The notes beneath the pieces were generated by a model, which was not told where the DNA came from, did not search any database, and was given only the letters and a program-made list of their open reading frames with translations. The translations under genes were made by a program, and so were the position numbers. Source: a virus. Taken from it: a DNA stretch of 44,823 nt. Shown here piece after piece: positions 1 to 44,823 of this stretch. Numbering within the stretch: the first letter of the stretch is position 1; each line of letters starts with the position of its first letter. The DNA lies in the IMG/VR virus record IMGVR_UViG_3300017917_002205, positions 1 through 44,823 of that record. One strand, written 5' to 3'.

Positions 1-1077
1 AGAAGCGATCAACATATCTAAGATCTCAAGATCAATCTCTAAAGAGATGTACTCAGACATTACAGCTGTTAATTCAGCTTCAGCATCCAATGAATGGTAT
101 GCATTTAAGTCTTGAGCGAATTCAGGAGTCCATTGTGCTTTCAATTTCTTGGTTTTAGCAACAATAGCTTCAGATCTCATTTGAACGTTGATTTGAGGAA
201 TAACGATAGTTGAAGCAGACTCAGCGTTTGGAGTTGAATAAGAAGCACCAGCTTCGAAATCACCACGAGCATTATCTTTAGTTACTTTATTGTATTCAAC
301 TAACCAAGTAGATGCTACTGAAGGAGCAGATCCAGTGAAGTAGAAGTTAACTACAGCACCGCTATAAGTTGTGAATTCTTGTAATAAAGTTGACAATGCG
401 AAAGTAGAACCTGAAGTTGCTATAAAGCCTCTTACACCTAAAACATCAATATCAGAGCTGATAGATGCGGTAGGGATAGATACTTTTTGGATTCTTCCTC
501 CAGCAGCAGAAGCAGAATAGTCACTGTTGAAGTTTACATCAGCCCAAGAAGCAGAAGCTACAGTGTAACTAGCAGCAGATGAACTTACTGAAGAAGAGAA
601 TTGGTTAGTAGAGTAAGTGAAACGACCAGCTCCGTATAAAGCACCTGTTGAAGTGTTACCGAAGTTAGCAGAAGAATCACCATACATTGAACTGTTTGCA
701 GCGAAAGGATTCTTATCAGTACCGTATTGGAAATCTAAGAAGAATACTAGACCTGAAGGTAAGTTCATTGGTTGAACTGAAACGAATTCTTTAGCAGCGA
801 TTTGACCGAATACTTTACGTACTAAAGGTAAAGCGATACCAGCCCATTGCTCACCAGTACCGGTTGTGAAGCTAGCACCAGTTCCAGTTTGTGATTGCTC
901 AATAACCAACTGTTTAGCTTGGTTCTCAAGAATCATTGACATATTATTCTTTTCAGTTTCGTTACTGATGTTATTTAAAAGACCAGTAGCTCCCCATTTT
1001 TTTGCCAATCTAGCAGCGTCAGATTGCAAAGACTGCCATGGGTTAGCAGATTCTAATAATGTTTGTACGTTTGACAT
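1..1077 (-). CDS. 23: Major capsid protein gp23, 3' end cut off by the window
   Basis: This is the HK97-fold major capsid protein of T4-like phages, which forms the hexamers of the head shell. I translated it by hand from the ATG at 1075-1077. The frame stays open for 359 codons to base 1, so the C-terminus lies outside the window. The N-terminus reads MSNVQTLLESANPW. Further on, a stretch with RKVFGQIAAKEFVSVQPM followed by NLPSGLVFFLDF is the typical gp23 signature, and the last visible residues (ISLEIDLEILDMLIAS) also match the family. It follows the scaffold gene after 29 bases of A-rich leader without the TATTTATAA motif, in the T4 order 20-21-22-23. In T4 the N-terminal part of gp23 is removed by gp21 during maturation, and the same is expected here. 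Confidence 0.95.
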   Translation of the reverse strand, partial: MSNVQTLLESANPWQSLQSDAARLAKKWGATGLLNNISNETEKNNMSMILENQAKQLVIEQSQTGTGASFTTGTGEQWAGIALPLVRKVFGQIAAKEFVSVQPMNLPSGLVFFLDFQYGTDKNPFAANSSMYGDSSANFGNTSTGALYGAGRFTYSTNQFSSSVSSSAASYTVASASWADVNFNSDYSASAAGGRIQKVSIPTASISSDIDVLGVRGFIATSGSTFALSTLLQEFTTYSGAVVNFYFTGSAPSVASTWLVEYNKVTKDNARGDFEAGASYSTPNAESASTIVIPQINVQMRSEAIVAKTKKLKAQWTPEFAQDLNAYHSLDAEAELTAVMSEYISLEIDLEILDMLIAS

Positions 1078-1106
1078 TTTTATTTAATGTAGTGTTTTTG
1101 TTTTGT

Positions 1107-2318
1107 TTAGATTAAGCCTGCAAGTTTTTGGAACCTTTCAACCATTGCATTAGTTTCCATCACAGGCTGTTTTGATGTACCACCAATTGTTTTAGATGCA
1201 AATGATTTGTTTTCTCTCACCAACTCTCTCTTGTCTGATTTGTTTAAACCAGCAGATAAAGTTTCGTAAACTAACTTAGTTTCTTTTACAGTCTCCGCAT
1301 TGTCAAATGCAGAAAGTACTTGTACTTTTTGTGCTTCTGTCAAATTCTTAGCTTTGAAGATTTTGTTAGTGTAAAGTAATTTAGAATTAAGAAGGTTAAC
1401 TTCGTTTAAGTCTGCTTTTAAAGTTTCGATTGTAAGTAAAGCTTCTTCAAGTTCACTTGAACCTTCTTCTTTAGCTTTCTCAGCAGCTTTCTTAAGCATT
1501 GCTTTCTTTTCATCAGCAGATGCTTTCATAAACCCAGCAGCACCAGCAACACCCAAAGCAGAAATTACCATAGCAACATACTTAAGCATTTCAGCACCTT
1601 GCATTCCGAAAGAAGTTACATCTTCGTTTAATTCACTTTCTTCAGTTACTTCTTTGCCTTTGGTTGCACCTTTAGCTTTAGAAATCATAGCTTTTACAGC
1701 TCCTACTAAGGCAGAACCTGCTAAACCAGCACCAGCACCAAGGCCGCTAATAATAGCCTGTGCAGTATGCATGTTGTCAGTTAAACCTGTTTGAACAAGT
1801 TGTTGAGCTAAGTCGTTGATAACGTTTTCGTCTAAGTTTTCTTTGTTTTCCATCATTGGTTCTTCTTCTGGAGCTTCTTCTGTGTCCATGTCCATATCCA
1901 TTTCTGGAGTTTCTTCTGATCCTGGTCCAGCTTCTAGCTCACCAGCTTCAATCATTTCGTCAACTACACTTGCAATAAATGCTTCCAAGTCTTCAGCAGT
2001 CATGTTCTCAAGATCGATTTCTTCTTCCTCTTCTGTCTCCTCTTCTTCTCCAGGCATTTCCTCAGTTTCTTCTTCTGATTCATCCTCAAGTTCTTTAAGA
2101 AGTTCTTCAAGGTTGATTTCTTCCATAGAATCGGTATCTTCGTGTTTTACTTCCTCCATAGTGTCGTCTTCTTCCATTTCTGTTAATTTCTTTTCAAGCA
2201 TAGATTTCAAATGTGGAGTGAATGCTTCCTCTAATGCAGCTTTAGCATTAGTGATAGCCACTTCCTTTACCGCTTTTGCATCTGCAATCGCTTCTTTGAA
2301 CAATTCTCTGTTTGTCAT
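1107..2318 (-). CDS. 22: Prohead scaffold (core) protein, gp22-like
   Basis: This is a 403-residue main scaffold candidate, directly upstream of gp23. It is longer than T4 gp22 (269 residues). The first 160 residues are extremely acidic (long Glu/Asp runs around 45-160). The C-terminal third (about 295-360, with EVNLLNSKLLYTNKIFKAKN) is the gp22-like helical core found in marine T4-like phages. It ends in MVERFQKLAGLI, close to the N-terminal tag of the protein at 41596-42243. Two hydrophobic glycine/alanine-rich helices (about 190-210 and 245-263) are unusual for a scaffold. Leu-x-Glu sites at E164 and E232 bracket the first, suggesting peptides released by gp21, as T4 gp22 is degraded to internal peptides. 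The leader has a weak AGGA before ATG. Assignment rests on position plus the C-terminal region. Confidence 0.85.
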   Translation of the reverse strand: MTNRELFKEAIADAKAVKEVAITNAKAALEEAFTPHLKSMLEKKLTEMEEDDTMEEVKHEDTDSMEEINLEELLKELEDESEEETEEMPGEEEETEEEEEIDLENMTAEDLEAFIASVVDEMIEAGELEAGPGSEETPEMDMDMDTEEAPEEEPMMENKENLDENVINDLAQQLVQTGLTDNMHTAQAIISGLGAGAGLAGSALVGAVKAMISKAKGATKGKEVTEESELNEDVTSFGMQGAEMLKYVAMVISALGVAGAAGFMKASADEKKAMLKKAAEKAKEEGSSELEEALLTIETLKADLNEVNLLNSKLLYTNKIFKAKNLTEAQKVQVLSAFDNAETVKETKLVYETLSAGLNKSDKRELVRENKSFASKTIGGTSKQPVMETNAMVERFQKLAGLI

Positions 2319-2424
2319 TTTTTCCTAATAATAATTTTTTTTTGGAAGTACGCTTAATAAAAATAGCGTAATAAGTGTTTTGTAAAATTTTCAGGTGCCG
2401 TATTCAGATCCAGCACATATACTC

Positions 2425-2433
2425 ATAAATAGG
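2425..2433 (-). promoter_or_regulatory. Variant of the TATTTATAA start motif
   Basis: The coding strand reads CTATTTATGAG here, one base off the repeated motif. It lies after the HNH terminator and about 105 bases before the scaffold start, so it could be the promoter of genes 22 and 23. The ATG that follows it opens only a four-codon frame, so it does not start a gene. Confidence 0.35.
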
Positions 2434-2440
2434 TATAGTT

Positions 2441-2478
2441 TTATCAAAAAAGAAACCCTCCGGTTTTAATGGAGGGTT
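2441..2478 (-). terminator. Rho-independent terminator after the HNH gene
   Basis: On the minus strand AACCCTCC (2478-2471) pairs with GGAGGGTT (2461-2454) around a 9-base loop and is followed by TCTTTTTTG. The 8-bp stem with a T run lies between the HNH endonuclease gene and the scaffold gene. Confidence 0.8.
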
Positions 2479-2506
2479 AATTTAAAAAATTTATTTTTTT
2501 TCAGGT

Positions 2507-3232
2507 CTAAAATATTTTATTTAATTTATTTCTATTCCCTACATGTCCCATATGTCCGTACTTTTCAGCTATTTTTGTTGTTATGAACAACGGCTGTAGG
2601 TTTTTAAAATTAAAACATTCTTTCTGCTCTTCTAGATTTTCTAAGTTAAAAAAAGCACACGGTCTTATATGATCGATTTCCCACACTATTCCGTGATTAC
2701 CCCAAGTCATACCTGCTAGAAACTGCTTCTCTAGATAACCAACCGCTTCTTCTATAGTACATCCAAGTAACCCAATCGCCGAGTGTTTCTTGCTCACTTT
2801 ACCGCCTGTTGCGTGTCTTTTTATTGCGTCAAGTAACCTCATTCTTAATAGATACTTTACTTTATATTCTGGATCGTTATTCTTTCGTGTTCTTGTGTAA
2901 TTATTCTCCCACTCTTTTCCGCTCCCCTGTCTCCATGCATTGTGCCGCTTTGCTGTGCATTCCTTGCATCTACTAGCTAACCCATACTTTCCTGCTTTTA
3001 ATTTACTATACTGTTCATGAGGTTTCACTTCCTTACAGTCTGTGCAAGTTTTTAAACCAGGTTCATCCGGGGTTTTCCACCTTGTCGGAGATTTCTTACT
3101 GTAGTAATGTTTATCGTGATTTGCTTTACAGCAAACCTTACATTCCCTCTGTAAACCGTCTTTACGTAGCTTATTCTTACTAAACTCTAATAGTGTCTTC
3201 AGTTTCTTACAAGTTGGACATAGTTTCTCCAT
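2507..3232 (-). CDS. HNH homing endonuclease, free-standing, between genes 21 and 22
   Basis: This 241-residue protein has two N-terminal CxxC...CxxC zinc knuckles (CPTCKK...CKVC at about 5-34 and CTDCKE...CKEC at about 62-88). The C-terminal HNH nuclease core has WEIDHIRP, then an Asn-rich FNFKNLQPL with the late His/Asn ligands. This is the usual layout of phage HNH homing endonucleases, which cut an uninfected allele and spread by recombination. It sits between two genes that are neighbours in T4-like genomes. It has its own TATTTATAA box 3 nt before ATG and a strong terminator behind it, so it looks like a self-contained insert. The zinc knuckles probably help bind DNA. The target site cannot be read from this window. 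Confidence 0.88.
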   Translation of the reverse strand: MEKLCPTCKKLKTLLEFSKNKLRKDGLQRECKVCCKANHDKHYYSKKSPTRWKTPDEPGLKTCTDCKEVKPHEQYSKLKAGKYGLASRCKECTAKRHNAWRQGSGKEWENNYTRTRKNNDPEYKVKYLLRMRLLDAIKRHATGGKVSKKHSAIGLLGCTIEEAVGYLEKQFLAGMTWGNHGIVWEIDHIRPCAFFNLENLEEQKECFNFKNLQPLFITTKIAEKYGHMGHVGNRNKLNKIF

Positions 3233-3235
3233 CTC

Positions 3236-3244
3236 TTATAAATA
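3236..3244 (-). promoter_or_regulatory. TATTTATAA start motif before the HNH gene
   Basis: This is an exact TATTTATAA on the coding strand, followed by GAG and the ATG of the HNH gene. The 3-nt spacing is the commonest one in the window. Confidence 0.5.
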
Positions 3245-3274
3245 GGTGAGATTTTGAGAAACTATGTTGGGGTC

Positions 3275-3892
3275 TTAGAAAAGGGGACAATTACCATGTG
3301 CGCAGAGAATCTCCCGCACAATTTCATTTACCTTATCGTAATTTTTTACCGAAGGGTTCACACTTTCGTTCATGGTATGTTTACCTACCGGTGTCATCCA
3401 GGATCCTGGGTTAGAAGGAGTAGATACAAAATCAAAACATAATAATTCAAAATCATTCTGTACTTCTAAAGTCTCTCCCATTTGTTTTACTGAGCCCATC
3501 CCTCTTGATGATACACCAACAGTAATTCCTGAGTTAATCAATGCGTTTAGAATATTCCCAGAAGGGGTTGGAAGGATTTCAATTTTACCCATAATATGAT
3601 CACCATCCCACCAAATATCTTTGATGTTGTGACATACATTCTTTAAGTTAATAACAGTAGATTCTGGATGATCTAACTCACCAACTGCTCTATTTTGTTT
3701 AACTGAATCCATATACTTATTAATTTCCCTATCCCAGATTTTTCTGCTATAGTATCTACCGTTGCCGTTTTTTACTTCAGCAGTAGCTAAGATACCTTCT
3801 ACTAAAGGTAATCCGTTTGCACCTTTTCCTTCAGATAAACTTAAAGGCTTTGGTGTGAATGAGATGGTCTCAATAAGTAAATTTTTAGTCAT
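3275..3892 (-). CDS. 21: Prohead core protein protease gp21
   Basis: This is the serine protease that sits in the T4-type prohead core, cleaves scaffold, capsid and internal proteins after Leu/Ile-x-Glu, and then degrades itself. It is 205 residues from the chosen ATG; T4 gp21 has 212. The signature NGRYYSRKIWDREI (44-57) leads to the catalytic His in GELDHPE (H75) and the catalytic Ser in GVSSRGMG (S128/S129). A longer frame starts at 3940 but would overlap the upstream gene by 46 nt. The internal ATG at 3890-3892 sits just after the upstream stop and is preferred. This protease is the likely processing enzyme for the mosaic proteins at 3895-5552 and 11298-22390. Confidence 0.93.
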   Translation of the reverse strand: MTKNLLIETISFTPKPLSLSEGKGANGLPLVEGILATAEVKNGNGRYYSRKIWDREINKYMDSVKQNRAVGELDHPESTVINLKNVCHNIKDIWWDGDHIMGKIEILPTPSGNILNALINSGITVGVSSRGMGSVKQMGETLEVQNDFELLCFDFVSTPSNPGSWMTPVGKHTMNESVNPSVKNYDKVNEIVREILCAHGNCPLF

Positions 3893-3894
3893 TA

Positions 3895-5310
3895 TTAATA
3901 TCCTTTTTTCTTTAACACAGTCTTCATTGCTTCTTGCCACATAGAAGTTTTCTCCTTGGCTTCATCAATGATTTCTTCTCCGCCTGCTGCTTTTGGTCTT
4001 GTAGCATCACCAGAAACTCTTTTTGCTGCTTGAGCTTTTTTAGCTTCATACATCTTTTTTCTCTTCTCTAATAATGCAATATCTTTTTTAATTTCTTTAA
4101 TTGCATTTTTATCAACCATTTCCTTAACGTCGTCACTTTCGGTCATAGTTATTTTATTTTTTAATTCTTCGATTTTCTCTTGAATTTTTGTAGCTTTATA
4201 TTCGTATGCAGCAACTTCGCCTAATTTTTCAATTTCCTTTAAGTGTTTTTCAATTGCTCTTTTCTTAGCTTCTGAAAGTGTTTCTCTATTCTTATCTTTT
4301 GAAACAGTTTTTCCTTCTCTTGTAGGACCGTATTCTTTTTCCCATTCTGATTGTTTCATATAACCAAATCTCTCAGAATCATCGTCCATATTATAAGTGA
4401 AAGCTGTTCCTTTAGCACTACGAGCTGTCATGTTATCTTGGTAGAGTGTTTTCTCTTCAGGTTTTCCGTAAGGGTATGTGTAAACTACATAAGCTAATTT
4501 GTCGTAAGGAGGAAATTCTGCTTCTCCTAAACCTAAGTCTTGTCCTAAAGTTAACGCTCTGTTACGAAGTCTATCAGCTTCACTATAATCTTTACCGGTG
4601 TAAGCTCTGTGACCTAAGTCGTAGATAGCATCAGCCTTTCTTCTAAGTGCTTCAGCGTCTGTATTTGTGTTTTCCATTTCCGTAAGGTGTTTTTTAACTA
4701 CTCTTTTTTTACTTGTGGTGTTATTTTTTGATTCATTCAATTTAACAGGTTCCATTCCTGAAGATTTGTATTTGCCTGTTATTTCTTTAGTTGTACCTAA
4801 ACCAGGAGCATCCTCAGTATATCCGATGCCTTTAATGCCAAATGCTCCATCTTTAATATAGTACATTGGGTCTTTTTCAAGGTTCTTAAATACGATCTTC
4901 TTAAGTTCCTCTTCTGTCTTCTCTGCATTTTTAGGATCTTTCATCTCAGCATAATATCCTTTTAGAATTTCAGCTGTTGAAATATTGTTGTTATTATTCT
5001 TATCTTCGTAATCATACCCGGCAACTTCTTTTTCTTTTACAGACTTATCTGTATCTTTCAAAGTAGCTTTGATTGCTTCTGTATTTTCGTTAAAAATTTG
5101 AAACCAGTTTGGCTCTCCTTTTCTAGAAACTAATACTCCGGTTATATTTTCAGAGATAATTCCTCTTTCTGTTAAATTATGTATTGCTTGATCAAATGTA
5201 AGTGCGCCTGTCACTACATTAGGGAATAAGGTTCTAGCTTCTTTTATAAAAAGTTCTTTATTACCTTTACCTTCCTTGATCAGAGTGTATTTATCTTGTA
5301 GGCTTTTCAT
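3895..5310 (-). CDS. Mosaic prohead-core protein with internal L/I-x-E sites
   Basis: This 471-residue hydrophilic, Lys/Glu-rich protein lies immediately upstream of the protease, where T4 carries gp67 and gp68. I do not recognise the whole. It starts with a short tag ending in IKE (E13). Further Leu/Ile/Met-x-Glu sites lie at E193, E211, E347, E391 and E450, several followed by a small residue or Lys, as at gp21 cleavage sites. They divide the chain into a 14-193 module, a Tyr/Asp-rich 212-347 module and a Lys-rich coiled-coil region (348-430). I infer a core polyprotein cut in the prohead. It begins 3 nt after an exact TATTTATAA motif and ends 2 nt before gene 21. Confidence 0.7.
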   Translation of the reverse strand: MKSLQDKYTLIKEGKGNKELFIKEARTLFPNVVTGALTFDQAIHNLTERGIISENITGVLVSRKGEPNWFQIFNENTEAIKATLKDTDKSVKEKEVAGYDYEDKNNNNNISTAEILKGYYAEMKDPKNAEKTEEELKKIVFKNLEKDPMYYIKDGAFGIKGIGYTEDAPGLGTTKEITGKYKSSGMEPVKLNESKNNTTSKKRVVKKHLTEMENTNTDAEALRRKADAIYDLGHRAYTGKDYSEADRLRNRALTLGQDLGLGEAEFPPYDKLAYVVYTYPYGKPEEKTLYQDNMTARSAKGTAFTYNMDDDSERFGYMKQSEWEKEYGPTREGKTVSKDKNRETLSEAKKRAIEKHLKEIEKLGEVAAYEYKATKIQEKIEELKNKITMTESDDVKEMVDKNAIKEIKKDIALLEKRKKMYEAKKAQAAKRVSGDATRPKAAGGEEIIDEAKEKTSMWQEAMKTVLKKKGY

Positions 5311-5313
5311 ATG

Positions 5314-5322
5314 TTATAAATA
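5314..5322 (-). promoter_or_regulatory. TATTTATAA start motif before the 471-residue core protein
   Basis: This is an exact motif on the coding strand, then CAT and the ATG. It lies in a 20-base gap between two head genes. Confidence 0.5.
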
Positions 5323-5330
5323 GGGGTTGT

Positions 5331-5552
5331 TTATTTCCAAAGATCCTTGTATTCCATACCCTTGGCTGCTTTTCTAGTCTTGGCTTTATTTACAAGCTTC
5401 CATCCCATCTTTAAATAATAATTACGGGAAGTACCTTGGGCATTTTTATTAGGGTTAAAAGCATAAGGAGTATTATAAGCACCTGCTGCTCCGGAGGTTG
5501 ATTCTTCTTCTAGCAATTCTTTAAGTTGGTGCTTAAATTCATCCCTAGTCAT
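5331..5552 (-). CDS. Small prohead-core protein, gp67-like in position
   Basis: This is a 73-residue protein between the portal block and the protease. The N-terminal helix MTRDEFKHQLKELLEEES resembles a T4 capsid-targeting sequence and ends in Leu-Leu-Glu-Glu. It is followed by a Gly/Ala-rich, then basic, stretch (GAAGAYNTPYAF...KTRKAAKG). I have seen the GAAGAYxTPxAF type of segment in mosaic head proteins of other T4-like phages. Length and place match T4 gp67 (80 residues), but T4 gp67 is acidic and this one is not, so homology is unproven. The inferred role is an internal peptide released by gp21. Confidence 0.7.
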   Translation of the reverse strand: MTRDEFKHQLKELLEEESTSGAAGAYNTPYAFNPNKNAQGTSRNYYLKMGWKLVNKAKTRKAAKGMEYKDLWK

Positions 5553-5554
5553 AA

Positions 5555-6388
5555 TTACAACTGGTTTATTAATTCGTAATACTGTAGTAAATCTATGATT
5601 GAATCATTGGTAACTTTACCAGTCTTAGAGATTGGCTGGATGTATTTAAGTACTTCTACAAGTTTGATTTGCATTACCTTTTCTGAGCTTTGCTTAATTT
5701 TCTTCTTAAGGGTTTCTCTTACTTCATTAATTCTGGTGTTGTAGTAGTCTTTTAACTTATCTGTATTATCAATAGAGTTAATAACTTCTCTTAGAACTTC
5801 CTTCTGTTGAGTGTTTAAATGATCATACTTATCATTAAATTTCTCTAAAAGAAGTCTGTAGGTTAGCACTCTTAAGTCTTTACTGTACCCTTTATACTCT
5901 TCAAGTAACTCATCCACCGGTGTTATAACTGCAGCTTTTGTCAAATGCTCTAAAAGTGTAACTTTGTTATTGATAGTGGTTTGCGGTGTTACTTTATCTG
6001 AGGTTTGATTTTCAATTAGGTTGTTTAATGCTGCAAATATTTTATAGTTATTAACTTTAACTTTAAAAAATTTCTCAACATTGTAATTATCTTTAATCTC
6101 TTTTACAAGATTATATTTCTGTTTTCTAATCTCAGATCTTTTTAATTTAGTTGATGTTTCAACTAAGGTGTTGATGATCATCTCAGCTTTAGCCTCAGTC
6201 AGGTTTTTATGAGCTGTTAATTGCTCGTACAATTTATACTCTTTCCCTAATTCTGTATTAACAAAATACTTTTTAAGAATATTGATAGCGGCAGAATTTT
6301 TACCTTCCAAAGTATCGGAGGTTATCTGCCTTACCAGAAGTTCAAAAAGAAGTCCTGTATTTCTAAATTTCGAGTGCTTGATTTGCAT
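5555..6388 (-). CDS. Conserved T4-like head-region protein downstream of the portal gene
   Basis: This 277-residue, mostly helical and Lys-rich protein starts MQIKHSKFRNTGLLFELLVRQI. This kind of N-terminus, followed by an ELGKEYKLYE segment, recurs in a family encoded beside the portal gene in marine T4-like phages. Its function is unknown to me. Place suggests a role in the prohead core or initiator. One Leu-Thr-Glu site occurs in NLTEAKAEM. A TTG codon lies directly upstream (6389-6391), but the ATG at 6388 is chosen. A variant start motif (TATTTATTA) lies about 20 nt before it. The gene ends 2 nt before the 73-residue core gene. Confidence 0.75.
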   Translation of the reverse strand: MQIKHSKFRNTGLLFELLVRQITSDTLEGKNSAAINILKKYFVNTELGKEYKLYEQLTAHKNLTEAKAEMIINTLVETSTKLKRSEIRKQKYNLVKEIKDNYNVEKFFKVKVNNYKIFAALNNLIENQTSDKVTPQTTINNKVTLLEHLTKAAVITPVDELLEEYKGYSKDLRVLTYRLLLEKFNDKYDHLNTQQKEVLREVINSIDNTDKLKDYYNTRINEVRETLKKKIKQSSEKVMQIKLVEVLKYIQPISKTGKVTNDSIIDLLQYYELINQL

Positions 6389-6422
6389 CAATATATGTTT
6401 TTTAATAAATATGTGTAAATTA

Positions 6423-8312
6423 TTATTCCCTAATTTGACTCTCGTCTAATAGACCATTAGCTTTTCTTTCTCCTTCAAAAATCATCTTTTTCTTAGATGG
6501 AATTTCTTCTAATATTCTTGTGATTTTAGAAAATTCTCTCTTAGTTGCTTCCATTGCATACGGTGAAGTTTTATCTCTACCATACCCTTCTTGGTCGTCA
6601 ACTTTGTTTGCTTTTCTACCAAGTCTATCCATTCCTAAAGGATCTTCTGTACCATTGATAAAAGATGCTTTTTCTCTAGGACGGCCCATTTCTGGTTCGT
6701 CTTCATTGTAACCATCCGGTACTGAGCCTGGTCTTGTGTAGACTCTTCCTTTACCGTATGCTGTTGCAATGTCGTGAGGAGTTCCGTAAGTTTCTCCAGA
6801 TTCTAAAGGATCATTTCCTTCGTTTTCTATTTGAGATAATCTGAATTTACGCTTAGCATCTTCTCTAACCAGGTCTCTCATTTCTTCATACTCATCCTGG
6901 CTTAAGTGGAAGATATTATCATAAATCCAATCAGAAGAAATTAACTGAGATTCCATCATTTGAGTTGCAAGATCCATTTTTTCTTTTAATAACGCTACTC
7001 TTTCCTGATCATAAATGATTGAAGGAGTGGTTAATGATAATTCAAAATTGGTTAATGCTTCGTCTCTATATCCTTGAATGTATAAATGCACGAATGCAAT
7101 CTTATATAACTCAGAAACTATGATTCTCTGTATTTTTTCTATTGTTCTACCAAAGCGAATATCTTCTGCAGCCAAAGTAGCCTTTCCTTGTAATTTTTCA
7201 TCATAACCAAGGAATGCTTTTGGTATTCTTAAGGCAGCAAATAATTTATCCCTAAGGTAATTTACGTCTGTAATACCGTCATACTGTAATCCTCCTAAAG
7301 TATCAATTTTAGTTGCAGTGTCATTACCACGTACCGGGATATAAAAATCCTCCATTAAGTTCTGCATGTTGTACTTTAAATTATATTCACCTGTCTGCTG
7401 GTCGATATAAGGAGTACGCTTCATTTTAGTAATAGCCTTCTGCATGAAGCCTTCAACTTCATTAGGAGGAATACCACCGACATTCATGTAGAAAATTCTC
7501 TTCTCAGGAGCTCTTACAATTCTATGAACTAACATTGCATCTTCCATCAAAGTATACTGCTTGAATAATTTTCTAGCAGGTTCAATGTAAGAACGTCCAT
7601 AAGGTAAGAAATTAACGTCTGTTAAAAGACGGAAGTGGGCTATTTCGTAATTGTCGAAATAAATAGATTTGGCATCGTGCTGATTAGGAGTTTTAAAGTA
7701 TCCATAAGTATCAGCGGCCAAGCCGTCTGGGTCATAACGGAATCTAACAGCAGTTGGATTTTCTGAATCATAATGTTCTTGTCTTTCTATATTGAATGCT
7801 GAGAATGGAATTACATTATAAACACCGTACTTTTCTGAAGCTTCTAATTTCAAGAAAAAGTCTCCGTATTTACACATGTTTCTAATCCACCAGCTTAAAT
7901 TAAATTCAACATTTAATACATCATAAAATAAATTATAAAGTATTTTCTGTACATTCTCATCATTTGATCTGATGTGAAGCACTTCTCCCATATCATTCTT
8001 AAGAGTAGATTCTTCTGATAGAATATCTAAGGCTGAAGCAATGATTGCATCAGTATCCATAGCATCATATTCAGAATATAACTGTGTTCTTAAAGTCTGA
8101 TAATTGAAAGATGATTGATATCCGTATAACGAAGTCGGGGAAGTTGTATAAATTCTGTTGTATCTTGCTACTAAAGAATTATTTTCTAATTCTCCAGACA
8201 TCTGAATTTGATTTGTATCGGCAACTTTAAGTTGATCACCCCCAACGTTCCTTATAATTACATCTGTTGAGAATAATCTACGTAGTCTCGAAAATACACT
8301 AGTGTCTGCCAT
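6423..8312 (-). CDS. 20: Portal vertex protein gp20
   Basis: This 629-residue protein is the dodecameric portal, through which DNA enters and leaves the head and on which the prohead is nucleated. The length is slightly above T4 gp20 (524). Family signatures include the N-terminal YRxxxTTSPTSLYGYQ-type region, DILSEEST, a LTDVNFLPYGRSYIEPARK segment, and VGGIPPNEVEGFMQ followed by a conserved Lys/Arg-rich strand, then LRIPKAFLGYDE. The C-terminal 120 residues are charged and Gly/Pro-rich, probably disordered. It directly follows the terminase gene; in T4 the sheath (18) and tube (19) genes separate them. A TATTTATAC motif lies 18 nt before ATG. Confidence 0.95.
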   Translation of the reverse strand: MADTSVFSRLRRLFSTDVIIRNVGGDQLKVADTNQIQMSGELENNSLVARYNRIYTTSPTSLYGYQSSFNYQTLRTQLYSEYDAMDTDAIIASALDILSEESTLKNDMGEVLHIRSNDENVQKILYNLFYDVLNVEFNLSWWIRNMCKYGDFFLKLEASEKYGVYNVIPFSAFNIERQEHYDSENPTAVRFRYDPDGLAADTYGYFKTPNQHDAKSIYFDNYEIAHFRLLTDVNFLPYGRSYIEPARKLFKQYTLMEDAMLVHRIVRAPEKRIFYMNVGGIPPNEVEGFMQKAITKMKRTPYIDQQTGEYNLKYNMQNLMEDFYIPVRGNDTATKIDTLGGLQYDGITDVNYLRDKLFAALRIPKAFLGYDEKLQGKATLAAEDIRFGRTIEKIQRIIVSELYKIAFVHLYIQGYRDEALTNFELSLTTPSIIYDQERVALLKEKMDLATQMMESQLISSDWIYDNIFHLSQDEYEEMRDLVREDAKRKFRLSQIENEGNDPLESGETYGTPHDIATAYGKGRVYTRPGSVPDGYNEDEPEMGRPREKASFINGTEDPLGMDRLGRKANKVDDQEGYGRDKTSPYAMEATKREFSKITRILEEIPSKKKMIFEGERKANGLLDESQIRE

Positions 8313-8330
8313 TGCTATTAATCAATATAA

Positions 8331-8339
8331 GTATAAATA
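8331..8339 (-). promoter_or_regulatory. TATTTATAC start motif before the portal gene
   Basis: The coding strand has TATTTATAC, a one-base variant, 18 nt before the portal ATG and directly after the terminase stop codon. Confidence 0.4.
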
Positions 8340-8340
8340 G

Positions 8341-9915
8341 TTAATAAATCCAGCTTATATCTTCTTTTCCTCCTTTTCCATCGTCTATTTCATAAGGGTT
8401 TCTTACGTTGGACGGTAGGTAGGCAGCTTGGTAGGTTGGTTTTGCCGTGGAAATATTATTGAGCATGTTACGGGTTAGGTCCATTCCCTGCTGTCTGAAT
8501 TTTAAAGCAGTGTCTCTGATGTACATTCCTATACCAAAAGACATTACTAAGTCATCATTATAACCATGCTGTGCTTCTGCTCTACCATTCTTCCATACAA
8601 ATACTTTCATTTCTTCAATCAAGCGTCTGGATTGAATGGTTACGGATTTTTCATTAACGTATTCTTGAAATTTACCAACAATAATTGGTCTGGTTCTTTG
8701 GTTTGTTGAGAATCCTGCTACCAGGCTTGAGTTTGGATCGTATTGATCAAAGTAAGATTCTGCTGTAATGTTACCATTTCTTGGAGAATAGTAAAGATTA
8801 CTGTAGCCTCTATCGATAACAGTCTGAATTGTTGACCATCCTACAGATGCATTCTCAATTACTAGTAGTGCATCATTATATTCACTTGCTATTCCCACAA
8901 GTAGATGACCAAATTCCTTTGTTCCTAATTGTCCTCTGTATTCTCCTACCTGTACGTTGTTCTCAACATCGATAATATGGAAGGCAGAATAGTCTTTTCC
9001 ATCACCTCTAGCCACGTCCGCTACTACCATATAGGATCTTGAGTAGTCTGCCGGTTCCCAGATCCATAAATTCTGATCTGCACCGCGTCTCTCCATAGGT
9101 TCTGTGACGTAGGTCTGTTGGTAGAACTCTAAATACTCTCCGTAGAAGACAGTATCTCCTGAGGTTGAGAAATCACAGTCACACTCCTGTGCTGCAAGTC
9201 TTGGATCTCCTAGTAATTCATCTTGTCTTTTTCTCCATTCATCGTTTCTTTCCGGGTGTACGTACCAAGGTAATTTAATCGGTAGAAAATCATTCTCTCC
9301 TGATTCAGCTCTTACCCAGGTCTGGTGAAACCAGTTACCGGTACCGTATGGAGTTGATAATACAATCGCTCCTCCTCCAGTTGCTAAGGTTTGCTGTGCT
9401 GATGCCCATGTTTCTGCAATGTTATCAATGAAGGCAGCCTCGTCAATTAGTAGTAATGATACAGCTTCTGAACGAGCAGAGTCTGAATTTGATGATTTGG
9501 CTTGTATTTTTGACCCGTTTGACAGTCTTAGAGACAGTTTATTATGTTCTACTGCCGGGACTGTTAACCAAGATGGTAGATTTTCATACATAAACTGCAC
9601 TTTTGATACAAGATTTCGTGCGGTTGCCTGTGTTGTTGCAAGGGTTAGAACGTTTTTATCTTTGTGAAAAAGCATTAACCACAGTGCATATCCTGCTCCT
9701 AAGGTGGAAATACCTAACTGTCTTGACTTTAAAACTATAGAATAAGGGTGATCTTGGAAGTGTTTTAGTACTTTTTCCTGAAAAGGATATAGGTGAAATA
9801 AGATCCTACCCCTCTGAGGATGTTGTATAAAACAATACTTCTTCATAAAGTGTACTGGATCTACAACACACTTTACATATTCCTGCCTTATAACTGCTTT
9901 TAAGTCTTGACTCAT
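8341..9915 (-). CDS. 17: Terminase large subunit gp17 (DNA-packaging ATPase/nuclease)
   Basis: This 524-residue motor protein packages concatemeric DNA into the prohead through the portal and cuts it. The ATPase part shows an adenine-side segment (HLYPFQEKVL), a Walker A at about 63-70 (KSRQLGIS) and a Walker B (LLLIDEAAF, 154-162). The RNase H-like nuclease has its first Asp in VVADVARGDGKDYS (D300), then LVIENASVGW and a late Asp region (GYNDDLVMSFG). The Walker A lacks the usual GK[ST] lysine seen in T4 gp17 (SRQLGKTT). The lysine is at the front instead, as in deviant Walker A loops. The N-terminal extension of T4 gp17 is shortened. No small terminase was identified in the window. Confidence 0.95.
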   Translation of the reverse strand: MSQDLKAVIRQEYVKCVVDPVHFMKKYCFIQHPQRGRILFHLYPFQEKVLKHFQDHPYSIVLKSRQLGISTLGAGYALWLMLFHKDKNVLTLATTQATARNLVSKVQFMYENLPSWLTVPAVEHNKLSLRLSNGSKIQAKSSNSDSARSEAVSLLLIDEAAFIDNIAETWASAQQTLATGGGAIVLSTPYGTGNWFHQTWVRAESGENDFLPIKLPWYVHPERNDEWRKRQDELLGDPRLAAQECDCDFSTSGDTVFYGEYLEFYQQTYVTEPMERRGADQNLWIWEPADYSRSYMVVADVARGDGKDYSAFHIIDVENNVQVGEYRGQLGTKEFGHLLVGIASEYNDALLVIENASVGWSTIQTVIDRGYSNLYYSPRNGNITAESYFDQYDPNSSLVAGFSTNQRTRPIIVGKFQEYVNEKSVTIQSRRLIEEMKVFVWKNGRAEAQHGYNDDLVMSFGIGMYIRDTALKFRQQGMDLTRNMLNNISTAKPTYQAAYLPSNVRNPYEIDDGKGGKEDISWIY

Positions 9916-9917
9916 AA

Positions 9918-10316
9918 TTAATAGAAGATACCTACTAGTAGTATAATACTAGAAACTCCATATGCAATATACTTTTGTATTCTCTGAGCTAGATATGCTT
10001 TCTTGTATTCAGCAATAATAGAGTCTTTATTAGTTATAATATTCTTGTAATCTTTTTCAATTTTAACGTAGGTAGCGATTGTGCTATCCTTATAAGATAT
10101 AACAGTGTCTTTATGTAGAATAATTTGCTGTAGGGTAGTGATAGAATCTCTAGCAAAACCTAACTGCTTTCCACAGTAAGTTCTTTCTTCTTTAATGATT
10201 AAAGCTTTTCTTAAAGTGTTACAAGGTACACAGCAAGTATCAATCGAAGCTTTCTGTGAATAGAGCGGTGACGTCATTATTAGACATAGCACCAATACGC
10301 TTAATATCTTCTTCAT
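9918..10316 (-). CDS. Secreted, tail-anchored coiled-coil protein; possible spanin partner
   Basis: The 132 residues begin with a clear signal peptide (MKKILSVLVLCLIMTSPLYSQ). Tyr-Ser-Gln at the cleavage point is typical of Bacteroidetes. A Cys cluster (CCVPC) follows, then a helical segment with repeated DS/TI motifs and a C-terminal hydrophobic helix (about 113-131). Its start overlaps the preceding gene by 77 nt in another frame, like Rz/Rz1 pairs. Together with the upstream protein it could bridge inner and outer membrane during lysis. There is no proper lipobox, so it is not a standard o-spanin. The role is inferred from topology and overlap only. Confidence 0.65.
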   Translation of the reverse strand: MKKILSVLVLCLIMTSPLYSQKASIDTCCVPCNTLRKALIIKEERTYCGKQLGFARDSITTLQQIILHKDTVISYKDSTIATYVKIEKDYKNIITNKDSIIAEYKKAYLAQRIQKYIAYGVSSIILLVGIFY

Positions 10317-10587
10317 GTTTTTTATGTTCTTTAGCAGCTAAAACTGCAGTGTTTCCTAATTTAGTTGTTAAGATTTTAATCTTATTTTCCTGGATGTTAT
10401 TTAAAGAATCAAACCTAGCTATTTCTTTTTTACTTGTTAGAATAGCGTTATTTAAGGAATCGATTGTTTTTTGATAACCTTCAACATTAGGTAGGCTTGT
10501 CATGTCTTTAACGTGTAGGGAGTATATAACAGCACCTCCTAAAATAATTAGTAAAACTATAATTATGTTTTTTATATTCTCTTTCAT
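10240..10587 (-). CDS. Membrane-anchored coiled-coil protein, possible i-spanin
   Basis: This 115-residue protein has an N-terminal transmembrane helix (IIIVLLIILGGAVIYSL, about 8-24), then a periplasmic helical part with heptad-like spacing (about 40-98). The topology and size match inner-membrane spanins (Rz). Its 3' end overlaps the next gene by 77 nt in a different frame, and its 5' end overlaps the upstream cupin-like gene by 4 nt (ATGA). No holin or endolysin was recognised near it. Other small membrane proteins could look the same. Confidence 0.6.
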   Translation of the reverse strand: MKENIKNIIIVLLIILGGAVIYSLHVKDMTSLPNVEGYQKTIDSLNNAILTSKKEIARFDSLNNIQENKIKILTTKLGNTAVLAAKEHKKHEEDIKRIGAMSNNDVTALFTESFD

Positions 10588-10856
10588 GTTTTATGTATTT
10601 TTAAAATTAGGTTCCCTGTTCCTTTTACAACCCTGTGCCAGTCGTGTCTTAATATAAATATAGATGTTTTCGGTTCTAATTCAAAAGGAAGTCCATCATC
10701 AAATTGAAAACCCCAACCTTCACCGCATTCTAATACTTCTACCATTCGGTCTTCATCGTCCCTATGCCATAGAAGTTCGATTGGATCTATATCGGGTCCA
10801 AATTCTCTTATAATATATTCGTCGGTTATTTCTAAATCTTTGTAAGGTTTCTCCAT
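10584..10856 (-). CDS. Small cupin-like protein
   Basis: This 90-residue protein has the pattern of a small single-domain cupin: LLWHRDDEDRMVEVLECGEGWGFQ, a strand pair ending in LEPKTSIFILRHDWHRVV, and KGTGNLILKI. His/Asp/Glu residues at about H30, E39 and H75 could bind a metal. Similar short proteins occur in other phages, but I know of no established substrate. It overlaps both neighbours (25 nt upstream, 4 nt downstream), so it is translated in one unit with the spanin-like pair. Confidence 0.6.
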   Translation of the reverse strand: MEKPYKDLEITDEYIIREFGPDIDPIELLWHRDDEDRMVEVLECGEGWGFQFDDGLPFELEPKTSIFILRHDWHRVVKGTGNLILKIHKT

Positions 10857-11314
10857 GTTACAACTTCATCTAATTGCTGCTTTGTCCAGTGACTGTAATA
10901 GTCTGTTAATTTAAGACTGTTTGACTTAGAAGTCAAGTCTGCTAGGTCTTGAACTACCCATAAATAACAATCCGGGAATGTGGTTGTTACTCCGTTAATT
11001 ACAAAAGGGTTCCTTGGATCATTATCTAAAACTACTTTATTGTCAGGTATAAAAATTTCATTAAGACTCTTAGTTTTAATTTCTAAAGTTTCAATACTGT
11101 AATTTTCGTAAGCTGGTAGATAAAAAATACAGACTTTATAAGTTATTATATCTGCATCTCTTATTTGATTTTCTATATTATCAAGGTCTGTCTCCTGAAT
11201 AGTGTATTCTCTATTATTAATAGCTGTTCTAGCAAAGGGACAGATAGGTTTATTACTTAGTTCTTGCTTTGGTGCAGTTAGGTGGTTAAACCACTTATCA
11301 AGACTTATTACCAT
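10832..11314 (-). CDS. Unknown conserved protein with CPFARTA motif
   Basis: I do not recognise a defined family for this 160-residue protein. The N-terminal part has WFNHLTAPKQ followed by PICPFARTA (about 24-31), a segment I associate with a small group of uncharacterised phage and bacterial proteins. The C-terminal half is rich in aromatic residues (PDCYLWVVQDLADL and a Tyr-Ser-His-Trp-Thr segment near 142). No signal peptide or membrane helix is seen. It overlaps the upstream HiPIP-like gene by 17 nt and the cupin-like gene by 25 nt. Confidence 0.6.
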   Translation of the reverse strand: MVISLDKWFNHLTAPKQELSNKPICPFARTAINNREYTIQETDLDNIENQIRDADIITYKVCIFYLPAYENYSIETLEIKTKSLNEIFIPDNKVVLDNDPRNPFVINGVTTTFPDCYLWVVQDLADLTSKSNSLKLTDYYSHWTKQQLDEVVTWRNLTKI

Positions 11315-11732
11315 CTTTTTTATCCGTTATCGGACCTCCAACAACCCAGGCATCACAAGTTCTTGCAGCTGCACATTTAAACTTAAGGAACCTACAGTAA
11401 CCTAAATCCCCGGCTTCAATAACATCAAAAGGATCTTCAGAACCTTCATCATCACCTATTCCCTTTGCAATACAGTCTAAAGTCTTTTTAGTTATATCAA
11501 ATGCTGCACAATTACCACAGAGTGATTTCTTAGCTTCTTCTATAGAATCTAATTTCCACATATCTGCTTTAGCTTGCCAGAATTTCTCATTAGGTTCGTT
11601 TGGATTTAATGGACCGTACCCATACTCATTAATTGCCTTCTGTCTGTTCTGAAGGTTTAGTTCGATGTTCTGCGTAGGTGCAGGGCATTTTCCAATCTCT
11701 GCTTCGCTTAATATGTCTAATAGGTTAATCAT
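11298..11732 (-). CDS. HiPIP-like cysteine-rich protein with capsid-type N-terminal tag
   Basis: This is 144 residues from the ATG at 11730-11732, which overlaps the upstream stop as ATGA; a start 15 nt further upstream is possible. The N-terminal helix MINLLDILSEAEIG has Leu-Ser-Glu (E10), like a capsid-targeting sequence with a gp21 site. Four cysteines follow the spacing of high-potential iron-sulfur proteins: C72-x2-C75 (SLCGNCAAF), C87 and C113 in a GYCRF context. Further Cys occur at 120 and 126 (KCAAARTCDAW). The middle (GYGPLNPNEPNEKFWQAKAD) is typical of a conserved phage family of unknown function. I infer a 4Fe-4S or zinc site. Its neighbours include a ferritin-like protein two genes upstream. 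Confidence 0.7.
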   Translation of the reverse strand: MINLLDILSEAEIGKCPAPTQNIELNLQNRQKAINEYGYGPLNPNEPNEKFWQAKADMWKLDSIEEAKKSLCGNCAAFDITKKTLDCIAKGIGDDEGSEDPFDVIEAGDLGYCRFLKFKCAAARTCDAWVVGGPITDKKDGNKS

Positions 11733-12484
11733 TTTGTTTTTCCCCAAGTTTTTCCTTTTCCAGGTGTTTTACATTGTGCTGCTGTTGGTCTACAAGCAGG
11801 ATATTTAGAGCGTTTCTCTCCTTCTTTTCTTCCGCAGGATTTATAACCTCCGCTTCCGTCTGGTGCGTTACAGTCTACCCATCCTTTTTCTTTTCCTTTT
11901 GCTCCTTGACGGCTAAACCACTTATGTAATGATTCAGCTTCTTCTAAATTTTCAACTTGAACTAGGTTTATTTTAATTTTTTTATTTCCTAGAGCCCAGT
12001 TAGCTACAAGTCTATGATGTCCATCATAAATTACTTTTTCACCGTCTGGGAATTCAACAACATTTATAATAGGTAATTCTTTTGTATTTGTAATTATTTG
12101 TTTTACTTTATTGCTTTGGATATTAGGTTGTGTAATATGAATGTCTTCTGTATTCACATACTGTTCCTGATCTTTATCTTTATTTTTTTCAAATAATTCG
12201 ATTACTTCACTCCAGCTATGTTGACTTTTATTAAAGATGCCTTCTATATTTTTTGCATCATCAAATAGCTTTCCCTTAGGTAACTCATCAATTTTTTGTT
12301 CTGCTGAAAAGGCTGTATCTTCTTTTAAGTCTTTCCAAATCTCACCTTGACGGCATCTAACCACAGCACCTGATTTATAGGCTGAAGGTTTGTCGTATTT
12401 ACGATCAGCAATACGAAGACACCTATCACGCTTCTCTTTTTCTTCTAAAAGAATCTGCTGTAGTATGTCTGTAAGCTTGGTCAT
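11729..12484 (-). CDS. ParB/sulfiredoxin-fold protein in a mosaic with cysteine modules
   Basis: This 251-residue protein has three parts. It starts with a capsid-type tag, MTKLTDILQQILLEEKE (Ile/Leu-Leu-Glu at 13-15). A short Arg/Cys module follows (about 19-52, with RKYDKPSAYKSGAVVRCRQG). The core (about 108-177) is ParB-like: VNTEDIHITQPNI, then VIYDGHHRLVANW (DGHHR at 154-158), the motif used for nucleotide or DNA binding in ParB and Srx-type proteins. The C-terminus (198-251) is a small Cys/Lys module (GWVDC...KSCGRK...YPACRPTAAQC). ParB-fold proteins in phages include nucleases and CTPases, and the activity here is unknown. Start tag and mosaic build suggest virion cargo. Confidence 0.7.
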   Translation of the reverse strand: MTKLTDILQQILLEEKEKRDRCLRIADRKYDKPSAYKSGAVVRCRQGEIWKDLKEDTAFSAEQKIDELPKGKLFDDAKNIEGIFNKSQHSWSEVIELFEKNKDKDQEQYVNTEDIHITQPNIQSNKVKQIITNTKELPIINVVEFPDGEKVIYDGHHRLVANWALGNKKIKINLVQVENLEEAESLHKWFSRQGAKGKEKGWVDCNAPDGSGGYKSCGRKEGEKRSKYPACRPTAAQCKTPGKGKTWGKTK

Positions 12485-12491
12485 AAGTTTG

Positions 12492-12614
12492 TTAAGAAAA
12501 TAATAAATCGAATGTTAAAGTTCTCTTCATTAACAAGTAAGCAGTGTATTTAGGAGGTAAGTTGATACTTATTCTTTTTCTTGCTCTGCTTTTTCTTTGT
12601 CTTTTTAATTTCAT
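12492..12614 (-). CDS. 40-residue very basic protein
   Basis: This short frame has its ATG overlapping the stop codon of the ferritin-like gene (TAATG), a common translational coupling. The product begins MKLKRQRKSRARKRISIN and has ten Arg/Lys in its first 14 residues, then a more hydrophobic tail (YTAYLLMKRTLTFDLLFS). It could bind nucleic acid or be packed with the DNA. No homologue is recalled. The support is the overlap, the otherwise empty 129-base gap and the strong composition bias. Confidence 0.45.
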   Translation of the reverse strand: MKLKRQRKSRARKRISINLPPKYTAYLLMKRTLTFDLLFS

Positions 12615-13159
12615 TAGAAGTAAGTCTGTTCGTAATATAATATTTCAAAGGAATTAGCAACGTTTATAAGTTGTGCTGCATTTAATAGGTCTGAATATTC
12701 TGCTACTGATTCTACTTGCCCGGTTCTTAGTGTTTGTAAGAAATCAAACGTAGATAAGTCTGAGGAGAATATAGTTGTTGATACGTTGTTATAAGCTAGT
12801 AATAAATCTAATTCTAATTTATATGCTTTGTTAACAATATCAATGAGGTTTGTAAAGTCTGGTATTAATTTGATTGGTGCAATCACCGGAAGTACATTCC
12901 AATCTACCATGTATTTTTGTAGCATCTCTGCATGAGTTAATTCATTAGCAGCTTCTTGTGTGAAGAATGCAGTTGCTTTTAAATACCCTTTATCTGCACA
13001 CCAGTTTGCTGCATTTCTATAAAAGTAATGAGCGGTATATTCGTCTTTTAGTCTCTCAGTAAGCATTAAAACCACCTGAGGGTCTAAGGTAACTGGTATC
13101 ATAACATCAGCAGGATTTGCTGATTGCAATTCATTCAAAGTTTTTAACTTAGTTTTCAT
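12614..13159 (-). CDS. Ferritin-like diiron protein with possible capsid tag
   Basis: This 181-residue four-helix protein is of the ferritin superfamily. Iron ligands line up with bacterial ferritin: E40 in LKDEYTAHYFY, E73 and H76 in AANELTHAEML (ExxH), E116 in YKLELDLLLAY, and a Gln148-Val-Glu150 segment in the fourth helix. The 33-residue distance between the first two Glu equals that of E. coli FtnA. Ferritins oxidise Fe(II) with oxygen or peroxide and store iron. The N-terminal extension MKTKLKTLNELQSANP carries Leu-Asn-Glu (E10) and is not part of the ferritin fold. It looks like the tags of neighbouring proteins, so it may send the enzyme into the head. An exact TATTTATAA lies 9 nt before ATG. 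Confidence 0.85.
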   Translation of the reverse strand: MKTKLKTLNELQSANPADVMIPVTLDPQVVLMLTERLKDEYTAHYFYRNAANWCADKGYLKATAFFTQEAANELTHAEMLQKYMVDWNVLPVIAPIKLIPDFTNLIDIVNKAYKLELDLLLAYNNVSTTIFSSDLSTFDFLQTLRTGQVESVAEYSDLLNAAQLINVANSFEILYYEQTYF

Positions 13160-13168
13160 ATAATGTTA

Positions 13169-13177
13169 TTATAAATA
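13169..13177 (-). promoter_or_regulatory. TATTTATAA start motif before the ferritin-like gene
   Basis: This is an exact motif in the 20-base gap, 9 nt before the ATG, a longer spacing than the usual 3. Confidence 0.5.
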
Positions 13178-13179
13178 GC

Positions 13180-13974
13180 TTACCAGTAACCTGAGTAAGA
13201 TCCTTTAAGTCCTAATAAAGAAGCGTATCTTGGTAGGCGGCAGGCCCAATATCCTGGTTTAGTTTTATCTTTTTTACCTGCGCAGTTGTGTCTTTTTGCA
13301 AAGTTCACTCTTGCCTCAGAGTCGTTTATTTTAGCTTTTAGGCCGGTTGTTCCACCAAAAGAAACTTTCTTAATACGTTTGGTTTTTGGATCTTTTACGT
13401 ATACATAAAATTTCTTAGAACCACCACGCTTTGGTTTACCTAACGGTACTTCTTTCCCTTGATATTTAGCTTCTCTTAACTGCCCAGCAATCGCTTGTGT
13501 GAATCCATACTGCCTTAATTTCTGCTCTAACTCCTCTAAAGATGCAGCATCAAAATCATATTCGTTAGTATCTACATAATAACCGTCCCGTCTCTTATAG
13601 ATTTCTGCCATATTGCCTTCACGGTCTCCGAAAGTTGCAATATGATCGTTAGAGTTAAAAGTTCCTTCGTCAAGCATTGGTAAGTCTAAAGGGACTAAGT
13701 CTCCTTCATATAAACCGTATTCACCTAAGTGAGTTTCGGTTATGATCTGCTTATCATCTGCCCCTACATCAATGATGTTTCTGGAATATAAAGTTCTAGC
13801 TTCTTTCCATAAGTTTAGAAAAGCAGGTGAACCGTACCTAAAGGTATTTTCTGTGAGTGGTTTCTTATTTTTAATATGGTAAAGCAGGTTCTCAGAGAGA
13901 GGTTGCTGGAAGGTTATTCCTTCGTTTAATAGAGGAGCTTTTCCTCCGCAAGTATTACATCCACAGCTGCACAT
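13180..13974 (-). CDS. Mosaic head-cargo protein with many L/I-x-E sites and a DUF5872-like end
   Basis: This 264-residue protein is built of short modules. It starts with a Cys-rich MCSCGCNTCGG. Leu/Ile-x-Glu tripeptides end at E18, E28, E42, E80, E103 and E168. The segment after E42 (FRYGSPAFLNLWKEARTLY) and the C-terminal module (about 169-253, KKFYVYVKDPKTKRIKKVSFG then CAGKKDKTKPGYWACRLPRY) recur in structural or core proteins of other T4-like phages. The C-terminal module resembles DUF5872. Six sites in one small protein fit stepwise cutting by gp21 into peptides. It follows an exact TATTTATAA by 3 nt. Confidence 0.7.
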   Translation of the reverse strand: MCSCGCNTCGGKAPLLNEGITFQQPLSENLLYHIKNKKPLTENTFRYGSPAFLNLWKEARTLYSRNIIDVGADDKQIITETHLGEYGLYEGDLVPLDLPMLDEGTFNSNDHIATFGDREGNMAEIYKRRDGYYVDTNEYDFDAASLEELEQKLRQYGFTQAIAGQLREAKYQGKEVPLGKPKRGGSKKFYVYVKDPKTKRIKKVSFGGTTGLKAKINDSEARVNFAKRHNCAGKKDKTKPGYWACRLPRYASLLGLKGSYSGYW

Positions 13975-13977
13975 ATA

Positions 13978-13986
13978 TTATAAATA
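13978..13986 (-). promoter_or_regulatory. TATTTATAA start motif before the 264-residue mosaic gene
   Basis: This is an exact motif followed by TAT and ATG. It touches the stop of the upstream nuclease gene, whose last codon begins at 13987. Confidence 0.5.
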
Positions 13987-14961
13987 TTATGAGAATAGAG
14001 TATTAGTTATGATGTTTAAAGCACCCTGGTTAGTTGATACTCCTTTTAGTAATTGCTCGTCTGATAGTCCTTCTAGTAATTCTGAGGTTATTTGAGTGTA
14101 TTTAATGTTTCCTTTTTGGCTTACATTAACAATATATCCTCCAATACCCGGTTTTTTTGATAATTTAGTTGTTATTAGACGTCTAAGCATTTCTGCTGTA
14201 CCGTGTTCTGGTGTGATTTCACCTTCAATATGAAGTGCTTTTTTAACTGCGTCAATATTATCGTAAATATTCTTTATTAGAGCGTATTGACTTGCTATCT
14301 TCCTTAGATCACTTTGATCAAAGTCAGAAAGTCTTTTAAATGCTTCTAATAATTCATCAGTGTTAAAAGTCATTGTTCCTGCAGTTCTTTTAGCTCCTTG
14401 AAAAGTACCTACTAGTGTAGAAACTCCAAACACAACACCTAAGATTGCAATATTATCTTTATCTGATCCGTAACGACCTAAGGTCATTCCGGTAGTTTCA
14501 TAAGCTTTAACTTCAAGCCCGGTTTTACCATCTATTATTAAATCTGGGTTATCACTTCCCCTGCTATCTTCAACAGTATGTCCTCTAGATAAAAGCCAAT
14601 ACATAGCAATTTCACCGTTTCCAGATCCTTTGCTTCCTGCACTATCGATATCCTTTTGTGATTTTGGAGGTGATATAGGGTATAATTTAGAGAAAATCTT
14701 CTCATCTTCCCCTGTTAGGTTTTGATTTTTAGGTTCTCCTACTATGTAAACACGGGAAGGTTGTGGTATTTCTCCGTTCTCATCTCCGGTTAAGACTTTA
14801 GCTATAATTCTGTCATACTGGCTTCTGTCTTTAGGAGCTGCTGATGTTTCTACTTCAAATAATTCAAATAATAGTTTCCTATCAGCTTCATTACTTAAAT
14901 CCGGGTATCCTTTAGGAAACTTGTATGAAACCTGTCTTATAAATTTTTCTAAAATATCCAT
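13987..14961 (-). CDS. PD-(D/E)XK-type endonuclease-like protein
   Basis: This 324-residue protein has a restriction-endonuclease fold signature: E117 in GNGEIAMYWLL, D140 in SDNPDLIID and E150-x-K152 in LEVKAYE, with typical spacing. It is probably a nuclease or a DNA-repair/packaging-linked enzyme; the target cannot be told. The first 40 residues (to LFELFEVETSAAP) include Leu-Phe-Glu steps that could act as a removable tag, but the evidence is weaker than for its neighbours. It overlaps the upstream gene by one base (ATGxxxTAA-type junction). A nuclease packed with the DNA would need to be kept inactive, so cytoplasmic action is equally possible. Confidence 0.65.
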   Translation of the reverse strand: MDILEKFIRQVSYKFPKGYPDLSNEADRKLLFELFEVETSAAPKDRSQYDRIIAKVLTGDENGEIPQPSRVYIVGEPKNQNLTGEDEKIFSKLYPISPPKSQKDIDSAGSKGSGNGEIAMYWLLSRGHTVEDSRGSDNPDLIIDGKTGLEVKAYETTGMTLGRYGSDKDNIAILGVVFGVSTLVGTFQGAKRTAGTMTFNTDELLEAFKRLSDFDQSDLRKIASQYALIKNIYDNIDAVKKALHIEGEITPEHGTAEMLRRLITTKLSKKPGIGGYIVNVSQKGNIKYTQITSELLEGLSDEQLLKGVSTNQGALNIITNTLFS

Positions 14962-15458
14962 TAAACTTCCTCCGGTGTTTCTTCTGCTGGTGTTTCTTCT
15001 CCGCCAAGTGGTTCTTCCAAGGCTGCTTCCATGTTACCACCACCGCCGGTGCTTGAGCCTGTATCCATTCCTCCAGTATCTGCTTCATTTTCAGGATTAA
15101 CTGCTTTACCGTACCTGAGTAATCTAGCGATAGAATCTATTGCTTGATCTTCTTCACCTAAATTAAGTAAATAGTATCTTTTTCCTTCAACTTCAGCCAT
15201 CCAAGATCTTCCTAAATCTGATAAATAAAAAGAAAAATTATTTTCTAGAATTACTCTGAAAGTAGGTGGTTTTGGTGCTACCCATTGTATGTCTTTCACA
15301 AACAAATTAAACTGTGGAGACATCAAATCGGTGAGAATAGAGATCATATCCGGTACTTGATTTAATATCTTATACTCTTGGTATTTATTAATACCCTCAC
15401 TTTTCATCTTTTTAATGATAGTCTTTTTAATTACTGATCTTAGTTCTTGTTTGTTCAT
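14961..15458 (-). CDS. Unknown protein with acidic Gly-rich tail
   Basis: This 165-residue protein has a basic helical N-terminus (MNKQELRSVIKKTIIKKMK), a compact middle with VILENNFSFYLSDLGRSWMAEVEGKRYYLLNLGEEDQ, and a low-complexity C-terminus (about 120-165) rich in Gly, Thr and Glu. The same kind of N-terminal helix is seen in head-associated proteins of T4-like phages. No enzyme motif is present. It is translationally coupled to the nuclease-like gene downstream. Confidence 0.6.
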   Translation of the reverse strand: MNKQELRSVIKKTIIKKMKSEGINKYQEYKILNQVPDMISILTDLMSPQFNLFVKDIQWVAPKPPTFRVILENNFSFYLSDLGRSWMAEVEGKRYYLLNLGEEDQAIDSIARLLRYGKAVNPENEADTGGMDTGSSTGGGGNMEAALEEPLGGEETPAEETPEEV

Positions 15459-15480
15459 TGGTAGCTAAAGATACGGATTT

Positions 15481-16698
15481 TTATTTTGTAAAGCCACCCT
15501 TTGTTTGTGTATGCGGCATTACTTTATACATTGTTTTGATTGGTGACATTTCGTTCTCATTCACTGAATCAAAGTAATGTCTTTCGCTTAAATTTATAGT
15601 TTTTCTCTTTTTTAAATCGAAAGGAGTTAAGAAAGGTTTACCTTCTGAATAAGAATGAACTGCTTGGTAGATTCTACCATCTGCTCCCCTTACTACATCC
15701 CCAATGTTTAAAGCAGTTCCTTCTGCATCTCTTTGAGGTTCGTTATTCACCATCAAAGGAGCAGTATTAGAAATTGATTCTCCTTCAAGGTAACTTCTAA
15801 CTGCATTAAGGTAATCTTCTGCCTTAGTTAACTTGGATTGAACCCATGCCTGTAATTGTGTTTTTTCTCCAATAGAATCAAAAAGTGATTTAGCATTTTT
15901 AACAATTGAGATTAATTGTGTTCTAGCCATTTGACCTTCGTAGTCGTATTCTTTTGCTTCAAGGATTGGATGCTTTGCTTCAGTAACTGGTGCACGGTGT
16001 GGTGTAGTTAAATCAGGATTCCAACCTTTAATCATGTTAATCCAGAAAGTCTTGATTGCTCTTAAAGCTTCTTCTCTAGATTCTTCTGGTATTCCTTTAA
16101 GGCGTTCTTCGAAGTCCATAAGTACTTCCTCCATAGTCATTTCTACAGATGGACCAGATACATCAACGTAGTCATCATCATCCATGGTTTTTTCGAAGAA
16201 ATCGTAGACTTCTTTAAGTTCAACATCTACTCCTTGATCTGTGTATTTTTTAATATCAGAAACGTTTGTTCCTTTCTTCATTACAACCGCTCCTGATTTT
16301 GGGTCAGCATCTACTTCTTTTAACTTGGTTAGTACACTAGTAACGACTTCTTTTTTTAAGCTACGGTCTTTAGCTGCTTTTCTCATAGGTTCGGTCTTGT
16401 TACCATCTTTATCTAAATCAAGATAATCCGGCTTAGCTCCTTCTTTAAAAGGTCTTGGGCAAGGTGTACCTTTAACGTGAACGTGTCCACATCTTCCGCA
16501 TAATGTACCTTTAGCTTCAGTAACCCCTTTATTATGTCTCCTTTGACTCAGCTCCGCTTTAGCGTCTTCTAAATCTTGTTTAGTATCCGCAACTCCCCTC
16601 TCGTCTTTTTTTTGAGTATAATACTGTAATTCATTACTTAGGTTTATGATATGTAGAGCTAATTGATTAGCGGTTAAATCTTTAAGAGATTCTGTCAT
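15481..16698 (-). CDS. Mosaic head-associated protein: zinc ribbon, EF-hand-like and helical modules
   Basis: This 405-residue chain has Val/Ile-x-Glu sites at E61 (GVTEAKG), E240 (PVTEAKH) and E247 (ILEAKE). Between them sit a small zinc ribbon (CGRCGHVHVKGTPC, 67-80), a Ca-binding-like loop (PDYLDLDKDGNKTE, 90-103), an acidic region (about 165-210), and after E247 a helical module (YDYEGQMARTQLISIVKNAK, 251-270) that I recall from head or core proteins of other marine T4-like phages. The C-terminus is a small beta-rich region (GDVVRGADGRIYQAVHSY). Such a patchwork fits a polyprotein cut in the prohead. No enzyme activity is apparent. Confidence 0.7.
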   Translation of the reverse strand: MTESLKDLTANQLALHIINLSNELQYYTQKKDERGVADTKQDLEDAKAELSQRRHNKGVTEAKGTLCGRCGHVHVKGTPCPRPFKEGAKPDYLDLDKDGNKTEPMRKAAKDRSLKKEVVTSVLTKLKEVDADPKSGAVVMKKGTNVSDIKKYTDQGVDVELKEVYDFFEKTMDDDDYVDVSGPSVEMTMEEVLMDFEERLKGIPEESREEALRAIKTFWINMIKGWNPDLTTPHRAPVTEAKHPILEAKEYDYEGQMARTQLISIVKNAKSLFDSIGEKTQLQAWVQSKLTKAEDYLNAVRSYLEGESISNTAPLMVNNEPQRDAEGTALNIGDVVRGADGRIYQAVHSYSEGKPFLTPFDLKKRKTINLSERHYFDSVNENEMSPIKTMYKVMPHTQTKGGFTK

Positions 16699-16727
16699 GG
16701 TTTTTACTATTTACTTTACGTTTAGTA

Positions 16728-17186
16728 TTAATACTTTTCTTTCAGAAAATGCTTGATTTGATCAACTACTTCTGTTTTGGTAGGTTTTTTAGTTTCTCCC
16801 ATTGGGTGCTGTGAAGGCATCTTAATATAAGCTCCAGGTATCTCCTGTCCATTCTCATCAAAATAACCACGTATAGACCCTAAACGGTTACCCATCTTTA
16901 CAGTTGCTAACATTGCCTCACCGCCTTTTGCTAATTCAATTCTAATAGGGTCTGGGAATATTACTTCGTTGTTTTTGTGGTCAAACTCGGTTCTAGTAGG
17001 GTCAACCATAAAGGCTTTAGCTACCATCGTCTGTTCCGGGGTTATATAACCACTAAAAGGATCTTCACCAGGTCCAAATACTTTATTCTCACTAGCTTCT
17101 TCTTTATTGTTTATAGGTTCATTATCGTTTTCTGCCATTAAGACGTACTTACGTCTCCAATTTGACATGTCAAAAGAGTTACTCAT
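16728..17186 (-). CDS. Unknown conserved phage protein, possibly capsid-tagged
   Basis: This 152-residue protein is not one I recognise. The N-terminus MSNSFDMSNWRRKYVLMAEND ends in Leu-Met-Ala-Glu, which could be a gp21-type site. The body contains FGPGEDPFSGYITPEQTMVAKAFMVDP and a basic C-terminal tail (KKPTKTEVVDQIKHFLKEKY). A TATTTATTA variant of the start motif lies 2 nt before the ATG. It ends 29 nt before the next mosaic gene. Confidence 0.6.
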   Translation of the reverse strand: MSNSFDMSNWRRKYVLMAENDNEPINNKEEASENKVFGPGEDPFSGYITPEQTMVAKAFMVDPTRTEFDHKNNEVIFPDPIRIELAKGGEAMLATVKMGNRLGSIRGYFDENGQEIPGAYIKMPSQHPMGETKKPTKTEVVDQIKHFLKEKY

Positions 17187-17200
17187 ATTAATAAATAGGT

Positions 17201-17770
17201 TTATTTTTTTAACTTTTCAAGATACTCAATAGCTTCCTGTTTTTGCTTTAATATCCTTTCCTTGTTTGTCTTAGACCAATTTTCTAGTTCACCAGATTCT
17301 GAGATAAAGCCATCATTACTTCCATTGATTAGATCATCGGTCCAGAGTTCAAAATTATCAATCAAAGCATCAATTTCAGAGTTGTGGATTGAATCATGAT
17401 ACTCGTCCCATTTTCCGGTTGCTTTTAATTTTGTTTCAAATCTAATCTGACAATCAAAGCAGTGGTGGTGTATGTTGTAAAACTGAGCATCGTAACGCCC
17501 TTTCATTAGGGTCTTACATTCCGGACAGAAGAGAGGCATTTTACCTAAGTCTCTTGCTTTCTGTAATTTAGAGACTGTTTGTTTTATTCCTCCTTTAATA
17601 GTCCACTGTCGACCATCCTCCTCCCAGATTTCACCTTCCTGTCTATCAACTTGGTTTTTTATATACCCAGAGGAAACACTGGTTTTTTCTCCGGTCTTTC
17701 CCTGTATTAGGTTTCGCATCCTTTGTAAGTCTGCTTCTTTAAATTCTTTTTTTAAAACTGATTCTTTCAT
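17201..17770 (-). CDS. Conserved T4-like zinc-finger protein
   Basis: This 189-residue protein starts KEFKEADLQRMRNLIQGK and continues with GYIKNQVDRQEGEIWEEDGRQWTIK and GIKQTVSKLQKAR, a pattern I recall from an uncharacterised family shared by marine T4-like phages. It carries a CxxC...HHCxxC zinc site (CPECKTLMKG...HHHCFDCQ, about 83-109). The rest is acidic and helical. Function is unknown. It lies 12 nt after the 1535-residue gene and is probably co-transcribed with it. Confidence 0.65.
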   Translation of the reverse strand: MKESVLKKEFKEADLQRMRNLIQGKTGEKTSVSSGYIKNQVDRQEGEIWEEDGRQWTIKGGIKQTVSKLQKARDLGKMPLFCPECKTLMKGRYDAQFYNIHHHCFDCQIRFETKLKATGKWDEYHDSIHNSEIDALIDNFELWTDDLINGSNDGFISESGELENWSKTNKERILKQKQEAIEYLEKLKK

Positions 17771-17782
17771 TTTATACTGGTG

Positions 17783-20700
17783 TTAGAATTCTGGTAAAGA
17801 TAATGATTTTCTTTTTGTTCTCCAAAGATTTAAGATACTTTCTTTTTCTTCCGGAGTAACATCCTGCATATCTAGGTAGTTATTTAAAACATCCTTAAAA
17901 GGAGTTCTTGTCTTTTTAGCTTTTAAATACATTCCCTGAAGCATTGGTTCTAATTCTGACTGAAGTCTAAAATAGTCTGCTTTAGGTAAAAGCTCCCAGT
18001 CAATCATTTGTCTTAACATTTCATCATCCGGAGTCTCTTTTGCAGGTACTAAATTAACACCCATCTGAGTTAGATGCTCAATTTCATGCCTAACTACATC
18101 GATTAGATCTTCATAAATTCTTGACCAGAACTGAGGTAGTGATCTAGGATCAACTTGGAATCTGATTTCAAGATATGCTAAATCTGGTTCATCCTCATCA
18201 TCATCATCATCGTCGCTTCTTTGAGATTCTGCATCTGCTCCACCATCAACTTTGTAAGTTCCTTCTTCTGTTTCTTGAACTAAAAGATCAGCACTTAAAG
18301 CAAAATCTAATGGACGGCCTTTTGCATCTTGGGTTTCATATTCTTCTTCAAAGCTTAACTTGCCTTCTGTACCGTCATATTCTTCTTTCCAGGCAGCCAT
18401 AATATCCGTAACTACTCTTCTGGTAACTGAATCATAAGCTCCTTCTGTTAATGGTTCAGAATCTTCTTCATTAGGTGCAAAGCCTTTTATTCTTCTAATA
18501 CTATTATCACCTTCTCTATCATTCTCCCAGGCTCTAAAGATCATATTACCATTATCGTAAGCTTCTCTTTCGATTTCCTTTAAATAATCGTCTTCGTTGA
18601 TATTAGTTGTACCGATACCGCCCAGTCTACCTTCAAGGTTTTGACAGTGGTGAATCATTTCATGAGCAAAAGAACGTAAAATATCCTTAGGGTGTCTCCC
18701 TGTTACATAAAGTACAATTACTTTATTGTTAGGATCGTAATATGCGGTTCTCCCAAGAGTATTTTTAGCATTGTCTTCATCCTCTACAAATTCTACCTTA
18801 GGTGCAGGAGTAATGTTTAAACCTTGCTCTACCATGTAATTAGTTAGTTCCTCAATAAGCGGTTCTAATTCTTTCTGTACCGGGGAATCAAAAGTAAAAT
18901 CTGAAGTATAAAGACCTTCTGTCTGTTCTTTTTCCTCTTCTAAAGGTTCATACCCTGAACCATACGGTGCTGATTTACCTTCTTTTTCCTGTATTGCGTT
19001 ATCAGGTAGAATGACTAATACATCTTCTCCAACTTTTTCAATTTTTGCTTCAGGGAATGCTTTAGTAATAAATGCTCTATATAAAGCATCTCTTTGAGTG
19101 CCAAAATCTTCTGTTCCTTTTTTAGAAGGAGTGTAGCTAATAGCTTTAAATCTACCTTTAGTTAATTTTATATAGTGTTTAACTATATCTACGATAGTAG
19201 ACATTACTCTGTATAACTCTCCTTTATTTGTTACTATGGTTGCTGATGCTACTTTTTCACTATCCTCTTCATCTTCTACGCCAAAATCAATATCAAGAAC
19301 AGGGTGGTTAACTGATTCGTTATCAATGAATCTTGTGGCTGTAATATTTACTTCGTACTTAGTTCCTTTGTCTGTTTCAAACTTAGTGGTGATAGTATAA
19401 CCCATATCACCTGTTTCTTCCCACTTATAAGGCTGTAGGTTTGCTTCACCTACTTCATTTAATTCTTCAAAAGTCATCTTAGGACTACTAGTCATGAAGT
19501 TTGGTTTTCTCATGATAGTCTTAGCAATGGCTTTATTCGTCATATTTAAGAAAGGAATGTTTAAATTTGTTGCTTTATCGTTTGCAACAATCTCATCGTA
19601 TTTCTTGAAGAATTCAAAAAATTCTTTTTTATTTCTTCCAAGTCTTTTAAAGAATCCAATCAACTGTGCAAGAGTAATATCAGATTCTCTTCCGGTTAAT
19701 CTATCAAAGACATGCTTGGAAGTTAAATCAACATCCACTGGTGCAAGTTGTGTATCGGCAAAATTATCTGCTTGTTTTAATTCAGCAGGAGTTACTGATT
19801 CATTCTTAGAATGGAAATTAATAAACCAGTTGGCTTGCTGTTTATCTAACGGTGTAGCATTTTCTCTATTTTTAAATTTCTTAGCTTTCTCAATAGTAAC
19901 ATCACCGCCGTATGCTTTTGTAATTTTAGCTTTAAAGGTTCCCGGTGCTCCGTTATCAGTTCTTTTTCCTTTATATGCTTCTGTAAGGTCTTCTTTTTTA
20001 CCTTTTGAAAGAGCTTGAATGTATTCTTTAACGGTTACTCCTTTAGGTAGGAAAGTCTCAATTGCTTGAATGTCTTTATTCTTAATAGCGGTTCTTAATC
20101 CACTAGCAGATAATCCTTTTAGGTTACCGATATTAACCGGGGTTACATGTCCATATTTTTCTTTGTTCTTCTCAACACTCTTCCAACGATCCTCCTCATC
20201 TTTTCCAAAAACGGCAAGATATTTATTTTCCGGATGTGCTTCAAATTCTTGGTATGCATCTAAAACCGGAGTTGGATTTTGTGCTAATTTAATTTCAACG
20301 TTGTCCGGTATTAAGCCTTTTTGTTTGTAAAGATTCCAAACTGCCATTGCCTGACTTGCATCAACAGGTACTTGACCTTCTTTTACTCTTGGCTGTTTTG
20401 AAACATAAACATAAACCTTGTTAACCTTTGGTGCAATTACCTGAATTGCTTTTAGGTGACTGGCATGAGGTGGTTTGAATGCTCCAGGAAATACTGCAAT
20501 GGTCTGTTTCCCTATTTCAGCTTCTAAGATTGGTCTTATTAAATCTACGATAAATGAACCGTATTTTTCTTCCAAGGTAGCAACCGTGTCTAAAGCCATT
20601 TGTTTATTATCGCCTTTAGGAGTTCCAGCTTCCCCTGCATTAATAACTACTAAAGACCTAAATACGCCTTTTATACGATTCATTGAGCGGGGATTTTTTA

Positions 20701-22390
20701 TTTTAGATTTAATATCTTTTAGTAGATCCTTCCAATCTCCATCCAGTTTATAATTTTGAAATAGTTTTAATACATCGTTCCAGTTGAAAGAAGTCCAGAT
20801 TTCATTTCTACCTACCTCTTTAAAGTCATCTGTTAGTGTGACTACCCGTAATGTTAAGCCTTTGCTAGATAAATTAAATTCAAGTTCCTGGTTTTTTCCT
20901 AGTTTAGGTATATTAGTGATGCCTAAGCGTTTGAATATTTCTGCTGGGTTTTCTTCTAATAGTATAGCTTTTGCCAGTCCTACTAATAAACCTTGCTTCT
21001 CTGCAGGTAGATCTAAGAAGCCTTTTCTATAGTCACTTTCTTCTTCAGAAGCAACTATCATATTGTCTATTTGAACTGTTAAGCCCGGGTATCCTTCTAT
21101 TGGGAATTGAACTATTACAATATCCCCTGTACCTGCTGCTTTTTTCCCTATATGACGGCCAGCTGTAAACGGTATAGTTACATCATCCGGTAGTGATGAA
21201 ATAAAAGATGCAAAATTCTGTTTAAGTTTCTTTTTATCTTTTTCATCTCCTTCAATATGAATAATTAGATCCAGGTCGCCGTGATCTGGTTTAACTGTGG
21301 TGTTATATGAGCCTGAGATTTTTGCTGTTTTAAACCCTGGGAATTTATCTAAAACTTTCTTAATATAGGCTTTAAGAGTGCTCTCTACTGCTGCTCTAGG
21401 TATTCTGTTTGCTCCAATTGATCCGGATTCAGTTAATGTCTGGTATTTTATTAACTTAGAATCATCCGGTAAATACTTGCCTTTTAATCCTAATCTTTCT
21501 TGACTATTAATCCAGTAATCTTGTAAGTCTTCAGGTATATCTGCTCTTGTAGAATCTAAAATTTTCAAATACCTATCTATAATTTTATTATACTCCTCTT
21601 TAGGTAAATTTGCTTTAAGGTACTCTCCAAGTTTAAAATAGTCATTTAGGGTGTCTTTATCTAGATTGAAACCATAAACCTTATTTAGTAGGTCAATTGC
21701 TTCCTGTGAGTTACTTGCAACTTGTTCACCAGTGGCTTTATCAACTACACCAGTTCCGTGTCCAAACGTATAGTCTTTATTTGCGAATAAAGAAAGCATT
21801 AACTGCGTTCTATGAAGCCCTTTTACATTACCGGCATAGGTGTTAGAGTAGTAGCTAAATGTTAACCAATCTAAGTTACCTATATTAACATCTGTTTGCA
21901 CATATTTAGGTAGTGGCTTTTTCTTAGCATCGTATTGCTGTATGCTGCAAAATAATGCTCCTGAGCCAGATCCTTTTATATCTACTTCAATATCGTCATA
22001 AGCATCGTTAATTTTATCTCCAATAAGTGCAATAATTGCTCGTAACTTAATTTTTTCCGGCGATGCTGTCTTTGCTCTTTTTGTGATACCAGCTACTAAC
22101 TCATTATATTTTTTTTCATCTAATCCCCACCCTTTAAGGTCTGGGGTTTTACCGTCCGGAAAGAAGTTTTTAACATCATATGCTAAGTCAATATCACCAG
22201 ATAGTTCTTTTTTACCTACTGAACCTAGTTTTTCGAATTGTTTAAATGTGGGTGCCTTTGCGGGGAATAACTTAGATAATTTATCTACAAATACTTCTAA
22301 TGTAGGTTCTATATCGGCTTTTGCAATTGGACTAGTTGTTCCAAATACATTACCGCCTTCTTTTATTATCGCTGAGGTAAGCTTGGTCAT
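17783..22390 (-). CDS. Giant multienzyme polyprotein: two nucleotidyltransferase-like, one NMNAT/cytidylyltransferase-like and two zincin domains
   Basis: This 1535-residue protein has modules in this order. Nucleotidyltransferase-like 1 has G56-S57 and D66-x-D68, with a third Asp near 167. Leu-Thr-Glu follows (E321). Nucleotidyltransferase-like 2 has SGSYN, D372-x-D374 and D442. Leu-Glu steps lie near 479 and at E623. A cytidylyltransferase/NMNAT-like domain (628-795) has FPGAFKPPHASH (HxxH at 642-645) and GLSASGLRTAI (759-769). Leu-Thr-Glu follows (E804). Two unknown modules span 805-975. Leu-Asn-Glu (E979) precedes an unknown beta-rich module (985-1140). Zincin 1 has H1243-E-M-I-H1247 with ExxA near 1274. 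Leu-Thr-Glu (E1316) precedes zincin 2 (H1435-E-I-E-H1439). The N-terminal MTKLTSAIIKEGG resembles a capsid tag. I infer cutting by gp21. Activities are predicted from motifs only. Confidence 0.85.
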   Translation of the reverse strand: MTKLTSAIIKEGGNVFGTTSPIAKADIEPTLEVFVDKLSKLFPAKAPTFKQFEKLGSVGKKELSGDIDLAYDVKNFFPDGKTPDLKGWGLDEKKYNELVAGITKRAKTASPEKIKLRAIIALIGDKINDAYDDIEVDIKGSGSGALFCSIQQYDAKKKPLPKYVQTDVNIGNLDWLTFSYYSNTYAGNVKGLHRTQLMLSLFANKDYTFGHGTGVVDKATGEQVASNSQEAIDLLNKVYGFNLDKDTLNDYFKLGEYLKANLPKEEYNKIIDRYLKILDSTRADIPEDLQDYWINSQERLGLKGKYLPDDSKLIKYQTLTESGSIGANRIPRAAVESTLKAYIKKVLDKFPGFKTAKISGSYNTTVKPDHGDLDLIIHIEGDEKDKKKLKQNFASFISSLPDDVTIPFTAGRHIGKKAAGTGDIVIVQFPIEGYPGLTVQIDNMIVASEEESDYRKGFLDLPAEKQGLLVGLAKAILLEENPAEIFKRLGITNIPKLGKNQELEFNLSSKGLTLRVVTLTDDFKEVGRNEIWTSFNWNDVLKLFQNYKLDGDWKDLLKDIKSKIKNPRSMNRIKGVFRSLVVINAGEAGTPKGDNKQMALDTVATLEEKYGSFIVDLIRPILEAEIGKQTIAVFPGAFKPPHASHLKAIQVIAPKVNKVYVYVSKQPRVKEGQVPVDASQAMAVWNLYKQKGLIPDNVEIKLAQNPTPVLDAYQEFEAHPENKYLAVFGKDEEDRWKSVEKNKEKYGHVTPVNIGNLKGLSASGLRTAIKNKDIQAIETFLPKGVTVKEYIQALSKGKKEDLTEAYKGKRTDNGAPGTFKAKITKAYGGDVTIEKAKKFKNRENATPLDKQQANWFINFHSKNESVTPAELKQADNFADTQLAPVDVDLTSKHVFDRLTGRESDITLAQLIGFFKRLGRNKKEFFEFFKKYDEIVANDKATNLNIPFLNMTNKAIAKTIMRKPNFMTSSPKMTFEELNEVGEANLQPYKWEETGDMGYTITTKFETDKGTKYEVNITATRFIDNESVNHPVLDIDFGVEDEEDSEKVASATIVTNKGELYRVMSTIVDIVKHYIKLTKGRFKAISYTPSKKGTEDFGTQRDALYRAFITKAFPEAKIEKVGEDVLVILPDNAIQEKEGKSAPYGSGYEPLEEEKEQTEGLYTSDFTFDSPVQKELEPLIEELTNYMVEQGLNITPAPKVEFVEDEDNAKNTLGRTAYYDPNNKVIVLYVTGRHPKDILRSFAHEMIHHCQNLEGRLGGIGTTNINEDDYLKEIEREAYDNGNMIFRAWENDREGDNSIRRIKGFAPNEEDSEPLTEGAYDSVTRRVVTDIMAAWKEEYDGTEGKLSFEEEYETQDAKGRPLDFALSADLLVQETEEGTYKVDGGADAESQRSDDDDDDEDEPDLAYLEIRFQVDPRSLPQFWSRIYEDLIDVVRHEIEHLTQMGVNLVPAKETPDDEMLRQMIDWELLPKADYFRLQSELEPMLQGMYLKAKKTRTPFKDVLNNYLDMQDVTPEEKESILNLWRTKRKSLSLPEF

Positions 22391-22393
22391 ATG

Positions 22394-22402
22394 TTATAAA
22401 TA
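22394..22402 (-). promoter_or_regulatory. TATTTATAA start motif before the polyprotein gene
   Basis: This is an exact motif, then CAT and ATG. It fills the whole gap after the RecB-like nuclease gene, whose stop codon begins at 22403. Confidence 0.5.
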
Positions 22403-23194
22403 TCACCCTTTCAGTTTGATACTGGTAGGTAATATTTCTGTCGATGGTTTAAGTTCTGGGTGTTTCATTTTAAAGATTTCATATAGGTGCTTAAAGATTC
22501 TTTTATTTTCTTCTAAAGGTTCTGTTGTTTCTCTAACTTCCCATCCTTTTCCTTGCATCTTATCTGCTTTCTTGCTTTCACCTCTAGTCATTGCTTTTAA
22601 CCATAAAATGCCCATTCTATCAATTGGTCTATCAAAACATTCATTCCAGCCGGTTGCATAACAAGCAAGTTGGAGATCATAAGTGTCGTGAATAGCGTTC
22701 GAGGTTTTAATATCGAGTAACCAAAGTTCTCCGTTGATTTCAACAATTAAATCAGCAGTACCTGCAACCTGTAATTCATCTGAGAAGATATGAACCTCTG
22801 ATTCTATTAAAGTAGGTTTGTAGGTCTCCCAAAATTCTACAAATTTTAAAATCATCTGCCAAACTTTAAGACTGTATTTAGTAGTTCCCCATTCGTTTAA
22901 CCAGTGAACTTCTTCTCCTTTTAAGTAAGCTTCAATAGCATTATGAACCTGTGTGCCTTCCTCTCCGGCACGTCTCATAATGATATCAGCATTTGTTCCT
23001 ACTTCCTTCAACCAAGTTTCAAAAAATTTATCTTTAGGGAAGTAAGATAGTACAGTGGTTACCGAAGGATAATAAACTCCTTCTTTTCTCTGGTAATATC
23101 TAGAGTCTTGTAAGGTGATTTGACGAGCGGTTGAATCTGGGTGTATTAACCTTTGAACTCTTTTGTCTTTTACGTTTTCGTTTTTTTCAATCAT
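22403..23194 (-). CDS. RecB/Cas4-like PD-(D/E)XK exonuclease
   Basis: This 263-residue nuclease shows the RecB-family series: GTQVHNAIEAY (H84), GTADLIVE (D148), LLDIKTS (D161, K163) and QLACYATG (Q175, Y179). This layout matches single-domain Cas4/RecB-like exonucleases used in recombination and DNA end processing. It overlaps the primase gene by 4 nt, so both are translated together, and it most likely acts on replication intermediates in the cell. The last 60 residues are charged and less conserved. Confidence 0.85.
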   Translation of the reverse strand: MIEKNENVKDKRVQRLIHPDSTARQITLQDSRYYQRKEGVYYPSVTTVLSYFPKDKFFETWLKEVGTNADIIMRRAGEEGTQVHNAIEAYLKGEEVHWLNEWGTTKYSLKVWQMILKFVEFWETYKPTLIESEVHIFSDELQVAGTADLIVEINGELWLLDIKTSNAIHDTYDLQLACYATGWNECFDRPIDRMGILWLKAMTRGESKKADKMQGKGWEVRETTEPLEENKRIFKHLYEIFKMKHPELKPSTEILPTSIKLKG

Positions 23195-24117
23195 AATTGA
23201 AACTTTTTTTCCATTAAGGTTTTAAATGTTAATGGTGTGCTTTTATGTAGTAATTTAGTAAATTCTTGAAAGCCAAGCTCAGAAGGATCTTTTTGATTAA
23301 GATCAACTAAAAACACTTCTTTTCCATGGTTTAATAAGGTTTGACAGTACTCTAATGCTTGTTTTAATGCATCATTATCTAATGCAATAAAAACCTGTTT
23401 AACACTAGAAGATACTATTTTTTTCATTAATTTTTCAGGTAATGTTTTACCTAAAAGAGGGATTGCATTACGTTTAATTGCCATTGCATCAAAAGTACCT
23501 TCACATAATACAATCGGACTTTCCCAGTTAATAAGTAAATCAAACCCAATAATATTCTTTGAAGCTTGTGGGTTTTTGTATTTAATATCTGTAGGTCCAA
23601 AATTACGTCCCACAAAGTAATTTAATGCTCCATGTTCATCGTAACTAGGGATAATGATCATATCGTTATAACGACCTGAATCACAGTATCCTAAGTTGTA
23701 ACGTTTAATATCAACTGGGGTTATATTTCTTTCTTTTAAATAACGTAGAGCCTGTCTAACAGTAACATCCTTAGTATCCGCATCATATAATGCTTTATAT
23801 TCTTTAGGTAACGCTAATGCTTCAGTTTTAACTCCGTGCTCTTCCTGGAAAGAAATCTTAACATAAGACTTAAGTTCCTGAATTTTATGGTCAGGAGCAG
23901 AAACGGCTTTAAATAAACTAACTAATTTTTTACCCTTCTTATTGCAGACCCAGCAATGCCAGTGGTTAATTCCTTCCTCATTCTCCTTAAAGTTAACTTC
24001 TAACTTTGGTTTGTAATGATTACAGAAAGGACATGGATAAGAATAATTATCCCCCGATGTAGCTTTTCCTGCTCCTAAAACACTATTTACTAGGTTTACT
24101 AGTAGATGATTGACCAT
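23191..24117 (-). CDS. 61: DNA primase gp61-like
   Basis: This 308-residue DnaG-type primase makes RNA primers for lagging-strand synthesis together with the phage helicase. An N-terminal zinc finger is visible (C29-x2-C32 in CPFCNH and C55-x2-C58 in HCWVCNK). The TOPRIM part has the conserved Glu in VLCEGTFDAMAI (E206) and the Asp pair in IALDNDA (D247, D249). The region NDMIIIPSYDEHGALNYFVGRN is the RNA-polymerase basic-type strand found in primases. The length is close to T4 gp61 (342). It sits inside the structural region, coupled to a RecB-like nuclease, away from any other replisome gene in the window. Confidence 0.9.
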   Translation of the reverse strand: MVNHLLVNLVNSVLGAGKATSGDNYSYPCPFCNHYKPKLEVNFKENEEGINHWHCWVCNKKGKKLVSLFKAVSAPDHKIQELKSYVKISFQEEHGVKTEALALPKEYKALYDADTKDVTVRQALRYLKERNITPVDIKRYNLGYCDSGRYNDMIIIPSYDEHGALNYFVGRNFGPTDIKYKNPQASKNIIGFDLLINWESPIVLCEGTFDAMAIKRNAIPLLGKTLPEKLMKKIVSSSVKQVFIALDNDALKQALEYCQTLLNHGKEVFLVDLNQKDPSELGFQEFTKLLHKSTPLTFKTLMEKKFQL

Positions 24118-24134
24118 TAATTAAATATACGAAC

Positions 24135-24569
24135 TTAACCGGGTAGGTGCAAGTCTTTTCTAAAAAATTTACCGAGGATGTTGTCGTTGTATGAGATTGT
24201 AGTGAGTACGTCATATTTACATTGATATTCTATCTCATAATATGTGAGTTCTTTTTTAGATTTGCAAAGTTTAAGGATTTTTCTTTCAAATTGATCCACA
24301 CCCTGTACTTTAATATCTGCTAGAAGTTCTTTATTAGAACCCCAGTACATCATCCAATTTGATTCTTTTGTTACTATTTTATGAAGAGGTTTTCTTCCTG
24401 GGCCTGTCTGTTCTGAGATTTCTTTTTTGGTAAGTTTAGTTTTTGTATTATTCCAAAATACTTTCTTTCCTATGTAAATTTTTCCTGTGGTTTTGTTTTT
24501 AATCTTATATACAAATCCAAACCAATCCTCCGGAGAGAATGGGTCAATATAAATCCACTTCTGGGTCAT
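24135..24569 (-). CDS. GIY-YIG nuclease-like protein
   Basis: The 144 residues include the GIY-YIG core: FGFVYKIKNKTTG (18-30) followed by KIYIGKKVFW. Downstream are a conserved WMMYWGSNKELLADI segment and an acidic YEIEYQCKYDVL, where the catalytic Glu is expected. Proteins of this build are conserved in many marine T4-like phages and are annotated as endonucleases. They may be domesticated rather than mobile. It overlaps the surface-protein gene next to it by one base and precedes the primase gene by 17 bases, so it seems part of the DNA-enzyme island. Confidence 0.75.
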   Translation of the reverse strand: MTQKWIYIDPFSPEDWFGFVYKIKNKTTGKIYIGKKVFWNNTKTKLTKKEISEQTGPGRKPLHKIVTKESNWMMYWGSNKELLADIKVQGVDQFERKILKLCKSKKELTYYEIEYQCKYDVLTTISYNDNILGKFFRKDLHLPG

Positions 24570-25537
24570 TATCTGTCGATGTTAATTATTATGTTTGTAT
24601 CCGTTACGTTGTTTAACGGAAGAGGTTTTGCAAGTTTTGCTACTGCAATTAAATCCTGAGCTTCATTATAAAGCCCTACTGTTGTTACGTAAGGATTAAA
24701 ATACGAACTTGTAACAAAATCATAGACTACTCCTTCAGTTGATCCTGATATTAAACTTGGGTTTAAACTAAAATTATATTCTGAAGCATCTACTGTACAT
24801 TTATACTGTGTTTCAAATATAGTATAAGAACTAGAAAAGGAACAGGTAACATACGGAGAGGTTATAAGGTTGTTTAGAAAAGTAGCGCTATTTCCTTCAT
24901 ATGGACTAGTCCCGTATATACCTACTCCGTAAATTCCTTCTGGGGATCCTTCTGATGTTAGTATTGCGATGCCGTGTTGGTAAGTTATAATTCCACAAAG
25001 TCTATTGTTTAACGTAATTAAATTTCCGTTTCCGTCATCTGAGATACTTCCAGAAGGTCCTTGTACTTTAAAGGATCCTGGCTGTATTTTTTCTCCAAAT
25101 AATTTAGTAGGTACTGAGATTACTCCGATAATTGCATTAGAAGCTGTTGGAAAGTATCTTTCGTATGTTAATGTAGTCTCTAAGTAATTTTCATACCTTC
25201 CTGCACTAGAAGTCGAACCTACTAATACATCCCCTGCTATATTATTGCCCGGTATAATGTAAGGTACAGAGACTGGATCTCCGTAACTTGAGCTTAAGTA
25301 GTTAGAGTAATATAATTCCTTTACTGAGTTGTAAATTAGTCTCTTATACTCTGTGGTTATTTGCCCTGTTGTGCTTTCACTTAGGGAGAATAAACCTTGT
25401 ATATTTTGACCGAGAAATCTATCAATACCAACATCAGAGCTAGTTAAAGCAGCTGCACCTTTAAAAGTAAATGCTTTATTTACCTCAAAGGGAGTTACTA
25501 TAATGTCGGAAGCTAGTAATTGTTTGTATGCACTCAT
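24569..25537 (-). CDS. Virion surface/baseplate protein, paralogue of the preceding gene
   Basis: This is a 322-residue beta-rich protein with many Ser, Gly and Thr. The C-terminus (EYNFSLNPSLISGSTEG, then YVTTVGLYNEAQDLIAVAKL) is clearly related to that of the protein encoded at 25543-26550, so the two genes arose by duplication. Similar C-termini occur in uncharacterised virion proteins of other T4-like phages. It follows the 1700-residue baseplate protein and two related genes and is probably part of the baseplate rim or a short fibre. No enzyme motif is seen. Confidence 0.7.
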   Translation of the reverse strand: MSAYKQLLASDIIVTPFEVNKAFTFKGAAALTSSDVGIDRFLGQNIQGLFSLSESTTGQITTEYKRLIYNSVKELYYSNYLSSSYGDPVSVPYIIPGNNIAGDVLVGSTSSAGRYENYLETTLTYERYFPTASNAIIGVISVPTKLFGEKIQPGSFKVQGPSGSISDDGNGNLITLNNRLCGIITYQHGIAILTSEGSPEGIYGVGIYGTSPYEGNSATFLNNLITSPYVTCSFSSSYTIFETQYKCTVDASEYNFSLNPSLISGSTEGVVYDFVTSSYFNPYVTTVGLYNEAQDLIAVAKLAKPLPLNNVTDTNIIINIDR

Positions 25538-25542
25538 TCATT

Positions 25543-26550
25543 TTAGAAATCAAGCTTAACTCTAATTAAAGATTCTTTTGTAAAGTCTTTAGTTAAAGGT
25601 TTAGACAATTTAGCTACCGCTAATAAATCGTTAGTATCGTTGTAGAATCCTACTGTTGTAATATACGTTTGTGGTGAGTTAATAAATGCACTGTATATTA
25701 CATCTCCAGTTGATCCTGAAATGAAAGATGGATTTTCTGAGTAGTTAAATTCTGCATTTCTTGATCTTACAAACACATAATCTGATGTTACAGTTTCTTC
25801 GCTGTTTACTTGGAAAGAAGCAGCTCCTGATCCTGAAATAGCTCTAAATAATCTACCAATGTTGTCTTCATTAATATCTGAGGATCTTGTAGGCTCTAAT
25901 GCAATTGATTGTGATAATGCTAATGGGTTTAAGATGATGGTTGCAATATCTGGAAGAAATAATCCATAAGATCCTGAGGAAGGTGAGTATCCTGTTCCTC
26001 CGTTGTAAGAAACTCCGTTTGAACCAGAAATGATTTGATATACTCTACCACAATCTAAATAAGTATCTGTTGAAACCATCCCAGAATTATCTGTTAGTAC
26101 TAGAGTACCTACTGTTCCTCCTGATCCTGTTATTCTTAAATTAAAAGTACCTTTTAAAAGATGCTCTTTATATCTTGCTCTATCAATTGAGATTGCCCAG
26201 AAATCAGATGCTGTTACGGTTCCAAAAATAAACTGTGCGTTTTCATCTCCATAAACTAAGTTACGGTATTGACCATAAACTGTTCTAGTTGGAGATACTC
26301 CTGGTACTAAATCATTATAGTTTGCACTTCCTGATCCTTGTTTATTTCCGTAAGCGATTGCAAATTGAACTGCTGATCCTGATGATGTAGATCCTGTTTG
26401 ATATACATTCTTATAGTAAACATCATTTGTTGATGTTGCGGAAGATGTAAAGAAGGTACTTAAAGTTGGTGAATTAGTTGACCATGCGGTTGCTGTTACC
26501 GAATCTATACTTACTAAAAAGTCTTCTGCGTCGAGTCTTTTATATGACAT
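25543..26550 (-). CDS. Virion surface/baseplate protein (first of a tandem pair)
   Basis: This 335-residue protein starts MSYKRLDAEDFLVSIDSV. Its body is rich in Ser/Thr/Gly with SGS repeats, as in phage adhesins. Its C-terminus (FNYSENPSFISGSTGD, then YITTVGFYNDTNDLLAVAKLSKPL) is shared with the next gene. The family is one I associate with structural proteins of aquatic T4-like phages. It is 10 bases from the upstream 218-residue gene and 5 bases from its paralogue, so all three are one unit. Confidence 0.7.
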   Translation of the reverse strand: MSYKRLDAEDFLVSIDSVTATAWSTNSPTLSTFFTSSATSTNDVYYKNVYQTGSTSSGSAVQFAIAYGNKQGSGSANYNDLVPGVSPTRTVYGQYRNLVYGDENAQFIFGTVTASDFWAISIDRARYKEHLLKGTFNLRITGSGGTVGTLVLTDNSGMVSTDTYLDCGRVYQIISGSNGVSYNGGTGYSPSSGSYGLFLPDIATIILNPLALSQSIALEPTRSSDINEDNIGRLFRAISGSGAASFQVNSEETVTSDYVFVRSRNAEFNYSENPSFISGSTGDVIYSAFINSPQTYITTVGFYNDTNDLLAVAKLSKPLTKDFTKESLIRVKLDF

Positions 26551-26560
26551 GCTTTATATC

Positions 26561-27217
26561 TTAGTTTGTTTTAACAATTGTTACCGGAATTTGTAATCTC
26601 GCTCCAGAGTCTCTACCAATCACTTGTAGGGTTGCAGACAATGAAGTATTAGATCCAAATAATGTGTTTACTGTTGTTGCGCTTATATTCAAGGTAGTTC
26701 CAATCACTGTCTTAGATACGTTAGTACCTACTGTAGTTGTAGAATTTGCAGCTACAACGTCTGGTGTATTGATACCTACTCCTGAAAAGTTATTAAATAA
26801 TCTTACATCCGAAATTGTGAATGTATACCCAGAAGCTTCATACAATGAAGTTTGTGAAAGGTAATTCAAAGTCTGTGGAGTGATTGCAAGACTTGCTCCT
26901 TGTTTCAAAGTGATTGAAGAATAACCAATATTTAGAACTGGCATTCTAGCAGTTCCTCTAGGAAGAGTTACGAGCTTGTATTTCATTATTTGAGTCTCAT
27001 CCGGGAATGCTTCTAGAAGAGGCATATTTTCAATTGCTTCTCCATAAAAAGCAGAACCTGATGGCTGTGATGGATTATAAAGAGTATAATCGATTTCATC
27101 ATCTGATAATGCAAATTGTGTAATTCTAAAAGAACCATCGCCTCTGGCAAGAAGTTCTCTTCCTTTTTTTGTTAAGATTGCATCAACTGTGACTGCAGTA
27201 TTATTTAGGTATGCCAT
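26561..27217 (-). CDS. Conserved T4-like structural protein, possibly with Ig-like end
   Basis: The 218 residues begin MAYLNNTAVTVDAILTKKGR, followed by ELLARGDGSFRITQFALSDDE and a conserved EAIENMPLLEAFPDE and TLPRGTARMPV. These segments are characteristic of an uncharacterised virion protein family in marine T4-like phages. The last 100 residues are Thr/Asn-rich beta strands that could form an Ig-like domain. The most likely place is the baseplate or tail. It starts 6 nt after an exact TATTTATAA. Confidence 0.75.
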   Translation of the reverse strand: MAYLNNTAVTVDAILTKKGRELLARGDGSFRITQFALSDDEIDYTLYNPSQPSGSAFYGEAIENMPLLEAFPDETQIMKYKLVTLPRGTARMPVLNIGYSSITLKQGASLAITPQTLNYLSQTSLYEASGYTFTISDVRLFNNFSGVGINTPDVVAANSTTTVGTNVSKTVIGTTLNISATTVNTLFGSNTSLSATLQVIGRDSGARLQIPVTIVKTN

Positions 27218-27223
27218 AATATA

Positions 27224-27232
27224 TTATAAATA
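27224..27232 (-). promoter_or_regulatory. TATTTATAA start motif before the 218-residue structural gene
   Basis: This is an exact motif followed by TATATT and ATG (6-nt spacing), in the gap after the 1700-residue gene. Confidence 0.5.
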
Positions 27233-27249
27233 TGTGAATGTATGAACTT

Positions 27250-30200
27250 TTATGAGATAAGGCCAGCTGCTTTAGCTATTGTTATTGGATCATAGTTTAT
27301 GTTAAAGTTTTCCGGTATTAAAATACCTACTTCTCCAGAAGTTACGTTGATTTGCGGGTATGTAGATACTAACACAGAAGTTTCATCTGGTATGCGTCTG
27401 AAGATTCTAAAGTTTTGGTTTAGGTTAGTGGATCCTCCGAATGTATTATAGATAGGTTCAAAGCTTGAAGTGATTACCGGTGTTATAGTTAGTGAACTTG
27501 TTGCAGAGGCAGTTGTGTAGGTAGGGGTGTTTGTTATAGTAAATAATAGTAAGCCATTAAACGTATTATCTAGAGATCCACTATCAGAAGAAGAACCTGT
27601 AGTTCCGAATCGAATATAATCATACTTAACGATAGGTAATAGAGTATCAGTATAAGAGGTTATTCCTTTATTTGTATCAGTAGCGGTTGGGTATGTGTTT
27701 GTTTTCTTATTATAAAAATAAAAGTTTTGATCTACAGAATCAGGTTTAAAGTATTCTACAGTACCTAGATTATTGTCAGCGTTAGATAAGAATGGGTATA
27801 GCCAATTTTGGTTATTATCTGTTAGTTGTGTCACACTTGCAGTTGTGAAGAATACTGGTGTTTTTACTGTGTTTAGAGCATTGGTCCATTTTACACTATA
27901 TTGTGGTACATTTGAACCTGAGTTGAAGAATATAGTTTGGTATTTTGCTCCCCCCTCTACCACTGTTAGGTTTGTAAATATATTTTGGTTACTAACATCT
28001 TTTGAATATGCAATAGCAGTTGTTCCGTTTTTAAAGATATTAGATATAAAACTTAAGTACTGGTTATCCCCTGTTAGTGGAAAAACTTGCCCAGTAATAT
28101 CAACAATGCTGATTAGTCTAAAATTACTTCCGCCTGGGTATTCTGGGTCTGCTGAAGTGTTATTTGAGAATACTGCAAAGTAATCTGAGTAATTATCAAT
28201 TACTGCTTTTTGTCCGTATGAAATATCTCCTGCTGTGTAAATGTTATAAGTAGCACTTGTTAACTTAGTTCCTGTGTATCTACCTGTTGTCCAAGCACTA
28301 CCAGAGACATAATTTGAATCCTGTACTTGGGCGTATAGAGCTGATTGGCTTATAATCGGTCCGAAGTTTATAGGGTTTGTAGCATCTTGTGAATAATCAA
28401 CATCAAAATATTTAGTAGATATTCTATTTGAATAAACATTATTTAATAAACTATTATACTCTGAATATTCATTAATGTTACCTGGGAAGTTTTGTTGAGT
28501 ATATACAGTAGGGTCTAAGTAGTAGGTTGATTGTGCAGATAGGTTACTAACCGTAATGTTCCAGTTTGTATTTATATTATCTAGAAAATCGATAGATGTT
28601 GTATCTCCCACTGCATCAGCAGACGCTGAGAATGTTATTTTATAACTCTTACCTGGTGTAAATTCTATATTACTTAAATTAATAGTATTTGTGAAGAAAA
28701 TATCTGTTGTGATTGTTGCGCCTGGATCGTAAGAGTAGTTGTAGGTATTTACTACGGTATTATCTGTTGAGTTAATTATGTAATAGTAGATATTGAAATA
28801 GGTAGGATCTTCTGCGTTAGGGTGAAATGTTCCTGATATGTTTAGAGTTAGGTTACTACTTACGTCATATAGGGGGGTGTAAGTGTAGGTCCCTGTGTTG
28901 TAGGTAGGTCTAATACTATCTACATCTGAGAACATAAGAGTACCTGTTGATCTATATGCTCCTCCTGCACTTGTTGATAATACACTTGTCTGTGTTCCAG
29001 AGAGTCCAACGTTTAAATTCTGTAGGTCTGGTATACTTAGTTTAAAGGCTGATCCAAGTAGTGGATTGTTTAGTAGTTGTCCATTAACTGCGTCAATAGT
29101 TGAACCAGAATATTCACCGTTGTAAAATTCATACTCAGAAGAATTAATTTGATTTACTATTCCTGCCTTAGTGTTTAAAGAAGAAGACCATGATTGTGAT
29201 ATATTCACCCAGTTATTAACTGACCCTGCAGGTCCACCAGAGAATACCCCTATAGACCCTGTTTGATAGTCTCTAGCAAGAGAGGTAACAGATCCGGTAT
29301 ACTCAGGTTGAGTGTAGGATGTTTGAGCAGGTCTCTGTCTGTTTCTTTCTAGTAAATGCTGCTTAATAACAACACCGGCCGATACTCCTGCTCTTGCTGG
29401 AATAAAATCCTTAACCATTCTAAAGACTGCATTATCAAAGTATTTTGCAAGTCTGGTGTAATCATTCCAGTTATAAGAATCAGAATATTTTTGAAAGTAG
29501 CTATTAGAAAGAGATTCTAAATCCGGGTATGTTAATGCTTCACTGTTTACGTTTCTAGGATCTCCGATATACTCTCCTATGTTAAAATACCCTATTGAAG
29601 AATTTATATCATCATTAATTTCATTTTGTGGAGATAATGCAATCTCTACATAATTTACATCACGGGTATATCCTTCATCTGTAGATAAGGTTTGCTGTAT
29701 TGATCTGAAAGGAGATAGGACTGTATTCTCAGGAATGTTTGTAGATCCAGAAGGTGGTAAAGTAGTATTTGAAAGATGAATTTTATCTGATACTGCATTT
29801 TGAATTCCTGCTGGTACCTGATCATAAAATACTGTTTCTACGTTTGTTACAAAGGTAGGGGTATTTTTATAATAGAATCCGCTTGTACCTACAAAAGAGG
29901 AAGTTGTTGTCCAGGTTCCTGATACTTTAGGGTGTATTGATAGAGATGCTGTATAAAGTTCTCCTCCTAAAGCTGCTCTAAATACTAATTCAGAAGGTGA
30001 AGTGTTTGTTTGATTTCCTTCAATTGAATTAGGATTCATTACATAATCATCAAATACACTCTCACTTAATGCATTTTTATAATACCTAATTTCCTGTAAT
30101 GATCCAGAAAAGATCTTGGCGGAGAAAGAGGAGCTTCCGAAGTATGATTCTACGGCTGTACTCCATCCGCTACTTGCAGAGATACTTGCTGAACCTTGGA

Positions 30201-32352
30201 AACCTATAGTATTTCCATCTACGCCGTTATAAATTTTATTCTTAGCATAGGCTGTAAAACCTACCCCTGGTTCGTTATTAATTAAAACAGACCACCAATT
30301 ACCATCAAAGAATGGAAGGTAGATACTTGCAGTAGTATTTAAGTCTGAACTTGAAGGGTAGAATTCTAAAATACCATATTGATATTCTGGATCAATTATA
30401 GAACCGGAATAAGATCCTGATGTTGTTCCAGAACCTGTGTATTTTAGTAATAAACCTACTCCGGTATCAGTTGACCATAAACTCTGAGAATAGTACCCTG
30501 ATGTTGGAAGTCCTGGGGTCTTAAATCTAAATTCAACCGCTCCCGGTTTGCTGTTAACTGCTCCCCAGGCTGTACTTAAACTAAAAGATGAAGTTATATA
30601 ATTGGAACCGGAAGTACTAAAAGCATAACTAAATTCTGACTGCCAGTTATCCCAGGTGTTTGAATTTTTATCTTTTCCTCCAAATTCATTGATTCTTAAA
30701 ATTGTGTCCGGAATACCAAAGCAATTTAATAATACCCTAAGGCCTGCTAATGTACCTTTCTTTTTAAGTAAGAACGGTAAGTTATGGTATAATCTTTTAT
30801 AGATTAATTTCTGTGCATCATTAAACGGTGTTGTGTCTGCAGAAGCAGTTACATAATTTGTAATTAATTCACTACCTGTAGGAGGTAAGGTAGAACCTTC
30901 TGGTGTGATTCCTAGGTAAGTAGTGTATAAATCACTATTTGTAAAGCTGCTTTCATATAAGGTTACTCCGTAAGATCTTAATGCATCTGCAACTAAATCT
31001 ACAGAAATACCCCCACCTAAACTATTATCGCTATCCTGTCTATTTTCAATAGCTTTAGTATAAAGCCAGATCTGATCAAACATCTGTCCAATTTCCTCGT
31101 TAAAGAGTTTAAATTGATCATTATCAGGGTCGCTTACTATATAATCTGGGTAGATGTTATAGATATAATTCTGGTTGAATTCATCATACAAGGAAGCAGA
31201 ATCTAATTGGTCTGCATACCAGGTTAGGACTTCTGAAGATCCTGTTGAGAATAGAGTGTATGGCTTGGTTGAATTTGATTTCGGCCATGCTGTAGAGCTT
31301 GATTCAAAATACAAATAATAATCATAGCCATCAAAATTGGTTATTATTTTATTAATTTCATTCTGATAGGTTGCTTTACTTGAAGATACTTCTACAGTAT
31401 TAGTTAAAGAATCTAAAGTTGCAATTTGAGTATTGTATGCTTCAATCTGAGAAGCTTTATAGTAGAAGTTTATTAGTCTCTGCTCTGCTGAGCTGAAGAA
31501 GATGAAATTCTCGAAATTAGAATAATCTGTGTTTAGTTCTGCTCTTCTTTCTACTAGTATACTTTTTAATTGGTCCGTCAGGCTAGCAGAAGGAGCATTA
31601 AGTAAAGTAGAGAAGCTTTGAAAATCGGTAGAGTTATTTACTACCTGTTGAATATTAATACTTAAGTTAGGTCCCTGTAAAAAGACTCTGTCATCAAAAG
31701 GAATTTCTTCTACCGGGTATTGAATACTGTAAGCTACTGGTTCTGATGCTTTCTCTACAAAGTTAAAGTTTGAATTAATTCCTAGGTTAAATGGAAGTGC
31801 TTCGTATAATTTTACTAAAACTGTACTATTATCATAAGCGATATTAACTGCCAGTAGTAGGGTATCTGATCCGAAATCAAGGTAGATTCCTTTAAATAAC
31901 TCCCCTGTATTTAAAATTGCCTGAAGGGTCTGTACTACTTGCTGGGTTTGTGTTTCTGAGAAAGAAGAGTTTTTAATTCTTAATTCTGTTCTATCAGAAG
32001 ATACTGCTGAGATGAAGAAGAGAGGGTTACCTATTATACTAGGTCTTAGAAAATTATAATTAATTTGATAAGCTCCTTGTAAGTATCCATTATTAGCTAA
32101 ATCTTGAGCTGGGTCTAGATTCAACTGTGTTATATTGCTCCCGCTAACTAATCCACTAGTTGTAGAGTAATTAGTTGTCAACTGTGTAATAACGGTTCCG
32201 AAGGTATCATAAAGATACGCCTGTATAATATCTGTAGTTATATCAAAAGAATTCTGTAGAGAGATGCTCGCTACATTAGTTGAATCTACCGGAGTTAATT
32301 CTTGTCCGGTTGTATTGAGAGGTATTATAGGAAGGACTACTGGGGTTGCCAT
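27250..32352 (-). CDS. Very large baseplate/adhesin protein with LamG-like domain
   Basis: This 1700-residue protein is the largest in the window. Residues 1-560 are helical and mixed, ending in KKKGTLAGLRVLLNCFG then IPDTILRINEFGGKD (about 531-561), a segment I recall from large tail proteins of other aquatic T4-like phages. A concanavalin/LamG-like domain spans about 570-775; its end has FSGSLQEIRYYKNALSESVF. The remaining 900 residues are Ser/Thr/Asn/Tyr-rich beta structure. By position after gp6 it could replace T4 gp7 (1032 residues), a baseplate wedge protein, but homology is not visible. The lectin-like fold suggests a role in glycan binding. Its start overlaps the upstream stop by one base. 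Confidence 0.75.
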   Translation of the reverse strand: MATPVVLPIIPLNTTGQELTPVDSTNVASISLQNSFDITTDIIQAYLYDTFGTVITQLTTNYSTTSGLVSGSNITQLNLDPAQDLANNGYLQGAYQINYNFLRPSIIGNPLFFISAVSSDRTELRIKNSSFSETQTQQVVQTLQAILNTGELFKGIYLDFGSDTLLLAVNIAYDNSTVLVKLYEALPFNLGINSNFNFVEKASEPVAYSIQYPVEEIPFDDRVFLQGPNLSINIQQVVNNSTDFQSFSTLLNAPSASLTDQLKSILVERRAELNTDYSNFENFIFFSSAEQRLINFYYKASQIEAYNTQIATLDSLTNTVEVSSSKATYQNEINKIITNFDGYDYYLYFESSSTAWPKSNSTKPYTLFSTGSSEVLTWYADQLDSASLYDEFNQNYIYNIYPDYIVSDPDNDQFKLFNEEIGQMFDQIWLYTKAIENRQDSDNSLGGGISVDLVADALRSYGVTLYESSFTNSDLYTTYLGITPEGSTLPPTGSELITNYVTASADTTPFNDAQKLIYKRLYHNLPFLLKKKGTLAGLRVLLNCFGIPDTILRINEFGGKDKNSNTWDNWQSEFSYAFSTSGSNYITSSFSLSTAWGAVNSKPGAVEFRFKTPGLPTSGYYSQSLWSTDTGVGLLLKYTGSGTTSGSYSGSIIDPEYQYGILEFYPSSSDLNTTASIYLPFFDGNWWSVLINNEPGVGFTAYAKNKIYNGVDGNTIGFQGSASISASSGWSTAVESYFGSSSFSAKIFSGSLQEIRYYKNALSESVFDDYVMNPNSIEGNQTNTSPSELVFRAALGGELYTASLSIHPKVSGTWTTTSSFVGTSGFYYKNTPTFVTNVETVFYDQVPAGIQNAVSDKIHLSNTTLPPSGSTNIPENTVLSPFRSIQQTLSTDEGYTRDVNYVEIALSPQNEINDDINSSIGYFNIGEYIGDPRNVNSEALTYPDLESLSNSYFQKYSDSYNWNDYTRLAKYFDNAVFRMVKDFIPARAGVSAGVVIKQHLLERNRQRPAQTSYTQPEYTGSVTSLARDYQTGSIGVFSGGPAGSVNNWVNISQSWSSSLNTKAGIVNQINSSEYEFYNGEYSGSTIDAVNGQLLNNPLLGSAFKLSIPDLQNLNVGLSGTQTSVLSTSAGGAYRSTGTLMFSDVDSIRPTYNTGTYTYTPLYDVSSNLTLNISGTFHPNAEDPTYFNIYYYIINSTDNTVVNTYNYSYDPGATITTDIFFTNTINLSNIEFTPGKSYKITFSASADAVGDTTSIDFLDNINTNWNITVSNLSAQSTYYLDPTVYTQQNFPGNINEYSEYNSLLNNVYSNRISTKYFDVDYSQDATNPINFGPIISQSALYAQVQDSNYVSGSAWTTGRYTGTKLTSATYNIYTAGDISYGQKAVIDNYSDYFAVFSNNTSADPEYPGGSNFRLISIVDITGQVFPLTGDNQYLSFISNIFKNGTTAIAYSKDVSNQNIFTNLTVVEGGAKYQTIFFNSGSNVPQYSVKWTNALNTVKTPVFFTTASVTQLTDNNQNWLYPFLSNADNNLGTVEYFKPDSVDQNFYFYNKKTNTYPTATDTNKGITSYTDTLLPIVKYDYIRFGTTGSSSDSGSLDNTFNGLLLFTITNTPTYTTASATSSLTITPVITSSFEPIYNTFGGSTNLNQNFRIFRRIPDETSVLVSTYPQINVTSGEVGILIPENFNINYDPITIAKAAGLIS

Positions 32353-32702
32353 TATTGTGTTGGGGTTAATGTAAGTAATGCTTGTTGTAATTGCAAATTC
32401 TCCTGTCTTAAATTCGTGATTTCTGCTTGAAGTGCTTCAATTTCTAAATTTGTAGAGACTCCTCCAATATACTCTGAGCTTTGTTTAACTAAATATTCAT
32501 GTGAATTAGTTTCACCTAATTTCGGAATTTGATAGAATAGGGATTGGTATTCGTTGAAGAATTGGGGTACTGATATTGTTGGTACTGTTGCAGAAGATGT
32601 AACTTGTACCGGAGGTGCAAATTCACTAAAGGAGGTATTTATAGTGTTTTGTAATTCTGTTCTATTATACCCTACTACTTCTATATTAATTGTTTCTGCC
32701 AT
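32352..32702 (-). CDS. Small baseplate-region protein with C-terminal coiled coil
   Basis: The 116 residues have an extended Ser/Thr/Pro-rich N-terminal half, a conserved-looking FFNEYQSLFYQIPKLGETNSH, and a C-terminal heptad repeat (LEIEALQAEITNLRQENLQ, about 86-105) that should form a coiled coil. It shares single bases with both neighbours, so it is translated between the DNRLRE-like protein and the 1700-residue protein. I infer a linker or trimeric connector; no family is recalled. Confidence 0.65.
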   Translation of the reverse strand: MAETINIEVVGYNRTELQNTINTSFSEFAPPVQVTSSATVPTISVPQFFNEYQSLFYQIPKLGETNSHEYLVKQSSEYIGGVSTNLEIEALQAEITNLRQENLQLQQALLTLTPTQ

Positions 32703-33829
32703 TACCCGTTTACAACTTTAAATACATACTCATCATCAAATACCACTGTTGAACTCCCTATAGTACTTTGAATTAATATCTTATAGTATCTTTCAGGTTC
32801 CAATCCATTCATATACAAGGTAAAGAAATTACCTGTAGAGTCACAGCTTATTTTAGTATACGTAGTATCAAAATCAATTACGAATTCATCTGTATCTAAA
32901 TCTTTTATAGCGTAGTAAGAAGCTACCGGTAATGCATAATTGTCTGTATAAACTGATGCTGTCTGCCATACTCTTACAGGGTACATCGGTCTTGCATTTA
33001 CTCTAAATACATTCACACTACTTGAGTAAAAAGTACCCATGTTATTATCTATAGAGATTGTAGCAGGTAATGTAGTTAGGGTAGTTAGACTTCCGGTATT
33101 ATAAGTATAATCGTTCCATTTAAACTCTAACTGCGGAGGGTAGATTGTATGAGTATCTCTTGAGAAGAATTGTAATGTTACGCTTCCTAGAATACTATCA
33201 ATAAACTCCTGTGAGCTGCTCTGTCTAATAACTAACCCGTAGTTTTGAAATGCACTTGAAGACCAGTTGGTAACTATTGAAGTAATATTGGTGTTAATAT
33301 CTAAATCTGAATAGTAATCAAAGCTTTGACTGGTTTGAGATCCTGTATACCAAACTCCACCACCGGCTGAATTTGGGTTTTTTGTTAAATCAAAAGAACC
33401 TGTAGTACCGGATACAAAACCTGATGTTGTCCAGGCATTACTTCCAGAGTAAGACCTATAAGTCCAAGAAACTCCATTTTCAGATTGAGGTACATCTAGG
33501 AATTTTCCTGTTCCCATACTCCAATCTTCTGCTAAAGCATTGATGTTTAAGGTAGTTGTATTTGATAATCCTGTCGAGTTTGCTACAAAACATCTTAAAT
33601 TAGCTTGCCAGGATGCAGATCCTATCTTAGAACTAAATAAAGATTGAATCTCTGCTTGATTAAATTTAATTAAAAATCTAGAAGCTTGTGGTGTAGATCC
33701 GTTTATTTGCGGTTGTGATATTGTATAATTACTTGATGCATCTAGAATTTCATCTAAACCGGTATTCATTACAGGATACCCGGAATAGATTGTTGCATCT
33801 GCGGTTGGGAATATTTTATATACTGCCAT
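32702..33829 (-). CDS. DNRLRE-like beta-sandwich virion protein
   Basis: The 375-residue protein opens with MAVYKIFPTADATIYSGYPVMNTG and has ASRFLIKFNQAEI, then an Ala-Glu-Asp-Trp-Ser-Met-Gly-Thr-Gly stretch. This is the pattern of DNRLRE-type carbohydrate-binding beta-sandwich domains (TADATI, a hydrophobic strand, WxxGxG). A second half, rich in Tyr and Thr, ends in YKILIQSTIGSS. The position right after gp6 and the similar length to T4 gp8 (334 residues) raise the idea of a baseplate wedge role, but the sequence does not show it. It may decorate the baseplate and bind host sugar. Confidence 0.65.
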   Translation of the reverse strand: MAVYKIFPTADATIYSGYPVMNTGLDEILDASSNYTISQPQINGSTPQASRFLIKFNQAEIQSLFSSKIGSASWQANLRCFVANSTGLSNTTTLNINALAEDWSMGTGKFLDVPQSENGVSWTYRSYSGSNAWTTSGFVSGTTGSFDLTKNPNSAGGGVWYTGSQTSQSFDYYSDLDINTNITSIVTNWSSSAFQNYGLVIRQSSSQEFIDSILGSVTLQFFSRDTHTIYPPQLEFKWNDYTYNTGSLTTLTTLPATISIDNNMGTFYSSSVNVFRVNARPMYPVRVWQTASVYTDNYALPVASYYAIKDLDTDEFVIDFDTTYTKISCDSTGNFFTLYMNGLEPERYYKILIQSTIGSSTVVFDDEYVFKVVNG

Positions 33830-33840
33830 TATCTTCTATA

Positions 33841-35700
33841 TTATAAAGGTACAACTCTTCCTTTAATATCAGTCTCTGGATATTTTACTTCAAAGATTGA
33901 AGGATCAAGGGAAGGATATACTACGTTATTCTGTGTTGCAGAAGTTAAGTCGTAAGCGTATTTTGAATACCCAAGTGCTTCTCCTGATTTGTTATTTATA
34001 TTGATTGATTTAACTGTCTGTACTCCTTGTACTTTGTTTAAAAGGATATACAGGTCTCTAGTTAAAATAGGTTGATTGAATTGCCAATTTTGAATATTGA
34101 AAAAAGCTTTTAATTCAGTTAAGCAATTAAACAAGACTTCGTTGTTGTTGTAGTTAGGTTTTACTACTATTTCAAAATCAACTCCGATATTAATTATAAA
34201 TCCATCTTTTATAGTCACTCTATCCCCTACCATTCTGTATTCTGAAAGATAAGTGGATAGGTTCTGCTTAACTGCATCAGAGACTGTTCTTAGGTGTTGA
34301 TTTGAGTTGTAGCCTAAAACATACAATGTTAGTGTGCTTGGAATTTCACCAGGCATTGTTACTTGGTTTGCTTTAGTAGGTTCAATGAATGCTTTCGCAA
34401 TTGAACCGTAACTAGACGGCATTGATAATGCTCTTATCAAATAATCATTAGGTGTAACGTTTCTCAATTGTGATTGATAAGCGACTAATGTATTTTGTCT
34501 AATTTGTTCTAAAGTATCTCCTCCTGCTCCTCCATCTGCTGCTTTAGTATTGTTAACAGCAATTGTTGTGAAAATATAATTTGCAGTTGCAGAGTTTAGA
34601 TTATTTCCTAAGAAAGAAACACCTGTTGTAGTATTAAAAGTATTTAATGTTCCTGCTTCTATGTTTGCACCAACTCCACCGCCGGTTAAATACCTAACTG
34701 TTAAAGTCGTATTTGCAGGTGCAATTCCGTATGTGTCTGTGTAAAGGAAGTTGGTTGGGTCAAATGCAGTTGTTAATTTAGATTGCTCGTAAGGTAATCC
34801 TATACCTACGTTATTTGCATCCGGGGTTATTACTTCATCAACGTCTCCGGTTGTTCCTGCTCCAAATTGAATATCTAAATTAGTATTAGATCTAAAACGT
34901 GTTACAAATCGTCTAGATTTTTTATCTAGTTGTAGGATATATGGAGCATCTGTATCTTGGTAGGTATTTGGATCATTAGGGTTAGTATTTTTAATACTAT
35001 TAAATACCATTTCTTGCCCTAAATAAGGAACTTCGTACCAAACATTTCCTTCTGAATCTGTGATATCTAATACCTGTATGATATTAGGTGCTGTTAATGT
35101 AACAGTTGAGAAAGATTGCGGAGCTCCAAAAGAGAAAGTCTGTGTCTGTATTTGAGCAGAAATTGCTTTTCTTGTTTTCTTAAGTAAGTAGTATTGAGGA
35201 TTTCCTGCTGAGATTTGATATACAGAAACTTCTGTTGGATCTAATGAGCTTGAAACTGTAAAGTCAATATTACCTTGTATTAAGAAATTTGAAGTATTTC
35301 CCGCATTTCTAATTTGTGTATTTTCAGGGAAGTATAAAGCATAATCAAAATCCGGAACGTAAACTGATCCGGAAAGTTTTGCTGGTAATTGTTGGTAGAT
35401 ATCAATATCTACTGTAGCTGCTTTTGTTACTTTAGGTTTATATCCAAGCATGTAGGCTAGGTCGTAGAGACTTTCTTCCTGTTTTGCATACTGTAGGAAT
35501 GTTTCCTGTATTTGATTATCGAGATAAAAAGATAGTATATCCCCGACATAAGCAGATGTTTCCATGAACATCATACCCGGAGAGGAAGGACTAAAATCGT
35601 TGTATGTATCCGGGAAGTAGGTTTTAGTAAAATCTATTAAAAGATTTTTTAAACCTGCAAAGTCCCTATTGAAGTATTTTATATCTCTATTTTCAGCCAT
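33841..35700 (-). CDS. 6: Baseplate wedge protein gp6
   Basis: This 619-residue protein belongs to the gp6/J-like baseplate family; T4 gp6 has 660 residues. It forms the inner ring of wedges that opens when the baseplate fires. The N-terminal signature DFAGLKNLLIDFTKTYFPDT, then FSPSSPGMMFMETSAYVGD and LSFYLDNQIQETFL (about 13-69), is diagnostic. The later GGAGGDTLEQIRQN and TPNDYLIRALSMPSSYGSIA form the J-like core. Its ATG overlaps the stop of the gp25 gene by 8 nt. The order 25-6 differs from T4, where gene 25 lies apart from genes 53-5-6. Confidence 0.93.
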   Translation of the reverse strand: MAENRDIKYFNRDFAGLKNLLIDFTKTYFPDTYNDFSPSSPGMMFMETSAYVGDILSFYLDNQIQETFLQYAKQEESLYDLAYMLGYKPKVTKAATVDIDIYQQLPAKLSGSVYVPDFDYALYFPENTQIRNAGNTSNFLIQGNIDFTVSSSLDPTEVSVYQISAGNPQYYLLKKTRKAISAQIQTQTFSFGAPQSFSTVTLTAPNIIQVLDITDSEGNVWYEVPYLGQEMVFNSIKNTNPNDPNTYQDTDAPYILQLDKKSRRFVTRFRSNTNLDIQFGAGTTGDVDEVITPDANNVGIGLPYEQSKLTTAFDPTNFLYTDTYGIAPANTTLTVRYLTGGGVGANIEAGTLNTFNTTTGVSFLGNNLNSATANYIFTTIAVNNTKAADGGAGGDTLEQIRQNTLVAYQSQLRNVTPNDYLIRALSMPSSYGSIAKAFIEPTKANQVTMPGEIPSTLTLYVLGYNSNQHLRTVSDAVKQNLSTYLSEYRMVGDRVTIKDGFIINIGVDFEIVVKPNYNNNEVLFNCLTELKAFFNIQNWQFNQPILTRDLYILLNKVQGVQTVKSININNKSGEALGYSKYAYDLTSATQNNVVYPSLDPSIFEVKYPETDIKGRVVPL

Positions 35701-36103
35701 TGTTTAAATTTATTTCTAAAGTATCGGTCATTCCAGTGTTTACAATACTATAATTAATCTGGATGAAGATAGTATTATAATCGTAAGAAGGTTGTATTGT
35801 TACTGTCCCTTGTATGTTTGGAAAGTATTTCTCAATAATACTCCCTATGTAATTTTCTATTTCTGTTACTCCAAGTACTGTTATTTGTTCGAAAACAAAT
35901 TTACGGATCCCTGCTCCAAAGGTTGGATTAAAGACTCTTTCTTGCGGTCCGGTTAGTAAGAAATTAATTAAATTATTCCTAATTGCATCCTTAGTTGTAA
36001 AGGTTGGTTTGAAGACAGCGTTAGCTTTGAAAGGCAAAGATACCCCAACTGCTTTATTAGCATTCTGATCTATAGGGGCAATCTTGACAAATCCAAACGC
36101 CAT
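35693..36103 (-). CDS. 25: Baseplate wedge protein gp25
   Basis: This 136-residue protein of the gp25/lysozyme-like superfamily (T4 gp25, 132 residues) joins wedges and starts sheath assembly. The family core is visible: IRNNLINFLLTGPQERVFNP, then TFGAGIRKFVFEQIT, and a C-terminal strand pair (YDYNTIFIQINYSI). It is coupled to gp6 downstream by an 8-nt overlap and shares one base with the gene upstream. Confidence 0.92.
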   Translation of the reverse strand: MAFGFVKIAPIDQNANKAVGVSLPFKANAVFKPTFTTKDAIRNNLINFLLTGPQERVFNPTFGAGIRKFVFEQITVLGVTEIENYIGSIIEKYFPNIQGTVTIQPSYDYNTIFIQINYSIVNTGMTDTLEINLNNG

Positions 36104-36501
36104 TATTTCTTAGACATTAAGCCCATTATCTGGTTTAAGTTTACTTCCCCTGGAGGTAATGAGGAACCTTCTCCGGCTGTGTTTACCGGACGTGGTATAA
36201 ATTCTTGACCTCCTCCAAATGCCATTGCATCGTTTGAAGCCATGTTTAAGTTACCGTTTCTAGCATCCATCATACCGTTAAGCAGAGATGCATATTTTTC
36301 TCTTGTGTTGATAGCAGGTGCTGTTGGTATTGGTTGTACGTGTGGTTGTATGAGAGTTTCTGTTACTTGTCCATAACCGCCTACACCTACAGGAACTGTC
36401 TTAGGAGCTTTTAAAGCTTCTAATAGAACGTCTTTCAATTCTTCTTGAATGGCTTCTTTTACAGTTTCTTTGATAAGTCTTTTTAATGTCTTGATATCCA
36501 T
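36103..36501 (-). CDS. Unknown baseplate-operon protein with N-terminal amphipathic helix
   Basis: The 132 residues begin with a long helix (MDIKTLKRLIKETVKEAIQE, continuing to about residue 32). A Gly/Pro-rich linker follows, then AINTREKYASLLNGMMDARN and a C-terminal PPGEVNLNQIMGLMSKK. Proteins of this outline sit upstream of gp25 in some marine T4-like phages; the function is not known to me. The helix resembles capsid tags in composition, but its place in the baseplate operon argues for an assembly or linker role. It starts 3 nt after an exact TATTTATAA. Confidence 0.6.
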   Translation of the reverse strand: MDIKTLKRLIKETVKEAIQEELKDVLLEALKAPKTVPVGVGGYGQVTETLIQPHVQPIPTAPAINTREKYASLLNGMMDARNGNLNMASNDAMAFGGGQEFIPRPVNTAGEGSSLPPGEVNLNQIMGLMSKK

Positions 36502-36504
36502 TTT

Positions 36505-36513
36505 TTATAAATA
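36505..36513 (-). promoter_or_regulatory. TATTTATAA start motif before the gp25/gp6 unit
   Basis: This is an exact motif, then AAA and ATG. It lies in the 16-base gap after the 315-residue gene. Confidence 0.5.
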
Positions 36514-36517
36514 TTTC

Positions 36518-37465
36518 TTAATTAGCTTTTAGATTATCTCTGTTTATTATTAATTTTAACTCCTCAATAAGCACTTGAGGGTTCTGAGTGAATGATGGTT
36601 CTGTCTGTAATAATACAATACCTTGGCTGTTTTTAGCTTGTGCTATTTTTTGATTGACTGTTGAGGAGAATGGTTTTTCCACAATCTCAAATGTAAATCC
36701 TTGATAGGTAGATTGTATATTGGAGGTTTCTGCTAACTTAACTACGTTCAATAGTGTTGTTACATCATCTCCTAGTTTATCTGGTTTCTTACCGCATTTT
36801 TCTAAAACTGAGTCAATTATTGTAAGAAGGGCAAGTATTGATTGTAGTGTTAAAGCTGCTCCAGCAATATAACCAGTTCCAAGTTGTATGGCTCTTTTAA
36901 GTTCCGGTAGTCTTGGTGTTCCGTCGTTTTTAAATGTTAAAGTTGTTCTTACATCATCTAAGTCACTTATTATAGCAACTGCAGCACCCGGTGTAGTTGG
37001 AGCGAATTTATTAGCTACAGAAGTAGCGGTTTTAATTAAATTTAAAGCATCAACTGTACTTTCTGTCCCTGTTATGATAGGAGCTAATACACCCAAAGAT
37101 GCATTTATGACATTAATATATTTCGCCGTTGTCTGTATTCCATTACCTAATGCATTCCTAACTGCTAGTACTTGATCTAATACTTCTTGCGGAGGGCAGA
37201 GATTTGGTAACTGTGGGTTTCCAGATTCTAATCCTGTTATACCTAACTTAGAAGCAGAATCAGATAATGCCGTAACTGCTTTACTTTTTAAGTCTTCTAC
37301 TTTACTATTAATTGTTTGATTTACCCTGTCCAAAGGTCCTGCTGCTGCTACTGCAGCTACTGCTACTCCGGCCGCAAGAGATGCCTGTAAAGCAAGTTTA
37401 CGTTTTTCAGCTGCTCTTTTATCAGCCTCCTGCTGTCTCTGTTTTTCTAATTCTTCCGGTGTCAT
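36518..37465 (-). CDS. Unknown baseplate/tail-associated protein, alanine-rich
   Basis: The 315 residues have a charged N-terminal helix (KQRQQEADKRAAEKRKLALQ), then a hydrophobic Ala/Val stretch (ASLAAGVAVAAVAAAGPLD, about 29-47). Long helical regions with hydrophobic patches follow (INASLGVLAPIITG and ALTLQSILALLTIIDSVLE). The C-terminus is more hydrophilic. It lies between the spike-like gene and the gp25 operon and overlaps the former by one base. The helices could form a hub or tape-measure-like structure, or insert into a membrane on injection. No homologue with known function is recalled. Confidence 0.6.
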   Translation of the reverse strand: MTPEELEKQRQQEADKRAAEKRKLALQASLAAGVAVAAVAAAGPLDRVNQTINSKVEDLKSKAVTALSDSASKLGITGLESGNPQLPNLCPPQEVLDQVLAVRNALGNGIQTTAKYINVINASLGVLAPIITGTESTVDALNLIKTATSVANKFAPTTPGAAVAIISDLDDVRTTLTFKNDGTPRLPELKRAIQLGTGYIAGAALTLQSILALLTIIDSVLEKCGKKPDKLGDDVTTLLNVVKLAETSNIQSTYQGFTFEIVEKPFSSTVNQKIAQAKNSQGIVLLQTEPSFTQNPQVLIEELKLIINRDNLKAN

Positions 37466-38607
37466 TAGACTGTGTAGTTATATTTTGATTTAAAAATACT
37501 AGTATCGATTGCAGTTAGTCTATTGATCCAACCTGGTGCTTTTTGGTTTAGAGTCGGGATTGGACCTCCGGAATTTGCTGCAGTTGCAGATGCTATTGAA
37601 ATATCTTGAATTATTGAAATCAATTCTTTTACTACTGCTTCTAATGCATCCCCTAATACCAGTGGTTCGGTAGCTGATTTTGAACCTAAGTAAATATTCT
37701 CGGTTTGAAAAACTGCCTGTGTTGAATCGAAATTTAACCCTGAGTTTGAATTAAGGTTAATAGTTTTTGTAGAACTCAACATTAAATGATCTTCAGAGGA
37801 GTTAAAAATTAACCTACCAGAATTGATTATAATTTGCTTTCCTGAATATTGATCTGGAAGTGTTGGTGTATTTTCTTTGTAAGAAAGGTAGCTTGTACTT
37901 GCTGCTTGGAATGGTATCTTCTGAGTGGTTGTTAAGTAAATTGAAGATGGATCTTGGTTTATATTCTCCTCCGTAGGTAAAAATCCTACTGATCCTGTAT
38001 CTCCTTGACCATTTCTTAAAATAAGGATTGGATCTCCTGTTGTTCCTATTTCAGACCAGTTATTAAGTGGTTTGTTATTAAGCTGTACTGTGGATCCTAA
38101 TCTTATAGAATTACCAAGCCTGCCTTCTAATACTACATCACCTTCAAACTTCTTTACTGGTTTTATATTAGATCTTTCTTTGAAAGTCTGCCCCAGGTTT
38201 ATATCTGAGGTTCCATCTTCCACTCTCCTAACTGCTCCAGCTTGTGTTTGTACATAATCACGTTTTTGGGAGTCTGGTAGGTTCTTATTTTCAAATATAT
38301 TCGGAATACCGTTGTGGTGGTTACTGTTCCAGATATTTAAAGGTGTAATGTAGTAGTAAGTCTCTCTGAAGTTATTTGTTTGTATATCTGGGGAGGGTAG
38401 AGTGAATATGTAAACTAGTTCCTCTAGTAGTGGATAGTTACAAAAGTTTGAAAAATAAGGTTTTGCGAATCCTTCTGATTTGTAGTTATTACCTTTTACT
38501 TTTTTAAAGTATACAGTACCTACACCGTTCCATTCGCCTACGTTAGCAAAATACTTACTCGTATCATTTAGTACGATATCCTTAACTACTGCAACTTCAA
38601 AATTCAT
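37465..38607 (-). CDS. 5: Baseplate hub/spike protein, gp5-like without lysozyme
   Basis: This 380-residue protein matches the outline of the central tail spike. An N-terminal OB-fold-like part (about 1-110, with VVKDIVLNDTSKYFANVGEW) leads to a middle segment (KKFEGDVVLEGRLGNSIRLG) that marks the entry to the triple-stranded beta helix in gp5/VgrG proteins. Beta repeats follow (IIINSGRLIFNSSEDHLMLS, SSTKTINLNSNSG). There is no lysozyme domain, which T4 gp5 (575 residues) carries in its middle. The C-terminal tail is helical. The spike would thus pierce the outer membrane mechanically, with peptidoglycan cutting supplied by another protein. Confidence 0.8.
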   Translation of the reverse strand: MNFEVAVVKDIVLNDTSKYFANVGEWNGVGTVYFKKVKGNNYKSEGFAKPYFSNFCNYPLLEELVYIFTLPSPDIQTNNFRETYYYITPLNIWNSNHHNGIPNIFENKNLPDSQKRDYVQTQAGAVRRVEDGTSDINLGQTFKERSNIKPVKKFEGDVVLEGRLGNSIRLGSTVQLNNKPLNNWSEIGTTGDPILILRNGQGDTGSVGFLPTEENINQDPSSIYLTTTQKIPFQAASTSYLSYKENTPTLPDQYSGKQIIINSGRLIFNSSEDHLMLSSTKTINLNSNSGLNFDSTQAVFQTENIYLGSKSATEPLVLGDALEAVVKELISIIQDISIASATAANSGGPIPTLNQKAPGWINRLTAIDTSIFKSKYNYTV

Positions 38608-38942
38608 TACTCAATCGCTTTTATATTATTTATTTCTTTCATTAACTGCTCTCTTTCTTCTTCAGAGATACCAAAAGAATCCGTAGCAGATTCTTGATTC
38701 TGGAATATGCGTTGAATGATTGTTGCGATTTTGATCAGTTGTTCATCATTCTTAACTCCGATTTCTAGATATTCTTTTATCAAAGGAACAATCAACGTAG
38801 CATCCCCTGTGTCTTGTACAAGGGGTTTTAATTCAGAGATGAGAGCGCTAATCTGCTTTTCCTTCTTTTTTTGATTATCATAAATCTCCTCTAGAAGGTC
38901 TGCGAATTTTTTATTCTTGAAAATTAATTTATCTAAACTCAT
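38607..38942 (-). CDS. Small helical protein next to the late sigma factor
   Basis: This 111-residue helical, charged protein starts MSLDKLIFKNKKFADLLEEI and ends in EEEREQLMKEINNIKAIE. I do not recognise it. Its length and its place directly after the gp55-like sigma gene invite comparison with T4 gp33 (112 residues), the late co-activator, but I see no sequence similarity. It shares one base with the spike gene that follows. An exact TATTTATAA lies 14 nt before ATG, a wider spacing than usual. Confidence 0.6.
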   Translation of the reverse strand: MSLDKLIFKNKKFADLLEEIYDNQKKKEKQISALISELKPLVQDTGDATLIVPLIKEYLEIGVKNDEQLIKIATIIQRIFQNQESATDSFGISEEEREQLMKEINNIKAIE

Positions 38943-38956
38943 AAAGGGTCTATTTT

Positions 38957-38965
38957 TTATAAATA
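38957..38965 (-). promoter_or_regulatory. TATTTATAA start motif before the spike unit
   Basis: This is an exact motif in the 37-base gap after the sigma-factor gene. The spacing to ATG is 14 nt. Confidence 0.5.
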
Positions 38966-38979
38966 GAAAGAGAGGTAGT

Positions 38980-39717
38980 TTAGAAATTAACGTACCCGTT
39001 CTCTAAGTAATGTATGTAGTGTTTTTTATAAAGATCCGCTAAATCATTTGCTACTTTAGTGATTCTAGGGGTCTTAACATCTATCTGCTCCCTAATGTAG
39101 ATATAAAGTGCTTTCTTATTAAAAATTGAGATTTTTTCTTTCTTTCTAAATACATCTAAGATAGCATCTGCAATTTTTGCATCTTCAACTTTTGGAAATA
39201 ATTGATAAATATTATCTGTACAATACTCAACATACAAGTCTAAGAATTCGGAGATTTCATCTACTGGATGTATTACTTGACTATCTGTTTGAATTCCATT
39301 AACATCTAAAACATCTCCGTAAACATACTCACCATCTTCCTGCTCGATATTTAAATTATCTAGAGAGAGCAACTCCATTCTCTTCTTGTAGTTTTTCTGA
39401 TTAGAAGCGATTAAGTATCTTTTTGCAATTGTGCCGAAGTATGAATAAGCTTTTGCTCCTTTGTCAGGATTAAATTTATCAAGCTTAGTTAATAGAAAAG
39501 TAATTACTTCGTGCTGAAGGTCTTCTAGGTTTGTTTCTTCGGTATAGTAGAATTTGAATGTGTGGATTAAGTTTTGAGTTAACTTAAATAGAGCGTAATG
39601 AATCTCCTCCCTGTATATTTTATTTCTTTCTGCTTGATCTTCTGATCTAGTGTATCTTATGATAGCAAGTTCAGTATCATGAGTGAAATAATTTTTATTT
39701 GTTACTATTGTCGTCAT
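38980..39717 (-). CDS. 55: Late-transcription sigma factor, gp55-like
   Basis: This 245-residue protein is a highly diverged sigma-70-type factor. Region 2 is the clearest part: TNLEDLQHEVITFLLTKLDK, then FNPDKGAKAYSYFGTIAKRY and LIASNQKNYKKR (about 60-115), in which the acidic helix binds the RNA polymerase coiled coil and the aromatic/basic helix melts the promoter. It is longer than T4 gp55 (185), with an acidic insert (IEQEDGEYVYGDVLD) and an extra helical C-terminus. In T4, gp55 directs host polymerase to TATAAATA late promoters, linked to replication by gp33 and the sliding clamp. Here it may recognise the repeated start motif. It overlaps the upstream membrane-protein gene by 23 nt. 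Confidence 0.88.
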   Translation of the reverse strand: MTTIVTNKNYFTHDTELAIIRYTRSEDQAERNKIYREEIHYALFKLTQNLIHTFKFYYTEETNLEDLQHEVITFLLTKLDKFNPDKGAKAYSYFGTIAKRYLIASNQKNYKKRMELLSLDNLNIEQEDGEYVYGDVLDVNGIQTDSQVIHPVDEISEFLDLYVEYCTDNIYQLFPKVEDAKIADAILDVFRKKEKISIFNKKALYIYIREQIDVKTPRITKVANDLADLYKKHYIHYLENGYVNF

Positions 39718-39985
39718 TGATTATTTTAAAGTTATTTAATCGTTCTTGAATAACCTTAATTTGTTCAAAAAACCATCCAATCTCATCATCACTTTGAAAA
39801 GTTCCTTTATTGTCAATTTTCTTAAGTCTTGCATCACTATGCTCTATAATCTTAGAAAGTTGATCTAAGTAGACTAAATATTGAGCAAGAATATCCTCCT
39901 GCTTTTCATTCTTTCTAAGTAAGTTGTAGGTTGTATATCCTAGAACTAAGACTGTGATGATGAGAGAGGTGATTAGTATTGTCAT
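39695..39985 (-). CDS. Small membrane protein conserved in T4-like phages
   Basis: This 96-residue protein has an N-terminal transmembrane helix (MTILITSLIITVLVLGYTTY) and a cytoplasmic or periplasmic coiled coil. Its KIDNKGTFQSDDEIGWFFEQ segment (about 56-75) is a strongly conserved feature of a family found near gp55 in marine T4-like phages. The function is unknown to me. It starts 2 nt after the HD hydrolase gene and overlaps the sigma gene by 23 nt. Confidence 0.7.
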   Translation of the reverse strand: MTILITSLIITVLVLGYTTYNLLRKNEKQEDILAQYLVYLDQLSKIIEHSDARLKKIDNKGTFQSDDEIGWFFEQIKVIQERLNNFKIINDDNSNK

Positions 39986-39987
39986 GA

Positions 39988-40773
39988 TTAGTTAAATAAA
40001 TTATCCATAGCGCCCTTCAAGCCTTCACTTCCAATATTTGAGAGTGCTTTATTTTTAGTAGCTTGCTGATGTGTAGTTGGATTTTTAGTTGTTGTTTCTT
40101 TTGAAATTGCAAATTGTTTTGACTTAGGCTGTTCAACTGGATTAACAGTCATCTCAACCACTGAAGCCATTAAATCTGCCTGGTGTAAAATGTAAACAAT
40201 TGCTGATTTAGGTTTACTTTCTGGCATTCTAGAAATCAAGTATGGCTTATTAGAATCATCATATAGACCGTCATGAGTTCTGATAGCAATCATTTCATTT
40301 AGTGAATATTTAATCCCTGCATCCTGAAGTAAGAATAAAGAACGGTCTGGGATAGTCATAAAACCTACTGCTGTATTGTAAGTATAAACTTCACCTAAAT
40401 TTTTTCTTCTCCATTCATCTTGACTTGGGATGTATAAATCATTTTCAGAGTCCCCTACTTTACCTAAGTCATGATTCATAGCAGAGAAAACCAATTCCTC
40501 AATTGTAAAAGTAGACATATCACATCCAAACTTCTCCCAGAGTTTTGCAAAATGTAAAGATGCTTTGATAACGCGGTTAACATGCTCAATATAACCACCA
40601 GGGAAACAATTGTGGTACTTAGTAGTATGAGCAGCAGGCATCAAGATAAAACGTTCTTGACGATCTTGATAAAATTGTGTTAACTGTTCTTTTCTTGGAG
40701 AAGAAATATAACGGTCAATGTACCCTAAAAATTCTTCCCAATTTGCTTGGATTTGTTCTGCTGTTAAGTTCAT
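39988..40773 (-). CDS. HD-domain phosphohydrolase
   Basis: This 261-residue protein has an HD metal site: H64 (GGYIEHVNR), H101-D102 (MNHDLGKVGD), H167 (RTHDGLYDD) and D200 (HQADLMA). H54 in KYHNCFPGG is a further candidate ligand. HD enzymes remove phosphate from nucleotides or break cyclic dinucleotides and (p)ppGpp. Phage HD proteins have been linked to nucleotide supply and to removing defence signals, but the substrate here is unknown. The last 50 residues are low-complexity. It is close upstream of the membrane protein and sigma factor, as in other marine T4-like genomes. Confidence 0.82.
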   Translation of the reverse strand: MNLTAEQIQANWEEFLGYIDRYISSPRKEQLTQFYQDRQERFILMPAAHTTKYHNCFPGGYIEHVNRVIKASLHFAKLWEKFGCDMSTFTIEELVFSAMNHDLGKVGDSENDLYIPSQDEWRRKNLGEVYTYNTAVGFMTIPDRSLFLLQDAGIKYSLNEMIAIRTHDGLYDDSNKPYLISRMPESKPKSAIVYILHQADLMASVVEMTVNPVEQPKSKQFAISKETTTKNPTTHQQATKNKALSNIGSEGLKGAMDNLFN

Positions 40774-40785
40774 AACTATTTAAAA

Positions 40786-40980
40786 TTATCTTGAAATTTC
40801 GTTATTAGTAATAGGTTCAATACTAATTAGACTTTTTACTTCCTCTAAGACTAATTTAGTCCTTTCTAAAGTCTCTAAATATTCTTTGATGGGTTGCTGT
40901 CTTTGAACAATTTGTTCTAAAGATCTTAGATTATTTTCCAATATATCTAATTTTTGATTTACTTGATCTCTATATCTCAT
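40786..40980 (-). CDS. Small coiled-coil protein
   Basis: The 64 residues are almost entirely one heptad-repeat helix (VNQKLDILENNLRSLEQIV, then YLETLERTKLVLEEVKSLI). Similar short coiled-coil proteins lie beside the HD gene in related phages; the role is unknown. It precedes the HD gene by 12 bases. A TATTTATAG variant of the start motif lies 21 nt before its ATG. Confidence 0.65.
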   Translation of the reverse strand: MRYRDQVNQKLDILENNLRSLEQIVQRQQPIKEYLETLERTKLVLEEVKSLISIEPITNNEISR

Positions 40981-41001
40981 ACTATTAATATAATAACTAA
41001 T

Positions 41002-41010
41002 CTATAAATA
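41002..41010 (-). promoter_or_regulatory. TATTTATAG start motif before the HD/sigma unit
   Basis: This is a one-base variant of the motif in a 99-base gap, one of the longer gaps in the window. It lies 21 nt before the 64-residue gene and may start the transcript that includes the HD, membrane and sigma genes. Confidence 0.4.
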
Positions 41011-41079
41011 ACCAACTTATCTCCTTACTCCCTTGTCTTTTTTCCCAAACCCCTATGTAGGTAAGGTAGTCTCGAAAAA

Positions 41080-41520
41080 TCACAAAGGCAACTTATTTTG
41101 AGAAAAGTTTATAAAGTCACTGAATTTCTTTATAAATGCACATTTTTCATATTCTTCTAATGCTGAAAAGAATTGAATGCTGTGTTCACAAGCTTTTAAA
41201 AAATCTGCTCCAGCTTTCTCAAGTAATACTTCCTGGTGTAAAGGATCCTCTAAAGATAGTTTAGATAAGTGATTATAGCCACTTACATAGATCAAGGCTT
41301 TATTAACTTGTAGGATAGCATCTAAATCAACATCAGGGTTTATCATTTTTAGGAATTCCAGAGAATTATATGTACTCTCCTCCCCCCTAAGGATCATCTT
41401 AGTGAATAACCCCATAATAACATACGGGTGTTCAGAGAGATTTATAATTTCTTTCTTAGGTAAATTTTCTTGGTTCTCCGGTTCAGAATCAAAAAGACTA
41501 AATATGTTATTAGGATCCAT
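41080..41520 (-). CDS. Unknown acidic protein
   Basis: The 146 residues contain helical segments such as HPYVIMGLFTKMILRGEEST and LLEKAGADFLKACEHSIQFF. No known motif, signal or membrane helix is visible. It follows a strong terminator, so it should have its own promoter, but no exact TATTTATAA lies directly before it. It ends 99 bases before the next gene. Confidence 0.6.
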   Translation of the reverse strand: MDPNNIFSLFDSEPENQENLPKKEIINLSEHPYVIMGLFTKMILRGEESTYNSLEFLKMINPDVDLDAILQVNKALIYVSGYNHLSKLSLEDPLHQEVLLEKAGADFLKACEHSIQFFSALEEYEKCAFIKKFSDFINFSQNKLPL

Positions 41521-41540
41521 ATGAAAGTGTTGTATAACCT

Positions 41541-41572
41541 ATATAAAAAAGGGATACCCTAAGATATCCCTT
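41541..41572 (-). terminator. Rho-independent terminator
   Basis: On the minus strand AAGGGATA pairs with TATCCCTT around an 8-base loop, then TTTTATAT follows. It closes the unit ending with the 215-residue tagged protein. Confidence 0.8.
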
Positions 41573-41595
41573 CTAGTTTGCATTGGGGGTTTATT

Positions 41596-42243
41596 TTATC
41601 CTTGTTTAAGAATAATATTTTTATTGAAGTAGGTGATTGTGTTTGCAATTTGACGAATCAATTTCTCATCACCTAATTCTTTAGCTGCACGGTATGCATC
41701 TGTTAATTCACTAAATGCTTTTTTAGACTCCGAAGAACCAGCATCAATATCACCTGTAGTGTCCATATTCATATCGATCTGTTCACCACCTTCTTCTCCG
41801 GTAGTATCTAAATCAAGATCAAGATTATCAACATCACCTTCAACATCTGATTCAATGTCAATATCTTCTTCCTCTTCTTTCTTCTTAGCTTCATTTAAGG
41901 ATCTCTCAGCAAGGATTGCTTCTTTAAGTTTCTTCTTAAATTCACTCTTAGTCATTTTCTCCCCTGTTGATTCTGACATATGCATTTCTTCAGTTTCTCT
42001 TTTTTCTGCTTCAGCCATAGAAGAATTAACAGCAGATTTAATAGCCATTACTAAATCCTCACCGCCTATTTCTAAAGCCTTAGACATAAATTTTTTCAAA
42101 TCTGAAGTGATCTTCTCCTCAGTATCCCAAGCAGTCATAATGTTAGAATGAAAAGTATCATCCATAAGATCTTCCGTAGTTGCAGAGTAATTCTCAGTGA
42201 TAACACCGGCAAGTTTCTGCATTCTTGTAAATTGTTTATTCAT
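41596..42243 (-). CDS. Acidic head-associated protein with scaffold-type tag
   Basis: The 215 residues start MNKQFTRMQKLAGVITENYS. The block F-x-R-M-Q-K-L-A-G-V-I matches the last residues of the gp22 scaffold (MVERFQKLAGLI), and Ile-Thr-Glu (E17) directly follows as a possible gp21 site. The middle has a helical MTKSEFKKKLKEAILAERSL and a long acidic stretch (about 120-165, rich in Asp/Glu). The C-terminus is a helical bundle-like part (FSELTDAYRAAKELGDEKLI). It may be an extra core protein encoded far from the head genes. It has its own terminator. A TATTTATTA variant lies upstream. Confidence 0.7.
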   Translation of the reverse strand: MNKQFTRMQKLAGVITENYSATTEDLMDDTFHSNIMTAWDTEEKITSDLKKFMSKALEIGGEDLVMAIKSAVNSSMAEAEKRETEEMHMSESTGEKMTKSEFKKKLKEAILAERSLNEAKKKEEEEDIDIESDVEGDVDNLDLDLDTTGEEGGEQIDMNMDTTGDIDAGSSESKKAFSELTDAYRAAKELGDEKLIRQIANTITYFNKNIILKQG

Positions 42244-42278
42244 TTTAAAAAGCGCTTTATTAATAAATAGTAAGGTTT

Positions 42279-42509
42279 TTAGTAAAGCTCATGAAGCCTT
42301 AGTATAGTAGTCTTAGAAATTTCCGGAATACCATGCACATGCGATCTACCGCACTTAACAAGGATTGATCCTTTATAGACTTCAAAACCAGTTATAGGCC
42401 CTTCCGGGGTAGGGTGACCAAGATAAAATTTCTTATCATCCGATAGACGCCAAACACCCCCAATCTTCTTATCAGGGTTTAAAGCAATTATTCTCCAGGT
42501 AGCATTCAT
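42279..42509 (-). CDS. Small conserved-looking protein, unknown
   Basis: The 76 residues (MNATWRIIALNPDKKIGGVW and later LGHPTPEGPITGFEVYKG) look like one small beta-barrel, perhaps SH3-like. There is no catalytic motif. It lies between the terminator of the 50-residue basic protein and the acidic tagged protein. Its function cannot be told from sequence. Confidence 0.55.
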   Translation of the reverse strand: MNATWRIIALNPDKKIGGVWRLSDDKKFYLGHPTPEGPITGFEVYKGSILVKCGRSHVHGIPEISKTTILRLHELY

Positions 42510-42523
42510 TTGCTAAATATAAG

Positions 42524-42558
42524 AAATAAAATTAAGAAAGGCAAGGATTATCCCTGCC
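42524..42558 (-). terminator. Terminator overlapping the stop codon of the basic protein
   Basis: On the minus strand GGCAGGGA pairs with TCCTTGCC (one G-T pair) around a 3-base loop that is the TAA stop codon itself. TTTCTTAATTTTATTT follows. The stem therefore includes the last two codons. Confidence 0.7.
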
Positions 42559-42700
42559 CCCTAGACACCTTAGTATAATTTTTAGAATTTTTATTCTTAG
42601 ACATTTTAGTCTTGGCATGAATGCCTTTTCTAGAAACCTTCGGTTTTGCAAGTCTTACAGTAACGGAGGTAGTTTTAGTTTTCCCTTTAGATGGTGCCAT
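42548..42700 (-). CDS. 50-residue basic protein
   Basis: This is a short frame starting at ATG 42698-42700. The product, MAPSKGKTKTTSVTVRLAKP and then RKGIHAKTKMSKNKNSKNY ending in SRGQG, has about 15 Lys/Arg. The RKGxHAKTK...KNSKNY...RGQG pattern is one I recall from very small conserved proteins of other phages, though no function is assigned. It may bind RNA or DNA. It lies 18 bases after the 80-residue gene with a TATTTATC variant motif before the ATG. Its stop codon is the loop of a terminator. Confidence 0.7.
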   Translation of the reverse strand: MAPSKGKTKTTSVTVRLAKPKVSRKGIHAKTKMSKNKNSKNYTKVSRGQG

Positions 42701-42718
42701 AGTTACTGATAAATAGTA

Positions 42719-42961
42719 TTATCCAGGAAATGGTGGTACTTCAATACTAAAAGTAACGGGTTGACCTAAGACAACCTCAAGGCTCTGATCATAGATAATA
42801 TACCAAAATTGAGGTGTGTTAAGTTCTGCAAATAAATAATCCACCCAATTCTGAGTAACATCATCCAACGATACAGGAATACCGTAATAAGCATCACACG
42901 CCTCCCGAGCGTTAATCGCATCTTGCTCCGTTGTAAATTTATATCCTTTAATAGATTCCAT
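42719..42961 (-). CDS. Small tail-fibre-associated protein
   Basis: The 80 residues (KGYKFTTEQDAINAREACDA, then VTQNWVDYLFAELNTPQFWY and LEVVLGQPVTFSI) match a short protein type that often lies directly behind fibre/adhesin genes in phages of Bacteroidetes. It overlaps the adhesin gene by 14 nt, so the two are coupled. It may help fibre assembly or form part of it. The assignment comes from memory of the pattern and from position. Confidence 0.65.
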   Translation of the reverse strand: MESIKGYKFTTEQDAINAREACDAYYGIPVSLDDVTQNWVDYLFAELNTPQFWYIIYDQSLEVVLGQPVTFSIEVPPFPG

Positions 42962-44096
42962 AGTAAGCGTTTATATTTGATTCAATCCCACCCCTATTGA
43001 TAGACTGTACTGAACCACTATAGTAGATAAATTCCGACCACTTCTTTTGACTACCAGAACCCCCAGACCAAGAGCCGAATATCAAAATACCCCCAGTACC
43101 TGAGATCGCTATAGGATCTGAGAAAGACCCTGTGTAATTAAGTGTTCCGTTTTTATAATCAAACAAGTTAAAAGTTTCTGTGTATATACTAGTCTTAAGT
43201 TGTTTGGAGCCCCAGTAGGAAGTATAGGAGATAGCACTACCGGTACCTGCCCTAAAATAATCCTTAGTAGTTCCATCATAGTTTGCTGAATAACCTATAA
43301 TCTGTACATATAGCCTAGAGGGCATAGCAGTCCATAGCACATCAACATCAGTATTTGGAGACCCTGAAGTAACATTATGAACAGAAAACCAGGTATGAGA
43401 AGATCCGATCAGATTAGGTGCTTCTAGCGATTTCTGCCCAGGACCAAATATTACAGGTTTACTACCATCTAAAATAATAGAACCAGATACAACAACAAAC
43501 GGCTGAGAAACTGCGGATGATTGTACAGCGTTTTTATTATTTCCACTTTGGTCATACCAAGTTGTTACAGCCCCATCACCAACACCACAGAAAGTTAATA
43601 AAGAAGCAGTATCTAAAACACCATCTACGAAACCAATATTCTGTTCAGTATTATCACTTGACCTCCGAACACGAATAGCTGAACCTGTATAATTTGATGA
43701 TAATTGTCTCAATGAATAAGCAGCAGCAGCCCCTGTATACCTATCTAAGAGAAAAGTACTAGGTGAATTAGGACCAGTCCCTCGCATAAATAACATAGAG
43801 CCGGTGATAAAAGTTGCAGGAGTAAAAGTGACCGAACCACCACCTGGTTTCACTACAGCAGACATCTTATAATTATCACTAGTAACATTAGTAATCCCTG
43901 AATCATAGGTAAAAGAACCTGAAATAGAAGGGGTAGACCCTGAATAAAAACCAGAACTATTAGCAACGGTTTCTAAGCTAAAATAAGAAGCTCCAGCTAA
44001 AGAATTCGTGACAGCAAAAATAGTTACCTGTGAACCAGAAAGGTTGTTAGGGAAAAATGAAAAAGATTGTGTAACATTAACCGAATAGGTAGCCAT
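42948..44096 (-). CDS. Fibre/adhesin with concanavalin-like lectin region
   Basis: This 382-residue beta-rich protein has a core at about 116-200: LLDRYTGAAAAYSLRQLSSN, then GSAIRVRRSSDNTEQNIGFV and VTTWYDQSGNNKNAVQ. This block is shared by arabinofuranosidase-B-type/ConA-like modules and by tail fibres of many Bacteroidetes phages. The C-terminal half (GGILIFGSWSGGSGSQKKWS, FIYYSGSV) looks like the end of a LamG-type jelly roll. The N-terminal 100 residues are Ser/Thr-rich and could attach to the virion. It is the best receptor-binding candidate in the window. An exact TATTTATAA lies 3 nt before ATG. Confidence 0.78.
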   Translation of the reverse strand: MATYSVNVTQSFSFFPNNLSGSQVTIFAVTNSLAGASYFSLETVANSSGFYSGSTPSISGSFTYDSGITNVTSDNYKMSAVVKPGGGSVTFTPATFITGSMLFMRGTGPNSPSTFLLDRYTGAAAAYSLRQLSSNYTGSAIRVRRSSDNTEQNIGFVDGVLDTASLLTFCGVGDGAVTTWYDQSGNNKNAVQSSAVSQPFVVVSGSIILDGSKPVIFGPGQKSLEAPNLIGSSHTWFSVHNVTSGSPNTDVDVLWTAMPSRLYVQIIGYSANYDGTTKDYFRAGTGSAISYTSYWGSKQLKTSIYTETFNLFDYKNGTLNYTGSFSDPIAISGTGGILIFGSWSGGSGSQKKWSEFIYYSGSVQSINRGGIESNINAYYGIY

Positions 44097-44099
44097 ATA

Positions 44100-44108
44100 T
44101 TATAAATA
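44100..44108 (-). promoter_or_regulatory. TATTTATAA start motif before the adhesin gene
   Basis: This is an exact motif, then TAT and ATG (3-nt spacing), in the 19-base gap after the 36-residue peptide gene. Confidence 0.5.
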
Positions 44109-44115
44109 TGACTTA

Positions 44116-44226
44116 CTAACCTTTCAATAATTGCTTACTTTCTGATTTAGGTTTATTAAATTTTTTATAAAGTAGGATTGAGATAATTAGATTACAAACC
44201 TGCAACCCTATTAAGAGTATTAACAT
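44116..44226 (-). CDS. 36-residue single-helix membrane peptide
   Basis: This short frame begins 5 bases after the tRNA. The product is MLILLIGLQVCNLIISILLY, followed by a basic tail (KKFNKPKSESKQLLKG). It is one transmembrane helix with a Lys-rich cytoplasmic end. It could be a small phage membrane protein (holin-like or superinfection-type), but nothing more specific is supported. No start motif precedes it. Confidence 0.45.
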   Translation of the reverse strand: MLILLIGLQVCNLIISILLYKKFNKPKSESKQLLKG

Positions 44227-44230
44227 ATTG

Positions 44231-44304
44231 TGGACCATACAGGACTTGAACCTGTGACCTTCGCTTTATGAGAGCGCTGCTCTAACCAACTGAGCTAAAG
44301 GTCC
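44231..44304 (-). tRNA. tRNA with CAU anticodon (Met elongator or Ile2)
   Basis: A 74-nt cloverleaf can be drawn. The acceptor is GGACCTT/ATGGTCC with one T-T mismatch. The D-arm is GCTC..GAGC. The anticodon loop is CTCATAA (anticodon CAT). The T-arm is ACAGG-TTCAAGT-CCTGT and the discriminator is A. The top pair of the anticodon stem is a G-A mismatch. CCA is not encoded. The first pair G1-C72 excludes a standard initiator tRNA. Whether C34 is modified to lysidine (giving Ile) cannot be read from DNA. Confidence 0.88.
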
Positions 44305-44424
44305 AAGATGTAGAGTTTCTTACTAACGGTACTCTACAAACCCTGCTTGCCAGTAATAAGACTACTTGCTACTAGACTTCACTTTCATCTTACCCTAAAG
44401 GTATGCCGCCTGCATTAGTGTTGG
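44305..44424. other. Non-coding spacer between the tRNA and the tRNA-like element
   Basis: No reading frame is supported here. On the minus strand a perfect 7-bp hairpin, GTAGAGT/ACTCTAC with a 14-base loop, ends just before the tRNA and could guide processing. No second tRNA could be folded. Confidence 0.4.
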
Positions 44425-44529
44425 TAGTCAGGACAGGATTCGAACCTGTTGGTAAGAAGGTTATAAGGTGTGATTTATTACTCCGACTACGGAACCTCCC
44501 AGTGACTATACCAATTCCGCCACCTGACT
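44425..44529 (-). ncRNA. tRNA-like element of unusual length
   Basis: The two ends are clearly tRNA-like. A 7-bp acceptor stem (AGTCAGG/CCTGACT) is present, with discriminator A followed by an encoded CCA (44424-44422). The T-arm ACAGG-TTCGAAT-CCTGT is perfect, and the D region TGGCGGAATTGGTATA resembles tRNA-Leu. The middle does not give a normal anticodon arm. Instead a long helix (around GGGAGGTT/AACCTTCT) and an inner imperfect hairpin (GGAGT/ACACC) form. The total of 105 nt exceeds class II tRNAs by about 18-20 nt. It could be a tRNA-Leu with an insertion, a decayed tRNA or a tRNA mimic. Confidence 0.55.
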
Positions 44530-44748
44530 ATCTGTTTTTAAACCGACGTAGGGTAAAATTAAATGTTCGCTGAAAAGTCTTAAGGTTTAAGTTTTACCTT
44601 TCTTGAACTTTGAATTTTAAATCTTAAGGCGCAAAATCAAAATCAGTATCTAAGCATCATGTCTTATAAGATAGTTTCCTATCGAAGTCTATGTAAATCT
44701 GCAAGCAGATGTACGGCGCTACTAATTCAATCTCACCCTTTAACTCGG
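44530..44748. other. Non-coding stretch with small hairpins
   Basis: No frame longer than a few codons fits on the coding strand. Visible on the minus strand are ATCTGC-TT-GCAGAT, GATAG-GAAA-CTATC (a GNRA-type loop) and a repeated CCTTAAGA about 50 bases apart. It may be the leader of the tRNA transcript or an RNA gene. No terminator with a T run was found. Confidence 0.35.
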
Positions 44749-44823
44749 TTATATCTTTGTGATGGCATTAAATGCCTCAATCTCTTCTTGAATAGTTTCA
44801 ATTTCTTGTTCCCAAGAAGCAAC
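44749..44823 (-). CDS. C-terminal end of a protein running out of the window
   Basis: The minus-strand frame is open at the right edge and ends in TAA (44751-44749). The visible residues are VASWEQEIETIQEEIEAFNAITKI with two short heptad steps, so the protein probably ends in a helix or coiled coil. Nothing can be said about its identity. Confidence 0.5.
   Translation of the reverse strand, partial: VASWEQEIETIQEEIEAFNAITKI

Follow-up and report, generated by a model that had tools for sequence, protein, structure and literature searches.

The window, the whole 44,823-nucleotide stretch of the virus record IMGVR_UViG_3300017917_002205, carries a recurrent AT-rich word in the gaps between its minus-strand genes. 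Exact copies of TATTTATAA occur nine times, each on the gene-sense strand in a non-coding gap that precedes a minus-strand gene, and six of the nine stand 3 nt before an ATG. In these six, assigned to a putative leaderless class of late promoter box, the first T lies 12 nt from the A of the ATG; they are found at 3236..3244 (gene 2507-3232, endonuclease VII/HNH-like), 5314..5322 (gene 3895-5310), 13978..13986 (gene 13180-13974), 22394..22402 (gene 17783-22390), 36505..36513 (gene 36103-36501), and 44100..44108 (virion structural protein gene 42948-44096). The other three candidate boxes are at 27224..27232 (6 nt from the ATG, or 15 nt counted from the first T; gene 26561-27217), 13169..13177 (9 and 18 nt; gene 12614-13159), and 38957..38965 (14 and 23 nt; gene 38607-38942, directly downstream of a sigma factor gene). 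The gene at 36103-36501 is the head of a run with the baseplate genes 35693-36103 and 33841-35700. An earlier sequence-only reading had placed nine exact copies in short gaps, mostly 3 nt before ATG, and its coordinates were all correct.

Variants of the word occupy similar positions on the minus strand. The shorter form TATTTATA precedes the portal (gp20-like) gene 6423-8312 as TATTTATA(C) at 8332..8339, 27 nt from the ATG, and gene 40786-40980, the first in the sigma gene's run, as TATTTATA(G) at 41003..41010, 30 nt from the ATG. The core TATTTAT is found as TATTTAT(TA) at 6405..6411 (gene starting at ATG 6388), 17191..17197 (11 nt; gene 16728-17186), and 42263..42269 (26 nt; gene 41596-42243), and as TATTTAT(C) at 42709..42715 (15 nt; gene 42548-42700). 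The mechanical open reading frame list starts the first of these genes at 6391 with TTG; ATG 6388, the start chosen in the sequence-only reading, is more plausible. All of the one- and two-base variants named in that reading exist, but 113 nt separate the TATTTAT copy at 2425 from the next start, and it is therefore not a gene-start copy. With up to 45 nt searched, TATTTAT heads 15 of the 26 window genes preceded by a gap of at least 10 nt and none of the 21 with a smaller gap; it is absent before the other 11 of the 26, some gene runs thus having no box.

Chance does not account for the exact copies. Over both strands of the whole window, 2.53 copies of TATTTATAA were expected, and nine were reached in 0 of 100 shuffles; in dinucleotide-shuffled gaps alone, 0.19 were expected and the maximum among 300 shuffles was two. 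The nine sense copies are matched by no TATTTATAA on the antisense strand, where TATTTATA occurs three times, each within a gene. De novo counting of gap words ranked CTATTTAT and TATTTATA as the top two.

The window also encodes, at 38980..39717 on the minus strand, a 245-residue protein with sigma region 2 and an extra conserved C-terminal domain, which profile comparison identifies as a diverged gp55-like sigma factor with a region 2 homologous to that of T4 gp55. Single-sequence matches of the protein were weak (phrog_234, E 0.001; Sigma70_r2 just below the cut-off). A 19-sequence profile aligned by hhalign with eight T4-type gp55 sequences at E 1.3e-5 and Prob 81. With an E cut-off of 1, 17 of its 19 sequences matched phrog_234, the best at 1.6e-4; against T4 alone, hhalign gave Prob 1.3. 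Fold comparison covered 129 of the 137 residues of 7d7c_F (VIA Z 10.5), tied with general sigma factors, and Foldseek matched 7d7c at E 2.2. Searching PDB sequences with the protein and its profile returned no sigma match, the profile search being empty. The C-terminal domain, four-helix and conserved, had no clear fold match, and sigma region 4 was absent among the matches listed, though one may still be present. The proposed link to gp55 is one of gene presence and remote homology.

We consider it likely, with a probability of roughly 85%, that a clade of T4-related phages, among them the flavobacterial phage of the window, uses (A/C)TATTTATA(A) as its late promoter. The nearest named relative infects Flavobacterium. 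By its placement in these genomes, the box is strand-specific, heads gene runs, and marks the late regions, with their virion and related genes; it has no -33 element, and its distance to the ATG has a minimum of 11-12 nt. The box would act as a -10-like element for host RNA polymerase carrying the phage gp55-like sigma factor, with RNA starting 11-12 nt past the first T. At 7 of the 15 late sites in the window, about half, that start would be the A of the ATG, and the mRNA would therefore be leaderless; the other promoters would give short leaders. For early genes there would be a distinct promoter of a host-like -33/-7 type. The best-supported reading is one of the explanations first offered for the motif, a late promoter that has diverged and yields nearly leaderless mRNA.

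Spacing was examined in IMG/VR relatives, comprising 160 loci (L010-L169) plus the window, with genes called as the longest open reading frames from ATG only. This set gave 421 sites upstream of 43 gene families, or 321 unique contexts; raw site counts of 346 and 443 are inflated because contigs overlap (L013 and L132, for instance, represent the same contig), hence the figure for unique contexts. Distances from box to ATG span 10 to about 48 nt. They have a sharp floor (only two contexts below 11 nt), peak sharply at exactly 12 nt (77 of 321), and peak again, more broadly, at 23-27 nt, a pattern expected if the start site of the promoter is the A of the ATG. Sites at 10-13 nt account for 7 of 15 late sites in the window, 15 of 38 in the 166-kb relative G001, 4 of 32 late sites in Flavobacterium phage immuto, and 0 of 16 in the relative Mel-JY01; with so few in immuto, the leaderless feature is not clade-wide. 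Late sites of the window at this spacing carry the signature known from leaderless bacterial genes, a TA-like signal that PMC3160421 places some 12 bp before the start codon, the difference being that in this clade it is a box of the phage late class. In the host phylum, leaderless mRNAs form a minority, at 5.5% in F. psychrophilum (PMC9723704, in the portion dealing with them).

It is conceivable, though unlikely, that the promoter and its late class are correct while transcription starts downstream of the A of the ATG, so that the genes at 12 nt are not leaderless and use an internal codon or another route. The T4 numbering in the section of PMC2988020 concerned favors such a shift, since it places the first T of the box at -13 and hence the start 13 rather than 12 nt from it. 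Against this, 12 nt is the modal spacing in 8 of the 43 gene families, unrelated ones, and 13 nt is nearly empty; the codon found at 12 nt is ATG in 69 cases and TTG in one, with no GTG or CTG; and, as an independent sign of the start site, leadered sites are rich in A between 10 and 13 nt past the first T, where RNA would start, with an A at 11 nt in 91% of 79 deduplicated contexts.

The division between late and early regions bears on which sigma factor reads the box. In G001 and immuto the box marks the late regions, in immuto serving the portal, sheath, tube, and tape measure genes (a late class assigned by position and annotation), and the early block carries a host-like GTTG...TATxTTTA promoter instead. 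The split is clear: in immuto, 22 of 28 early-type sites and 3 of 26 late boxes fall within 60-80 kb (P 6e-7), and in G001, 15 of 17 early-type sites and 2 of 34 late boxes fall within 80-100 kb (P 5e-9). Two early-class candidates of the form TTG...TATATTTA are found on the minus strand of the window, each 12 nt from its ATG, at 42514..42544 (gene 42279-42509) and at 24122..24152 (DNA primase gene 23191-24117). The strict host pattern TTG...TAnnTTTG had no sense gap sites in immuto, the early form of these phages being TAT(A/C)TTTAG. Of 59 early-type sites, 40 have GTTG at the early-class position; among late sites the figure is 8 of 341, slightly more than the 1 of 341 in a control stretch, and base composition upstream of the late box is flat; the late box thus has no conserved -33/-35 element. 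Enrichment of the word was not seen in RM378 or LR756508.

That a primary or alternative sigma factor of the host, and not gp55, reads the promoter is improbable on these grounds. The flavobacterial -7 element spans -12 to -5, and the Bacteroidota consensus is TTTG / TANNTTTG, according to the promoter description in PMC6847099; the late box fits this element in its T at -12 and the following A at -11, the distance to the start is equal, and the early genes of these phages use a modified form of the housekeeping promoter that is close to the host's. However, the host box requires TTTG at -8 to -5, whereas the last four positions of TATTTATA are TATA and the -33 element is missing; the late box is clearly split from the host-like early class; and the same word occurs in Mel-JY01, which has no early class in its gaps and whose listed host is cyanobacterial.

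The earlier suggestion of a translation start signal, a word aiding ribosomes in a host without Shine-Dalgarno use, is disfavored and in our judgment very improbable. The 3-nt distance in six of nine exact copies, the scarcity of Shine-Dalgarno-like words in the window (5 of 47 genes), and the lack of Shine-Dalgarno use in Bacteroidota (PMC6847099) would all suit such a signal. It is countered by the spacing floor and the wide range of spacings, by the operon-head pattern that leaves all 21 tightly packed genes without the word, by the split between late and early regions, and by mixed bases at -3, unlike the flavobacterial A-3. Mel-JY01 has the word some 40 nt before its starts, and a Shine-Dalgarno-like sequence usually intervenes, which also argues against a signal for translation.

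The sequence-only reading had described the box as the reverse complement of the T4 late promoter box, pointing antisense. Taken literally, reverse-complementing TATAAATA does give TATTTATA, yet read in the sense direction TATTTATA shares 6 of 8 bases with TATAAATA, and the antisense puzzle therefore need not exist. Orientation was counted with one script in all genomes, T4 and the Pelagibacter phage Mosig serving as control stretches. In gaps of the window, TATTTATA points toward starts at 11 sites and away at none, and TATAAATA toward at none and away at 11, so that the T4 consensus is not matched in the direction of transcription; in the relatives, too, starts are faced by TATTTATA, with TATAAATA directed away from them at 34 of 36 gap sites in G001 and 24 of 33 in immuto. 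Sixty-one "opposed" sites were set aside by eye from the listed rows as mostly TATTTATAAATA stretches, in which the word is readable on both strands, and in part as the variant TATTTATTAATA. Plus-strand promoters of the T4 type producing antisense RNA, although the letters of that strand are the exact T4 box, can be dismissed as extremely improbable, since all 10 gap sites of TATAAATA in T4 and all 9 in Mosig face starts, and since it is on the sense side that spacing is tight and the start region rich in A. The antisense orientation is coincidental in a word so rich in A and T.

The late promoter reading leaves much in common with T4, whose late promoters (TATAAATA, read with gp55, gp33, and gp45) are portrayed in the pertinent passages of PMC2988020 as one AT box of 8 bp placed before the start, with AT-rich sequence downstream and no -35 element, serving late virion genes in a phage that encodes a gp55-type sigma factor. 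T4 late boxes stand about one helical turn from the start. The box of this clade would be the T4 late box with its middle AA, at -10 and -9, changed to TT, and the A bases at -12 and -8, which are held in deep pockets of T4 gp55 (PMC7892883, in the part describing the contacts), would be retained. Drift of the late box among T4 relatives is known, with a/gC at -13/-12 in Aeh1 and near-identical boxes in KVP40, 44RR, and S-PM2 (PMC2988020, same passages); unlike the Aeh1-type variants, this clade has its change at -10/-9, and the box therefore appears strand-reversed. The spacing in the window permits leaderless mRNA, whereas boxes in the T4 stretch tested are 22-36 nt from the ATG (one at 81). 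The sigma factor of the clade, in turn, has an extra C-terminal domain relative to T4 gp55, which is 185 residues long and ends in a clamp-binding tail. A counterpart of gp45, the sliding clamp that activates T4 late promoters together with gp33, was not recognized by profile search: PF02916 (gp45) matched in T4 and had no match in G001, immuto, or Mel-JY01, nor in cyanophage S-RIM44, and the clamp family PF02768 had no match in the relatives searched.

These differences could, tentatively, reflect a gp55 lineage of Bacteroidota phages in which two central A-to-T changes re-specified the T4 late box, a C-terminal domain was gained that substitutes for gp33 or for the tether to the clamp, and the mRNAs of late genes and of some early ones came to begin at AUG, with Mel-JY01, which has Shine-Dalgarno-like leaders, keeping the box and a longer leader; we hold this broader history possible but rather doubtful. 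If it were true, late transcription in these phages would follow an activation logic of its own. Among the papers that literature searches listed, judged by titles and abstract openings, none described this box or immuto promoters, and none was recognized as reporting the isolation of immuto. If the late promoter reading is right, it would supply a late promoter consensus for abundant, mostly uncultured T4-related phages (at least 598 confirmed terminase matches) and make their early and late genes separable by sequence alone. The T4 box, the changed box, and the changed sigma factor would form a natural series in which DNA reading by a minimal sigma factor could be tested, and many phage mRNAs would be leaderless in a phylum whose translation start signals are poorly understood.

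All 47 listed genes of the 44,823-base window lie on the minus strand. Those for the terminase large subunit, portal, head protease, and baseplate wedge proteins are among its head and tail genes of T4 type, the terminase being 61% identical to that of the nearest named relative, Flavobacterium phage immuto. The exact repeated word TATTTATAA occurs nine times, always in gaps and co-oriented with the genes, and zero times on the opposite strand; in 300 shuffles of the gaps it averaged 0.19 copies, with a maximum of 2. The sequence-only reading had placed the exact copies in short gaps, mostly 3 nt before ATG, and had proposed counting them by strand against shuffled sequence; its placement holds for all nine copies, and at six of them ATG follows after 3 nt, a spacing of 12 nt from the first T of the box to the A of ATG. 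It had also considered a signal needed by ribosomes, which would be expected at tightly packed genes as well, yet TATTTAT lies within 45 nt of the start at 15 of 26 genes whose upstream gap reaches 10 nt and at 0 of 21 with smaller gaps, a contrast that is partly built in because the word needs room.

A TATTTAT copy at 2425-2431 (-) is 113 nt from the next start, directly behind a hairpin and T run that resemble a terminator, and its predicted leader of about 100 nt is unlike those of the remaining window sites. An endonuclease VII/HNH-like gene (2507-3232 (-)) with its own leaderless-class box adjoins the head protease gene, and a tRNA-Met (CAT) gene (44230-44304 (-)) lies upstream of the last gene.

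Direction was scored in gaps by one script for stretches of T4 (74-117 kb) and of Pelagibacter phage Mosig (71-121 kb) as well as for the window and three relatives: G001 (166 kb), immuto, and the more distant Mel-JY01. The T4 late promoter consensus, TATAAATA, pointed toward and away from starts 10 and 0 times in T4 and 9 and 0 times in Mosig, versus 0/11 in the window, 2/34 in G001, 9/24 in immuto, and 6/13 in Mel-JY01. Counts for TATTTATA, the box as read in gene direction, were 6/4 in T4 and 2/7 in Mosig, versus 11/0, 33/3, 27/6, and 14/5, respectively, in the window and its relatives. This group therefore reads the box as TATTTATA; the TATAAATA consensus of T4 late promoters does not describe the window's sites, and the suggestion of a T4 box in antisense orientation is set aside.

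Loci drawn from IMG/VR among the matches listed, 80 for terminase and 80 for sigma, were pooled with the window, yielding 454 TATTTATA gap sites aimed at a start and 61 otherwise. A filter (word end to start at most 40 nt; gene of at least 40 codons) retained 421 of the 454, representing 43 gene families and 321 unique contexts. Spacings from the first T to ATG of 10, 11, 12, and 13 nt were found 2, 7, 77, and 2 times, few lay above 13 and up to 19 nt, and a second, broad mode comprised 44, 47, 32, 11, and 22 contexts at 23, 24, 25, 26, and 27 nt. Twelve nucleotides was the commonest spacing in 8 of the 43 families, and none of three control words gave a peak as high. At this spacing the start codon was ATG in 69 contexts, TTG in 1, and GTG or CTG in 0, and 91% of 79 deduplicated leadered contexts had A at 11 nt past the first T. 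A promoter from which RNA starts 11-12 nt downstream of the first T would account for both the ATG peak and this A; where the start codon occupies the RNA start position, the mRNA would be leaderless. Bacterial leaderless genes are described as marked by a TA box that stands about 12 bp upstream (PMC3160421), and the flavobacterial -7 box as spanning -12 to -5 (PMC6847099). The annotated start of immuto26A_2 (immuto, L170 1337-1346) is 9 nt past the first T of a box, upstream of where the RNA is proposed to begin; translation more likely starts at a later ATG.

When leaderless layout was scored as a spacing of 10-13 nt among sites with ATG within 60 nt, it was found at 7/15 late and 2/2 early sites in the window, 15/38 and 6/19 in G001, 4/32 and 3/32 in immuto, and 0/16 and 0/1 in Mel-JY01. 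The layout is thus frequent in the window's close group and rare in immuto; for F. psychrophilum, a figure of 5.5% leaderless mRNAs is given in PMC9723704.

Mel-JY01, whose record names Microcystis elabens as host, is 50% identical in terminase and 35% identical in sigma. Its box lies 41-44 nt from ATG at late genes (e.g., 17435, 26740, 31641, and 34510, the last of these a tail tube gene by annotation), and sequence resembling GGAG, AGAGG, or AGGA usually stands in between. One minus-strand box points at a gene on its own strand, whose ATG is 48 nt away. The signal is below that of the Flavobacterium group (14 toward, 5 away, and 44 further copies inside genes), and exact TATTTATAA was not found in this genome. 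The late region of this relative, with its SD-like leaders, also carries a gene annotated as RpsU, ribosomal protein S21 (L174 22183-22410).

A second, host-like -33/-7 class, in which GTTG is followed after about 20 bases by TAT(A/C)TTTAGGTA, precedes immuto genes at 60-77 kb. "Early" and "late" are labels drawn from gene content and position. In sense gaps, 22 of 28 early-type sites versus 3 of 26 late boxes fell at 60-80 kb in immuto (P = 6e-7), and 15 of 17 versus 2 of 34 at 80-100 kb in G001 (P = 5e-9), both P values being optimistic because the bins were chosen after the counts were seen. The late class lacks the -33 element: GTTG lay upstream of 8/341 late boxes, with 1/341 in a control stretch, and of 40/59 early-type boxes. 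Two early-type gap sites in the window, at 24122-24152 (-) before DNA primase and at 42514-42544 (-) before 42279-42509, are each 12 nt from ATG; the leaderless layout therefore extends beyond the late class.

The gp55 gene (T4 late sigma factor) noted from sequence corresponds to 38980-39717, encoding a gp55-like protein of 245 residues. Single-sequence matches were weak (phrog_234, E = 0.001; Sigma70_r2, E = 5e-5, just short of the family cut-off), and a 19-sequence sigma profile matched eight T4-type gp55 proteins at E = 1.3e-5. The predicted model (mean pLDDT 73) gave Z = 10.5 to T4 gp55 over 129 residues, tied with other sigma factors, and Foldseek placed 7d7c, the T4 gp55 comparison, at rank 28 (E = 2.2). 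T4 gp55 is 60 residues shorter; residues 149-245 (38983-39273 (-)) are predicted to form a conserved extra four-helix C-terminal domain (pLDDT 88), for which no clear fold match was found. In T4, Y97 is reported to contact A-12, N13 and H95 A-9, and T99 A-8 (PMC7892883). Aligned on T4's, the box retains A-12 and A-8, with T at -10 and -9, and ungapped profile alignment equates Y97 with the invariant Y93, H95 with Y91, and T99 with G95. These residue changes fit the altered middle of the box in part only, since the one at T99 would affect a base that is retained. A late-type box at 41003-41010 (-) heads the gene run that includes the sigma gene, which may therefore be auto-regulated.

The proposal of a diverged late promoter with nearly leaderless mRNA is supported in its promoter part by enrichment, direction, spacing, class split, and the lack of a -33 element, all seen in the sequence; the RNA start site, translation without a leader, and recognition of the box by the gp55-like sigma factor are inferred. 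In function the box is a T4-type late promoter, and it is probably one by descent.

Follow-up and report, generated by a model that had tools for sequence, protein, structure and literature searches.

The window (the whole stretch of DNA analysed, an IMG/VR virus record of 44.8 kb) is a contig of an aquatic T4-like phage and encodes a gp21 prohead protease. Several of its proteins, unrelated in their bodies, begin with a short peptide ending in Leu/Ile-x-Glu, which raises the question of whether they were recruited to the phage head by a removable N-terminal tag. An earlier note had proposed this from six N-termini. The proposal is supported because tags are swapped between proteins, one tag occurs on many bodies, predicted cleavage sites coincide with gene boundaries, the gp21 protease is present in 10 of the 11 tag-bearing records longer than 95 kb (a count that covers tag-bearing records only; the one without it is the shortest, 98.8 kb), and tag-like starts occur on proteins found by mass spectrometry (MS) in virions of cyanophage S-CREM2. 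The observation is real and is larger in extent than that note had it. From sequence, the phage and its relatives appear to use interchangeable tags, which would be cut off, to bring many unrelated enzymes into the head.

Head genes and relatives

The minus-strand genes follow T4 head order: gp17, gp20, genes for 278-, 73- and 471-aa proteins, gp21, gp22 and gp23. A slash within a sequence marks the predicted cut.

8341-9915, minus strand: terminase gp17, without a tag
6423-8312, minus strand: portal gp20, without a tag
5331..5552, minus strand: 73-aa probable core protein in the gp67/68 position; MTRDEFKHQLKELLEE/E (KELLEE/ESTSGAAG)
3895..5310, minus strand: 471-aa probable core protein; MKSLQDKYTLIKE/GKGNKE
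3275..3892, minus strand: gp21-family prohead protease (PF03420, E=3e-34; phrog_207 head maturation protease, E=1e-58)
1107..2318, minus strand: gp22-type scaffold, assigned by position (protease-scaffold-MCP order)
1..1077, minus strand: major capsid protein gp23, 5' part (immuto gp23 is 52.5% identical)

The protease has a site in its own N-terminus (...LSLSE/GKGANG), of which xE/[GA] is retained in most relatives. The gp23 protein begins MSNVQTLLE/SANPW, the Glu after ENQAKQ is conserved, and processing near QLVIE/QSQ is likely. The 471-aa protein contains 7 sites versus 2.0 expected.

The cultured phages with the most similar terminase are the Flavobacterium immuto phages (61%); the gp21 homologue of immuto is KNV73_gp070. 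Relatives of the cargo genes are also found in Methylophilales phage Melnitz. The comparison covered 80 loci chosen for terminase similarity, 16 chosen for similarity to the 1535-aa protein described below, and the whole immuto genome. The putative cargo region spans 10000-22400, with the terminase on one side and baseplate genes on the other.

Tagged and untagged genes of the window

All six N-termini quoted in the earlier note were found, on the minus strand. Genes outside the core of the head cluster that carry such N-termini include the following.

11298-11732, minus strand: Cys-rich ("HiPIP-like") protein, N-terminal tag MINLLDILSE/AE at 11703..11732
11729-12484, minus strand: DUF5872/ParB-like protein, N-terminal tag MTKLTDILQQILLE/E at 12443..12484
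12614-13159, minus strand: ferritin (PF00210, E=3e-19), N-terminal extension at 13088..13159, MKTKLKTLNE/LQSANPADVMIPVT
13921..13974, minus strand: first 18 aa of a 264-aa protein, MCSCGCNTCGGKAPLLNE/G, then LSE/N and LTE/N
16728-17186, minus strand: 152-aa protein, tag MSNSFDMSNWRRKYVLMAE/ND at 17130..17186
41596-42243, minus strand: 215-aa protein, tag-B N-terminus MNKQFTRMQKLAGVITE/N at 42193..42243, with a core equal to the scaffold C-terminus

The range given for the tagged set, 5331-17770, does contain tagged genes, but the 471-aa gene (3895-5310) lies just outside it, and the strongest case, the 1535-aa protein (17783-22390), and the 215-aa protein lie outside it too. The range also takes in untagged genes, among them the terminase, the portal and the 189-, 324-, 165- and 405-aa genes. 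Since untagged genes are interspersed among the tagged ones, "operon" is a loose term. Two of the six examples probably do not suit the description of recruited enzymes. The 73- and 471-aa proteins lie between portal and protease, as do T4 genes 67/68, and are therefore probably core proteins of the gp67/gp68 type. The likely cargo, all predicted, includes the ferritin and the Cys-rich, DUF5872/ParB-like, NTase-like and NadD-like proteins.

The ferritin start MKTKLKTLNE/LQ has Leu at P1', which is unusual. In several free-standing bacterial ferritins, residues 1-3 align to residue 25 of the phage ferritin, giving the phage protein an extension of ~23 residues. The peptide appears to lie outside the folded domain in the ferritin, and also in the AlphaFold2 (AF2) model of the polyprotein; the model of the HiPIP-like protein is unusable (pLDDT 38, alignment too shallow). 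The 264-aa protein has 6 strict sites versus 0.7 expected, and these are retained in relatives. For the 152-aa protein, the N-terminal head is conserved in 12 relatives and the bodies are variable.

Motif statistics

Counted in the window by itself, N-termini with Leu/Ile-x-Glu exceed chance only marginally. The strict motif [LIV]xE[AGSN] at aa 6-27 occurs in 6 of 23 head-side genes and 3 of 24 others (p=0.29), and the relaxed motif [LIVM]xE in 14/23 and 6/24 (p=0.019). These counts prove little; the case rests on relatives, which were beyond the view of the earlier note.

When relatives are included, the N-terminal motif is far beyond chance. The comparison of N-termini across related genomes that the earlier note had suggested yields both a shared motif and similarity across families. 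Proteins were grouped from residue 31 on into 131 families, a permissive definition, and among these [LIV]xE[AGSN] is most frequent at aa 11-15, with 2.6% per position versus about 0.4% elsewhere. Cross-family N-terminal pairs scoring >=45 number 140 (33 families), versus 0 for residues 31-55, 1 for residues 56-80, 1 for the C-terminal 25 aa and 1 for shuffled N-termini; the interior and C-terminal controls are homology-depleted by construction, whereas the shuffled control is not. Across the whole immuto genome, the site is present in 13/37 head and cargo genes versus 14/179 elsewhere (p=5e-5). Tagged immuto N-termini include KNV73_gp076 (MENFDLKKFLVE/N), gp077 (MADNFNLRSFLTE/N), gp083 (...RMQKLAGIITE/S) and gp087 (...LADLLLE/E). 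Val and Met occur at P3 of the N-terminal peptides besides Leu and Ile.

Tag exchange

A single body can carry many tags. In relatives, the DUF5872/ParB-like body KRDRCLRIADRKYDKPSAYKSG carries no fewer than 7 different tags. Those that precede it in the window and its relatives include MTKLTDILQQILLE/E, MVKLLDILKTVLE/E, MENLTLLVRKIFE/A, MAKLIDILTQILSE/E, MGKVNKAYIENIIKEILSE/K and MDNFDLRKYLAESKLDASLSE/E. The Cys-rich body of the window and its relatives follows MINLLDILSE/A, MKLIDILSE/V, MDNFDLRKYLAENKLFE/A and also ...EGKLYE.

The converse also holds. IMG/VR was scanned with the patterns M[DE]NF[DN]L[KR]K[YF]L[AV]E (tag A) and RMQKLAG (tag B), which gave at least 149 and at least 97 distinct proteins, respectively. 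The bodies behind the two tags form at least 125 BLAST clusters at 1e-3, a threshold that misses remote homologues, and several clusters carry both tags. Near-identities of 9-12 residues occur at the N-termini of unrelated bodies, and in an alignment of 90 tagged bodies conservation is essentially confined to the N-terminal positions. The tagged bodies include an HD-domain hydrolase (L207, above the Pfam cut-off) and an Acb1-like 2H phosphoesterase (L281, 26.8 bits versus a cut-off of 27) which has no phmmer match in the PDB. Residue 13 of tag A (P1'), which the search left unfixed, is Gly, Asn or Ser in 149/149 among the matches listed, and a second [LIVMF]xE lies within 22 residues after the tag in 144/149 among the matches listed. 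The tag-A codons vary synonymously and therefore indicate selection at the protein level. The tag strings were not found in the literature searched (PMC papers). Inside other proteins, the sole tag-A-like segment is the stretch YDLNTFF of the 278-aa-type protein, and the resemblance is weak.

The 1535-aa polyprotein

The largest gene of the window combines a tag, enzyme-like domains and internal cleavage triplets.

17783..22390, minus strand: 1535-aa polyprotein
22358..22390, minus strand: polyprotein tag MTKLTSAIIKE/GGNVF (full start MTKLTSAIIKE/GGNVFGTT)
21428..21436, minus strand: internal triplet L-T-E, residues 319-321, at the junction of two proteins that relatives encode in separate genes
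20522..20530, minus strand: internal site ILE/AEIGKQTIAVF, residues 621-623, preceding the NadD-like domain
19991..20521, minus strand: NadD/NMNAT-like domain, about residues 624-800 (Foldseek 3e27, E=3.3e-5, prob 1.00; phrog_395, E=3e-6)
19979..19987, minus strand: internal site LTE/AYKGKR, residues 802-804, where gene starts of relatives coincide
18443..18451, minus strand: internal site LTE/GAYDSVTRR, residues 1314-1316 (immuto MAE/GRYDTVTNR)

The domains are two Pol-beta-type NTase-like domains, the NadD/NMNAT-like domain, the YKGKR domain and two HExxH segments (1243 and 1435). The Pol-beta-like NTase folds have a weak Pfam match at 329-403, and pol lambda is among the Foldseek matches.

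The sites fall where the genes of relatives begin or end. At residue 11, the immuto homologue starts M/GGNVFSST with in-frame stops upstream, and other relatives have MIKLTSLLKQILNE/GGNVFGTT. At residue 321, relatives have ACAGCATAATGTCAGG versus ACATTAACTGAATCCGG in the window. The junction DNA of the closest relatives is ACA GCATAATG TCA GG, with a stop/start overlap, and that of the window is ACA TTA ACT GAA TCC GG; exactly L-T-E replaces the stop/start. The second half is a gene of its own, beginning M/SG(S/A/V)AGG, in immuto and seven other loci. At residue 804 (window LTE/AYKGKRTDNG), the genes of L090, L094 and L095 begin with tags ...SILHE/TYKGKK or ...GMEE/TYKGKR. At residue 979 (LNE/VGEA), L093 has a tag and site ahead of the same VGEA segment, and the counterpart in L095 is MINLLDIIKE/IGDA. 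The shorter relatives L093-L095 end just ahead of the site at residue 1316. Sites 11, 321 and 804 thus coincide exactly, and 1316 nearly, with gene starts or ends of relatives. With 8 strict sites in 1535 residues, and with independent boundaries assumed, the three exact coincidences would arise by chance with a probability of about 1e-7.

The AF2 model of residues 1-830 has a mean pLDDT of 69.6, with pLDDT<50 in 20% of residues, including 303-330 and 620-629. Sites 11, 321, 623 and 804 are in segments with pLDDT<50 and sites 480 and 671 are in ordered parts (binomial p=0.017); low pLDDT may also reflect a shallow alignment. A search for a second contig with the L-T-E fusion gave two matches, both in unrelated reading frames, so the fused polyprotein is so far seen only in the window contig. 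Since the second half (M/SGSAGG) and the immuto first half (M/GGNVF) start without a tag in relatives, these proteins either stay out of the head there or enter it in another way.

Scaffold gp22 and tag B

Tag B has the form R-M-Q-K-L-A-G-[IVL]-x-T-E at the N-terminus, and a similar sequence ends the scaffold. The putative gp22 ends ...R[FWM][QKR]KLAG[LI]... in the window and in 18/18 relatives with a known 3' end, and this end follows a conserved hydrophobic-x-E site by about 15 residues. In the window, the C-terminus is PVME/TNAMVERFQKLAGLI, with the docking end at about 1110-1148. The scaffold of L044 ends RMQKLAGLI, nine residues identical to many tags. The tag-B core recurs in several long records: it lies about 1.6-2.3 kb downstream of the protease, at the expected end of gp22, and also at distant genes. 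In T4 and in S-CREM2, the gp22 C-terminus is unlike the cargo tags of the same phage; therefore, any scaffold mimicry is confined to tag B.

Loading of cargo by scaffold mimicry is a conceivable but tentative explanation, which we hold to be slightly less probable than even. Tag B would copy the docking end of gp22 in mirrored arrangement, with the protease site between peptide and body. The cargo would enter the core via the binding site of the scaffold, and one protease would cut all tethers, including the joints of the polyprotein.

Evidence from T4 and cyanophage virions

The first 10 residues of T4 IPIII, its capsid-targeting sequence (CTS), suffice for packaging and are cleaved at L/I-x-E (PMC9026906). 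By pattern, the T4 genome has four CTS-like starts. The S-CREM2 and Melnitz tags resemble the T4 IP CTS MKTYQEFIAE, whereas those of the window are unlike it by eye.

S-CREM2, a T4-like cyanophage, has a published virion MS proteome (PMC10665884). The motif [FYL]xxF[LIMF]xE near the N-terminus, picked after viewing the N-termini of these proteins and also fitting T4 IPIII, occurs in 6/52 detected versus 1/165 undetected proteins (p=9e-4), with 0.37 expected in the 217 genes. The broad [LI]xE gives p=0.065 for the same comparison. The motif-bearing detected proteins are a SAM hydrolase, Cas9, an APH-like kinase, an NMNAT-like cytidylyltransferase and two hypotheticals. The authors name contamination as an alternative and do not mention N-terminal tags (PMC10665884). 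Orthologous cyanophage NMNAT-like proteins start MKSFLNFFSE/A or MKKFSAFLTE/A, and that of P-HM2 starts directly at the enzyme domain.

Alternative explanations

The shared N-termini may instead be uncleaved docking peptides for the scaffold, terminase or replisome, with an incidental x-Glu end. The identity of the tag-B core with the scaffold C-terminus does point to docking. However, P1' of tag A is limited to Gly, Asn or Ser and a second [LIVMF]xE lies in the tag region in nearly all of the matches listed, homologues start exactly at P1', the whole fusion linker is L-T-E, and the gp21 protease is present. This explanation is therefore unlikely. If the bodies were diverged homologues, the N-terminus would be the conserved part of one folded family. 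BLAST clusters at 1e-3 do miss remote homologues and many of the bodies are short, but they range from the HD hydrolase and Acb1-like 2H phosphoesterase to DUF5872, Cys-rich, NadD-like and ferritin proteins, the tag has low confidence in the polyprotein model, and essentially only the N-terminus is conserved in the alignment of 90 bodies. Hidden homology is thus very improbable. Chance or composition is the least credible explanation, with almost no probability left to it. In its favour, phage N-termini often contain acidic amphipathic helices, the strict motif falls short of significance in the window alone, and immuto non-head genes have it at chance rate; this reading is contradicted by the single cross-family pair among shuffled N-termini versus 140 real ones, and by the near-identities on unrelated bodies.

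Against the tag reading itself stand the many cluster genes without a tag, the existence of untagged homologues and a fusion seen once. Recruitment by tag acquisition is nevertheless supported, as none of the rivals found accounts for the comparative data as well.

Proposed mechanism

The peptides are short and end in [L/I]-x-E, the genome encodes gp21, and the same peptide stands on unrelated bodies. They are very probably CTS of the T4 type, cut off by gp21 and used as exchangeable modules, a reading in which packaging, cutting and injection are inferred for this phage. From the tags, their exchange, the sites, the boundary coincidences, the protease and the scaffold match, we infer the following course of docking, cutting and ejection. 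An exchangeable N-terminal peptide of 9-25 residues would direct a protein into the prohead core. The tag would dock in the assembling core, tag B perhaps at the site of the scaffold C-terminus, and the shell would close. The gp21-family protease of the same cluster would then cut after [Leu/Ile/Val/Met]-x-Glu, where the next residue is mostly small or polar, and the freed mature proteins would stay inside the head and be ejected with the DNA. Proteins exchange their tags, and enzymes acquire them. Bodies joined by the same triplet would form multi-enzyme proteins that are cut apart inside the head; therefore, one tag could carry several enzymes. A reasonable guess for the NadD-like enzyme is NAD supply in the host.

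If this is right, a short N-terminal motif predicts head-borne phage proteins from sequence alone, and the pre-loaded effectors of the first minute can be listed for many uncultured T4-like phages. These effectors are likely anti-defence and metabolic enzymes, most without an annotated function. The mechanism would also give a reason for the so far puzzling presence of non-structural enzymes in the virion proteomes of cyanophages, and the specificity of prohead proteases could be tested on the natural substrates that the polyprotein provides.

Comparison with known systems

The CTS of T4 IPI, IPII, IPIII and Alt (Mullaney and Black; PMC9026906) are alike in length (~7-20 residues), in the [LI]-x-E end, in their occurrence on unrelated proteins, in the gp21-family protease of the cluster and in enzyme or effector cargo. 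Unlike them, the window group has the tags MDNFDLRKYLAEGRLLKE, RMQKLAGIITE and MINLLDILSE, a far larger number of bodies, different tags on one and the same body, internal L-x-E joints and a scaffold-matching tag.

The propeptides of phiKZ/SPN3US ejection proteins (PMC5694885) are alike in an x-x-E cut by a gp21-related protease, and the diverged paralogues gp53/gp54 have identical N-termini. They differ in that the propeptides are mostly longer, there is no confirmed gp22-type scaffold, and tags on dozens of unrelated bodies are not reported (PMC5694885).

Polyvalent proteins (Iyer et al. 2017, PMC5512222) are also large multi-enzyme proteins encoded near virion genes, and the 1535-aa protein, at such a position, unites several enzymatic domains with different activities in a single chain. 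They share Pol-beta NTase, HExxH metallopeptidase and ParB-like domains, and packaging has been proposed for them. Their processing has been proposed to occur mainly by their own zincin domains, whereas here the L-x-E joints point to the prohead protease.

Cyanophage virion enzymes (PMC10665884, PMC9602691) place NMNAT-like and other enzymes in T4-like virions. In S-CREM2 and other cyanophages, virion-associated enzymes have N-termini of the MKxFxxF(L/F)(T/S)E type, which are unlike the window-group tags in sequence.

In the cyanophage S-CREM2 (OR473000; L346-L349), a T4-type N-terminal tag is common to Cas9, a SAM hydrolase, a kinase and an NMNAT-like protein, all four of which were detected in the virion. 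The authors of the virion study do not mention an N-terminal tag on these proteins (PMC10665884). The 405-aa protein of the window (15481-16698, minus strand), which contains an EF-hand-like stretch, DLDKDGNKT, resembles genes that adjoin the tagged NMNAT gene in cyanophages S-RIM2 and S-CAM22.

Tagged proteins in IMG/VR records include:
L281, 3425-3988, plus strand: Acb1-like protein (anti-CBASS 2H phosphoesterase) with tag B at its N-terminus
L207, 364-954, minus strand: HD-domain hydrolase with tag A (MDNFNLKKFLVENKLTYNSRIISEE)
The Acb1-like match scores 26.8 bits, just under the cut-off of 27, and the protein is a candidate anti-defence enzyme pre-loaded in the head.

T4 (NC_000866) has a fourth CTS-like start, MKTFKEFI..., at 19105-19130 (minus strand); the other three are at 65.7, 66.4 and 73.9 kb. 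The Flavobacterium phage immuto (NC_055915.1) also has tags on three genes distant from its head cluster.

Tags outside the head cluster of immuto
1803: MENFDLKKFLVEN
24569: MIKLIDLLTES
25061: MKKQILSEQFKRMQFLAGIITES

Between the protease and scaffold genes of the window lies a gene (2507-3232, minus strand) judged by eye to be HNH-endonuclease-like. It has no homologue among the relatives compared and is probably a homing endonuclease insertion. Two small overlapping genes (9918-10587, minus strand) adjoin the terminase gene; one product has a signal-peptide-like start (SPLYSQ) and the other an N-terminal membrane helix, and the pair resembles Rz/Rz1 spanins.

Follow-up and report, generated by a model that had tools for sequence, protein, structure and literature searches.

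A ferritin of a T4-type phage with a predicted cleavable leader for targeting to the phage head

A T4-type phage encodes a ferritin that begins with a ten-residue leader ending in Leu-Asn-Glu, and we predict, at a probability of roughly three in four, that this ferritin is packaged within the phage head. The gene lies in IMG/VR record IMGVR_UViG_3300017917_002205, the whole of which (positions 1-44,823; 44.8 kb) was analysed and is called the window here. A fuller account, in which the ferritin would be made late, directed to the head by a T4-type leader, cut by the gp21 protease and kept with the DNA as a shield against iron and ROS, is held with slightly less confidence but still as probable. 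An earlier note on this DNA had proposed a ferritin-like protein inside a T4-type capsid. That proposal is strengthened by a constrained L-N-E leader, a gp21-type protease, a place in the head module, an element that also precedes the portal gene, and parallel leaders in other phages, from which we infer the packing itself. The gene and its parts are as follows.

12614..13159, minus strand: ferritin open reading frame, FtnA-type non-heme ferritin of 181 aa with an ATG start at 13159 (Pfam, PDB sequence and fold matches)
13130..13159, minus strand: predicted capsid-targeting leader MKTKLKTLNE, codons 1-10, with a putative cut after E10 (conservation, pN/pS, T4 IPIII plan)
13088..13129, minus strand: variable spacer, codons 11-24, with the highest pN/pS of the gene (0.434); predicted new N-terminus after cutting
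12617..13087, minus strand: ferritin bundle, codons 25-181, with E40, E73, H76, E116, Q148 and a fifth, C-terminal helix (alignment, model, Foldseek)

By sequence and predicted fold the protein is a genuine FtnA-type ferritin, for which iron oxidation and a 24-subunit cage are predicted. The reading frame matches Pfam Ferritin (PF00210) at 3e-19 and 69.8 bits (cut-off 24.5), and phmmer gave the V. cholerae ferritin 3qz3 as the best solved relative (1e-12), with the E. coli, H. pylori and C. jejuni ferritins matching as well. A structure prediction, proposed in the earlier note as a check, was built on 11 phage relatives and reached a pLDDT of 88.8 and a pTM of 0.82, with weakness only at about residues 1-20; a previous version built on six close sequences had a pLDDT of 62.5. 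Foldseek aligned the model to 3qz3 with a TM of 0.81 and an rmsd of 1.3 Å. The FtnA-type profile match is thus accompanied by a four-helix bundle and a C-terminal helix, which the model places at residues 170-180. This fifth helix is a requirement for the classical 24-subunit ferritin cage.

The residues E40, E73, H76, E116 and Q148, whose aligned counterparts in FtnA we take to be numbered E17, E50, H53, E94 and Q127, do not vary among 11 phage ferritins with identities as low as 48%, and every one of them sits in a well-predicted helix of the model. Because these ligands (Glu, Glu, His, Glu, Gln) align with FtnA and stay invariant, the A/B ferroxidase site is complete as judged from the alignment. 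The ligand set had previously been described as near-complete and to include E150; the five residues above make up the full site, and E150 varies, being Q or G in other phage ferritins. The third iron site of bacterial FtnA, site C, is missing, as its residues are replaced in the FtnA alignment (E49 by N72, E126 by G147 and E130 by S151); H-type ferritins do not need site C. The replacements therefore indicate a two-iron, H-chain-like site, and our claim is confined to an A/B-site ferritin. Identity as a Dps protein was also considered and rejected: the A/B ligands lie within the subunit, the fifth helix is present and the nearest solved folds are FtnA-type ferritins, whereas Dps has a fold without the C-terminal E helix and ligands at the subunit interface.

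The extra N-terminal segment containing L-N-E, to which the earlier note had drawn attention, proved far better conserved than the stretch beside it. L-N-E occupies residues 8-10, and the leader is near-invariant in eight relatives, the T/S alternative in MKTKLK[T/S]LNE being the only variation in those at 72-94% identity. Calculated without correction from six distinct sequences, pN/pS is 0.036 in residues 1-10, 0.434 in residues 11-24 and 0.12-0.31 in the rest; synonymous distances between these sequences are near saturation, and the ratios rank the regions and are not exact estimates. The synonymous component is similar along the whole gene (pS 0.53-0.67). Because pN/pS jumps after E10 while pS stays even, the constraint acts on the leader peptide, independently of the ferritin body, and stops at the predicted cut; in these sequences the pattern marks a functional address that ends with E10. 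A mis-called start codon was rejected as a source of the segment, since the leader is conserved as protein while its codons change freely at synonymous positions, and since the open frame upstream of the ATG extends for at most 2 codons in the close relatives L001, L002 and L011-L013 and for 0 in L003 and L004.

Dps binds DNA through N-terminal lysines, and K2, K4 and K6 of the leader are invariant within the clade. The basic N-terminus might on that account be a Dps-like DNA-binding tail and not a targeting leader, a reading we regard as very improbable: L8-N9-E10 is just as invariant, constraint ends sharply at E10, as for a cut site, and the leaders of other lineages are less basic (MIRSINE, MEKLKTQLGEINE). 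Instead, the segment follows the plan of a T4 head-targeting leader, a short N-terminal peptide ending in L/I-x-E, with the E at residue 10. T4 IPIII starts MKTYQEFIAE^A, and the ferritin leader shares its length, its MKT start and its hydrophobic-x-Glu end at equal positions. The internal proteins of T4 carry propeptides of 10-19 residues, the first ten residues of IPIII are enough for targeting to the scaffold core, with residues 8 and 10 controlling processing, and T4 gp21 cleaves after L/I-x-E (PMC9026906). The capsid-targeting sequence of T4 takes virtually any fused protein into the head (PMC7697877).

A gp21-type protease and a T4-type head are encoded in the same genome as the ferritin (PF03420, PF07068, PF07230).

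1..1077, minus strand: gp23 major capsid protein (PF07068, 2.2e-35), incomplete at the window end
1107..2318, minus strand: gp22-like scaffold, Glu-rich, positioned between gp21 and gp23 and similar to the homologue in Flavobacterium phage immuto
3275..3892, minus strand: gp21-type prohead protease (Peptidase_S77; PF03420, 1.3e-32)
6423..8312, minus strand: gp20 portal (Portal_T4; PF07230, 7.8e-65)
8341..9915, minus strand: gp17 large terminase (PHROG 2, 3e-52)

The matches to Gp23, Peptidase_S77, Portal_T4 and terminase bear out the T4-type head surroundings assumed at the outset. On the minus strand the genes run in the order primase, exonuclease, a mostly unknown block, gp17, gp20, gp21, gp22 and gp23. 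A Pfam search of the gp22-like scaffold (1107..2318) returned no match. The protease itself begins MTKNLLIE, which by sequence comparison resembles LIE-9 in T4 gp21. By terminase, the nearest isolated phage is immuto (61% identical), and because immuto infects Flavobacterium a host among the Bacteroidota is likely for this T4-like phage. Immuto itself encodes leader-like proteins (immuto26A_178, 179, 184, 188, 194 and 195), and its head region yielded no ferritin. Two further genes were seen in the window. An HNH/endonuclease VII-like gene (2507-3232, minus strand), probably a homing endonuclease, separates gp22 from gp21 within the head cluster; the corresponding gap in L011 is without any ORF of at least 60 aa, and L013 has a homologue of the HNH gene. 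A single tRNA-Met (CAT) gene lies at 44230-44304 on the minus strand.

Genes on either side of the ferritin were also noted, two of them with leader-like starts.

11298..11732, minus strand: neighbour gene with the leader-like start MINLLDILSE^AEIGK (sequence and relatives)
11729..12484, minus strand: neighbour gene with the leader-like start MTKLTDILQQILLEE, then a DUF5872/ParB-like body (weak PF19197 match)
13180..13974, minus strand: upstream neighbour g13180 (PHROG 7595), with LLNE^GITF near its start

The SE^AEIGK of the first of these may be compared with T4 gp23, which has LTE-AEIGG at its propeptide boundary. The g13180 product has a Cys-rich start, MCSCGCNTCGGK, and a basic Cys-containing end, RHNCAGKKDKTKPGYWACRLPRY, common with PHROG 7595. 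In each of the seven close relatives the ferritin gene occupies the same position, with g13180 on one side and the genes towards gp17 on the other. Of 24 terminase relatives that extend 3.5 kb or more upstream, however, only one carries a ferritin, and its contig is identical to L002. The g13180 gene is conserved in ferritin-bearing and most ferritin-free relatives alike. The slot is empty in L097, and in L091, L092 and L096 it is filled by another leader-like gene, starting MENL[EQR]LLIRKVLEE. The ferritin gene is accessory.

Within the window, L/I-x-E occurs in residues 5-22 of 11 of the 22 head-side ORFs (expectation from internal windows 5.5; p about 0.01) and in 3 of the 19 other ORFs (3.5 expected). 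This modest, suggestive count is too weak alone, and relatives were therefore brought in. A stricter N-terminal motif was found in 76 of 389 ORFs of T4-type contigs (19.9 expected) and in 14 of 252 ORFs of contigs with no detected T4 portal or protease (7.2 expected; Fisher p = 2e-7 for T4-type against other contigs). The enrichment is support and not proof, because the stricter motif was picked after the gene arrays described below had been seen and because the contigs share ancestry.

The ferritin gene appears to share its timing with structural genes.

13170..13177, minus strand: promoter-like element TATTTATA before the ferritin start (repeat count, spacing, conservation)
8332-8339, gene strand: further TATTTATA site
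38958-38965, gene strand: further TATTTATA site

The window holds 12 copies of TATTTATA on the gene strand and 3 on the opposite strand, and 11 of the 12 sit 12-30 nt ahead of a start codon. The genes so preceded include the ferritin gene, gp20, g13180, a polyprotein gene and several tail genes, and the copy upstream of the ferritin is conserved in relatives. We regard TATTTATA as a probable late promoter element with very short 5' leaders. Since it also precedes the portal and tail genes, late expression of the ferritin is suggested. Read on the opposite strand, TATTTATA gives the T4 late box, TATAAATA.

The polyprotein gene (17783..22390, minus strand) encodes 1535 aa and carries L/I-x-E joints at its start (MTKLTSAIIKE^GGNVF) and as LTE at 319-321, LTE at 802, LNE at 977 and IQE at 1133. 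The LTE at 319-321 marks a split into two genes in L002, L011 and immuto (ORF1 aligning to residues 1-318, ORF2 to those from 322 onwards), and the indel breakpoints seen in relatives (802, 975-980 and 1135-1138) coincide with the LTE, LNE and IQE. The frame includes regions like polymerase beta and like the NadR nucleotidyltransferase. From its sequence, it is probably a polyprotein of head cargo with prohead-protease joints.

Leaders of this kind recur on other ferritins. A profile-guided scan gave 75 phage ferritin loci, among which three further lineages have different leaders that likewise end in L/I-x-E: MKTNRMGTALKMLKE in L027 and L028, MEKLKTQLGEINE in L029 and L030, and MI[RK]SINE in L038, L040 and L046. 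In L031, which goes with L029 and L030, the I-N-E has lost its E (ING), and L-G-E stands before the ING. The ferritins of L038 and L046 lie a few kilobases from arrays (L038:121-5671, L046:590-5686) of about ten consecutive genes that differ in content and share an IPIII-like leader with the consensus MKxxKLFEQF[IL]NE. The starts of these genes include MKKVKLFEQFLNE, MKLVKLFEEFINE and MKHIKLYEEFVNE, with a clear family likeness to the IPIII start MKTYQEFIAE, and the arrays apparently encode a large set of head-targeted proteins.

Many phage ferritins have no such segment, among them the L014/L015 group (61-63% identity), in which the initiator Met aligns at or after E10. In a second T4-type clade the ferritins are leaderless and lie between gp21 and gp22 (L042:3271-3795, L044:2771-3292, L049:1582-2115, L050:9968-10498 and L051:7728-8261), among small genes with L/I-x-E starts. 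Because several T4-type phages thus carry ferritins without the leader, capsid packaging is not a trait of the whole family, and a tree of phage ferritins gave no separation between repeated gain and repeated loss of the leader. The gp20-gp23 interval of T4, to which the leaderless ferritins map, holds the core genes 67, 68, 21 and 22, and loss of IPIII halves the rate of T4 head assembly (PMC9026906). The ferritin bundle could accordingly be a part of the prohead core, mainly an assembly or filler protein with incidental iron chemistry. We give this little credence, because all five metal ligands are invariant and close relatives manage without the gene.

The leaderless majority also bears on a cytoplasmic reading, in which an auxiliary ferritin stores iron and limits ROS in the infected cell and its N-terminus serves stability or DNA binding. 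Most of the phage ferritins found here are leaderless and many are encoded at a distance from head genes, the protein once matured is an ordinary ferritin, ferritins of freshwater phages have already been interpreted in this way (PMC6802176), and gut phages encode Dps and Mn-catalase (PMC8008677). What it leaves unexplained is that the ten-residue L-N-E leader is the most constrained part of the protein while the next fourteen residues drift, that other L/I-x-E leaders exist, and that the gene stands in the head module under an element common with gp20; we judge it improbable for the ferritin of the window.

A tblastn search with the window ferritin against 50,697 phage records gave no match; with E. 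coli FtnA as the query only six unannotated records were found, of which two are staphylococcal and may be host DNA. No close cellular relative emerged from two scans covering 84,980 prokaryote genomes. Weak fold matches were seen to the BFVD entries A0A6J7WPK9 and A0A6J7WIS1, named as prohead proteases of uncultured phages, which suggests ferritin/Dps-like domains fused to prohead proteases and a possible link between the ferritin fold and the head.

We envisage head packaging of the ferritin in five steps. First, transcription would start at the gene's own TATTTATA element, together with that of the portal gene and further late genes. Second, by analogy with T4, MKTKLKTLNE would dock the ferritin on the gp22-type scaffold core, possibly as a cage with outward leaders. 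Ferritin N-termini face the outside of the cage, and for that reason the leaders could be reached even after the cage has assembled. Third, the gp21-type protease, which is present together with its motif, would cleave after E10 to leave a mature ferritin of 171 residues inside the head. Fourth, DNA would be packaged around it. Fifth, the diiron site, whose ligands are in place, would oxidise Fe(II) with peroxide or oxygen and keep iron off the packed DNA, acting as a Fenton shield. The role of the ferritin in the head is probably such protection from iron and ROS. One property speaks against head targeting: the predicted mature ferritin is acidic (pI 4.4) and the internal proteins of T4 are basic.

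A 12-nm ferritin cage is too wide for the tail tube. This favours a function within the virion, or while the head is being filled, over delivery to the host, unless subunits travel, and there is no sign of travel as unfolded subunits; nor was any linked iron or defence gene recognised. If subunits did enter the host with the DNA, they could capture iron or weaken oxidative or iron-based defences at an early stage of infection. Precedent exists in T4, whose internal proteins are injected and comprise diverse anti-defence proteins with only the leader in common (PMC3012670), and which delivered beta-galactosidase fused to IPIII (PMC9026906); the ferritin gene is, moreover, accessory and swappable like those of the T4 internal proteins. 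We nevertheless consider ejection after packaging unlikely.

Should packaging within the head hold true, this would be the first ferritin, to our knowledge, that a dedicated signal directs into a phage head, a natural example of ferritin loaded into a viral capsid, and a concrete, testable source for the long-discussed iron in phage particles. It would suggest that some phages guard their packed DNA from oxidation, and it would point to a broad and little-studied repertoire of proteins that T4-type phages deliver to the head and that can be recognised from the leader alone. More tentatively, and with rather less than even confidence, virions may hold working, possibly iron-loaded ferritin cages amid the DNA, loaded by a general cargo system of leader and cut that these T4-type phages would also employ for many other enzymes, including multi-enzyme polyproteins.

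Among known systems, the closest are the T4 internal proteins IPI, IPII and IPIII and Alt, which share with the ferritin a leader of about 10 residues with an MKT start and a gp21-type L/I-x-E end, a gp21/gp22/gp23 head, accessory exchangeable genes, and leaders common to unrelated cargo in related phages. They are small and basic, whereas the phage cargo is an acidic, globular ferritin enzyme whose packaging is predicted. The FtnA proteins of E. coli, V. cholerae and H. pylori resemble the phage ferritin in fold (TM about 0.8, rmsd 1.3-1.7 Å), A/B ligands and fifth helix, and differ from it in sequence (about 25% identity), in their site C, which the phage protein has lost, and in lacking its N-terminal leader and phage head cluster. 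Ferritins and Dps proteins of aquatic and gut viromes (PHROG 16594; BFVD A0A6J5MFB8, 53% identical) belong to the same protein family and have been reported as cellular ROS-defence genes, with no head-targeting leader described in the open-access papers searched. A literature search for ferritins linked with a prohead protease and the virion turned up a single relevant case, that of the Vi01-like phages, in which gp217 of Sajous1, a ferritin-fold protein, was detected by mass spectrometry; in contrast to the window ferritin, its assignment is weak and fold-based, it has been suggested to belong to a tail entry system, and no leader was discussed (PMC10892097). We found no report in the open-access literature of a ferritin with a capsid-targeting leader. 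Phage ferritins are thus already known, and ferritin as cargo of a T4-type head appears to be new.

Encapsulins, with which the earlier note had drawn a parallel, likewise enclose a ferritin-like enzyme in an HK97-fold shell. Encapsulin cargo keeps a docking peptide that binds the shell, whereas the leader of the phage ferritin would act on the scaffold core and is predicted to be cleaved; the parallel thus holds as an analogy, and the targeting mechanism differs. Identity as encapsulin cargo proper was rejected, since the nearby shell gene is a T4-type gp23, no encapsulin gene lies beside the ferritin, and its N-terminal element belongs with the cleaved leaders of T4 and is not a retained loading peptide. 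If loaded cages are indeed present in virions, the phage head would be an enzyme compartment, a viral counterpart of the ferritin-filled encapsulins.

Follow-up and report, generated by a model that had tools for sequence, protein, structure and literature searches.

The window, by which we mean the whole stretch of DNA analysed here, is a 44.8-kb virus record that carries a T4-like set of head genes comprising gp20, gp21, an open reading frame (ORF) in the scaffold position, and gp23 (Table 1). It also encodes, in one place only of this record, a very long ORF that an earlier sequence-only reading had interpreted as a multienzyme polyprotein with prohead-protease sites between its domains. 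This ORF is real, with a proper start codon, and lies on the minus strand; the gp21 gene that the same reading had placed in the window is confirmed by its Pfam and PHROG matches. The pairing of portal and terminase by which the packaging setting of polyvalent proteins is recognized is present as well, gp20 being identified by Pfam and the terminase by position and annotation.

Of the annotated relatives, those in Flavobacterium phages of the 'immuto' type are the closest, with 44.6% identity over 72% (vB_FspM_immuto, MW353175). From these we infer a host in the Flavobacteriia. In contrast to the single chain of the window, the close homologue in vB_FspM_immuto is split between two genes (182-183) and its main chain is without M4-M6; the second gene is annotated as an NMN adenylyltransferase, the other merely as hypothetical. 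An ORF at 2507-3232 of the window, a likely HNH-type endonuclease by reading only, is inserted between the scaffold-position gene and gp21, and a GIY-YIG-like ORF lies at 24135-24569. The immuto gene QQO91850 matches the SegE GIY-YIG domain (E 3e-26), so that its annotation as 'NAD synthetase' looks wrong.

Table 1. Features of the window. A slash in a peptide marks the predicted cut; residue numbers are those of the 1535-residue chain.
Feature	Coordinates	Strand	Evidence and remarks
gp23 major capsid protein, truncated at window end	1..1077	minus	PF07068 E 2e-35
Scaffold (gp22)-position ORF	1107..2318	minus	between gp21 and gp23; C-terminus VERFQKLAGLI
gp21-like prohead protease (Peptidase_S77)	3275..3892	minus	PF03420 E 1.5e-32; phrog_207 E 5e-59; alignment
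gp20 portal	6423..8312	minus	PF07230 E 8e-65
Terminase ORF	8341-9915		adjoins portal; identity from position and annotation of immuto counterpart
Separate tagged cargo candidate, ParB-like	11729..12484	minus	MTKLTDILQQILLE/E
Separate tagged cargo candidate, ferritin-like	12614..13159	minus	MKTKLKTLNE/; PF00210 E 3e-19; among head genes
Polyprotein ORF P0001	17783..22390	minus	1535 aa, ATG start
N-terminal tag, residues 1-11, capsid-targeting-like	22358..22390	minus	MTKLTSAIIKE/; similar tags in relatives; pLDDT < 50 at 1-12
M1, residues 12-321, Pol-beta-type nucleotidyltransferase	21428..22357	minus	alignment, model; separate gene in most relatives
Codon of E321, M1/M2 seam	21428..21430	minus	TLTE/SGS; L[TNS]E/SGS in 9/9 fused forms, window included
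M2, residues 322-623, second Pol-beta-type nucleotidyltransferase	20522..21427	minus	PF14792, alignment, Foldseek
M3, residues 624-804, HIGH-superfamily nucleotidylyltransferase (PPAT/NadD/NMNAT fold)	19979..20521	minus	motif GAFKPPHxxH; Pfam, phrog, VIA
M4, residues 805-868, conserved ~60-aa module, function unassigned	19787..19978	minus	alignment; also found in tag-M4-zincin genes
M5, residues 869-979, RegB-like (BECR-type) RNase candidate	19454..19786	minus	alignment; RegB_T4 sub-threshold
M6, residues 980-1135, GNAT-like fold (DUF6934-like)	18986..19453	minus	VIA fold search
17-residue spacer, residues 1136-1152	18935..18985	minus	flanked by two LxE sites; pLDDT < 50 at 1138-1144, 1153-1168
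M7z, residues 1153-1316, zincin 1	18443..18934	minus	HEMIHH ... ExEAY; motif invariant in 10 aligned sequences
M9, residues 1317-1535, zincin 2	17786..18442	minus	RHE[IL]EHLT; alignment
Promoter-like motif TATTTATA	22395..22402	minus	few nt upstream of polyprotein ATG; common to portal and tail genes
Separate tagged cargo candidate	41596..42243	minus	MNKQFTRMQKLAGVITE/

The window has 12 coding-strand copies of the promoter-like motif TATTTATA, of which 11 are no more than 32 nt upstream of a start codon, against 0.3 expected; copies upstream of minus-strand starts include those at 5315-5322, 13979-13986 and 44101-44108. Variants of the motif lie upstream of M1 in 21 of 29 relatives, as against 1 of 50 M2 genes. 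These positions suggest that TATTTATA is probably a late promoter from which transcripts with very short leaders would start. Coding-strand copies of TATAAATA in the window were not enriched near starts.

Domain organization of the chain

The domain content proposed from the letters alone, namely two nucleotidyltransferases, an NMNAT-like domain and two HExxH domains, is borne out by weak Pfam matches, a PHROG match, fold matches and conserved motifs. M1 bears the motifs LGSxGKKxxSGDIDL and a conserved QxDxN, and M2 bears GS..GDLD..QxDN together with a weak match of residues 329-403 to DNA_pol_B_palm (PF14792, E 3e-4, under the Pfam cut-off); a Foldseek search with the model of residues 1-804 found Pol lambda/beta in the M2 region (E ~1e-7). 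In M3, residues 633-692 weakly match CTP_transf_like, the polyprotein matches a PHROG cytidyltransferase (E 3e-6), and VIA aligned 147 residues with PPAT/NadD (Z 14.4, rmsd 2.8). The RegB_T4 family (PF10715) was matched by four of six M5 members, all below the curated cut-off (best E 0.0019), and the assignment of M5 as a RegB-like, putative RNase is a lead only. For M6, the top VIA rows were nearly all GNAT-domain chains (Z 8.6 for YhhK/PanZ and 8.3-8.4 for GmvT/TacT/AtaT), with weak Foldseek E-values (> 0.3). The HEMIHH and HEIEH-type motifs of the two zincins are conserved in relatives. A sequence search of the PDB with the whole protein gave no match. At least two predicted catalytic domains of unrelated activity are present in this one polypeptide.

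Scans of IMG/VR, queried both by the full-length protein and by module profiles, yielded about 365 loci and, in phages other than this one, about 250 related ORFs, onto which HMMs of eleven modules were mapped. MAFFT alignments were built from colinear rows; mixing in single-module rows misplaces rows. Among 166 non-redundant multi-module chains we found 67 architectures and 314 joints, a mosaicism of the kind that characterizes polyvalent proteins. Module order is free, as in M3-M5-M9-M6-M6-M7z, M9-M7z-M6-ZnR-M5, M6-M4-BECR2-M7z and the stand-alone tag-M4-M7z, and relatives also contain two extra module types, namely a HAD phosphatase-like domain and a zinc ribbon (both named by sequence reading). 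Modules, tags and sites are swapped as cassettes among related phages. Relatives of the M7z zincin or of M4 were also seen in two jumbo-size contigs, L019 and L050 (339 and 329 kb), with a divergent gp21.

Cleavage-type sites lie at the module joints

The five glutamates that had been named as module borders, E321, E623, E804, E979 and E1316, are correct, E979 lying in the context LNE/VGEA. The chain as a whole is not unusual in its content of [LI]xE, with 20 sites against 19.7 expected from composition, and an excess in number was therefore rejected; placement alone is unusual. Ten of the 20 sites fall in the seven inter-module strips, which cover 268 of 1535 residues and would be expected to hold 3.5 (binomial p = 9e-4). 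The remaining ten consist of E11 at the tag end, E1534 at the C-terminus, and eight sites inside folded modules. The proposed raw count of sites inside versus between domains would therefore be ambiguous if taken alone, and it is site density and the comparative tests that decide.

AlphaFold models of residues 1-804 (pLDDT 89.5) and 799-1535 (pLDDT 84.3) consist of folded modules joined by low-confidence linkers. The pLDDT falls below 50 at 1-12, 608-626, 799-816, 977-983, 1091-1096, 1138-1144, 1153-1168 and 1304-1314, of which 1091-1096 is a loop within M6, and the block around E321 has a mean of 62. All five named borders lie in or directly beside such confidence dips, as do E11, E608, E1135 and E1152. 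E92, E256, E287, E479/480, E1180/1181, E1266/1272 and E1427 lie in blocks of 87-98; the HMM borders place E1180/1181 in a joint strip, but in the model it is part of a confident helix. The structure models therefore agree with the placement first proposed, and at the level of sequence and model the protease-type sites stand between independently folded domains, as in a polyprotein. If the chain is cut, the eight interior sites must be shielded by folding.

The comparative data bear strongly on the claim that L/I-x-E tripeptides mark module borders. An [LI]xE is present at 80% of the 314 joints, and at 291 (93%) when Val and Met are also allowed at P3, although these joints come from related sequences, so that the counts are inflated and do not represent independent events. 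The density of [LI]xE per 100 residues is 3.03 at joints versus 0.65 in module interiors, a ratio of 4.7; VxE (2.8) and MxE (7.9) are likewise enriched at joints. Among control motifs, when D, K, N, S or Q stands in place of Glu the corresponding ratio is 0.79-1.10; when Glu follows aromatic/Ala, basic or D/E/S/T residues it is 0.65-0.77. Corrected for composition, observed over expected [LI]xE is 0.53 in interiors and 2.21 at joints, compared with 1.20 for 909 other ORFs on these contigs, and VxE and MxE are also below expectation inside modules. The controls, similarly corrected, are mostly near 1 with some scatter; the few outliers include [KR]xD at joints (1.64), to which the GRYD start of M9 contributes, and MxK inside modules (0.44). 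Depletion of [LIVM]xE is seen in 9 of 11 module families, and in M4 [LIVM]xD is absent too. Interior depletion coupled to joint enrichment is the pattern expected of a chain that meets a protease of such specificity.

Pairwise homology, a measure independent of the assigned module borders, ends within six residues of an [LI]xE in 35% of cases versus 13.8% at random (controls 0.84-1.01). A majority of joints carry [LIVM]xE in 41 of 45 ordered module pairs, compared with 20 pairs for xD and 25 for xK. The four exceptions are M4-M5 (0/4), M4-BECR2 (0/1), M3-M3 (0/9) and M5-ZnR (1/4). The missing sites in M4-M5 and M4-BECR2 suggest that the RNase-like partner stays joined to M4, and M4-M5 would probably be released as one joined unit. 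The M3-M3 'joints' were rejected as real joints, being apparently split hits of one domain, and constitute an accidental negative control. At P2 and P1', sites at joints tend to have N/T and G/A, respectively, and interior sites P/E and I/L.

The same motif appears where genes have been fused. M1 and M2 are neighbouring genes in most relatives, M1 ending in YKTA or similar before its stop codon and M2 beginning with MSGSAGG or similar; in the fused forms an LxE has been added at the seam (Table 1). A sequencing artefact was rejected as the source of the fused form, there being eight other loci with the same fusion and added LxE. M6 is preceded by LNE/VGEA or FE/VG irrespective of whether M4, M5 or M9 lies upstream, and M9 is preceded in most cases by [LI]xE/G(R/A)YDS after M6 or M7z. 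In immuto, a separate ORF of 841 residues (L002:27789-30314) joins homologues of the window genes 14961-15458 and 15481-16698 with LxE sites at the joint, and is a probable second polyprotein, as judged from this arrangement.

N-terminal tags and the prohead protease

The internal proteins of T4 carry propeptides of 10-19 residues, the capsid-targeting sequences, which gp21 removes by cutting after L/I-x-E (PMC9026906). The chain of the window begins with a propeptide of this form, 11 residues ending in IKE, and relatives begin with MIKLTSLLKQILNE/ in the same manner. The resemblance to a capsid tag that was noted earlier is thus upheld, both by the low model confidence of this segment and by the exchange of tags among relatives. 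First modules usually follow a short amphipathic-looking tag that ends in LxE, and the type of tag varies independently of the module (MIKLTSLLKQILNE/, MNSLVKSLIQPLLE/, MELNGLVYDMIKDLLPE/, MKKSQLRQIIKE/): the M1 tag of relatives reads MIKLTSLLKQILNE/GGNVF or similar, and other tags precede other first modules. Tags were judged by direct reading, a strict regular expression having proved too narrow (15/207). An LxE at residues 8-24 is found in 58% of first-module ORFs versus 36% of other ORFs, a difference that is modest partly because genes beginning with M2, which lie behind M1 in an operon, have no tag of their own, and partly because start codons were chosen mechanically.

The boundaries of the head proteins themselves are similar. 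The gp21 of the window begins MTKNLLIE/, and LLIE/ or a close variant begins gp21 in most relatives. LVIE/Q is the probable propeptide boundary of the window gp23, and in relatives the expected boundary column of gp23 mostly reads V[TSKVI]E, LDE or similar; the V-type boundaries fit the acceptance of Val at P3. Among 25 long module-carrying contigs, Peptidase_S77 and gp23 were each found in 24, so that a gp21-type protease accompanies the chain in the same genome both in the window and in nearly all of these relatives.

The C-terminus of the scaffold-position ORF (AERFKKLAGLIK in relatives) resembles a class of N-terminal tags of the form RMQKLAG(I/V)ITE/, which is represented by the window ORF at 41596-42243, by L002:25458-25922, and in L302, L373, L377, L380, L399 and L400. 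By this resemblance, the N-terminal tag may mimic the C-terminal end of the scaffold, which could be how capsid targeting works. Many unrelated immuto proteins (L002:16077-32714) share tags such as NFDLKKFLVE/NKLT and MKKS.L..(I/L)IKE/, which suggests, from their N-termini, a large set of head-packed proteins.

Discussion

Several lines of evidence together strongly support the identification of the inter-module L/I-x-E tripeptides as sites of the gp21 prohead protease: the statistics of joints across relatives, the fusion seams, the exchange of tags, the boundary of the phages' own capsid protein, and the structure models. We consider it likely that the ORF encodes an encapsidated 'polyvalent' effector polyprotein of a T4-like Flavobacteriia phage that is cut in trans by gp21 and delivered with the DNA. 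Packaging, cleavage and delivery are proposed by analogy with T4 internal proteins and polyvalent proteins, together with the probable late promoter, and the functions of the pieces are predicted. The 11-residue tag, acting as do T4 capsid-targeting sequences, would bring the chain into the prohead core, where gp21, encoded by a separate gene, would cut the tag and about seven linkers, each time after [L/I(V/M)]-x-E, as the placement of sites suggests. Cutting would free about seven folded proteins in fixed stoichiometry, comprising the two Pol-beta nucleotidyltransferases, the PPAT/NMNAT-type nucleotidylyltransferase, M4 together with the RegB-like RNase candidate as one unit, the GNAT-like protein and both zincins; the predicted products are residues 12-321, 322-623, 624-804, 805-979, 980-1135, 1153-1316 and 1317-1535. 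By analogy, the pieces would remain in the head and then enter the host with the DNA. Putative targets, a speculative list, are host tRNA, mRNA, nucleotide/NAD pools or defence proteins.

Polyvalent proteins, in which 2-15 disparate enzymatic domains are shuffled in single phage chains and predicted to be injected, were described by Iyer et al. in 2017 (PMC5512222). Zincin, Pol-beta nucleotidyltransferase, GNAT and BECR-RNase types are all on the published list (PMC5512222). In that work, embedded peptidases, chiefly of the zincin type, are said to release the domains, or the chains are described as uncut, and T4-like Alt-type ARTs are not counted as genuine polyvalent proteins (PMC5512222). 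The chain of the window differs in that its joints, after a short T4-like tag, bear sites of a separately encoded prohead protease. In its N-terminal tag ending in L/I-x-E, its gp21-type protease in the same genome and its late head-gene setting, it resembles the T4 internal proteins and Alt (PMC9026906, PMC3012670); however, T4 cargo consists of single proteins trimmed at their ends, whereas here several unrelated enzymes share one tag with sites between them. The ejection proteins of phiKZ and SPN3US, processed by gp175/gp245 (PMC10052503), are also packaged in the head and cut by a gp21 homologue after a short Glu-ending motif, as is predicted here from sequence. In SPN3US, all identified cleavages by the prohead protease except its own yield N-terminal propeptides (PMC10052503). 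The Dar system of phage P1 (DarB tag, DdrB, DarA) offers a further likeness in its large anti-defence proteins, which are packaged in the head and bear a capsid signal at the N-terminus, but no array of cleavage sites between enzymes is reported there and the DarA processing site was not determined (PMC9024508). In the literature that we searched, prohead proteases act in shell-protein trimming, scaffold removal and propeptide clipping. The suggestion that no system of this kind had been described holds in part: injected multidomain polyvalent proteins (PMC5512222) and T4 L/I-x-E tags are each known separately, but their combination, a multi-enzyme chain cut by a prohead protease, was not found in the searchable literature, outside of which preprints and subscription papers largely lay. 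Among papers naming immuto, we found no virion proteome of an immuto-type phage.

Processing of the chain by its own zincins, before or after injection, has a precedent in the autoprocessing proposed for other polyvalent proteins (PMC5512222), and two intact zincin motifs are present. The same sites nevertheless occur at 31 of 35 joints in multi-module ORFs that contain no zincin, the motif is the one published for gp21 (PMC9026906) and matches the phages' own capsid boundary, and the tag ends in it too; we regard the embedded zincins as quite improbable agents of cleavage. Another account dispenses with cleavage and takes the ORF to encode an ordinary multidomain cytoplasmic enzyme, its L-x-E tripeptides reflecting the composition of Glu-rich linkers. 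This would agree with the unremarkable total of [LI]xE, but not with a joint enrichment and interior depletion that persist after correction for composition and are absent for [LI]xD/K/N/Q, with the insertion of L[TNS]E exactly at fusion seams, or with tag swapping, and it is the least probable of the readings we considered.

Alternatively, the chain could be packaged and cut by gp21 while its enzymes serve within the head, in assembly or in DNA packaging, with DNA ends, nucleotides or core proteins as possible substrates, instead of acting in the next host. The late promoter-like motif and the head-gene neighbourhood are compatible with such a role, and core proteins of T4 are also cut into pieces (PMC9026906). 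On the other hand, the high turnover of modules and their RNase, GNAT and nucleotidyltransferase content suggest functions in conflict, and T4 internal proteins and Alt are injected; we therefore think action within the head unlikely and favour delivery to the host.

On balance, we lean towards the view that this T4-like clade uses a plug-and-play cartridge, in which exchangeable tags and modules with gp21-site joints would allow host-directed enzymes in any combination to be made as one chain, packed by means of one tag, cut in the prohead into equal amounts and injected, and in which modules move freely between stand-alone tagged genes and chains. If true, many effectors would be delivered in fixed ratio through a single targeting tag, and the avoidance of the cleavage motif inside modules would be explained. 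A tag followed by [LIVM]xE joints would furthermore provide a sequence rule by which injected proteins may be recognized among unannotated phage genes, and the prediction is directly testable in any cultured phage of the immuto group.
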